Positions 1 to 44,318 of a DNA stretch of 44,318 bases are shown one piece after another. The notes beneath the pieces were generated by a model that made no database searches, was not told the origin of the DNA, and was given only the letters and a program-made list of their open reading frames with translations. The position numbers and the translations under genes were made by a program. The stretch's first letter is position 1; each line of letters begins with the position of its first letter. This DNA comes from Saccoglossus kowalevskii. Lineage: Eukaryota; Hemichordata; Enteropneusta; Harrimaniidae. Where the stretch lies: positions 539,293 through 583,610 of the forward strand of contig NW_003122409.1 of the NCBI RefSeq assembly GCF_000003605.2, given 5' to 3'.

Positions 1-81
1 GAATGAAAATCAAATTCTATTAAGTGAGGATTATATTCTCCACACTGCTTCGTATTTTTTTTCTTTTTTCATTTTAATTAG

Positions 82-319
82 TTAATTTTTAAAAATCACA
101 CAAAACAAGTAATGTTCGCATTCAGTTAGCGATTCAACCAAACTGGAAATAATTTGCTCATAAATCTTATTTTCTCTCATAACAAATTGCTTTGGAAACA
201 TGAACTTTTTTTTATCCCTGGCACCTGTTATTGTCACGATAAAGAGACTGCTTTTTGTATCAATCATGGGAGTTGGATATCTCTCAATTGGTCCAAAGTG
301 GACAGCTGTATAATATATC
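82..319 (-). other. Weak candidate exon of unknown identity
   Basis: On the minus strand an open frame runs from an acceptor-like site (pyrimidine-rich tract ending ...CATTCCAG, exon side starting near 319) to a stop at 82. The translation has mixed, coding-like composition (motifs VHFGPIERYPTP and KKKFMFPKQFV) rather than the biased Phe/Ile/Lys runs typical of AT-rich noise. I do not recognise the family and see no strong donor. It does not match the next segment of ARID5A/B as I know it. It could be an exon of an overlapping gene, a decayed transposon fragment or chance. Confidence 0.15.
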
Positions 320-1837
320 ATGAACCTGGAATGAATTAAGGAGTTGTAGATAAATACTTCCCCCTTCCCTATGGAGATTACTGAACAAAATCATTATATT
401 TTATGTAAGTTTTATCACCATTTTGAGATGAAAAGATTCATTAAATTTACCAGTATGGTAATGCTGCAGTTAGTGATACCACCAATTTTAAGTATATTTT
501 TTGACTTACAAACGACCATTTTTTGTTTGTTTTTTTATTAAAAAAATTATTTTGTACTTATTTTGGCGAAAAACGTTAAGAAAGGAACTTTTGACATTTT
601 TACAATTTCATATAGGCAGCACAATTGTACACAAATACAAAATGTCAGAACGTATTGAAAGAATGAACCAAAGGTTGGGTAATTTACTTTTGGGAGATAA
701 CATTATATTGCATTGTAACTATTCTGGTTAGCTATCCAGTTTAAAAAACTAATAAAACACAATTTAACTACTTCTTCACAAAGCAATAAACAAATCAATT
801 CAGTTCAAAGCTGCATTTGAACCTGGTAATGACAACTATTTCTGAATTTTATTAAAACAACTGGTAGTATTCATTATTAAATTGAAATAAAGTTTAATTT
901 TGAAGATGAATGTGAAACGAAAAAAAAGAAATGATAAACTTTGCTGATATTTATAAATAATTTAGAGGTCACTAATGGTGAGGTCAAATGTCACAACTTC
1001 CTTGGCAACACAGAGCTGATACTGGAGCTGATTTCTATGAGCTAATATTAAAATTAAACAGTAATGGGAGGATACACAGTTTATAAGAATCCCAGACGTT
1101 TGCAGTAACTGACAGATTAATATAGCCACTCACATTATTAATAATGTCTACGGGCGATTTTCAAACTAACCGCATGACTCTAAAATATGAAGTGCATTTA
1201 GTATTATTTTCTCACATATATTCATTTCATGTCTTGATATCAAATACCACATGTGACCTTCAAGGGCACAGAAGAGAAAAGATTAACCAAAGAATTTTCT
1301 ATGTATAATTTAGTCAAATTTATTACAGAAAACAAAATCTAATTAGCAAATCTGTAATATGCATAATAGATATTAGATTATCAAAGTGCTTTGGACACCC
1401 ACTAAGCACTAACTATTGAATTAAACACAATATTTACAGACCAGTCAAGCACTCAAATTGACTTTTTTTCTTTATTTCCAAAAATTCTCTGCAACAATAT
1501 TTACTTAGTTATCCAACCTAAACAGAAAATGTGATTTAAAAACAAACTTTTTTGTTGAAAGGAGGTCTGCACAAAGTATGGGATTATAAGAAATAATTGG
1601 GTTCTTTATTAATCTCCAAAGAGTCTCAAGACTTGAATATTCAAGACAATTAGTAAACGGATACAGGACAGCTCATTTCCCCTGCTTGCACACTTGTTTA
1701 TTTTCCTGATTTCTTTTTTTTGGTATGTGCATGGAGGTAAATTTTACCTCTGGTATGTGGAACAAAAGTAAAGTAAAGATTTGCCTGATAATAGAATTGC
1801 AAGTTAAATATCTGAAATTTATAATATGAAGACTACT

Positions 1838-2006
1838 TACTGTAAATGCATTAATTATTCGCTGGGTTTTAATTTCTTTAATTTTACTGATAAGTAAAAT
1901 TCGCTAAATTAAATCTATGTGTAAAATAACAATGAAACTCATTGTTTTCTTGACAAATCAGTGTAATTAAAACACAGTGAATACTGAAATTAAATGGTTT
2001 TACAGC
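1838..2006. repeat. MITE-like element, family B
   Basis: The segment opens TACTGTAAATGCATTAATTA, followed by TTCGCTGGG. Its other end, read in reverse complement, begins with a similar TGTAAAACC-type terminus and carries matching AATTAAAAC and CAGTGAATA blocks. Another copy of the same organisation lies at about 30583-30776. The termini resemble the TACTGTA...TACAGTA ends of the more abundant family A in this window, but the internal sequence differs. Confidence 0.5.
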
Positions 2007-5000
2007 ACATTCCAAAAATATTTTGCTACATTTTTATATCAGTCACCAAAAACTGAGAACAAAATTATCCATTAGAAAATTGCAAGAATATTTTTCCTTC
2101 CTAATTTGATTTTGTATATTTTTTCCTAGACTCAGTCGCTGAGAATATCTGGGGGTGTCAAACTGTGAGTTAAATTGATATCACTCCTCGCCACATAGAA
2201 GTTTGTATTCTAGTATATTGTCTAGAATTTGAAAAATATTTGAAATAAAGAACACATTTTTTTTAATTAGCTGTGGAACGAAAAGTAGTTAATATTCGCA
2301 AACCCTTTGACTTCAGAAATATTTCAGATTGAGGGCAGTGAAAATTGCAACAGGAAACATTTTTAAACCTTGAGAAAGTTGTGGACACACATGATTGATG
2401 AATCTTTAGCTGCCTACGACAAGGCCAAACATTCTTAAATTCCTGTCTTTCAACTTGCAGTCTGGTTTTCTAGAAAAAAATAACATATAAATTGTACATT
2501 CATACATTAAATGAATTTGCTTCCCTCTATTTTCCTGATTCATTTCAGTTTTTATTTAATATCTACCTACAGATTATTTTGAGTACTAGTAGTTAATACA
2601 ATTGTTTTGAATTATTCACTAGATGTTGAATATTGTATGGGAATGTTGTATGATGAATAGAATTAGGTGGCCAGTGCTTTCTGCATGAGTTGGTTCGCAC
2701 AGTGGAATGAAGACAAGTGTAACACCAACTATTAATGACCCATTCCTACAAAGTCCTTGCTTTTTGCAAAGGTCATAAAGAAAACCCCAAGACAATGGGC
2801 TTGGAAGCTGTAATGAAAAGAACAGACATTTCTATAGGACTTAACATACAACGACCATTGATTAAAAACACTGTTGTCACCCATTTATTCTATACACCTT
2901 GACAATAGAAGATGAGACCTTTAGTGAAAGCTATTTACATGTTATCAGTGAACAATTAGGCAGTTCTCAACTGTCCTTAATCCACAAAATTTGGTTTCCT
3001 TTATTCGATGATAAATGAATTCCAACACATTGAGTGATTCTTATTTATCAGTATTCCAATAAAACTATGTTTTATTAATTTTAAATAATTTTACATTGCA
3101 TATTTAACAAGTATAAAAATAGAACATCAGTCAATTACATTTTTTTTTAATCTAAAAATAATTTGTTTATAAATTTAAAAAAATTTGGGTGTGTCTCAGC
3201 AGAAAAAAAAGTTAAAATTTTTGAGTTGGAAACAATTTCTTCTAATCCCATGATTTTTTTTAATGTTATACAGGTGGATATTAAAAGTGTGGTTTTAACA
3301 TTTTAAATAGTAATGGCGGTGATTATTTCAGATTTCAAGTAGTGTAGTAGTAAAAAAAGGCATAACATGGTATTGGCAGGATGAATCAGAAGGGAGGGCT
3401 AGGGGGCTTTTAAGTTTGACATATCGGCCTATACTCAAAACATGGTTAACTTTTCATTACTTCAGCTCAAGCATGGCCGTATTCAATCACTCTCCATTAT
3501 TACTTGCTTATTTAGTCAGCCAACCAATCAGAGTCGGCTACCAGCCTACCTTCTTGTCAACAATTACAAAGGCTTTAGTGACATAACTATCCCCCTGAAC
3601 AGCACCCTGACACTGCTCAAACAAGGGCCAAACAATGCTAGATTTTCTGATGAAACAATATTTACAACCAAATTAAGACCAGAGAATGTTTATACTGAAC
3701 AGATATCAATTCTTACCAGATTAATTTCCAAAAGAATGAAAATTCAGACAATTTATTTTTCATCTGGCTAAAGTTAGGCTTCTAATCAAGTTTATCAGAT
3801 TTCCTTCCCAGTGTCATTATCTCCTCCATATCATTGGTCACCTAACAATAGGAATGTTTTATGAATCAAACAGGGGTGGGCAGGTTTTTAGAATGTGGGT
3901 GGCTCAATATCATGTTAATAAAAAATTCTAAATTTAAATAAAGATAACAAAATTGAAAAAAATCAAAAAAATTACAATCAGACAATGATGAATATTTCGA
4001 ATGATACAAAATTTAGCCATTCTATTGGGGATTTGTAGTGGAAATAATAATTTAAAAGCAGACATCAAATGTCCCTCAGAGTATAATGTTGCCAACTCCT
4101 TAACTTCAATGGAATCATCTAGAAGTTGATATTCAACAAATATTGCCTTGGTAGTTCTACACTGTTCATTGCTGCTCTAATTTCTTTACAAACTCGCCAT
4201 TCCCTGTTTACAATAAATCCTACGTTCAATATTTAGTTAACTTTCTCAAGAAATCAACAAATATGGAATACTGAAACAACACTGCCATATTGACTGAATA
4301 GTATTTTTTTTTCTACGAAACATGAACATTTTGTTGACATTCACTGAAAGTTTGAATTTTAAAGATTTGTTGTTTGTCAGGGTACAAATGCCTGGTTGTG
4401 ATGGAAACACTAGCATAACAAGACACATAACACCTAATTTGCATATCAATGTCCCTTCTTAATAATTTATGTTTACACTGTAAAATTTATTAACCTACTA
4501 AGAAAATCAATTAAATCACACTCTGATTATTTATGTTAAAAATAGCAACACTGATATTTCAGTGTCTTGATCAACAATAATTAAAAGTTAACTTTTTGAA
4601 TAAAATCTCATTTTTGTCATCAGGCAAAGAAAGCAGGCTTCACTTTGATACTATAGATTACTTTACCTAATTATTTCAGCTGTATAATTTCGTTTCACTG
4701 AAAAGCAAAATTTGACATTTTCACTGATTTCTCATGAATTAAATGTATACCATCAAGATAAAAAAATATGCTCACTGGGTTTTATTTCTATTTTTTTACC
4801 CCCTTCAAATAATTAACATTTAACATTTTCACCTCAAATGAAAAAAAAAAAAATCCACCCTATATTGGAATCACAAGTAGGAATTGAGCAGGAAAACATA
4901 AACATGGTAACCATTATTAAACTTTTTAAGGTGTGTTTCTTCATCATTCTGAACGGCCCACTCAAAGTATGGCTAACTTGTCATTATGACTGCAGATAGA

Positions 5001-7939
5001 AGCTATTTAAATACTGAATAGTGGTAAGCTCACCATCACAGAAAATGTAACAAACAAGCCAGGAGGGCAGACATTAACATATCAAAAGTGAACAATTCAC
5101 AACTGGACTATTCAAATGGAAATTATAACCCATTATTCAGTTTTTTCGCTTCCCATCAACAAGTATTTTAAAAATATTTTCACAGTTGCTGGAGGCAGTG
5201 ATATTTAACATTTTATTTTGAATTTAAATGTCCACTTTTAGACACATTTAATTTATTCTATACTGCTGAAAGGGATCACAAAAAGTGATATATATATCTT
5301 TTGTAAAATCATCCACAAATTTCGATACTTAATGATTTGTTGCAGCTTTAACTACATTTTCGTCTTATTATTTTTTTCTCAAAATTCATTGGTATTTTAT
5401 TGTATCATAGTCAACCAATGTAACCACCACCACTGTGGATACAATGTTATGTCATGCTAATTAAATTAAACTGAAAATAAATTCAGATTTAACTATTTTT
5501 TTAATTCCATCTGATTAGTTGTAAACAATTTTCTATAGTCTATGTGCTAACCTCCTAAGATACACGAAAGAGCAAACCGATAAGATACTATCGCATAACC
5601 AGCAAAGCTTATCAATCTTTAACTTTTTACTTACTGTGGGCTTATCAAAAAATTACAGCATCATTTTATTATCGCATCCAGCTTTATATATATATATATC
5701 TACTCAAATTTAAAAAACAAATAAAATGACCTAATTTACTCTAAGCTCAAAGAAATTTAAAAAGGCTAACACAGAAAGCTATAGGTCAAGATAGCTTAAC
5801 TTGTGGAACAATTTAATGTTTATATTTGACTATATATTTTGGCCAAAGAAGCTGCATTTAATTTGGCCTGCTATTGGGAGGTCATAGTATGGACAAACAT
5901 TATTTTCAAATTAGAGCAAAGTCTGATATAAATAAATTATATTAGAGAAATATGTTTTATTTCTAAAACTAGACCAGTTTTATGGAGTCAAATGGGTCAA
6001 ACTTTAACTGAATAAATAAACCACTCACAGTAGTTTTGTAGAGCTAGTTTAGTTTGCTGTAATTAATCACAGCGCTTTGGAGGCAGCCATCTTTAAATAA
6101 CTATGCTATCGTTTAATGTTAATTTATGGACTTGTACCATATGAGAAAATTCCATCACATTAGTATACCTCTAACTGCATTTAAAAAAAATAAAACAAAA
6201 AATAGATTTTACAAATGTAACCATAACAGTTATTTAATCTGAAAACCAATATGAGAACTGAGATTTAATAATTAATCATTAGTATTTTCCCTGGTTATAA
6301 TTTTCATTGTTCTTTATTTGTGAGACAAATATTAAACTTAAGATCTGACAAACTGACACATATAAGCTGTATACGGGGTATACTTATACATATTCAAATT
6401 AACTAAAATTTAAGTACTCTGGTGTTCTTTTGTCATCGTCTTGTATACACACACACAAACGCTACTGCACCCCTGAATATTAAACCTCTTGAATATATTA
6501 AATTACTTTACTACAAAATTATTGTGGATGTAATCATTTTGATGTATAAATCAAAGCACTATGCAAACACAGCATACAGCCTGGTTTGGAAATTTATGAG
6601 ATAAACTTTGTTATTTGACAAGTCCAGCCAAATTTGAATATAAACTAGCCTGTAACAAAATGGAATATTTTGACTTGGTTAGTATCAAGTTTCCTCTGCC
6701 AGGCAGACAGGGAATAATTTGAAGTTGTGACACAGAAGAAATGTTTTATTTTTGAAGTTGAGTGCTCATGTTTTGAGGCACTTCAGTGGTTTAATCAAAA
6801 TAATTCTACAAAATAAAGGATGCAGTTATTTTTTTTGTATTAACTGAGAAAACATGTAGAGGTGTTACAGAAATCTTTTATGCTCTTTCTTTTGTGTCTC
6901 CACTACAACTGTAAAGGAAATAAAAGTCTCAGTTCACAATGTACTCAATTAGTGAAGACCTTATTAAATTGCAACTCTGAATCTTGAATTTCACCAAATT
7001 TAAAAAATGTTTTCTGTAATTGTTTTTTTTTTAAATCTGGAGTTTTGACAATCTTTGACATTAAACAAGATTTTGTCCGGGTCTTCATTAAAAATTAACA
7101 GGAAACAGCTTTCATTGACAGCCTTGGAATATTTAAATAGAGCAGCCATAAAAGAAAGTTACAATGGAGCAGCCAAGTAATCTAAAGTTTCACGTTTTCT
7201 GTTATAACACAACAGAGTGGGTGAACAAAATATTAGGAGCAAAATGGTGTTCTTAACTTGGAGGGATATCATATTTCATGTGCGTGGTAAAAATTTCACA
7301 ACAGCACGACAACTGTATAATTATCTGAAGTTTAATATCGGCGGGACCCCTATCCTCATCAAGGAAGCCGTCAGTCTGTGAAGGAATTTTTAAATTTGTT
7401 TGTTTTGAAATTTGTCACTTGTTTTAGAAGACCTTCACTACACCTTCCCGCCTTTTGTTTTGGTATCATGTTCGCTGCTTTTAATGAACCGATTTTTTAT
7501 CATAAAATAAATGCACACGTTTTTTTATATATAATGTTTGCCACTCGCACCGACAGTGGGTCAGCTCATTGACGGCCCCCATGAATATTGCATGTTTTCA
7601 TTTTCAATGCCAGCACCCCCGCACATGTCAAACTTGAATGTTTCCGCTGAGCGATATTAAATTCAAAGACGATCTCGATAAATACGACCAAAATTACGAA
7701 ACAGGTCATAGATGTGGAACAAGTCACCCAAATATATTTTTCAGGCGAAACAAAGACCTACAACGCTCGGTGAATAAAATGTATTTTAATTCGTGCCAAG
7801 TCTTTTGTGATGCGGTGAAGTGTAAACAAACATAAGTAAAGTTTTTAAATATTCCTATACAGGAAACAGCGAATTCCGTCCAGATTTTACGTTAGATTTT
7901 ATTAAAATTAACAAAATGTATTGATAAATTATCACTCAC

Positions 7940-8212
7940 CTTCCCCTGTGATCCTGATCGACCGTCGGGTGTGTCTTCGGGGAGAAAATATAATCTCAAG
8001 CTTGAAAGAAGCTGGCCATTATTGGATTTGTCCTCCCAAAGTAGCTGCAACTCGCCAATACAAACTGGGTCTTCCGGTGAGCATCTTACGAAGAAAAATT
8101 CACCCAGCGATAAAATTTTCCATTTTTCGTCTTTAAAATATTTGAAACCCTTGTAGAAAATATACGGACCATGTTGGCCGCACGGGGCACCGACCCACTG
8201 CAAGAAAGTCAT
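7940..8212 (-). CDS. ARID5: ARID5A/B-like protein, first coding exon
   Basis: This exon encodes 91 residues from the ATG at 8212. Motifs LQWVGAPCG, HGPYIFYK, ILSLGEFFFVRC, ELQLLWE and LYFLPEDTP closely match the start of vertebrate ARID5B (LQWVGSPCG, HGPYIFYK, LSLGDFFFVRC, ELQLLWEE, YFLPEDTP). This segment is BAH-like and precedes the ARID DNA-binding domain in the family. The start is supported by an in-frame TAA 9 bases upstream with no AG between, so the exon continues into 5' UTR. The exon ends ...GGGGAAG at a GTGAGT donor in phase 0. Vertebrate ARID5B is a nuclear DNA-binding protein that recruits the PHF2 demethylase; the same role here is inference from homology. ARID5A versus ARID5B cannot be decided, and an invertebrate would probably have a single pre-duplication gene. 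The ARID domain itself is outside the window. Confidence 0.87.
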
Positions 8213-8530
8213 AATATATTATTAAGAGGCGATCGGTGCGTATGTACACTGTTGCAAATAAAAACTACCAGCGTAGCATTTAGAAAGGTCAATCTGAGAT
8301 TGAGTAAATGAAAAGTTATACTCGCTCAAAAATAACAGCGAACAAGTACCGAGATGAATTAATATTTTCAGAGACACTCGTGAAAATATTATGTCAGGTA
8401 AAATTGAAATGCTCGAATATTTTGGAGACGGACTGTACCTGTATTCTGTAGTCGTCCATTGTAAAACTACGAGAATATAATCAGATAAAATGTGAGGTGC
8501 ATTCAATGCCTCTTGTTGATTCAAATCACA

Positions 8531-8538
8531 TGACGTCA
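8531..8538. promoter_or_regulatory. Full palindromic CRE (TGACGTCA)
   Basis: A perfect 8-bp cAMP-response element lies about 320 bases upstream of the ARID5 start codon, in the GC-richer region. CREB/ATF family proteins bind this palindrome. Function here is inferred from position and motif only. Confidence 0.5.
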
Positions 8539-8897
8539 CGGTGTTAACATAATTACACACCTCATTAGCATACTTCATAAATAATTCATAAATAGAACCA
8601 GTGTCAATCACTCCCACTTTTCATAAACAAAAGACAGACATGAAGACGAAGTTTAAATTTATCAAAACAAAATCGTTAAATGTAGCGTTTTTTGCCTGAT
8701 CGTAAACGAAAACGATAAATTTAGGCAACACTCAACAATGACACGGCCAGGGGCAAATTAATGCCGACAATATTATTTTTACCCGATTTTTCACCACACA
8801 GTGGCTATATTACGTTCAAATATGCCAGAGATATCGGGTGCTATCTTTTTTTTATTTGAATGTCGCCCTTATCAGTACATTTTGTTATCAGTGTGTT

Positions 8898-8907
8898 AAC
8901 CAATCAG
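8898..8907 (+). promoter_or_regulatory. CCAAT box (AACCAATCAG)
   Basis: The sequence fits the full NF-Y consensus RRCCAATSRG, not just the CCAAT pentamer. It sits in the middle of the divergent promoter region, where NF-Y sites are typical of TATA-less promoters. Confidence 0.45.
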
Positions 8908-8930
8908 CGTTAGTATTCAGATAATGCATT

Positions 8931-8985
8931 CACGTGTGACACTGGAAATAAATAAACACAACTTTGTAGTTTGACTCGGCACGTG
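8931..8985. promoter_or_regulatory. Pair of CACGTG E-boxes
   Basis: Two palindromic CACGTG sites lie at 8931-8936 and 8980-8985. Each is followed by TG or TC, which resembles USF/MYC/MiT-type bHLH-ZIP sites. Two in 55 bases is more than expected by chance in AT-rich DNA. Confidence 0.4.
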
Positions 8986-9204
8986 TCAAAACAACACAAC
9001 ATGCAGCTGTATGCCACGATGACTTGAAGATTAAAAAGAAAAAAAAGCAGGTTTAGAGAAATATGAGTTTCACTCACATTAACATTCTTTTCCCCGCATT
9101 CTATTTTGAAACCCTGGTTGGTATAAAATTAGTCTGCACCCTCCCCTCTGATGCCACGGAAGAGTAACAAAATAACAAACGAACGAACATAGGCAAGTTT
9201 AATA

Positions 9205-9231
9205 ATGGCGACTTCCTGGTGTGACTCTTAG
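9205..9231 (+). other. Upstream ORF in the probable 5' UTR
   Basis: ATG at 9205 has A at -3 and G at +4, a strong initiation context. It opens an 8-codon frame (MATSWCDS, then TAG). If the first exon starts upstream of it, ribosomes would meet it before the main start, so it could reduce translation of the main protein. A second minimal frame (ATG TTG TCA TAA) sits at 10316-10327, eight bases before the main ATG. Confidence 0.3.
9211..9219 (-). promoter_or_regulatory. ETS-like site (ACTTCCTGG; CCAGGAAGT on the minus strand)
   Basis: This matches the ETS-family core (CAGGAAGT) and lies beside an ATGGCG that resembles a YY1 core. Both are common just downstream of start sites of TATA-less promoters, which helps locate the transcription start near 9150-9210. 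Confidence 0.35.
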
Positions 9232-9292
9232 CAAAGTTTCAAGATTTTAGCAAACTACGACTGACCAGTGCATCGTCGGACTAACAATCCCG

Positions 9293-10290
9293 GTGAGTAA
9301 ATCAGTGTTTCTGAATGAATTCGTTTGTATTGATTTTTTGCACTGTCACACCTATTAGAGCTGTCAATGAGACTAAATTTAACCATACATTTGACGGTCG
9401 ATTGTCGCGGCCCGTTACGTTAACAACCGTATTTGAACTTTTGACCACTCCGCGGGGTGCTTATTTAAAGCTGTCGCAATGTCATGTGTATATCATATGG
9501 TGGCTGTGAACCGATCACAATACTTTTCATCGATAGAAAGTTAGAGATTGAGATAATATTCAACAAACCGACCACCCGGCCATGCAGGTTCCGCTACACC
9601 GTCCACAGTCCCAATGTGGAGGAACTGTGATCGTCTGAGAGGCTGTGACCAGTCGCTTTAATTACATAATTTGGGATTGTAACATATTGGGGTGATTTGA
9701 CTGCATGTCAAGATAATGAATAATGATAACAATAATGATTATATATGATATTGTCTTATATTATATTATATAATCATAACCCTTCTATTTGTCCATATTT
9801 TAGTTTCGGTTTCGTTTGCTTTACGTGGTGAATGAAAAGGAAAGTCATTTTCATCACAAATCACTCTGGAAAAACTACAGAATTCATATTTATGCTTTTT
9901 AAAATGCCTTAGGGAAAAAATAGGGGCCTTTTTTTCAGTGACTTACAACAAATTAAAATTTACTGGGCCTACAAATACGTAAAACATGAGTAGGTGGTAC
10001 TCACATGAAAATGTGTTTTAAAAGCTTATTTAAGGTACTGTGTATTTCATGAAGGTATGAATTTGTTTTATGGACATTTATAAATATTTATTAAACATTT
10101 ATCAACATATACGCTGGGTTTCAATGAAGGTGAGAATTTGTTTTGTATAAAATAATTGTAAATGTTAGCAAATGGCGATTGAAAACAACTTGACCAGTCA
10201 CAAGAATAAGCAGAATAAACATCATTTTTCTTTCAGTTTTCTTTGCACAAAATCTATATCACTTACTTTGAACATGTGTTTTATTTTCAG
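9293..10290 (+). other. Intron 1 of the Ubl-NTPDase gene
   Basis: Bounded by the donor GTGAGT at 9293 and the acceptor TTTTATTTTCAG ending at 10290. The first 350 bases remain GC-richer, continuing the promoter region, and the rest is AT-rich. I see no coding exon or RNA gene in it. Confidence 0.5.
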
Positions 10291-10334
10291 GTTTTCATCG
10301 TTGTTGGCGCATATAATGTTGTCATAAAACAAAC

Positions 10335-10446
10335 ATGATTATAACTGTACATGCAGTAATTGATGGACACACATCCCGTGTGCCTGTTGAGATTGAACCT
10401 CATGATAGTATTGAGAGTTTAGTTTATGCATTCTGCTACCAGCAAG
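10335..10446 (+). CDS. Ubl-NTPDase exon 2: start codon and first half of the ubiquitin-like domain
   Basis: The exon begins at 10291 after acceptor ATTTTCAG. ATG at 10335 starts 37 codons plus one base, ending CAAG|GTAAAT in phase 1. The peptide (MIITVHAVIDGHTS..., then VPVEIEPHDSIESLVYAF) aligns with ubiquitin strands 1-2 and the start of helix 1 (MQIFVKTLTGKT..., ITLEVEPSDTIENVKAKI), including the acidic-Pro-x-Asp-[ST]-Ile-Glu turn. It is diverged and is not a ubiquitin gene. No signal peptide precedes it, so this end should be cytosolic. Confidence 0.75.
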
Positions 10447-10512
10447 GTAAATTGTTATGCTACTTTCTATGTTCATAATAATAAATAATATGTATTATTC
10501 CAATATGTGTAA

Positions 10513-10605
10513 TATGGTAAAATACTTTATTTCAGCTGAAAAAGAGTTTTTGGGTGTTTTGTATGGAATTTATTTTCACAAAAATCCATGATGAGACACT
10601 TTTGC
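10513..10605. repeat. Partial copy of MITE family A
   Basis: The block GGTAAAATACTTTATTTCAG and the following GTTTTTGGGTGTTTTGTATG stretch repeat the left half of the element at 11437-11647, with an internal deletion. The right terminus is missing. Confidence 0.55.
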
Positions 10606-10997
10606 GTTTGTAAGTTGAGTACTCTTTTTGCTTTATGAGTACTGCAAATGTTTATATTAATGACAGAGTTGTGTATATGGACAAAATGTGCTGTATTTAA
10701 TGATTCAATAAATAATTAATTCAACTGTTGGTTTACTTGCTCCTCTTTTACAAATGCATATGTAATGTGTGTTGCTTTAGTAAGTCAAAAGACAATTTGG
10801 AAAATGATGTCTGGATCTCAAACTATTGAAACCCCACATATGCATGGTAATCCACATTACTATGTGCATAACTTCCTGTTGTCTTTCACAGACAGAGATA
10901 ATCCTATTGTTTACCACAGAATGATTCACCATTTGTGTACCACAGGTGCAGAAAGGGCATTGTTTATTCATGAACCTGGATTTGATCTGTGATAGAG

Positions 10998-11032
10998 CAT
11001 GGAGCTAAAAAAAGATTCTTTTTAGCTCCATG
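10998..11032. repeat. Perfect 14-bp hairpin flanked by a GATAGAG direct repeat
   Basis: CATGGAGCTAAAAA (10998-11011) and TTTTTAGCTCCATG (11019-11032) are exact reverse complements around a 7-base loop. GATAGAG occurs immediately before the left arm and again after the right arm. The form could be a very short inverted-repeat insertion with a 7-bp target duplication. A similar TTTTTTAGCTCC string occurs at 44262. Confidence 0.6.
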
Positions 11033-11436
11033 GATAGAGGGACTGTGATCTGTTTCTGCTTTTTCACAATTATTTTCTGTTTGTCCAATTATTTGAGCTG
11101 GAACGATATTTTAAATAAATCTTGATTTTTCCATTACAAGTAATGTTTCTTGTAGCATATACAATGAAAAAAGATTGATTTAATTTAGTGCTGTCATAGG
11201 CCACCCTTTACGATAATATGCCATTTTGTCATAGAGGGTGGAATCCAAATCAATGAACCTTAACCTTTTCACCACCAGTTCCCTCTTTTCATCACAAAAT
11301 AGTCCCGTTTATAGTCTGCACTTTCTTCAAAAGATTGGGACAAAATAGCCAAAGTTTTTGAGTAAAAACTGAAAATTGACACAAATTTTGTCTGTTGGCT
11401 TCAAAAATTGAGTTTATTTCCAGAAATATTGAAGAA

Positions 11437-11647
11437 TACTGTAAAATATTTTATTTTAGCTGGAATTAATTATCGCTGAAATGACTTTTTGGGTGTTTTG
11501 TATGGAATTTATTTTCACTGATTTTTGACGAGTTGAGTTTAAAATATAGGGAAAAGGTATATTCACCGCATTTTATCTTCACTGAATCATTCCTTCAGCA
11601 AAATTAGCGAAAATTAATCCCAAGCAAAAATAAAGTATTTCACAGTA
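11437..11647. mobile_element. MITE family A copy
   Basis: TA followed by CTGTAAAATATTTTATTTTA at the left, and ...AATAAAGTATTTCACAG followed by TA at the right. The termini are inverted repeats of each other and the whole is about 211 bp. There is no coding sequence. It is a non-autonomous element with TA flanks, as in the Tc1/mariner superfamily. Confidence 0.75.
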
Positions 11648-12139
11648 TAAGAAAAAAGTGCAGAAAGTGAGAAAGCCTGTTGGTGTAAAGTTTAAAGATC
11701 ATTTTCTTTGTGTCTTGATGCAAAGCATGTATAATTTCATCCTGTTGCATTGAGTTGCTTTAGATCGTCTGCTCTGCCAGTTATGTTGCATCGTGCACTA
11801 CCAATCAGAAAGTGTGATTTAAAACAAGAACAGAAAGAAAGTTGCCATGGTACATCACACCATCATGCATGGCACTACCAGTCTGCACTTGTTCTGAAAT
11901 GTAGCAATTGGAAAATTTTACCGCAATTGTGACAGTTGCACTGCGCTGTGATATAGAGAAGGCAGGCTTAAGACATTCTACGTAAACCAAATTTTTGTCT
12001 TCACAAATGTTTTATAATCCTGAAATTGCCGAAATTTCTCAACACTGAAAATTGAATTAAATATTTTACAATATATTATGCAATATTACAGTAAAGAGTC
12101 AAATTCATAACTTTATGTTCTCTTAACTATACACTGTAG

Positions 12140-12259
12140 GTGCACCTGCACACAGAACATATGTCGTCAGAAATGAAAAAGAAGATATCCTGGATTTTTC
12201 TAAAAGTCTTGCCTTATGTGGTATTGAAGACAGTGATACGGTATACATTACTGAAGGAG
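12140..12259 (+). CDS. Ubl-NTPDase exon 3: second half of the ubiquitin-like domain
   Basis: 120 nt, phase 1 to phase 1, between acceptor CACTGTAG and donor GGAG|GTGAGC. With the base carried from exon 2 it gives 40 residues: GAPAHRTYVVRNEKEDILDF, SKSLALCGIEDSDTVYITEG. This matches ubiquitin from the Gly-x-Pro after helix 1 (KEGIPPDQQRL) to strand 5 (STLHLVLR), with the hydrophobic spacing retained. The di-glycine tail is absent: the chain runs on into ITEGDEPVEY. It should therefore be an integral, non-conjugated ubiquitin-like domain. Because the exon is symmetric, skipping it would keep frame but destroy the fold. Confidence 0.75.
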
Positions 12260-12361
12260 GTGAGCGAGATCTGATCATGTCAAACATATACTGTATACAT
12301 GCAAACATGCACCACTCAAAGATTGCCCTTTTGCATTTATTTACAATAAAATCTAATACAA

Positions 12362-15300
12362 TGGTCCAAAATATATAGCCTTCATCTTAGTTCAATACTG
12401 ACAACTACCAGTGATCCAGAATATATAGTCTCCATGTTGGTCCAATACTGACAACTACCAGTAATCCAGAATATATAGCCTGCATGTTGTCCAATGCTGA
12501 CAACTAACAGTGGTCCAAAATATATAGCCCCCATCTTAGTCCAATACTGACAACTACGAGTGGTCCAGAATATATAGCCCCCATGTTGGTCCAATACTGA
12601 CAACTACGAGTGGTCCAGAATATATAGCCCTCATGTTGGTCCAATATTGACAACTACCAGTAATCCAGAATATATAGCCTCCATGTTGGTCCAATACTGA
12701 CAACAACCAGTGATCCAGAATATATAGCCTGCATGTTGGTCCAATACTGACAACTACCAGTGGTCCAGAATATAAGCATGTTGGTCCAATGCTGACAACT
12801 ACCAGTGATTCAAAATATATAACCCCCATCTTGGTCCAATACTGACAACTACCAGTGGTCCAGAATATATAGCCTGCATGTTGATCCAATACTGACAACA
12901 ACCAGTGATCCAGAATATATAGCCTTCATCTTAGTCCAATACTGACAACTACCAGTGATTCAAAATATATAACCCCCATCTTGGTCCAATACTGACAACT
13001 ACCAGTGGTCCAGAATATATAGCCTGCATGTTGATCCAATACTGACAACAACCAGTGATCCAGAATATATAGCCTTCATCTTGGTCTATTACTGACAACT
13101 ACCAGTGGTCCAGAATATATAGCCCTCATGTTGGTCCAATATTGACAACTACCAGTAATCCAAAATATATAGCCTCCATGTTGGTCCAATGCTGACAACT
13201 ACCAGTGATCCAGAATATATAGCCTTCATCTTGGTCTATTACTGACAACTACCAGTGATCCAGAATATAAGCATGTTGGTCCAATGCTGACAACTACCAG
13301 TGATCCAGAATATATAGCCTCCATCTTGGTCCAATACTGACAACAACCAGTGATCCAGAATATATAGCCTTCATCTTGGTCTATTACTGACAACTACCAG
13401 TGATCCAGAATATAAGCATGTTGGTCCAATGCTGACAACTACCAGTGATCCAGAATATATAGCCTTCATCTTAGTCCAATACTGACAACTACCAGTGATT
13501 CAAAATATATAACCCCCATCTTGGTCCAATACTGACAACTACCAGTGGTCCAGAATATATAGCCTGCATGTTGATCCAATACTGACAACAACCAGTGATC
13601 CAGAATATATAGCCTCCATCTTGGTCCAATACTGACAACAACCAGTGATCCAGAATATATAGCCTTCATCTTGGTCTAATACTGACAACTACCAGTGATC
13701 CAGAATATATAGCCCCCATGTTGGTCCAATATTGACAACTACCAGTGGTCCAGAATATATAGCCCCCATGTTGGTCCAATATTGACAACTACCAGTGGTC
13801 CAGAATATATAGCCCTCATGTTGGTCCAATATTGACAACTACCAGTGGTCCAGAATATATAGCCTGCATGTTGATCCAATACTGACAACAACCAGTGATC
13901 CAGAATATATAGCCTTCATCTTGGTCCAATACTGACAACAACCAGTGGTCCAGAATATATAGCCCCCATGTTGGTCCAATATTGACAACTACCAGTGGTC
14001 CAGAATATATAGCCCCCATGTTGGTCCAATATTGACAACTACCAGTGGTCCAGAATATATAGCCCCCATGTTGGTCCAATATTGACAACTACCAGTGGTC
14101 CAGAATATATAGCCCCCATGTTGGTCCAATATTGACAACTACCAGTGGTCCAGAATATATAGCCCTCATGTTGGTCCAATATTGACAACTACCAGTGGTC
14201 CAGAATATATAGCCTGCATGTTGATCCAATACTGACAACAACCAGTGATCCAGAATATATAGCCTTCATCTTGGTCCAATACTGACAACAACCAGTGGTC
14301 CAGAATATATAGCCTGCATGTTGATCCAATACTGACAACAACCAGTGGTCCAGAATATATAGCCCCCATGTTGGTCCAATATTGACAACTACCAGTGGTC
14401 CAGAATATATAGCCCCCATGTTGGTCCAATATTGACAACTACCAGTGGTCCAGAATATATAGCCCCCATGTTGGTCCAATATTGACAACTACCAGTGGTC
14501 CAGAATATATAGCCCCCATGTTGGTCCAATATTGACAACTACCAGTGGTCCAGAATATATAGCCCTCATGTTGGTCCAATATTGACAACTACCAGTGGTC
14601 CAGAATATATAGCCTGCATGTTGATCCAATACTGACAACAACCAGTGGTCCAGAATATATAGCCTGCATGTTGATCCAATACTGACAACAACCAGTGATC
14701 CAGAATATATAGCCTTCATCTTGGTCCAATACTGACAACAACCAGTGATCCAGAATATATAGCCTCCATCTTGGTCCAATACTGACAACAACCAGTGATC
14801 CTAAATATATAGCCTGCATGTTGATCCAATGCTGACAATCACCAGTGGTCCAGAATATATAGCCTGCATGTTGATCCAATACTGACAACAACCAGTGGTC
14901 CAGAATATATAGCCTGCATGTTGATCCAATACTGACAACAACCAGTGATCCAGAATATATAGCCTCCATCTTGGTCCAATACTGACAACAACCAGTGATC
15001 CTAAATATATAGCCTGCATGTTGATCCAATGCTGACAACCACCAGTGGTCCAGAATATATAACCCCCATCTTGGTCCAATACTGACAACTACCAGTAATT
15101 CAGAATATATAGCCTCCATCTCAGTCCAATACTGACAACTACCAGTGATCCAGAATATATAGCCTCCATCTTGGTCCAATATTGACAACTACCAGTGATC
15201 CAGAATACTGTAGAATACTTTATTTTCGCTTGGAATTTATTTTCGCTATTTTCGCTGAATGGATGATTCCGTGAAAATAAAATCCAGCGAATATACTTTT

Positions 15301-16741
15301 TTTCCTATATTTCACATTAAATTCATCAAAAATCAGTGAAAATAAGTTCCATACAAAACGCTCAAAAAGTCTTTTCAGTGAAAATTAATTCCAGCGAAAA
15401 TAAAGTATTCCACAGTATATAGCCTCCATGTTGGTCCAATACTGACAACTACCAGTGATCCAGAATATATAGCCTCCATCTTGGTCCAATACTGACAACT
15501 ACCAGTAATCCAGAATATATAGTCTACCCAGTGGTCCTAAATATATAACTTCCATGTTGGTCAAATACTGACAGCTACCAGTGATCCAAAATATATAACC
15601 TCCATGTTGGTCCAATGCTGACAACTACCAATGATCCAGAATATATAGCCTCCATCTTGGTCCAATATTGACAACTACCAATGATCCAGAATATATAGCC
15701 CCCATCTTGGTCCAATGCTGACAACTACCAGTAATCCAGAATATATAGTCTACCCAGTGGTCCTAAATATATAACTTCCATGTTGGTCAAATACTGACAG
15801 CTACCAGTGATCCAGAATATATAGCCTCCATCTTGGTCCAATGCTGACAACTACCAATGATCCAGAATATATAGCCTCCATCTTGGTCCAATATTGACAA
15901 CTACCAATGATCCAGAATATATAGCCCCCATCTTGGTCCAATGCTGACAACTACCAATGATCCAGAATATATAGCCTCCATCTTGGTCCAATGCTGACAA
16001 CTACCAGTGGTCCAGAATATATAGCCCCCATGTTGGTCCAATGCTGACAACTACCAATGATCCAGAATATATAGCCTCCATCTTGGTCCAATATTGACAA
16101 CTACCAATGATCCAGAATATATAGCCCCCATCTTGGTCCAATGCTGACAACTACCAATGATCCAGAATATATAGCCTCCATCTTGGTCCAATGCTGACAA
16201 CTACCAATGATCCAGAATATATAGCCCCCATCTTGGTCCAATACTGACAACTACCAGTAATCCAGAATATATAGCCCCCATCTTGGTCCAATACTGACAA
16301 CTACCAATGATCCAGAATATATAGCCCCCATCTTGGTCCAATGCTGACAACTACCAATGATCCAGAATATATAGCCTCCATCTTGGTCCAATGCTGACAA
16401 CTACCAATGATCCAGAATATATAGCCCCCATCTTGGTCCAATACTGACAACTACCAGTAATCCAGAATATATAGTCCCCATCTTGGTCCAATACTGACAA
16501 CTACCAGTAATCCAGAATATATAGCCCCCATCTTGGTCCAATACTGACAACTACCAATGATCCAGAATATATAGCCCCCATCTTGGTCCAATGCTGACAA
16601 CTACCAATGATCCAGAATATATAGCCTCCATCTTGGTCCAATGCTGACAACTACCAATGATCCAGAATATATAGCCCCCATCTTGGTCCAATACTGACAA
16701 CTACCAGTAATTCAGAATATATAGCCTTCATCTTGGTTCAA
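12362..16741. repeat. Minisatellite with a 50-bp unit, about 80 copies
   Basis: The unit is of the form CAGAATATATAGCCCCCATG, TTGGTCCAATATTGACAACT, ACCAGTGGTC. It repeats head to tail with point variants at a few fixed positions (CCC/CTC/CTG/TTC, GTTGG/CTTGG/GTTGA, ATACTG/ATATTG/ATGCTG, GTGG/GTGA/GTAA/ATGA). Blocks of units recur as higher-order repeats. A shortened variant (AATATAAGCATG) appears near 12766, 13265 and 13410, and a 226-bp duplicated segment around GTCTACCCAG occurs at 15522 and 15748. One MITE interrupts it at 15206-15417. The minus strand has few stops in any frame, so it shows open frames of up to 199 codons that are artefacts of the repeat. Confidence 0.95.
15206..15417. 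mobile_element. MITE family A inserted in the 50-bp array, with TA target duplication
   Basis: The array unit CAGAATATATAGCC is broken after CAGAA: TA, then CTGTAGAATACTTTATTTTC ... GCGAAAATAAAGTATTCCACAG, then TA, then TATAGCC continuing the unit. Removing the 208-bp element plus one TA restores the array exactly. The termini are inverted repeats of about 25-30 bp with few mismatches. No transposase is encoded. Confidence 0.92.
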
Positions 16742-17013
16742 AACTTATTTTATATCTGTACATTTGTGTATGTCACAAATTAGTTCCAAAAGTTACCAGC
16801 TTATAGTACAACTTTAAAATGCCTGTGAAATGCCTATGTCCTACTTTTCACAATAGACAGATAATAGGAATTTGAATATGTGTTGGAAGTTTGGACAGCA
16901 TTATAATAATTATCTGGTCTCAAAAAATGTTTTTTTTGTATTGTCGATTTAGTGCTTCGCAATCTGATGCCACTGTGTTTTGCAAAGTTCACAACTACTT
17001 ACATATTCATAAG

Positions 17014-17208
17014 TACTGTAAAAGACTTTATTTTTGCTATTTTCGCTGAAGGAGTGATTCAGTGAAAATAAAATCCAGCGAATATACCTTTCTTCTTATA
17101 TTTTACATTGAACTCGCCAAAAATCAGGGAAAATAAATTCCACACAAAATACCCAAGAAGTCTTTTCAGCGAAAATTAATTCCAATGAAAATAAATTATT
17201 TCACAGTA
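17014..17208. mobile_element. MITE family A copy
   Basis: TACTGTAAAAGACTTTATTT at the left and ...AAATTATTTCACAGTA at the right, with internal TGAAAATAAAATCCAGCGAA as in the copy at 15206. TA flanks both ends. Slightly shortened near the left end. Confidence 0.75.
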
Positions 17209-17435
17209 CATCGTGGATGTCACACCAGGAACTCAACACAGAGACTATCAATGGCGTACATATGGAGTTACACAAACATTGAACTTTTGGAGTTGATTTC
17301 TTCTCTGACGACTTCTATATGATGATTGTCTTGAAGATAGAGCATTCATAATTAGAAAAAATGTAAAAAAAAAATTCAATTCTCTTTAAAAACGATGAGC
17401 TTAATTCTTGGATACTTGGTTTATGTTTACCAAAG

Positions 17436-17700
17436 TTGGTCCACTTTCAAGTTGTGACGATATCTTCAATTCTCTAATTTTGATGAATATTTTTTGTCGT
17501 TTTTGTCAAAAAGTGATATTTTCAACTTCTTCCTGAAAACCTCAAAGTCTGATTGTTTTTATATCATATACAACATAGGTACCTCAGGTGGATCTCTCTC
17601 AGATTTGTTCATTTTGTGAAGAGATTATTTTAGGTATAAAAATTACTTCTTCTTGAAATCCATTCATCAGATTGTTTTATTTCTGGATATGTGGGTGAAC
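17436..17700. repeat. Dispersed repeat with a unit of about 120-165 bp (also at 32470-32840)
   Basis: Blocks CTCTAATTTTGATGAATATT, CAGATTTGTTCATTTTGTGA and CCTCAGGTGGATC recur in imperfect copies here and at 32470-32840. It looks like a decayed tandem or dispersed repeat family. No coding capacity is seen. Confidence 0.5.
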
Positions 17701-17799
17701 TCATCTACAATTTCTCAATTTCATGACTATTTTTCTGTATTATACCTGCACATTTCACATGGGGAGTAATGCTGGCACAGCTGGCTGGCTCAGTGCATT

Positions 17800-17984
17800 C
17801 CACTGTTTTGCAGGAATTTATTTTCATTGAAAATTACCCACGATATCACACAACTACAATTTTTCCAATTTAGTTTCACCAGTTTTCCATAAAATACATG
17901 ATGGAAACTAAAGCAGACGTATTTATTGTCAATTGAGTGAAAAAAAAAAATGAATTCCAAGCTCAAAAATATAATTCTACAGTA
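17800..17984. repeat. Degenerate MITE family A relative
   Basis: GGAATTTATTTTCATTG near the left, and AATTCCAAGCTCAAAAATAT followed by TTCTACAGTA at the right end, resemble the element at 15206 with many changes. The left terminus is not clear. Confidence 0.35.
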
Positions 17985-18613
17985 CCGTATATGTTGACTC
18001 TTTATGCAAATTATAATACGCGGGGTTAGGGTAACAGATGTAGCCATATTGAAACTTATGCACTAGTGTTGGAGCCCTTTATACATGTAGTTCTCATGTG
18101 CAATGTCAGGTACGTCCTTGTAGTTTATACAGTTACCCTAAGTGACAATATTCCTAAACTATGATCAACAAACTGTGTTGGATATTCCTTTTTTTGCATG
18201 AATTATTTTTTGCACTTTAGCTGCACTATTACATTATTTGCATCCATCTGCCAGACATGTACTCATATAACAGTAGATTATAATAACATTATACATTATA
18301 ATTTAACAGTAAATATAATGGCAGTGTTCTCACTGGCCAATACTTTTTGGGTCAAGATAGTTAATTTTTGATGTTTTTGTAGGGATTAACAATGCCACGT
18401 TCATAATAGAAAGTGGACATGTGTCAATATATGTTGAAATCACATCCTCAGTGCTGAAGTGATATACTCTGCCAACAATGGCTCACATAATTCATCACTC
18501 CTGTAAAAAAAAATCATTGTCTGAGAAAGGGTATACCAACGGGGTAAAACAGAAAGGGTTATAATTTTTTATTCCTGTGTGCACACAATGGGAGTCTTTG
18601 CAGTTAGTGTGTC

Positions 18614-18616
<3 letters not shown>

Positions 18617-18653
<37 letters not shown>
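18617..18653. repeat. (GT)n microsatellite
   Basis: About 18 GT dinucleotides with a slightly irregular start. It is flanked by text (TATCTCAAGAACCA, TGAAACTTGATGC) that looks like part of a longer dispersed repeat. Confidence 0.95.
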
Positions 18654-18654
<1 letters not shown>

Positions 18655-19262
18655 CCGCCTGTTCCACTGATATCTCAAGAACCATACTAGTTTCTAATGA
18701 AACTTGATGCATATAATGCTCCCTGCTTTGATTAGGTTTCAGGTGAAATCTATGCATATTAATTAGCTAATTTGCATGATAATCAGCTAATTTTCAGCCT
18801 TTGACTCTTCCACTGATATCTAATAAAACTGCTCATTGGATTTGGATTTAAATAGGTATATATCCCAAAACTTAAATCCATCTTGATCTGGATCTAGTTC
18901 AGTAACGAGAATGGAGCGTATTTTGTGAATATCATAACTGATATCATTTTTGTTAATTGAATTTATTCCTGAATATACAATAAAAATGTCAAAATATCAG
19001 TTATGAAAACAAACCAGGACTCAAAATTGTTGCACATCTCATCCTTGTAAAATGTAATATAAATGAAAATGTGTATTTTAGGTACATTTTTATTCAACAA
19101 TCACATTGTGATTTCATCGTTAACCATAAAATATGTACTTACAGTACACTGTATAATATTTTGATAAATTAATATGTATGTGCAGTGATTATTATTGTAT
19201 GTGCTGATTTGTTTTTTATGCTTTAATCTTGCACCTTCATAATAATTCAAAGTGTAATTGAT

Positions 19263-19570
19263 TACTGTAAAATACTTTATTTTTACTTGGATTCTATTTC
19301 TGCTATTTTCACTGAAGTGATGAATCAGTGAAAATAAAATATTGTAGAAATACCATTTTTCTGATATTTTTATTTAACGCAGTGAGAGTATTTATCAGAT
19401 TGTGACTAAATGGCTACAACCCAATAAAGTGTATATTTTTAGAATCGCCAGGGTTCAAGGTTTTTAAAAATGTGTTGTCAAAAATCAGTTAATATAAATT
19501 TCATACTAAACAGCCAAAATGTCTTTTCAGCGAAAGATTTATTCCAGCTGAAATAAATTATTTTAAAGTA
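19263..19570. mobile_element. MITE family A copy with internal insertion
   Basis: TACTGTAAAATACTTTATTT at the left and CAGCTGAAATAAATTATTTT...AGTA at the right. It is about 100 bp longer than other copies because of unrelated AT-rich sequence near the middle (roughly 19380-19480). Confidence 0.6.
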
Positions 19571-19770
19571 TTGACTTTATTAGTACTGGTAGTACATATA
19601 TAAATAAGTTGTGTGTCAAATACAAATTTTTCTAATCCTTTCATGAATAGATTTTTAATCTAACACCAGTATACATGTAAACAAATTCATTTTTTATAAT
19701 TTTGACCAGAAATTATTTTATTCATGAATCACAAACTATTAACCACATTTTTGATAAGCTACCATCCCCA

Positions 19771-19801
<31 letters not shown>

Positions 19802-19802
19802 G
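19771..19802. repeat. Compound (CT)n(TA)n microsatellite
   Basis: TCTCTCTCTCTCTCT passes directly into ATATATATATATATATAT. Confidence 0.95.
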
Positions 19803-20764
19803 ATACATTGTATGTTTTCATCTTCATTATTTATTAACTTAATTAAAAAGCAAGGTTAAAAAGGTGCATCTTGTTTAGCCAGTGAATATCAAATCAGTTT
19901 GTTACATTGCATCCTTGCTCTGTTATCACTTATTAGGCCTGCTAACTGTTTAATCTCTAATCATGTTCTGTCAATTGTTTATTTATTAACAAAAAAAAAC
20001 GTATGTGACACGGGGACTGTAGTGGAAAGTATGGGTGAGTGGCTCAAAAAGTAGGTGGGTGGGCCAACTCAAAAACTTTTGTGAAGAACACTGCATGGTT
20101 AAAGCATTGCCATTTATCATTCTTTCTGTTGTAGTTGCCCTTCACCTTGTGATTTATGTCAAAATGTTGTTTATTTTTCTCTGCTAAGAGTTGATACACA
20201 GATTGATGTATTAATGCATTAGTGCGTGCATACCTGATATCTCTCCTATAGTTATGCTAGGAATAGCAGCACGACATTCAGGTCAGGTCATTTTTCAAGT
20301 TCATCTTCAGTACTTTTAGAAATATTATATATCATATTATATATATTCAAATCAGATTGTTTTTTGTTGATTTTTGTCATACATCACAAATCGAACCCAC
20401 ATAATTATAAAAAATATTGATTCCGACCTGCTGCCTTTGTAAAATTATGGAAAGATGGAAAGTACTGTAAGACATTATTGAAAAATACATAAAAATGTCA
20501 ACATTTTTTCACAACTGCCATGTTATTGGGGACTTGATGATGTCATATTTCACCCATAATTCTTAACGTGAATGTGAATGAAGTTGTTCTCTACAATACC
20601 AACACAAACTGATAATTTTATTGGGATTACATTTATACATTGTCTAAAACAACCATTCTTTGCTACACATGATAGTTACCACACAAAAAAAAAAACCATG
20701 GTAAAATAATATAAAACTGAAAAAATAGTTTTTATACTCAATAATACAACCTGGACATACTCAC

Positions 20765-21013
20765 AAGGTTTTTAGATGGTGATGACAGAGAAAACAGTGG
20801 ATAATTTGCCAGAAATCCAAACAATCTTTTAAAACAATTTTGCATTATGGCTGGGCCGAGGAGAGCCATCATGTATCCTGAAGCTGGTGCATGAGGAAGC
20901 TCGGGCAACCAGTCATTTTCCTCAAATTTATCGATAGATTTCAAGTTGAAAAAATGGTTGGGAATATGAGGTGGGTTGTAAGTATGTGCCGGTTGTATTA
21001 TTATGCATAACAT
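20765..21013 (-). CDS. Possible nested exon on the minus strand, unrecognised
   Basis: An open frame from ATG at 21013 runs 83 codons to a good donor (AACCTT|GTGAGT) at 20764, in phase 0. An in-frame TAA lies 9 bases before the ATG. The peptide has balanced composition (PPHIPNHFFNLKSIDKFE, DWLPELPHAPASGYMMALL, CFKRLFGFLANYPLF) unlike the biased frames nearby. GC content is higher than the surroundings. I do not recognise the family and find no convincing next exon downstream on this strand. It may be the first exon of a nested gene, a retained fragment of a transposon gene, or chance. Confidence 0.3.
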
Positions 21014-21696
21014 TTTTATTTAAAATTTTTGTATTATCAAGGTTTCAAAGGTTAATTATCTAAAATGTTAGGTGCAGAAAGTTTGGGATGGGATATCCAC
21101 TGTTTTTGAGGTCATTAACCTCTTAAACCATGGTAGTATGTTTAGGTTGTACGACTTAAACTGCATACAGCATAGGTGTATTCATTACAGAGAAGGAACC
21201 AATCAATCTCCTTGTAGAAACAGATGATCTGTGCCCTTGTTCTAAACAACAGCTGATTGGTCATTTGCTTATGATATTTACTCATCATAGTTCCAAAATC
21301 TAGGCCTTGTCTACATATTTTGCCAGTGGGGAAAACAATCTGGCTCAGGCGAGAATGTTATTATGGGTTGCCCAGGAACATGCATGCATATATACTACTG
21401 AGACATGTGCAGATGACACTTTTCCAATTAGCCCTGGAACATGTATATTTACATTCAGATGATTTTAATGTTGAGTAATGTTTTTTTCAAAGAGAATGTG
21501 ATATAATACTTAATCCACTTTCTTACACAAAAGAAACAAAAACATCAATATAAACTAGATAATTGTTTTAAACATCTACTTTACTTCCTCATCAGTATAA
21601 GTTTCTTAGTAAATTTTGATTTTAGCAACTTCATTTATGGAGGTATTTAATATCTATTCAATAGTATTGTTTAATTTTCTTTTTTTCTTGTTACAG

Positions 21697-21848
21697 ATGA
21701 GCCGGTGGAATATCTTCCCTCTCCTCAGATGCCTTTAACATACAACCCCTTCTTAATTTTGGGAATTGTATTAACAACAGTGGGAATTGTGGGTATTGTT
21801 ATAGTAGCAGTTGTACAAAATACCGCTCATCCTGAAATACAAAAAGGG
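21697..21848 (+). CDS. Ubl-NTPDase exon 4: linker and transmembrane helix
   Basis: 152 nt between acceptor TTCTTGTTACAG and donor GGG|GTGAGT. With the base carried from exon 3 it encodes 51 residues, ending in phase 0. A short acidic/proline linker (DEPVEYLPSPQ) is followed by PLTYNPF and a helix FLILGIVLTTVGIVGIVIVA of about 22 hydrophobic residues. CD39-type enzymes have one such N-terminal helix with a short cytosolic tail, so the helix corresponds to theirs. An internal ATG at 21729 (MPLTYNPF) would start a conventional short-tailed NTPDase if a transcript lacked the ubiquitin-like exons. Confidence 0.82.
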
Positions 21849-23637
21849 GTGAGTATTCTCTTCTTATGCTTTCTTTGATCCAACTTTCAATATTTCTTTC
21901 TTTCATGGTTAACTCATCTGACATGTCTGTCTTCATTTTGTTCTTTGTTTGGTGAAAAAGTGAAAACACTATAATAAATTTTGTTTATGGTTTATGTTGA
22001 TGACATTACTATGGTCCTTACTATGATATCAATTTGAATGATATATCTGCAAACTGTGATATCAATTCCAATGATATATCTTCATACTATGTGATATCAA
22101 TTCCAACAATATATCTCCATACTATGTGATATCAATTTTAGCATTATATCTCCATTTTATGTAATATTTATTCCAGCAATATATCTCCATACTATGTGAT
22201 ATCAATTCTAGCAACATATCTCCATACTATGTGATATAAATTCCAGCAATATATCTCCATACTATGTGATATCAATTCCAGCAATATATCTCCATACTAT
22301 GTGATAAAATTCTAGCAATATATCTCCATACTATGTGATATCAATTCCAGCAATATATCTCCATACTATGTGATGTCAATTCCAGAAATATATCTCCATA
22401 CTATGTGATATAACTTCTAGTGGTATATCTCCATACTATGTGATGTAAATTCCAGCAATATATCTCCATACTATGTGATATAAATTCTAGCAATATATCT
22501 CCGTACTATGTGATATCTATTCTAGCAACATATCTCCATACTATGTGATATAAATTCCAGCAATATATCTCTATACTATGTGATATCAATTCTAGCAATA
22601 TATCTCCATACTATGTGATATCAATTCTAGCAATGTGACATCTCTATACTATGTGATATCAATTCTAGCAGTATATCTCTATACTATGTGATATCAATTC
22701 TAGCAATGTGACATCTCTATACTATGTGATATCAATTCTAGCAATATATCTCCATACTATGTGATATAAATTCCAGCAATATATCTCCATACTATGTGAT
22801 ATAAATTCTAGCAACATATCTCCATTCTATGTGATATAAATTCCAGCAATATATCTCTATACTATGTGATATCAATTCTAGCAATATATCTCCATACTAT
22901 GTGATATTAATTCTCGCATTATATCTCCATACTATGTGATATCAATTCTAGCAATATATCTCTATACTATGTGATATCAATTAAAGCAATATATCTCTAT
23001 ACCAGGTGTTCATACCCATACTAAAAGATTTAATCTCTAAAATATTTGATATGAAGTGCATCAATATATATTGTATGACAGGCATATATGCCAACTACTA
23101 GGTCTAGTTAAGAATACTGTATGTATATGTATATATATTTATTCAGTACCATTGGCCATAGGCCATAATGTACACACTTAAATGTAACACAAATAAATAA
23201 ATAGATCGTTTGACAAGAAAAATCACTGCTACTGCTTGTCTGAATATTACAAACTTATACTTCACCTATGAATACCAAATTAAATTTATATTTCAGTTAA
23301 ATTTTTCTCCAACAAACTATGACGTTTTTGTAAAGAGTAGAATACGTATTTTGCAAGATTTTGTATTGTATGTGTATTTTCAGATTGCAGTAGCAAAATT
23401 AATTTCCATTCAAGCGCTGGGCAATAGTAAAACTTGTCTATAAAACGAGTTCTAATTTCCTCAAATTTGGGGCATTGTATAGAAAGTGGAACTCGTTTTC
23501 AATGAGATTACAACCAAGAGGACACACTCTTTGGTCAAGTGGTATTCCCAATGTTAAAAATACTGTTTCAAGAGTTGTTTACTGTATATGTACAAATTTC
23601 TTATATTATTATATCTCCTCAAAATGTTTTATTTCAG
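21849..23637 (+). other. Intron 4 of the Ubl-NTPDase gene
   Basis: It holds the 35-bp tandem array (about 22020-23003) and AT-rich sequence. No exon signals are seen on either strand beyond the flanking junctions. Confidence 0.75.
22020..23003. repeat. Minisatellite with a 35-bp unit, about 28 copies
   Basis: The unit is CTATGTGATATCAATTCTAG followed by CAATATATCTCCATA. Variants include CCAG for CTAG, TAAATT for TCAATT, and TCTATA for TCCATA, plus a longer GTGACATC variant near 22635 and 22705. The outermost copies are the most diverged, as expected for an array that homogenises internally. Confidence 0.93.
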
Positions 23638-23755
23638 TATGGTTTGTCATGGGATGCTGGTTCAACTCATTCCAAACTACACGTATATCATTGGCCGGTG
23701 GAGAAGGAAGATACAACAGCCCTAGTAACACAAATAGACCAATGCAGAGCTGATG
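23638..23755 (+). CDS. Ubl-NTPDase exon 5: ACR1
   Basis: 118 nt from acceptor TTTATTTCAG to donor GATG|GTGAGT, phase 0 to 1, 39 residues. It contains DAGSTHS (residues 134-140), the ACR1 phosphate-binding loop, seen as DAGSSHT in CD39. It continues KLHVYHWPVEKEDT (CD39: SLYIYKWPAEKEND) and QIDQCRAD (CD39: QVEECRVKG), which contains the first Cys of a conserved disulphide. The strand before the loop reads YGLSWDAG instead of the usual YGIVLDAG. Confidence 0.95.
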
Positions 23756-26668
23756 GTGAGTAGCTATTATAGATTCTATCATCACCCTTGTGGGAGAAAA
23801 AAAAGTTGTTTTTTTCTTTAAAACTTGTTCTTTTGAAATTGGTAGTTTCCATAAGGCAAACAATTATTTTGAAATAGGTATGTTGGGGATTGGAAGGGGT
23901 TGGAGAAGGGAAAACAAAGTTTTGTGATGAATTCCCTACATTTTGGTTCACTCACCTATTTACTTGTGTCGTTGAAAATAATGAAATTAAAATCCAAATG
24001 AAATTGGGAATTATAAATTCATGCAGAATAAAAAAAAAGTGGACCTTATGCCAGTGGGTGGTAGCAGGTGACGTGTGGGGGTATGGTGAATTTAAGCGAT
24101 TTAGAATGTGTTGTGAGAGTTATTGGTGACGTACTGAATGCATGTTACTCTTTTCCGCTTTGATTAATAGTTTACACATAAAGATAGGTCTAAGGACACT
24201 TTATTGTGCAAGATTTACAAAGGTCATACACTCTCATAGTTTGACAAGTTAACAACAGAAAATAAACAGCACTAAAGTAAATCTTCATTATTTAGGTTCC
24301 TGAAATGTGTTTCTTACAAAACTTATCCCTTGGGGTTATTTGTCTTGCTTTTCTTTTAATAAGCTTATTACCATATTTAAAAAATAAACAAAATGTCAAA
24401 TGAATTGTTTCCAAAAAAATAAAAACTATTGTATATTGGCATGCTGCCATTTATTGCCTCGCTAAAGGAGGCAGATTGATTTCATGTGAATATGTAATCA
24501 TACGTTATATATCATAGACTGGTTGATACAATTCAGCTGTTGGACCCTTTGATCAAAAGCTAGTATCGTGACTATTACATTACCCACTCCTCTACTCGCC
24601 CAGAAATAATGTTTCTTTTGTTGATATGTAAAAAGAAATACATCCTTGACAATACTTCTAAATGGAAACACCAAAGGGCAATTGTCAAACAATAGTCTAG
24701 ATACATTATAATGAATTTTGAATATTTGTGTCACAGTTTTAAGTTTGTCGGTCAGTGAGGTGGAAGTAATACATTGTAGTAATCCCATTTATAAAATGCA
24801 CATTTAAAGTTAAAATTCTTTATTACAGTGATGATTTCATTTGCATTTATCATTACGTTTTTTTTTACCTAATTTCCATATTTCCCTGTTTACATTGGTA
24901 TTTCCTGTTGACTTGGTAGTCAGTTCATATGTCATTAGTCTGACAATTCACCTGCTGCAATAACTGAGACCTTTGGAAATTTAAATGTTTATGAAATTTC
25001 ATTCTCTCATTTCACTCAGCATCGATTTGTTTCACTCTAGTAAACCCCCTGCTGAAATTTTTTTATACAAACTAATATCTAAATTTATTCTTCAATTTAA
25101 GTTTTTTTGTCAAGAGGGTAGTTTAGGTTGTTTATGGAAAATTGACAGATTTAATGTATTTTTGATTTATTAATTAAAAATACAAAACATTTTAAGGTGT
25201 GTTTGCCTCTTAAAAAATTATTAGGGGAACGTGCAACTTGGACAACTGACCCACCCCTGAATTGTTAATAATAAAACACATAAATAAATTAAACTTGCAA
25301 ACCCTAATTGTCAACACATTCTTACTAAGAGAATAATATTGATTTTCTGATTTCGTTAACTCTAAATTATGAGATACATATTTAAGAAGAGAAATATTCA
25401 CTTTTTAATTCTACTGGATTTTATGTTGTTTGAATATTCACTCGAATATTGTCAAGTTAACAATGCGTTTTTTAAAATGTCGCATGTATTTATATTCACT
25501 GGGTTTAAATTTCACTTACTTTCAATAGAAATAAAACCCAACTAATAATTAATTAATTTTGCTTTAAAAATTTCTGTATTTCGGATTATTCAAGTTGTGG
25601 CTAATCCAGCAACAAGCTTATTATAATGAGGTTGTCATTTCGTTGCAATTCATGTTTTGGACTTATTTTGCATTTGTCATACAACATGCAAGTATTTATT
25701 TTGTATATTGTGTAATGTGACCATAGTAATTATTGTTACTAGGGATAGATGATATGATATTTACAGGTTATTCATCAGCAGTGATTTCATGTAAATTTCA
25801 TCATCATATTTGTTTTTCAAGCTTTTTTTTTTTACATAAGAGCTGTCAAACATTTAAATTATCTTCATTTATTACTGCTAAATAAATCATTTTCAAAAGA
25901 ATAGTGCAAGATAAATATCCGACTTTAGAGTTATGTTTCCTTTGAAGGATATGTTTTTATGACTGGTCATCAACAACAGATTCAAGGACAAATCGTGTTT
26001 TGAAGGTGTTCTGTTCAGGCTTGAATCCAAGTGTATTATTTCACTACCACTTGTTGACAATCTCAAAGTATTTACATACACACAGTACACAATGCATAAA
26101 ACTTTACTCAAACTAAGGAACATACATAAGAATTTATTAAAACCTGTTGACTGAGATTTAAAAATTTGCAAAAATATGCATTAAATAAAATGTGCTGATT
26201 AGTTTTATAAGAAAGTTTTTTGATCCGAAGCTGTTTTTTTTTTTGCTGATTTTTCTTATTTTTTTTTTTTTAATTCAAGGCAAAAATGTGGTGCCAAATG
26301 AATGCAGCCCTGGGGTAAAATGTTTAGATATTCCTTCTCTACCATTGTAAACAGAAAATAAGTAATGCTGTCCGTCATTTTGGCAGTGTATTCCATGATT
26401 TAAAAAATTAACAACAAAATGTACATGCTCTTAAAATGGATGAACTAAATTTTAAAAATAACATCAATAAACTAAGGAGTCAAAATCTAAGGTGAATGAC
26501 CCCGGTTAGACTGCAATAAAAGGTGATAGCCATTTTACAAAACTAATATTCAGCTATAAAGTTGAAGAGCAAATAAAATTAGAATATATAGATGTCTAGT
26601 TCAACACATGTCCCATTTCAAAGACACTGCACTTTGTCAGCATTGACAGCTATGTGTGATTAATGAAG

Positions 26669-26690
26669 TCATGTGATCCCGGTCATGTGA
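26669..26690. promoter_or_regulatory. Twin TCATGTGA motifs
   Basis: TCATGTGA occurs at 26669-26676 and 26683-26690, with the wider GTCATGTGATC and GGTCATGTGACC similar. The motif is the M-box/CLEAR-type site of MiT/TFE and USF proteins. Role is unproven. Confidence 0.25.
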
Positions 26691-27554
26691 CCTAGAATCT
26701 CTTTCCCATCAACGATTATGGGACCTGAACCAGACCTAGTGCATACCCAGTTAATAAAGTTAATTTTTAATTCGTCAAGATTAAGGGAGCAAAAGGGGAA
26801 AAACAAGTTAAAAATTGATCTTTGATTCAGACATTCCGTAAGTTATTATGAGTGCTACTATAACAACCTATATATCATCTGAAAGCTCAGATATAGGCAA
26901 ATACAGTAGTGTATATGCCGTACTAATATTAGCAAATTTTTATAAATGAATGTTTTTTGATTTATGCAAATGATGATGCCTGCATGTATCAAATAATTAC
27001 TTCGTCACACAAGTCAAAGAAAGCTAACAAATTTATCATATTATTGCATATTTTACTCCTTTACATATAACAAGACAATTAGGTGATTTCTTTTTCACTG
27101 CGAGATCTCACGTATTAATGCGTGACCAGACACGAATCAAACATCTGCCACAAAAATTGAATAATTTGCTTTTGAACTTGAGTTTGTTATTGTTATAGCT
27201 CAATATCAAAAGGCCGATCTTACAAATGTGCACATTATTGAACATGGAAATACTGGTATCCCATAAATAGTTTTGCATTTGTTGAATCCCATTGTTTTGG
27301 TGTCGCTAAGTCACTTTGACCTATGACCTTTGTTTGTCCTGTTTTTACGTTTGAATTCATGCATAACGTGGGATCTGAAGTGAAGGGAAAATGGTCTATT
27401 AACCTTTCAAACCTTTTCTCATTCACCATTGATAGTTTTAATGATTCAACGTTCAATAAATGTATTTGCTGTATTCGTAGTGCATGCGCTTACATAAATA
27501 ACAAAGGTGTGTCTGTGGTCAAATTAAGCCGTGTTATAATGATCCAGCATACAA

Positions 27555-27722
27555 TATTGTAAAATACTTTATTTTAGCTGGAATTAATTTTCGCTTAATA
27601 GACTTTTTGTATAGATTTTATTTTGAATGTAAAATATAGAAAAAAAGATATATTTGATGGATTTTATTTTCAGCGAAAATAGTGAAAATTAATTGCAAGC
27701 GAAAATAAAATATTCCACAGTA
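27555..27722. mobile_element. MITE family A copy, internally deleted
   Basis: TATTGTAAAATACTTTATTT at the left and GCGAAAATAAAATATTCCAC, then AGTA, at the right. It is about 168 bp, shorter than the 208-220 bp copies because of loss in the centre. Confidence 0.75.
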
Positions 27723-30582
27723 AATAGTTTTTGTGTGTGCGCTTCTATTGGAGATGCGCTTCTAATGAAGCAAATACAGTATTAGCATTTGATTTCCTGC
27801 CTTCTTGCTGATCACTGCCATAATTCTAACTCCTAAAGGTGTTATATACCTGCTAAGGGTGAAGCTAGCACATATGCAATCTCCGCATTGCCATAACTGG
27901 AATAAAAAAAAATATTCCAGTTATTAATAACATGAAATATGAACTTTTTTACACTGTATCACTGAAAGCTGTTGTAGAGGATGATGAAATGGAAAAATAC
28001 CAAAGTAAATTATGTTGATTTTGATATGAAATGGGTTAACGACTGATTCTTGTAAAATACTTTCAATGTAAAATAAAACACATGTGCGATTGAAGCAACT
28101 GGAGTTGATCTTTACAAATCTGTGTAATATTTCAACCTCTGCCAAACTTATCTTGTGCCAGGAGTTTTTTGTAAATTTTCTAAAATTATGAAATTTGTGG
28201 AGAAACAAGTTTGTCACTTTTCAATGTCCCCTCTTGACTACTTACAAAGTAAGTAACTTGCAATATCAGTTGATAAATTACTAACTCTATTAACCTCCTT
28301 GTCCTACAAGATTTTGACCCTATGACCCTACTATATCTACTTATTTGGACCTGTTTGTTTTGATCAAATTGAACCCTGTGGCTCTCATTATGATGGAGAT
28401 CAGACTCTGCATAAATTTGAACATGACTTGCATAAAATTATTCCAATATATATTCAATTTATTATTATTATTTTTTTTTTCAAGAAAACATTGGTTTAAT
28501 TTGTATTTACTCTTTTTATTTCCAATTTTGATTGATTTCATTTATTTGTTGACTCAAAAATGTGCCTAAGGATAAAGACACCCCACACGAAAACTCTCAG
28601 AGGGGGGTTCTACATTTTTCATTTAAATCAACAAAAGTTTTATCATCATGTGAATTGTACAAAAAGTGTAAAATTGAACTATTTTAAAATAATGCTGGGG
28701 GTTGTGTTAGGATTTTACTTCAGAGAAAATACTTACATTTATTTTTCTCAAACTTTATTTGTGTAGCTTTCTTGTCCCAAAATATCCCTATTTAATTTTG
28801 GAGGTCTAAACTGTATTTATGGTTCAACATCCTTGAGTATTATTAGAATTCATGAAATTCATGTTTTATTAAATTTTAATTAGTATCCTACTACTAACAA
28901 TTCATATTTGTTTAAGTAATTAAACAAAATTGAATGTACAGATTTGAATTGCTAGTTTGAAATTCAGTTTAAACAGAAAACCAAATATTTGGAGTAATTG
29001 ATATCTAACTATCAATAATTTATTATTTTTAATTCAGTAATTAATTAATTAAACTCAGATACAGAGATTTATATTGCCTGATTGTGACCAGTAAAATTCA
29101 TGTAATGAGGTCGTCATTGATGGCAGCATGTTACTAACTCTGTAGAACCATACCCCTTAACTTTGTTGTCTTTTGACTCATGACAAGACTTATAAATCAG
29201 TGCACACATTAAAAGTTGTTATTCAATTTACACATGTCTTTTATAAACTATCTTATTTTTCACTCTTAAATGTTATATTTAATATTGTTGACTGTTTCTC
29301 AATATGGCGTGTGCTGTTTATTGTTTTGAAGAGGTGACTGGTCTAATAGTTATTATAAACAGGACTAAAAATAACTTAAGTAACCTTTTGGGTCACCATT
29401 TATTTAAACTCTGAAAAAAAAAAAGAATTACAAAGTTTTTACAATATATTTAACACTTTGACAATTGTAATTTTTATAATATGTTGGTAAGGAAGTAATT
29501 TTCTGCAGAACGTTAATTTTATTCAGATGAGTCCAAAATTTGTTATGTGATGTATCCTTAGGTAGAGGCCAATGTTGAGTCATATCCCCCATATTCTATG
29601 TTATATAGACAGCTCTGAAAGTTTGAATAAAAAAAATTTGATTTTGAAACTAATAAATGTCTAGTTTTTGCTCCACTTAGTAAAAATGTTTCAGATTACT
29701 CGTCGATGTGAATTTGACAGAAAATGTAACAGAATAAGATGTGCACAACATGTGTACTTGTTTAAGTGGCCCCTGGAGATGAATCTATCAAATCACTGGT
29801 GTTGCCATTGTTATTCAATCAACAGCAGCTTTGCATAATTTTGCATATATAATGAGGTCACTGCAGATTTGCATAAATTAGCATAATGTAGGTTATTGTG
29901 TTGGAATGCCTGGGAAACCATCTAGTGTAATAATTTATCTTCTTTGAGTGGGTATTCAACTATGAAAATAAACTTACTGGCAGTGGAACTAATTAAAAGT
30001 CATCAGTGCAATGAGTGATATGATTCAGCTTCAGACTTTAACTGTTTGTGTGATCCCACACTCTTTTATATATTTAATTTGTTTACTTTTTTTTACGCAT
30101 TTTTGGAAGTATGATTTTTGTTTTATGAATTGCTGTAAAGAAGATATGAATATCTATTTTTGTGATGGAAAGGTTCATTATAATGAAGGAGGTATTGTGG
30201 AAAACCCTTTTAAAAGAGATGCTATAATTTTCGCGTCAACATTTTGGTGCAATTTTTTCAGATTTTTGTGTATTTTTCTAATTTTTGTTGTTAATTCTAG
30301 ATCAAATGGACATAATATCCTATTAGCTACAGATTTTAATCAAAGTAAAAAAATAAATAATTATGTTCTTGTTCTGAAAGATGACAAAATCTGGCATTTG
30401 AAGCTAATGTTGCTTCCAATATCTTGAGTATTTTAATTCCTAGTATACAGTATACAGTACATTTATGACTGGTATAATAAATTTTGCTAGATCTTATTCA
30501 ATACAGCTGGTGCTATCACTTTAGTATTGAAAGCAGATAAAGTCTCTCCACTGAGTATGTGTGGTGCCAAAGCCATTATTCT

Positions 30583-30776
30583 TACTGCAAACTCATTAAA
30601 TATTTACTGGGGTTTAATTTCACTATTTTCGCTGATAAGTAAAATCTGGTAAATTAAATCCATGTGAACATTTAAAATTACAGTAGAAGTCAGTATTTCT
30701 GATTGTGGATTTTATTTATGTTCATATGTCAAAATAGTGAAATTAAATATGAGTGAAAAATAATTCTTTTACTGTA
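30583..30776. repeat. MITE-like element, family B (second copy)
   Basis: TACTGCAAACTCATTAAATA followed by TTTACTGGGGTTTAATTTC and GATAAGTAAAAT(C/T), parallel to the element at 1838. The right end is TTTTACTGTA rather than the expected ACAGTA, so the terminus is degraded or misplaced. Confidence 0.45.
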
Positions 30777-30965
30777 TTCTTATTTCAATGGATGTTATTT
30801 ATGGTAACTTAACTCCTAGGGACTGCTGAGTTGGAGCGTATCAAATGATTTACTTATGACTGTCTAACTCTGTCTATTGATTTGTTACTGAGCTGAAGAA
30901 AGTGAAAGTTCAGATTTCTTTTTTTAGATTTTATTACCTTGCCTGATCATGAAAGGACAGGTATG

Positions 30966-31098
30966 TAAGCGGAAAATGTCTGTCCTTGTTGTTGTCGTCT
31001 CCAGTGTCAACTTTTTTTTTGTGGTTGTACAAGAGGAAAAATGTCTGTTTGTTTTTGTTGTTGTCAACAGCGTAAACATTTTTTTGGTGGTTATACAG
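30966..31098. repeat. Imperfect tandem duplication, about 67 bp unit
   Basis: Two copies of GGAAAATGTCTGT ... GTTGTTGTC ... TTTTTTT-GTGGTT-TAC follow one another. No coding content. Confidence 0.5.
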
Positions 31099-31676
31099 TT
31101 ATACATCAGAACCAGATGTTAGTAATATGCACTCTAAGATCTGTTACTTGTTATAGTGCAGTACTCTGATATGTTATTTTCATTATGTTTTAATTAAATT
31201 AATCATGATAGCCTAATTTGTATATAATGTAATCCTTCAGTAAGTCATGATAACAACGACTAAGTCACGGGTAGTTGGATGGCTCCAAAGAAATTCTGTT
31301 GTCTTTTTCAGATGTTGTTTTTAAAAAAATAACTAATAAATAGTTGCTTCATGTGTTTAATTAGTTGTTAAAGCTTTTCAATGTCAGCATCATTTAATAC
31401 AAATTGCTCATCAATTACTGGGATATAGAAGATGTTTACAGCTTGGCTCAAGGTGTAAGCTGGTGCTTTTTACATGAATTTTTGCTGGGGATCTTTTTCT
31501 AGAAATTAATCAGCTTTCTGATTAAATAGCTACGTATAACTGAATTATAAAATTACAAAGTTTATCAGACTAACTAACAACAGTGCTCATTTCTAGTCTT
31601 CTGTTTCCGCCAAATAAATATGTATCCAGGATTTCTGTCAAAGTGGACTATATTACACCATTTTGAGTCACAGCTA

Positions 31677-31690
31677 CCAGTAGAGGGCGC
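31677..31690 (+). promoter_or_regulatory. CTCF-like core motif (CCAGTAGAGGGCGC)
   Basis: Matches the CTCF consensus CCASYAGRKGGC at every defined position, plus the following GC. CTCF is widespread in Bilateria, so occupancy is possible if the host is bilaterian. The surrounding 200 bases are GC-richer than the intron. Confidence 0.35.
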
Positions 31691-31931
31691 TCAGACAGGA
31701 CAAGTTTCTTTGCCTGCAGGGCAACTTCCAGCGTTGCTGAGTTTTGTTCTGGAAGTAAAAAATCTTTTCCTGAAGGCCGGGCAAAATTCTTCACTGGTTG
31801 GGTCTAAGACAGACCAGGTCACCTGAGAAGGTGCCCTTCCTGTAACTGAACAGTTGTTAGCGTATTCACAATATTTTGTGTAACAAGTATATTTAATGGG
31901 TTGACAAACACAAAGGAATGACTCGGCTGTG

Positions 31932-32424
31932 TGACAATTGCCACATTTATATGACAGGATTCTATCGGAGCCGAACTACTGCTCCTCTCAACGATTAACA
32001 GGAGATTATCTCCAATGCATTTACTTGGTCGGGCCAAACGAGAGCCGAGATCTGCCCGAGTTCAATCCAGTTCGTTTTGAGCCAAACAAACACCACTCTC
32101 TCTCAATTACTTAGTATGAAAACAACATGGCTGAAAACGATTTTGGTGTTGTACTTGTGTTGTTTCTTTACATGGCACGATGTCTGTCATCCTCATTTGT
32201 TCATCTACAGTCCACACAGTGTGGCAACATTTGCATAGTAATCATTGGTGGGATTTTGGCTCCAATACATTAACACGGCCATGTCGGGTTCAAACCTATC
32301 AGAGCTCAACTCTGAGGGTTTATTGGAGCTGAACTTGGCTCAAGCACATATACACTGCCATTTTTGATGGCTTGAGCTGTAGGGCTCCGATAAAATGCTG
32401 TTGTGTAAACTTAGCAATAGTCAG
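31932..32424. repeat. Inverted-repeat element of about 490 bp
   Basis: The left arm containing CAGGATTCTATCGGAGCC (31955-31972) is matched in reverse by GGCTCCGATAAAATGCTG (32383-32400). Weaker similarity extends about 20 bases further outward on both sides. The interior is GC-richer than the flanks and holds no credible frame. Probably a non-autonomous DNA transposon. Confidence 0.5.
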
Positions 32425-32469
32425 GGTTGCTTTCCTTGATGCCAGTTTGTATCAAAATTACCAGGACCT

Positions 32470-32840
32470 TTTTCTCAGATTTGTCCATTTGCTGAAGATA
32501 TCTTCAGATCTCTAATTTTGATGAATATTTTCATCTTGAAAATGGCTAGCCTGATTACTTCATTATTTTTTATCTCGACACCTCAAGTGGACCTTAATCA
32601 GATTTGTTCTTTTTGTGACAATATATTCAATTCTCAAAATTTAGTGAATATTTTTGTCATTTTTGGTAAGATATTGCTATTTTCATCTTCTTTTTGAAAA
32701 CGAATTGCCGGATGGCTGTTATATTTAATATGTAGACACCTTGGGTGGACGTGTGACAGATTTGGTCATTTTGTGACAATGAGTTTAGTTTTCTAATTTT
32801 AATGAATATTTTTTGTAATTTTTGGAAAAAAACTGCTATT
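32470..32840. repeat. Dispersed repeat family, second locus (see 17436-17700)
   Basis: CAGATTTG(T/G)(T/C)C starts recur at 32476, 32599 and 32757. Each is followed by a TTCTAATTTTGATGAATATT-like block, and TGCTATTTTCA(T/A)C occurs twice. The spacing is irregular. Confidence 0.5.
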
Positions 32841-33621
32841 TTCAACTGTTCACTTATACATCGAATCTATATCAGCCCAGAGATAGCTTGTTTAATGCAC
32901 CTTTCTATAATTTAATTGTTAATTTCGGACCAAATGGACGCAATTTTCCATTTGCAACCAATCATGATCAAAATGTTATTCAAAAAATTATTCAGGTTTT
33001 ATTTTGTGAATACTAGAAACAAAATACAACTTTGACATTCCAGGGTTAAACAAACTGTATGTATCTGCGCACTGTATTTATAAACATTATGTTGGTTCTT
33101 GCAGAATTTAAATCACTTGCTAAATTATATTAATATCAGTTGATTTATAAATACGTTAGTTACTTGAAATAAGATGATGATATTTTGCCAACAAGTTTTA
33201 CATTGCTTGAATACAACTACTATATTATTAGAAAGTCTGTCAGTTAAACGTATTTAGTTGCTCGGCCTTTGGATAGAAGGTGTTGACAATCAACCCTGTG
33301 TCATGGAAGGTCACCTTGGTGTTTATGTATTTAAAAAAACACACAATTGCAGTTTTTTGTGTCCCATGTTTACATCAGTTTTATGCAGTGTAAACAAAAT
33401 AATTTATATTGGGTTCAAGTTTCACTAACTATATTGACACATTGTTTTCACATATGGTTTTATTATTGACTTTACAGATAGTAGTAAAACAATGAGTTGC
33501 ATTGCAGTGTTCTTTCTATGTTGAATTTAAGTGTATTTTAATTTTAGTGTGTCTTATTTTATTTGTCTTTTGTATTCATTTTACCTTACTAAACCCACAG
33601 ATGGTTAAGTTGTGTAATAAA

Positions 33622-33689
<68 letters not shown>
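33622..33689. repeat. (TTA)n microsatellite
   Basis: Some 22 uninterrupted TTA units. It produces an artefactual polyisoleucine frame on the plus strand. Confidence 0.97.
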
Positions 33690-33691
<2 letters not shown>

Positions 33692-33801
33692 GTTCATTGG
33701 GTTTTTATTTTTATATTCATCTTATAGTTTTTTCATGGGTGTTTCATTTTATTTTGTTATATATTTCCGTTACTAATTTCAATTTAGTCTGTTTTTGGTT
33801 G

Positions 33802-33851
33802 NNNNNNNNNNNNNNNNNNNNNNNNNNNNNNNNNNNNNNNNNNNNNNNNNN
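33802..33851. other. Assembly gap, 50 Ns
   Basis: Exactly 50 N characters, probably a placeholder gap. It lies in intron 5, about 110 bases after the TTA microsatellite, so the true length is unknown but no identified exon is affected. Confidence 0.98.
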
Positions 33852-35929
33852 CTCTTAGCCATTGTAATTAGATTAATTTTTATTTGTAATTTTCTTTTGT
33901 AACTTTTAATCTCCTCCAGTAGGTTGTTATAAGTCAATAAATACATTGTTACAAAGTGTCAATACATCACTTGGGTTTAGAGTGTCATCATGCCAAAATG
34001 TTGACATTTTCAGCACTTTTAGATATTTTTCTATAATTTCTTTGTTAATTTCTGACTAAATAGATATGATGGATTTTTCATTGCCTAAGGTCCTGTTTTT
34101 GAAAAACATATGGTGGCTTTTGAAATGATAATTACTATTACAGGCTGTTTAAAAACAAAACATCTGACAATGATATTATGATATATTTGTTTATTGGTTT
34201 ACAAGGTGATGCCATAAACTCTTTAATAATTGTGCTAAGGGTGTTCTGATGTAAATTTAATAAGTTGTGATTTTCAAGACATGAAGTTTAGTTCAGATTT
34301 CAATTTTTCTGGTTTCGCATACTTTGTTTTTTGCTGACTGATAGAAATATGATCTTCTAAAAATTATTACAAATTATAATGGAAACCAGAATTGCATGTT
34401 TGTAATTTTTGATGATTTAAATAACATTTGTCACATATTTTTAAACTTTTCTGTTAGGTTTTACATTGCATTTTTGATGTCATGATTGTCACATATTGAG
34501 ATAGTTTTTATTGATCTGATGTTTTCTTTTTGTAACCATAACATATTCGTAGACATAAATAATATCTATGTATTGTTTTTTGAAAAACAAAACATTTTTT
34601 CACATCCATTCCTGCAGTACTCATCTTACTTTTTCAAATTTGCTTTTATGCTTTGCCCTGCTATGGAGCAATAATTTAACCATCATTGTGGGTTGGCTAC
34701 CCACAATGCATTTGTGCATCCACCCAGTGTACAATATATGAGAAACTTAATAAATGAATCAGATAATATTGTAAATTGAGCCGACATTTATTTTGTCTGG
34801 TTGTCAGTTATGTTTGAGGGACATCACTTACACCAATATCTTTTTGTGATAATGTCAGCCTTTATTATTTTAATTTTGAGAGTGCAAGTTAATTATGTTT
34901 ATATTTGCTGTAGAATTATTCAAATTTGAAAAACAAATCTTGTGAATAGTTCCCCAGTTAACTGCATCTGCTTACTTTCTTCAGTTCACATTTTTGCAAT
35001 AACTCATCATGCACCTTGCATTCTTAGGTGACCTACTTTCTGAGACACCAGTGATTGAAAAAAAAAAGGCTACCAAAATTCCAAGGCCACCTCTCAGTTA
35101 TATGAAACTTTGGAGTTGATACTTAATGATGTGTGTCAATTTCATTCAGTTCATTTGCATTACAATTAACAGCCAGGTCTATGATGGACATTACGGTGAC
35201 CAGTATTTGTGCAAATAGCCTGGGGGACAACATGTGATTGTTCTTTTAACTTCTTTCAAGCACCTCCTTTTTTAACTGGGGAGTGTTCCCAACAACAAAT
35301 ACACATTATTCACTGTGATTTCAACCCAATTGTAGATTTTTCCTATTATTCAAAATCACAATTCACCAACACTGTGTCATGTCCTTCATATACAAAATAC
35401 ATCCATTTAATACTATTAATTTTTTTTTTCAAGTATCTGATTTTTTTTTTTGATTTTATTTTAGTTGTGATTAAAAATGTAGCTTCATGGATCAAGTGAT
35501 CTATTCTGGGTTTATTGAATAACACTGTAGTGGATTATCAGTGTCATTTCATGTCCAGTATAAAAGCTCCATTGCTAATAGTCAATGAACCATAAAATAC
35601 CAAGCAGTATATTTTAACTTAAAACATTACCATAGCAACAACTGATTTTTATAATGGTGCTACAGACAAATAAAAAAACTGTCTTGAGTTTTTTGACTAA
35701 AATTCTCATTGTTTGTAGAATCATTTGAGTAGCATACAAAGTCAACTTCTGAATCTTTTCACATGATAAACCTGCATTATTTTTGAAAAATTTTGATCCA
35801 GACCCGCAACTAATGGGAAATTTGGCCTAAAATTAACAATTAAATTAAAAAAACAAACATACATGAAATTATGCAGAAAAAAACATGGTCATGAAATTTG
35901 ATTATACCAATGGGAAAGCATACTGGTAA

Positions 35930-36149
35930 TACTGTAGAATACTTTATTTTTGCTTGGAATTTATTTTCGCTATTTTTGCTATTTTCACTGAAAGGTTGAT
36001 TTTGTGAAAATAAAATCCAGCGAATATACTATTTTTCCTATATTTCACATTCAACTCATAAAAATCAGTGAAAATAAATTCCATACAAAACACCCAAAAA
36101 GCCTTTTCAGTGAAAATTTATTCCAGCTAAAATAAAGTATTTCACAGTA
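35930..36149. mobile_element. MITE family A copy
   Basis: TA + CTGTAGAATACTTTATTTTT at the left and AATAAAGTATTTCACAG + TA at the right. With internal CCAGCGAATATAC and CATACAAAACACCCAAAAAG it is nearly identical in layout to the copy at 15206, suggesting both are fairly recent. Confidence 0.8.
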
Positions 36150-36287
36150 CTGTAAGAAGCTAGACCTGTAAGTGATGTGCACTAAACTTGGTTGTCACCT
36201 TTTCATTGTGAACATAACTTATTGAGATTGACCTATGACCTTGGAGCTAATCAATCAGTATAGTGAATAGATGTGGCAGTAATTAAT

Positions 36288-36299
36288 GGGGGGGGGGGG
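36288..36299. repeat. Poly-G tract (12 G)
   Basis: A run of 12 G in otherwise AT-rich intron. Length may be unreliable in assembly. Confidence 0.8.
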
Positions 36300-36809
36300 T
36301 CTGTGAAGGTCAAATTAACATTCAAAAAATTAAATGCCACCCATGTCAACATTATTTTGCTCATTACCATATTTCTTTATAAATAAAGTAAATATCTTTA
36401 TAAAGAATGGTCAGATGTCTAGTCAGGTATTCCAAAGTATGTTTTTTTTTTACTGAGACATGAACCATGACATGAATGTACTTGAACTCTGGCATGCTGG
36501 ATGTAAGAGAAAAGTAATATATTCTAATTGTTGTGTGAGGGCGCTCTATTTTCCCACCTGTGTACCATGCCTCCTCACTCACCTTTGACCCCATCACGCA
36601 CCAAAATAAACTATTGTCACTTGACAAATGGAAATTTTATGGGCCCATGTGCTCCATGTTCTGTGCTCTAGGTCTGTTTTACAAACTAGATGAGTAATGA
36701 TGATTAAACAAAGTTGAAGGAAGCTGCACAGACTATTTTTTATCTCTTAAATTTATTTTTTATCTTATCATAGTTTAATCTATTTAGCTGTTGTATTTTT
36801 TGTGATTTG

Positions 36810-36835
36810 TATTTTATTTTATTTTATTTTATTTA
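36810..36835. repeat. (ATTTT)n short tandem repeat
   Basis: About five ATTTT units in intron 5. Confidence 0.9.
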
Positions 36836-38051
36836 ACATACTGTGTCCTCTGATGGCATAGTTATTATCATAGTTATTTTTTATGCCAAATGTCTGGTGA
36901 TTTTATTGATCGGTGCATAAAAATAATTTTTTGAATAATACTTTTTACTTCATGGTACAACAGAATATAACTTCAAATACAGAAATAATAATAAAAATAT
37001 TATCAGTAATTCAAGAACAGTTATAAATAATACATTTTCAGAGATTGAAAACTTTCTGGAATAATTGTCTGGAGATTCAGCTTAACCCTTAGACTGCCAG
37101 ATATTCTCCCTGCCCCAAATTCAGTGCAAATATTTTCATATTTCGTAAAATTGTCACTAAATTTCATCATAATTTCGGACTACGCAGACTATTTCCGAAG
37201 TAGCTTTTGGTCTTTTGATCAAAAGTTTAAGATTTTATGTCAAGAACAGACTGTAGAAAATAATTTTTTGTAGATGGTGCCAAAATTTGACAATGGTGAT
37301 CAAAGTGTTAAAATGATTAATAATTGTACTTGCTTGACGGCAATATGATAGGTCATTCCATAATTTGAGGCAGCTACAGAAGACTGCCTATCATCGCATA
37401 TTGTCTAATTTGACCAACAGCATCTGATTAGAGTGACATAAGTTACTGATAGACTGATGTCTACCTCCTGAGTACCTTAAATACTAGAAAAATAATATTG
37501 AACTCTATCCTGAATTTTACGGGCAACTAATACAATTTAATTTTTTTACCCCACAAAATACAGCTGCATAATTTAAAAAAACAAATTTAGGAAGACCTGT
37601 AACTATGTCCATGTAAAGACATAAATTTAGGCGGGAAAAAATCTGGCACCAAGTCTTGTGTCCAAATGTAGATTTGCATTTAGAGTTTAAGTATAATCAC
37701 TTGTTTCCATTTTTTATTTAGTTGTTTTACGGTTATCTCCCACTCCTTCACTGCGGTATTAAAAAAAGCTGTAAAATGTTGTTTATATAGTTGGTCTAAT
37801 TAAAAATTATCAAGGCCACGAGATTTTTTCTGATTATTTACAGTATCATAATCTTTCTATCTGATAGAAGAACTGTGAAAATATATCAAGATATCCCGTC
37901 CAAAATATTTATAAATTTAAAAAATCTACATATAAGTGTGTCACAACATTAAAAATAGTTTTGTCTCTATGACAACCGAACGAAAGGGGTCACACTTTTA
38001 TAATCATATGTACTGTTCTTTTTTTCTAACATCTCTGTTACTTGCCTCTAG

Positions 38052-38205
38052 GTGGCGGTCTTTCAAGTTATTTAGATAATCCACAAGATGCAGGCAAGTC
38101 TTTGGAGCCATGCATAGAGAAGACAGCCATGTCAGCAGTGCCAAAAGATGAATATTCACAAACACCTATCATGTTAGGTGCTACAGCTGGTATGCGATTG
38201 TTAGA
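38052..38205 (+). CDS. Ubl-NTPDase exon 6: ACR2
   Basis: 154 nt between acceptor TTGCCTCTAG and donor TTAGA|GTAAGT, phase 1 to 2. It encodes GGGLSSYLDNPQDAG, LEPCIEKTAMSAVPKDEY and TPIMLGATAGMRLL (ACR2 at residues 209-218). CD39 reads TPVYLGATAGMRLL at the same place. The Cys in LEPC is the likely partner of the Cys in exon 5 by homology with CD39 (LTDCMERA). Confidence 0.96.
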
Positions 38206-38429
38206 GTAAGTAGTTGATTAACAAGTATTAACTATTATCAACCAAAATTAATCCACCTCATTTCATTTGTTGCGTAAGCCGAAAATAGAATCATGTTTTG
38301 AAAAAAAAATTGTAAAAGATAGTTATGGTTTGGTATGATTGTTGAGCATTGGAATCATGTAATTCTGCACATTATGTCAAACTCAACTGCCATTTTTTGA
38401 TAAAAACCTACTTCTATATTGTGAGTGAC

Positions 38430-38740
38430 CCCACTTATGAACACAAAAGTTTCCCGCACCAGACTCATGATCGGTAGACCCAAGTTCAAATCCTTCCTTA
38501 GGCTGAACATCAAAAGGGTCAACCCCTACCCTGGGTGAGTGTGCCACAGACTCAATGGGATGGCCAATTCCACTGGCTGAGATTCATTCACTAACGGATG
38601 CGACTTTGGGGGAACCTTGGTTAAGGTCCGCAGGTGCTTGTGTTCGACCAAGCCTGGTTGACGCCAGGATAGTGCATTCAATTGCCATTTGATAGGAAGA
38701 TGGCAGCACAGCCCTGTCATGTAGTTTCAAACATGAATAT
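38430..38740 (+). repeat. Possible tRNA-related SINE
   Basis: GACTCATGATCGGTAGACCC followed by AAGTTCAAATCC resembles the anticodon arm and T-arm (B box GTTCAAATC) of a tRNA, possibly Met (CAT). The 250 bases after it are GC-richer and look repetitive. The 5' half of a tRNA is not clear, so it is not a functional tRNA gene. Confidence 0.35.
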
Positions 38741-39565
38741 GACTTCTGTGACAAAAATGCACTATGTGTCAGCACTAGCACTTGCAATTTGCACATACAA
38801 AAGACATACAAAAGGAGAGACAACAGTGACATTTAATGTCGCCTGGCACAAAAAAAAAAGTTTTGAAATTTATAATCAGTTTAAACAAAGAGAACATTAA
38901 GCTTTGTCATTTTAAGTGATTTCTGGGTTTTACAAAATTTTCATCATTCATATACTTTCTTCTTTAAAACATGATAAAAAGAAAAAAAAAATGATCAAAA
39001 TTGGTTCCCAATAATCCATATCCTCCCAAGAAAAACAACCAAACTTTTAATAATATAGTTCTTCCATACCAGTAACTACAGCTGTCAAACTGTCAACTAG
39101 TTTAACAATATAGATAATTTTTGAAAATTAGATACAAGTATTTAAATAAATATTTTAAATCTCACACAATGTGTGATATCAATACAAACTTACTAATTGT
39201 TCTCAAATTATGAATAACAATTGCATGATTTGCATATTTGTACCTCCTCTCTTCCCCTAAATACTGTGTTTTATATGCCTATTATGACTGAATCTTCACC
39301 ACCAAATTTTGCATGAGTACACATTTATATTCACAAGGTACACCAAAACACTGATATATATTCATCCCTATTTATCTCTAACGTTTATTAAATGGTTGAT
39401 AAATCATGGATACAATGAAAACTCTATTCTAATCACCTCACAATCACATAAATCACCTGACCTGATAAGAGGTCGTGTGACTTAAGAATGACCTCTGGGT
39501 TAGAAGTTATTTATTTTCAAACATACATATGGCTAAATCTGCCTCACAATAAAATACCCGTGTTA

Positions 39566-39936
39566 TACAGTCATACCTGTGCTAACGTCTGTATAAAGAC
39601 CACCTGCCAATAGTGACCACTGTAATTGTATTAGCAACCTGTTTATAAAGAACACCTGTCTTATGTGACCATCCTTCCAGCAAAATTTTTACAGATTTGT
39701 TCAGAGACTAAAATAATAATAATCAACTTTCTCTTTAGAAAACTATTTTTAATTTCCTCAAGTCAAACTTATTAAACTTTGAACAACACAAATTTTTATG
39801 GCAATAGCAACATCTAAAAGTATGAATTGGTGATCCCTAAAAAGTATTCCAACCTCCATATAAAGACCACCCTGTCTATAAAGACCACCCTGTCTATAAA
39901 GACCATTTTAATGAAGTCCCATGAGGTTTGACTGTA
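39566..39936. repeat. Inverted-repeat element with TATAAAGACCACC motifs
   Basis: TACAGTCATACCTG at the left is matched by GAGGTTTGACTGTA at the right (reverse complement TACAGTCAAACCTC). Inside, variants of CTGT(C/T)TATAAAGACCACC occur five times, with two tandem copies near 39870-39900. Probably a non-autonomous DNA element. Confidence 0.5.
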
Positions 39937-40412
39937 CATGCCTTTAATTAGCTCTAATTGTACATTAATGAAACTTGTGTTTCTCAACATTTGTGAGCAT
40001 ATTCTTGTTTTTCATGAAAATGTGTTTTATTTTTTCTATTTCTGTCTGTTATTATTAAAAATTTAGCAAACTAGGAAAACAACTGTGTCTAGCTTTTATC
40101 CTGTGTGGCTTTGTGTGATTCGTGACATCAGAATTTATGAATAAATTACCACTAGTTATTATTCGTGTCAGGTTTACTTCTGTTTTGTGCAATTCTTAGC
40201 AAACCCTGAGATGCCATGATATATTAAAATGAATTTGTGAAAGAAGCGGATTAATTGGTGCAAAGTTGTGCAAATAAATTAAAAAAAAGAAAAATTGGAA
40301 ATGCGCACCAAAGTTATTCTGGCCTTCTGATTGTCTAAAATTATAATAAAAGTCTTTACTTTGTTACTCTTATGTGCAAAGCATACTGAAATCTGGCCGC
40401 TATCTATTAGAT

Positions 40413-41555
40413 CTTTGGCAATAACAATAACAATTCCTAATTTCCGAGTTACTATTTTTCTCACGAAATTCGATAGAGGGCGTTCTCAAAGTACCCGGAT
40501 GACAGTCCATTCAACGTTCGTGGTGGGGTTGAAATTTGAGTGGCGTCTGCTGTAAGCAATATACTCAACGCCAGTGGATTCGAATGCGTTGTCGGGAACC
40601 TGAGTGGACGCCAAACTATATTCCTGGGTTTGTTCACGGCATTTTCCATCCTGCGCCAGTATTTTAGTTCAATAACTGGAGACAACCGTCTTTCAACCGC
40701 AGTTATACATCGATTGAAAAATGAAGACTCTGTCAGCTTCCTGAGACGAGCGCAAACGAAAACATTGAGCCGGATTTGATGGAAATTTCGCTCGTTGCCG
40801 ATTCCCACATCGATCTTCTTGTTCAGAATCCTTATGATAGCATTTGTTTCGAAGTTGAAGTTAAAATAACTACGGAAGGAAAAACGTGTGTCCATTTATG
40901 ATAACTGCATCTGCTGATCGCCTGGTGGATCATATTAAATCAAACTCACACTACACAGTTACAAACACCAGAAACTAGTAAGGATTTTCCTTCATGGATG
41001 ATTGCCGAATACACTTTGCCATAGTGAAAATAAATTATGTATTCTGCACATGATGAAGCTTTACAGAAAGTAAATAACCATTATCAAGTCGATATTCTTT
41101 CAGTCTGGCTGTTGTCCAATCACTTCGATGCAACAAATATGCGAACATATCAGCTATTTCAAACAAAAGCAAAGTATGAAGGTTTTTTGCCAAGTTTTTA
41201 CGTTACACAGATCTACCAGAGTTATCGTCGACTCACTGTGTTACAGTACGACGACGAATTGTTTGACTCTTGGCGAACATTTAACTCGTTTGCTAACTCA
41301 ACAAGTTCAAAAAGTTTAGCTTTACGAACATTGCTGCAAGTTATACCACGATCCTAATGAAATTTGCGGAGTTCTGGAACTTTTTTGCTTTTCCAATCTA
41401 TTGATTTACGCATGTAAGAATACAAAACTTCAATAAAAACAAACCCACTCAGGCTCGTCATCCGGGTATTTTGGATGCGCCCTCTAGCGGAATTCCGTAG
41501 TAAACTAACAACTCGAAAATTAGGAATTGCCAGATATTACTTTATTGCCCAAATC
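40413..41555. mobile_element. 1.1-kb element with terminal inverted repeats of about 90 bp
   Basis: The left arm (40413-40503) contains CAATTCCTAATTTCCGAGTT, TAGAGGGCG and GTACCCGGATGAC. The right arm (41457-41555) gives, in reverse complement, CAATTCCTAATTTTCGAGTT, TAGAGGGCGC and ATACCCGGATGAC. The interior is GC-richer than the intron and carries a 144-codon frame on the minus strand (40461-40895) and a 106-codon frame on the plus strand (41037-41357). I recognise no transposase motif in either. It is likely a non-autonomous or decayed DNA transposon. Confidence 0.6.
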
Positions 41556-41712
41556 AAGTAAATCTGAACACTGGGCCAAGAAAACTATTACTGTTTCTTC
41601 TAAAATTTAAACTATGGTAATGCCTCTATCTGTTTTGGGACACAAAAAAGCAGGTTATTGCTACACCAGAAATTTATTTCACCAAAAAAAAAATAGGGCA
41701 CTACATGTGTTG

Positions 41713-42302
41713 ATAATATGAATTAATTCAGCAAAAAGTATGAATAAATTATGCAAACACTATGAATTAATTATGCGAAAAGTATGAATAAATTATGCAA
41801 ACACTATGAATTAATTATGCAAAAACTAGGAATAAATTATGCAAACACTATGAATAAATTATGCGAAAACTATGAATAATTATGCAAACACTATGAATAA
41901 ATTATGCGAAAACTATGAATAAATTATGGAAACACTATGAATAAATTATGCGAAAACTTTGAATAAATTATGCAAACACTATGAATAAATTATGCAAAAA
42001 CTATGAATAAATTATGGAAACACTATGAATAAATTATTCAAACACTGAATTAATTATGTGAAAACTATGAATTAATTATGCAAAAACTATTAATAAATTA
42101 TGCTAATATTATGAATAAATTATGCAAACTACTATGAAAATATGATGCAAACACTATGAATTAATTATGCTAATATGAATAAATTATGCAAACTACTATG
42201 AATAAATTATGCAAACTACTATGAATTAATTATGCAAATACTATGAATTAACTATGAAAATACTATGAAAACATTATGTAAATAATATAAATAAATTATG
42301 CA
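41713..42302. repeat. Minisatellite with a 22-bp unit, about 26 copies
   Basis: The unit is TATGAATAAATTATGCAAAC plus AC, with variants GAATTAATT, GCGAAA and TTATGGAAAC. It ends about 70 bases before the exon 7 acceptor, so length changes would alter the region where a branch point could lie. Confidence 0.93.
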
Positions 42303-42374
42303 ATTTTGCCAAAGTCCTGAATTTGTCATTAATTAAACATAACGATATTGATTTATTAATTTTTCCTTTTTCAG

Positions 42375-42534
42375 AAAAGAGGATAAGAATGTTAGTGATG
42401 CGATAATATCCTCAGTGTGGACCAGTCTTGAGCAATATCCATTTAATGTCACTAATGTTAGTATCATAAGCGGTGAATCTGAAGGCTCATTCTCATGGGT
42501 GACAGTCAACTATTTACTGGGTAACTTTGTAGAG
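42375..42534 (+). CDS. Ubl-NTPDase exon 7: ACR3
   Basis: 160 nt between acceptor CCTTTTTCAG and donor GTAGAG|GTGAGT, phase 2 to 0. ACR3 reads SGESEGSFSWVTVNYLLG (residues 251-268); the Glu before Gly-Ser-Phe (about residue 255) corresponds to the catalytic base Glu of the family (CD39 TGQEEGAYGW). Family members usually have EG(A/V)(Y/F)GW, whereas here the second Gly is Ser. Three N-glycosylation sequons (NVS, NVT, NVS) fit an extracellular or lumenal domain. Confidence 0.96.
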
Positions 42535-43074
42535 GTGAGTTAACATATTATCATCTGAGTAGATCACGCTGTGAAATAACTTCCTGCCATTTTAGCAAAT
42601 TTAAAACTTGAATTATGCAAAACAAAAATGCCCAAAAAGATCTCATTGAGAGTGACAGTGACAGTGAGACAAGAGTGAGAGCAGGCTTTTTGCTAAATTA
42701 CCAGGAGCTACATTTTGAAGTGTAAATGTACCGTCTGAATAAGCCACATCTCAACTTATCATACCAGAAAGTATTCTATTCTATTCTATTCTATTCTATT
42801 CTATTCTATTCTATTCTATTCTATTCTATTCTATTCTATTCTATTCTATTCTATTACTAGTACTTTGATCATCACAGTGAATGGCTATTGATCTACTTAA
42901 AGATGGCCATAGCGTATCATTGTTTACAAACAAGCGTCTACCCATGCATCTTTGCGTTTTTAGCGTGTGTTGTTATCGTCGCTTGGGACTCAATTCAGGT
43001 GACAATCCTCCCACTTTGAAGCGCATTTCATGATAAATATGTACATTTCACTAACTGATTATTCTGATTTCTAG
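42535..43074 (+). other. Intron 7 of the Ubl-NTPDase gene
   Basis: 540 bases, containing the (ATTCT)n tract. Nothing else recognised. Confidence 0.85.
42772..42855. repeat. (ATTCT)n pentanucleotide tract, about 17 copies
   Basis: An uninterrupted run of ATTCT units. The same pentamer expands in human ATXN10, where it is known to unpair easily. No relation beyond sequence is implied. Confidence 0.97.
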
Positions 43075-43314
43075 GTCCCAGCCTCTCTGTCTTCCATATT
43101 CTGGACTTCCACAGAAAAGCATACCGTGGGGGCTATTGACATGGGGGGTGCCTCAACACAGATGACATTCATACCTGAAGATACCACTGTTGTACCAATT
43201 GAAGACCAGAGATACCTAAAACTTTATGGAGAGGACTATCACGTGTACACCCATAGCTACCTATGTTATGGCGTCAGGGAAGCCGAAAGACGATTTTTAG
43301 CAAATCTTGTAAAG
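43075..43314 (+). CDS. Ubl-NTPDase exon 8: ACR4
   Basis: 240 nt between acceptor TGATTTCTAG and donor AAAG|GTATGT, 80 codons, phase 0 to 0. GAIDMGGASTQ (residues 291-301) is ACR4, the second phosphate-binding loop (GALDLGGASTQ in CD39). YHVYTHSYLCYG matches the CD39-type YNVYTHSFLCYG; ENTPD4/7 have a different sequence here. The GC content is higher than the introns, with no frame disruption. Confidence 0.97.
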
Positions 43315-43928
43315 GTATGTAGTGTTTATGAGCAAGCCTCCTTATGTACTGCATTATAAAAATAAATATTTTTATATATAGCAGCCTGTTTTTTTGAACG
43401 GGTAAATTTATCAGATGCATAATAATATATTGAGTCAATTTACAACATACTTATATCGATATCAATACATATTGTTGTATAGGATACACGTTCTACTGAC
43501 ATACCATAATCCTTATATAGCTGGACAATCTACTAAAAAAAAATATTTTTTATTTTCCTCTAGCAATTCAATCACCTCGTAGAAAATAACCACAATAGTT
43601 GCTACCAATCCAGCTCGATGTTTCTTATGGGCAATAAATAAAATTAGTTACATTTTTGAGTTTTTCTGTGTTTTCATACTTTTTCTTTTTCTAATGACCT
43701 CTGTAGGCATCTTTAAGTCTACAATAATGTTACCACTGATTAAAACCCTAAAAGATAATTTAAACCCCTCAAAAATAATAATTTAAATTTTTTCTGACTA
43801 TTTAACGACCTGCAAAATAATAATTTATTTATTCAAATAATAGAATGATTACGTTTTTTAACCGGGGATGGTATGTCAGTTTTATAATGCCAAAGTCTTC
43901 ATTACATTCATTTTTATCATCAATATAG
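43315..43928 (+). other. Intron 8 of the Ubl-NTPDase gene
   Basis: 614 AT-rich bases with no repeat or frame of note. Confidence 0.85.
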
Positions 43929-44219
43929 GATTCCAACTACACGCACACTGTTATCAATCCCTGCGCTCCAATTGGTTACTCAGAACACCGAACAGCTGCT
44001 TATCTTTTTGATGCATACTGTAGTCATGGTGATGAAGCCTTGTCTGCCTGGGGATCAGAGGTTGTTATGCCTAATGACCTCAATATTGACCTCAGTAACA
44101 TTACTTTCACTATAAATGGCAGTAGTAATACTACACAGTGCTCAGCGGAGGTTAGAAAGTTGTTCGATACTCCTCCTTTCCAGAGTGTTTTCAAGCCACC
44201 TGTTTTTGGCGAATACTAT
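43929..44219 (+). CDS. Ubl-NTPDase exon 9: C-terminal lobe (gene continues beyond window)
   Basis: 291 nt between acceptor AATATAG and donor TACTAT|GTAAGT, 97 codons, phase 0 to 0. INPCAPIGYSEH, a second Cys in DAYC, and NTTQCSAEVRKLF match the layout of CD39 (DPC..PGY, TPC, NYQQCHQSILELF), with conserved cysteines. Sequons NYT, NIT, NGS and NTT support a glycosylated ectodomain. It ends at FKPPVFGEYY, just before the region that leads to ACR5 in relatives. ACR5 (DAGW-type) is not in the window. Confidence 0.92.
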
Positions 44220-44318
44220 GTAAGTACGGAACGTAGATTTTTGAGATGCTAGTCATCATTATTTTTTAGCTCCGCTGTCGACTTTGTCGAGCAAAGCTTA
44301 TCATATGAGTGATTGTCT
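44220..44318 (+). other. Start of intron 9
   Basis: It begins with GTAAGT. It includes TTTTTTAGCTCCGCTGTCGA near 44262, similar to the arm of the hairpin at 10998-11032, probably the edge of a repeat running out of the window. Confidence 0.7.

Follow-up and report, generated by a model that had tools for sequence, protein, structure and literature searches.

The gene read from the window (the whole 44,318-nucleotide stretch of DNA that was analysed) would encode a 605-residue NTPDase. Its N-terminus would be a cytosolic ubiquitin-like (Ubl) domain (residues 1-77), joined by an acidic linker (residues 78-95) to a membrane helix; the CD39-like ectodomain follows in full, and after it come a second helix and a cytosolic tail that is short and basic. 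We put the probability of a fused protein in which the cytosolic Ubl has some regulatory function at about 0.5. Spliced translation of the 11 coding exons gives one unbroken frame of 605 residues with GT/AG at all junctions, starting from the ATG at 10335, upstream of which an in-frame TAA lies at 10314-10316. Recomputed coordinates uphold the earlier statement that the phases agree at all junctions of the coding exons in the window, including 1/1 between exons 3 and 4. The features are as follows.

9200..9292 (9200 is a placeholder start), + strand: probable non-coding first exon (5'UTR), donor CCG/GTGAGT after 9292
10291..10446 (coding 10335-10446), + strand: exon 2, short 5'UTR and Ubl residues 1-37, phase 1 donor
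12140..12259, + strand: exon 3, Ubl residues 38-77, phase 1/1; the Ubl homology crosses the 2/3 junction
21697..21848, + strand: exon 4, first membrane helix preceded by the linker (residues 78-95), incoming phase 1, outgoing phase 0
21729..21731, + strand: internal ATG (Met89) right after a second acceptor-like AG, possible start of a short-tailed NTPDase
23638..23755, + strand: exon 5, ACR1 (DAGSTH), from homology and translation
38052..38205, + strand: exon 6, ACR2 (GATAGMR), from homology and translation
42375..42534, + strand: exon 7, ACR3 (SGESEGSFSW), from homology and translation
43075..43314, + strand: exon 8, ACR4 (DMGGAST), from homology and translation
43929..44219, + strand: exon 9, further ectodomain sequence, from its second half
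47868-47978, 49840-49971 and 52153-52380 (window numbering continued beyond the window; 3761-3871, 5733-5864 and 8046-8273 in L011 numbering): exons 10-12, with ACR5, the second helix and the stop

A search of Rfam at gathering scores gave no match within the window.

Judged by homology, exons 5-12 encode a complete ecto-apyrase of the NTPDase1/2 type with its catalytic motifs kept. In the PDB search the ectodomain matched NTPDase2 at E 1.4e-83 and NTPDase1 at E 1.2e-80, and residues 124-553 align to NTPDase2 of entry 4bqz. The assignment of ACR1-ACR4 to exons 5-8 in the sequence-only reading is borne out by the aligned motifs and by Pfam family PF01150, which exceeds its cut-off in four stretches over these exons. 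All five ACRs (DAGSTH, GATAGMR, SGESEG, DMGGAST and DLGWSLGFMINATNLIP) are present in the alignment to NTPDase. Several cysteines also align with those of NTPDase2, but the CPFSQC pair is missing. Hydropathy peaks at residues 91-121 and 556-590 mark helices flanking the ectodomain on both sides; the mean hydropathy of the first is 2.9 over residues 96-114, which agrees with the membrane helix proposed earlier for exon 4. The orientation of membrane helices generally follows the positive-inside rule. With charges of -3 on the linker and -1 on the 20 residues that follow the first helix, this rule lends no support to an N-in orientation; that the Ubl faces the cytosol is our inference.

The splicing of exon 3 to exon 4 is probable, as the splice signals and the phase suggest, and the chance of phase agreement at this junction alone is estimated at about one in three. 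Among the 733 GT sites in 9000-21900, the donors of exons 1, 2 and 3 rank 2 (score 12.1), 18 and 4 (score 10.8), respectively, while among the 622 acceptor sites those of exons 2 and 4 rank 1 and 13 and the weak one of exon 3 ranks 51. The exon 4 acceptor at 21697 scores 6.5 and has a match to the branch-site motif yTnAy (TTAAT) 23 nt upstream. Codon scores are only moderately coding-like for exons 2-3, being equalled by 8.5% (exon 2) and 3.6% (exon 3) of 4473 overlapping open intron windows, and neutral for exon 4. The frame running from Ubl through helix to apyrase is the best model that the sequence offers, and the fusion is the most economical one.

Known NTPDases begin only a few residues ahead of the first helix, with a short tail that is absent in the Ubl model and present if translation begins at Met89 (MPLTYNPFLILG...). 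It is unlikely, though a real alternative, that the gene makes two N-termini or the short one only, in which case the Ubl form would be a minor isoform or made in certain tissues. The short form could arise from the 5'UTR exon ending at 9292, or from a promoter within intron 3, by splicing to the acceptor at 21729 or by reading through exon 4. Right before this ATG, 32 bases into exon 4, the acceptor-like AG scores 7.6 and ranks 6 of 622, above the 6.5 of 21697; omission of exons 2-3 would then leave the enzyme frame intact, and a start close to the first helix matches the usual NTPDase start. However, a splice from the Ubl to 21729 would break the reading frame, and this acceptor is the only one among 12 acceptors checked with no yTnAy, a loose motif in AT-rich DNA, in its AG exclusion zone. 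The short-tailed start at this site is ranked below the fusion for these two reasons. The first AG after a branch point is usually chosen, which further disfavours 21729, and the genomic context of the ATG has C at both -3 and +4. A search confined to coding initial exons in intron 3 (9.4 kb) found a single one that exceeds nine codons and whose phase-1 donor equals or beats that of exon 2; this donor scores 6.6 vs 10.8 for exon 3. The claim that the Ubl replaces the usual NTPDase tail thus stands in part: both domains and the best frame agree with it, but replacement as such is unproven, the tandem acceptor and its ATG having been overlooked, and the locus could produce both the Ubl-tailed and the short-tailed N-terminus.

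It is considerably less probable that two adjacent genes are present, namely a small Ubl gene whose exons 1-3 are completed by a last exon hidden in intron 3, with an ordinary NTPDase gene downstream. The length of intron 3 is consistent with such an arrangement, as is the Ubl being already complete at residue 75-77. There are 37 acceptors in this intron at least as strong as that of exon 3, of which 11 would extend exon 3 in phase 1 by at least 15 codons and one by at least 40, the longest continuation being 62 codons from 21291. When exon 3 is read on past its donor, the first in-frame stop comes only at 12376-12378, which favours the fusion. An AATAAA at 12345-12350, just past the donor, would suit a separate Ubl gene, but it precedes this stop, and the signal is common in AT-rich DNA. 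Against a separate Ubl gene, a Pfam search with the 19 + strand open frames of at least 45 codons in intron 3, including the one with the 21291 candidate, gave no match over the cut-off (three weak unrelated matches), although a short last exon with no domain would escape such a search. Four - strand open frames of this intron likewise gave no Pfam match over the cut-off, and six larger open frames of positions 1-9300 gave only below-cut-off matches to unrelated families.

That exons 2-3 encode a complete Ubl domain, as had been proposed, is supported by sequence comparison with proteins of known structure. All 47 PDB matches of residues 1-77 at E <= 10 are ubiquitin-type or ubiquitin-derived designs, and all 49 of residues 1-83 are of Ubl type; they include ubiquitin, SUMO, parkin, RAD23, DDI1-homolog and KIAA0977 domains as well as the designs, with affilins and KIAA0977 carrying the ubiquitin fold. 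The reversed 83-residue sequence gave one match, to an unrelated sigma factor entry. The low E-values are summed weak repeat matches to polyubiquitin, single-domain chains following from E of about 0.06-0.07. The alignment to ubiquitin has a z of 6.2, a score reached by one of 2000 shuffles, and 15/15 core positions are hydrophobic. With the Ubl as query Pfam returned five families, all below cut-off, the best being DUF2604 (E 0.0056; 17.5 bits vs a cut-off of 25), with ubiquitin at 15.0 bits vs 25.4; NCBIfam gave no match. Staphostatin_A, an unrelated family, is matched about as well by an intron ORF (E 0.0054), so Pfam alone is insufficient for the Ubl call. A chance beta-grasp resemblance, or a decayed Ubl, would fit these Pfam scores and the full 605-residue query, which had no ubiquitin match in the PDB at E <= 0.001 (20/20 matches being nucleoside phosphohydrolases), but it is very improbable given the PDB sequence matches, the z, the hydrophobic core and a reading frame that is open across the 2/3 junction with matching phase. 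The domain has no C-terminal GG; the sequence runs on as ITEGDEPVEY, with D78 at the position of G76, so the domain does not belong to the conjugated modifiers. Of four hydrophobic-patch positions of ubiquitin that were compared, two carry residues of another kind (H68 to Y, V70 to T).

The two membrane helices and ACR1-ACR5 are common to this gene and the cell-surface NTPDases (NTPDase1/CD39, 2, 3 and 8), from which it differs by a 77-residue Ubl plus linker instead of a short N-tail; unlike NTPDase2, it has lost the paired-cysteine loop CPFSQC. The only other GDA1/CD39 gene detected in the genome is ENTPD4-like (contig C558), with E 1.8e-28 to ENTPD4 and 4e-5 to NTPDase2 for one of its exons. 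ENTPD4-type enzymes (UDPase/LALP) belong to the same family but to a different branch. A genome search with residues 1-128 at E <= 10 returned only the three stretches of the gene itself, and accordingly no copy of the Ubl is seen at C558; no DUF2604-type Ubl was found elsewhere in the genome. Pattern matches to the Ubl-TM sequence in viral contigs (3) and genome contigs (43) were not confirmed by tblastn in any case, as expected for an animal gene. A cytosolic Ubl tethered by a helix is known from TMUB1/TMUB2 and other membrane-anchored Ubl proteins, the cytosolic side being conjectural here. TMUBs are not known to carry an enzyme domain, and no entry named TMUB was among the PDB matches of residues 1-77 and 1-83. 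According to PMC7482433, TMUBs have two or three helices, and the Ubl sits in between. The open-access papers searched yielded no described Ubl-NTPDase, in line with the earlier remark that no described NTPDase was known to have this layout, and the gene is probably a new combination of two known kinds, Ubl and NTPDase.

According to a passage in PMC7859358, vertebrate CD39 is regulated via its N-tail. In the fused protein, the Ubl would occupy the site where this tail serves palmitoylation and RanBPM binding. Having no GG end, it may serve as an intrinsic docking site, on the cytosolic side, for proteins that act as ubiquitin receptors, with p97/proteasome shuttles, E3 ligases and endosomal sorting factors as candidate partners, and docking would set the amount or location of an enzyme whose ectodomain is predicted to hydrolyse extracellular (or luminal) nucleotides. 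Alternative use of exon 4 with its internal ATG may yield a second, short-tailed form. Given the exon 3/4 splice, a role of the Ubl in the ubiquitin system is a tentative proposal, with the odds somewhat against it; the fuller version, in which ubiquitin receptors directly control ecto-apyrase abundance via the Ubl and the tandem exon 4 acceptor switches between Ubl-tailed and short-tailed enzyme, is more doubtful still. If ubiquitin receptors do control the enzyme in this manner, extracellular ATP/adenosine signalling would be controlled too. If the exon 3/4 junction is used, the gene would offer a clean test of how a membrane-tethered Ubl acts in cis, since the enzyme itself can be read out quantitatively at the surface, and it would tie purinergic signalling to protein-quality control or endosomal sorting through a genetically encoded link.

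Coding exons 2 to 9 of the gene, which lies in an assembly of 572 Mb and 4830 contigs, were rebuilt from sequence; a probable non-coding exon precedes them, and three further coding exons lie beyond the window (numbering carried on). The window occupies 539293-583610 of contig C1491, and the structure and content of its genes suggest an animal genome.

Exons of the gene under study
ends at 9292, + strand, probable non-coding exon 1
10335-10446, + strand, coding exon 2, with ATG at 10335
12140-12259, + strand, coding exon 3
21697-21848, + strand, coding exon 4
23638-23755, + strand, coding exon 5
38052-38205, + strand, coding exon 6
42375-42534, + strand, coding exon 7
43075-43314, + strand, coding exon 8
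43929-44219, + strand, coding exon 9
47868-47978, 49840-49971 and 52153-52380, + strand, coding exons 10-12, beyond the window

All 10 introns separating the 11 coding exons have GT/AG ends and agreeing phases, as the sequence-only reading had claimed for its junctions, and the predicted product has 605 residues, ending in a stop. Intron 9 contains a run of N (44319-46646), possibly an assembly gap, that starts where the window ends. Satellites are located in intron 3 (50-bp unit, about 88 copies, 12365-16745, nearly half of the intron), intron 4 (35-bp, about 27 copies, 22041-23002) and intron 6 (22-bp, about 27 copies, 41717-42303).

The ubiquitin-like domain (Ubl, residues 1-77) is best supported by the uniform identity of its PDB matches and by its global alignment with ubiquitin, which together sustain the earlier proposal of a complete Ubl in exons 2-3. 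At E <= 10, all 47 distinct sequences matched by residues 1-77 were of ubiquitin type, as were 49 of 49 for residues 1-83, while the reversed sequence gave one unrelated match. The very low E-values arise where weak matches add up along polyubiquitin; chains with a single domain appear from E ~0.06-0.07. The 605-residue query gave no ubiquitin match in PDB at E <= 0.001. The global alignment scored 43 (shuffles 10.4 +/- 5.2, with 1 of 2000 reaching 43), and residues were hydrophobic at 15 of the 15 core positions considered. Five Pfam families matched under cut-off, namely DUF2604 (unknown function, E 0.0056), ubiquitin and Rad60-SLD (E 0.021), YukD (E 0.082) and Cobl (E 0.18), of which only DUF2604 was left with a 219-residue construct (E 0.063); these values are not proof, because an intron ORF reached E 0.0054 against an unrelated family. 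The Ubl has no GG end and its chain continues into an acidic linker, so it is an integral domain rather than a modifier. Among four hydrophobic-patch positions compared with ubiquitin, L8 and I44 are replaced by similar residues (I and V), H68 and V70 by residues of another kind (Y and T).

The remainder of the protein is an NTPDase1/2-type ecto-apyrase (E 1.4e-83) with all five apyrase conserved regions, 12 N-X-S/T sequons and two membrane helices, confirming the CD39-like enzyme proposed earlier. Unlike the NTPDase2 alignment row, it lacks the paired-cysteine loop CPFSQC (44160-44219, exon 9). A genome search with PF01150 gave at least 10 matching stretches, at least four within this gene and at least six within another, on contig C558; one exon of that other gene matches ENTPD4 (E 1.8e-28). 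Beside these ENTPD4-like exons (stretch L015, ~5720-6450) lies a tandem repeat whose units resemble CHCTENKSLSMYVIVQRT and which is free of stops in several frames. Separate searches of the genome found no second Ubl of this kind, and no description of a Ubl combined with an NTPDase was found in the open-access literature, while predicted proteins so arranged may well be on record.

The fusion depends on the splice from 12259 to 21697. A splice-site matrix was trained on 14 donors and 12 acceptors taken from the two genes, with every site of exons 1-3 and the acceptor of exon 4 kept out of the training set, and was applied to 733 GT and 622 AG sites in 9000-21900. Donors of exons 1, 2 and 3 ranked 2, 18 and 4, and acceptors of exons 2, 3 and 4 ranked 1, 51 and 13. 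Of 4473 overlapping open intron windows, 8.5% have a codon score at least equal to that of exon 2 and 3.6% one at least equal to that of exon 3; the score of exon 4 is neutral. Intron 3 holds eight donors that equal or exceed the exon 2 donor in score; three of them have an in-frame ATG, and a single one of these three would give an exon of more than 9 codons. It also holds 37 acceptors able to continue exon 3 (11 for at least 15 codons, one, at 21291, for at least 40). None of its 19 + strand open frames of at least 45 codons had a Pfam match over cut-off. The exon 3/4 splice is therefore the most economical choice, though not a forced one.

According to a review, vertebrate CD39 is controlled via its N-tail, where palmitoylation leads to raft association (PMC7859358) and RanBPM binding lowers activity (PMC7859358; interaction table in PMC5493780). 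TMUB1/2, membrane-held Ubl proteins, belong to an ER ubiquitin-ligase complex working with p97, and their Ubl function is stated there as unknown (PMC7482433). By analogy, we infer that the Ubl might recruit ubiquitin receptors to the enzyme. Taken alone, the acidic charges of the Ubl (-8) and the linker (-3) offer no support for an N-inside helix.

Finally, exon 4 contains a tandem acceptor at 21729, 32 bases in, which was absent from the sequence-only reading. It ranks 6 of 622, slightly above 21697, and directly precedes an ATG whose reading frame begins MPLTYNPFLILG..., an arrangement typical of the N-terminus of an NTPDase. Spliced from exon 3 it would be out of frame; joined to a non-coding exon, it would give an ordinary enzyme. 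Counting against it, among the 12 acceptors examined this one alone shows no match to the yTnAy branch site in its AG exclusion zone; for 21697 there is such a match 23 bases upstream. One gene may nevertheless yield two N-termini, Ubl-tailed and ordinary, with the tandem acceptor as a possible switch.
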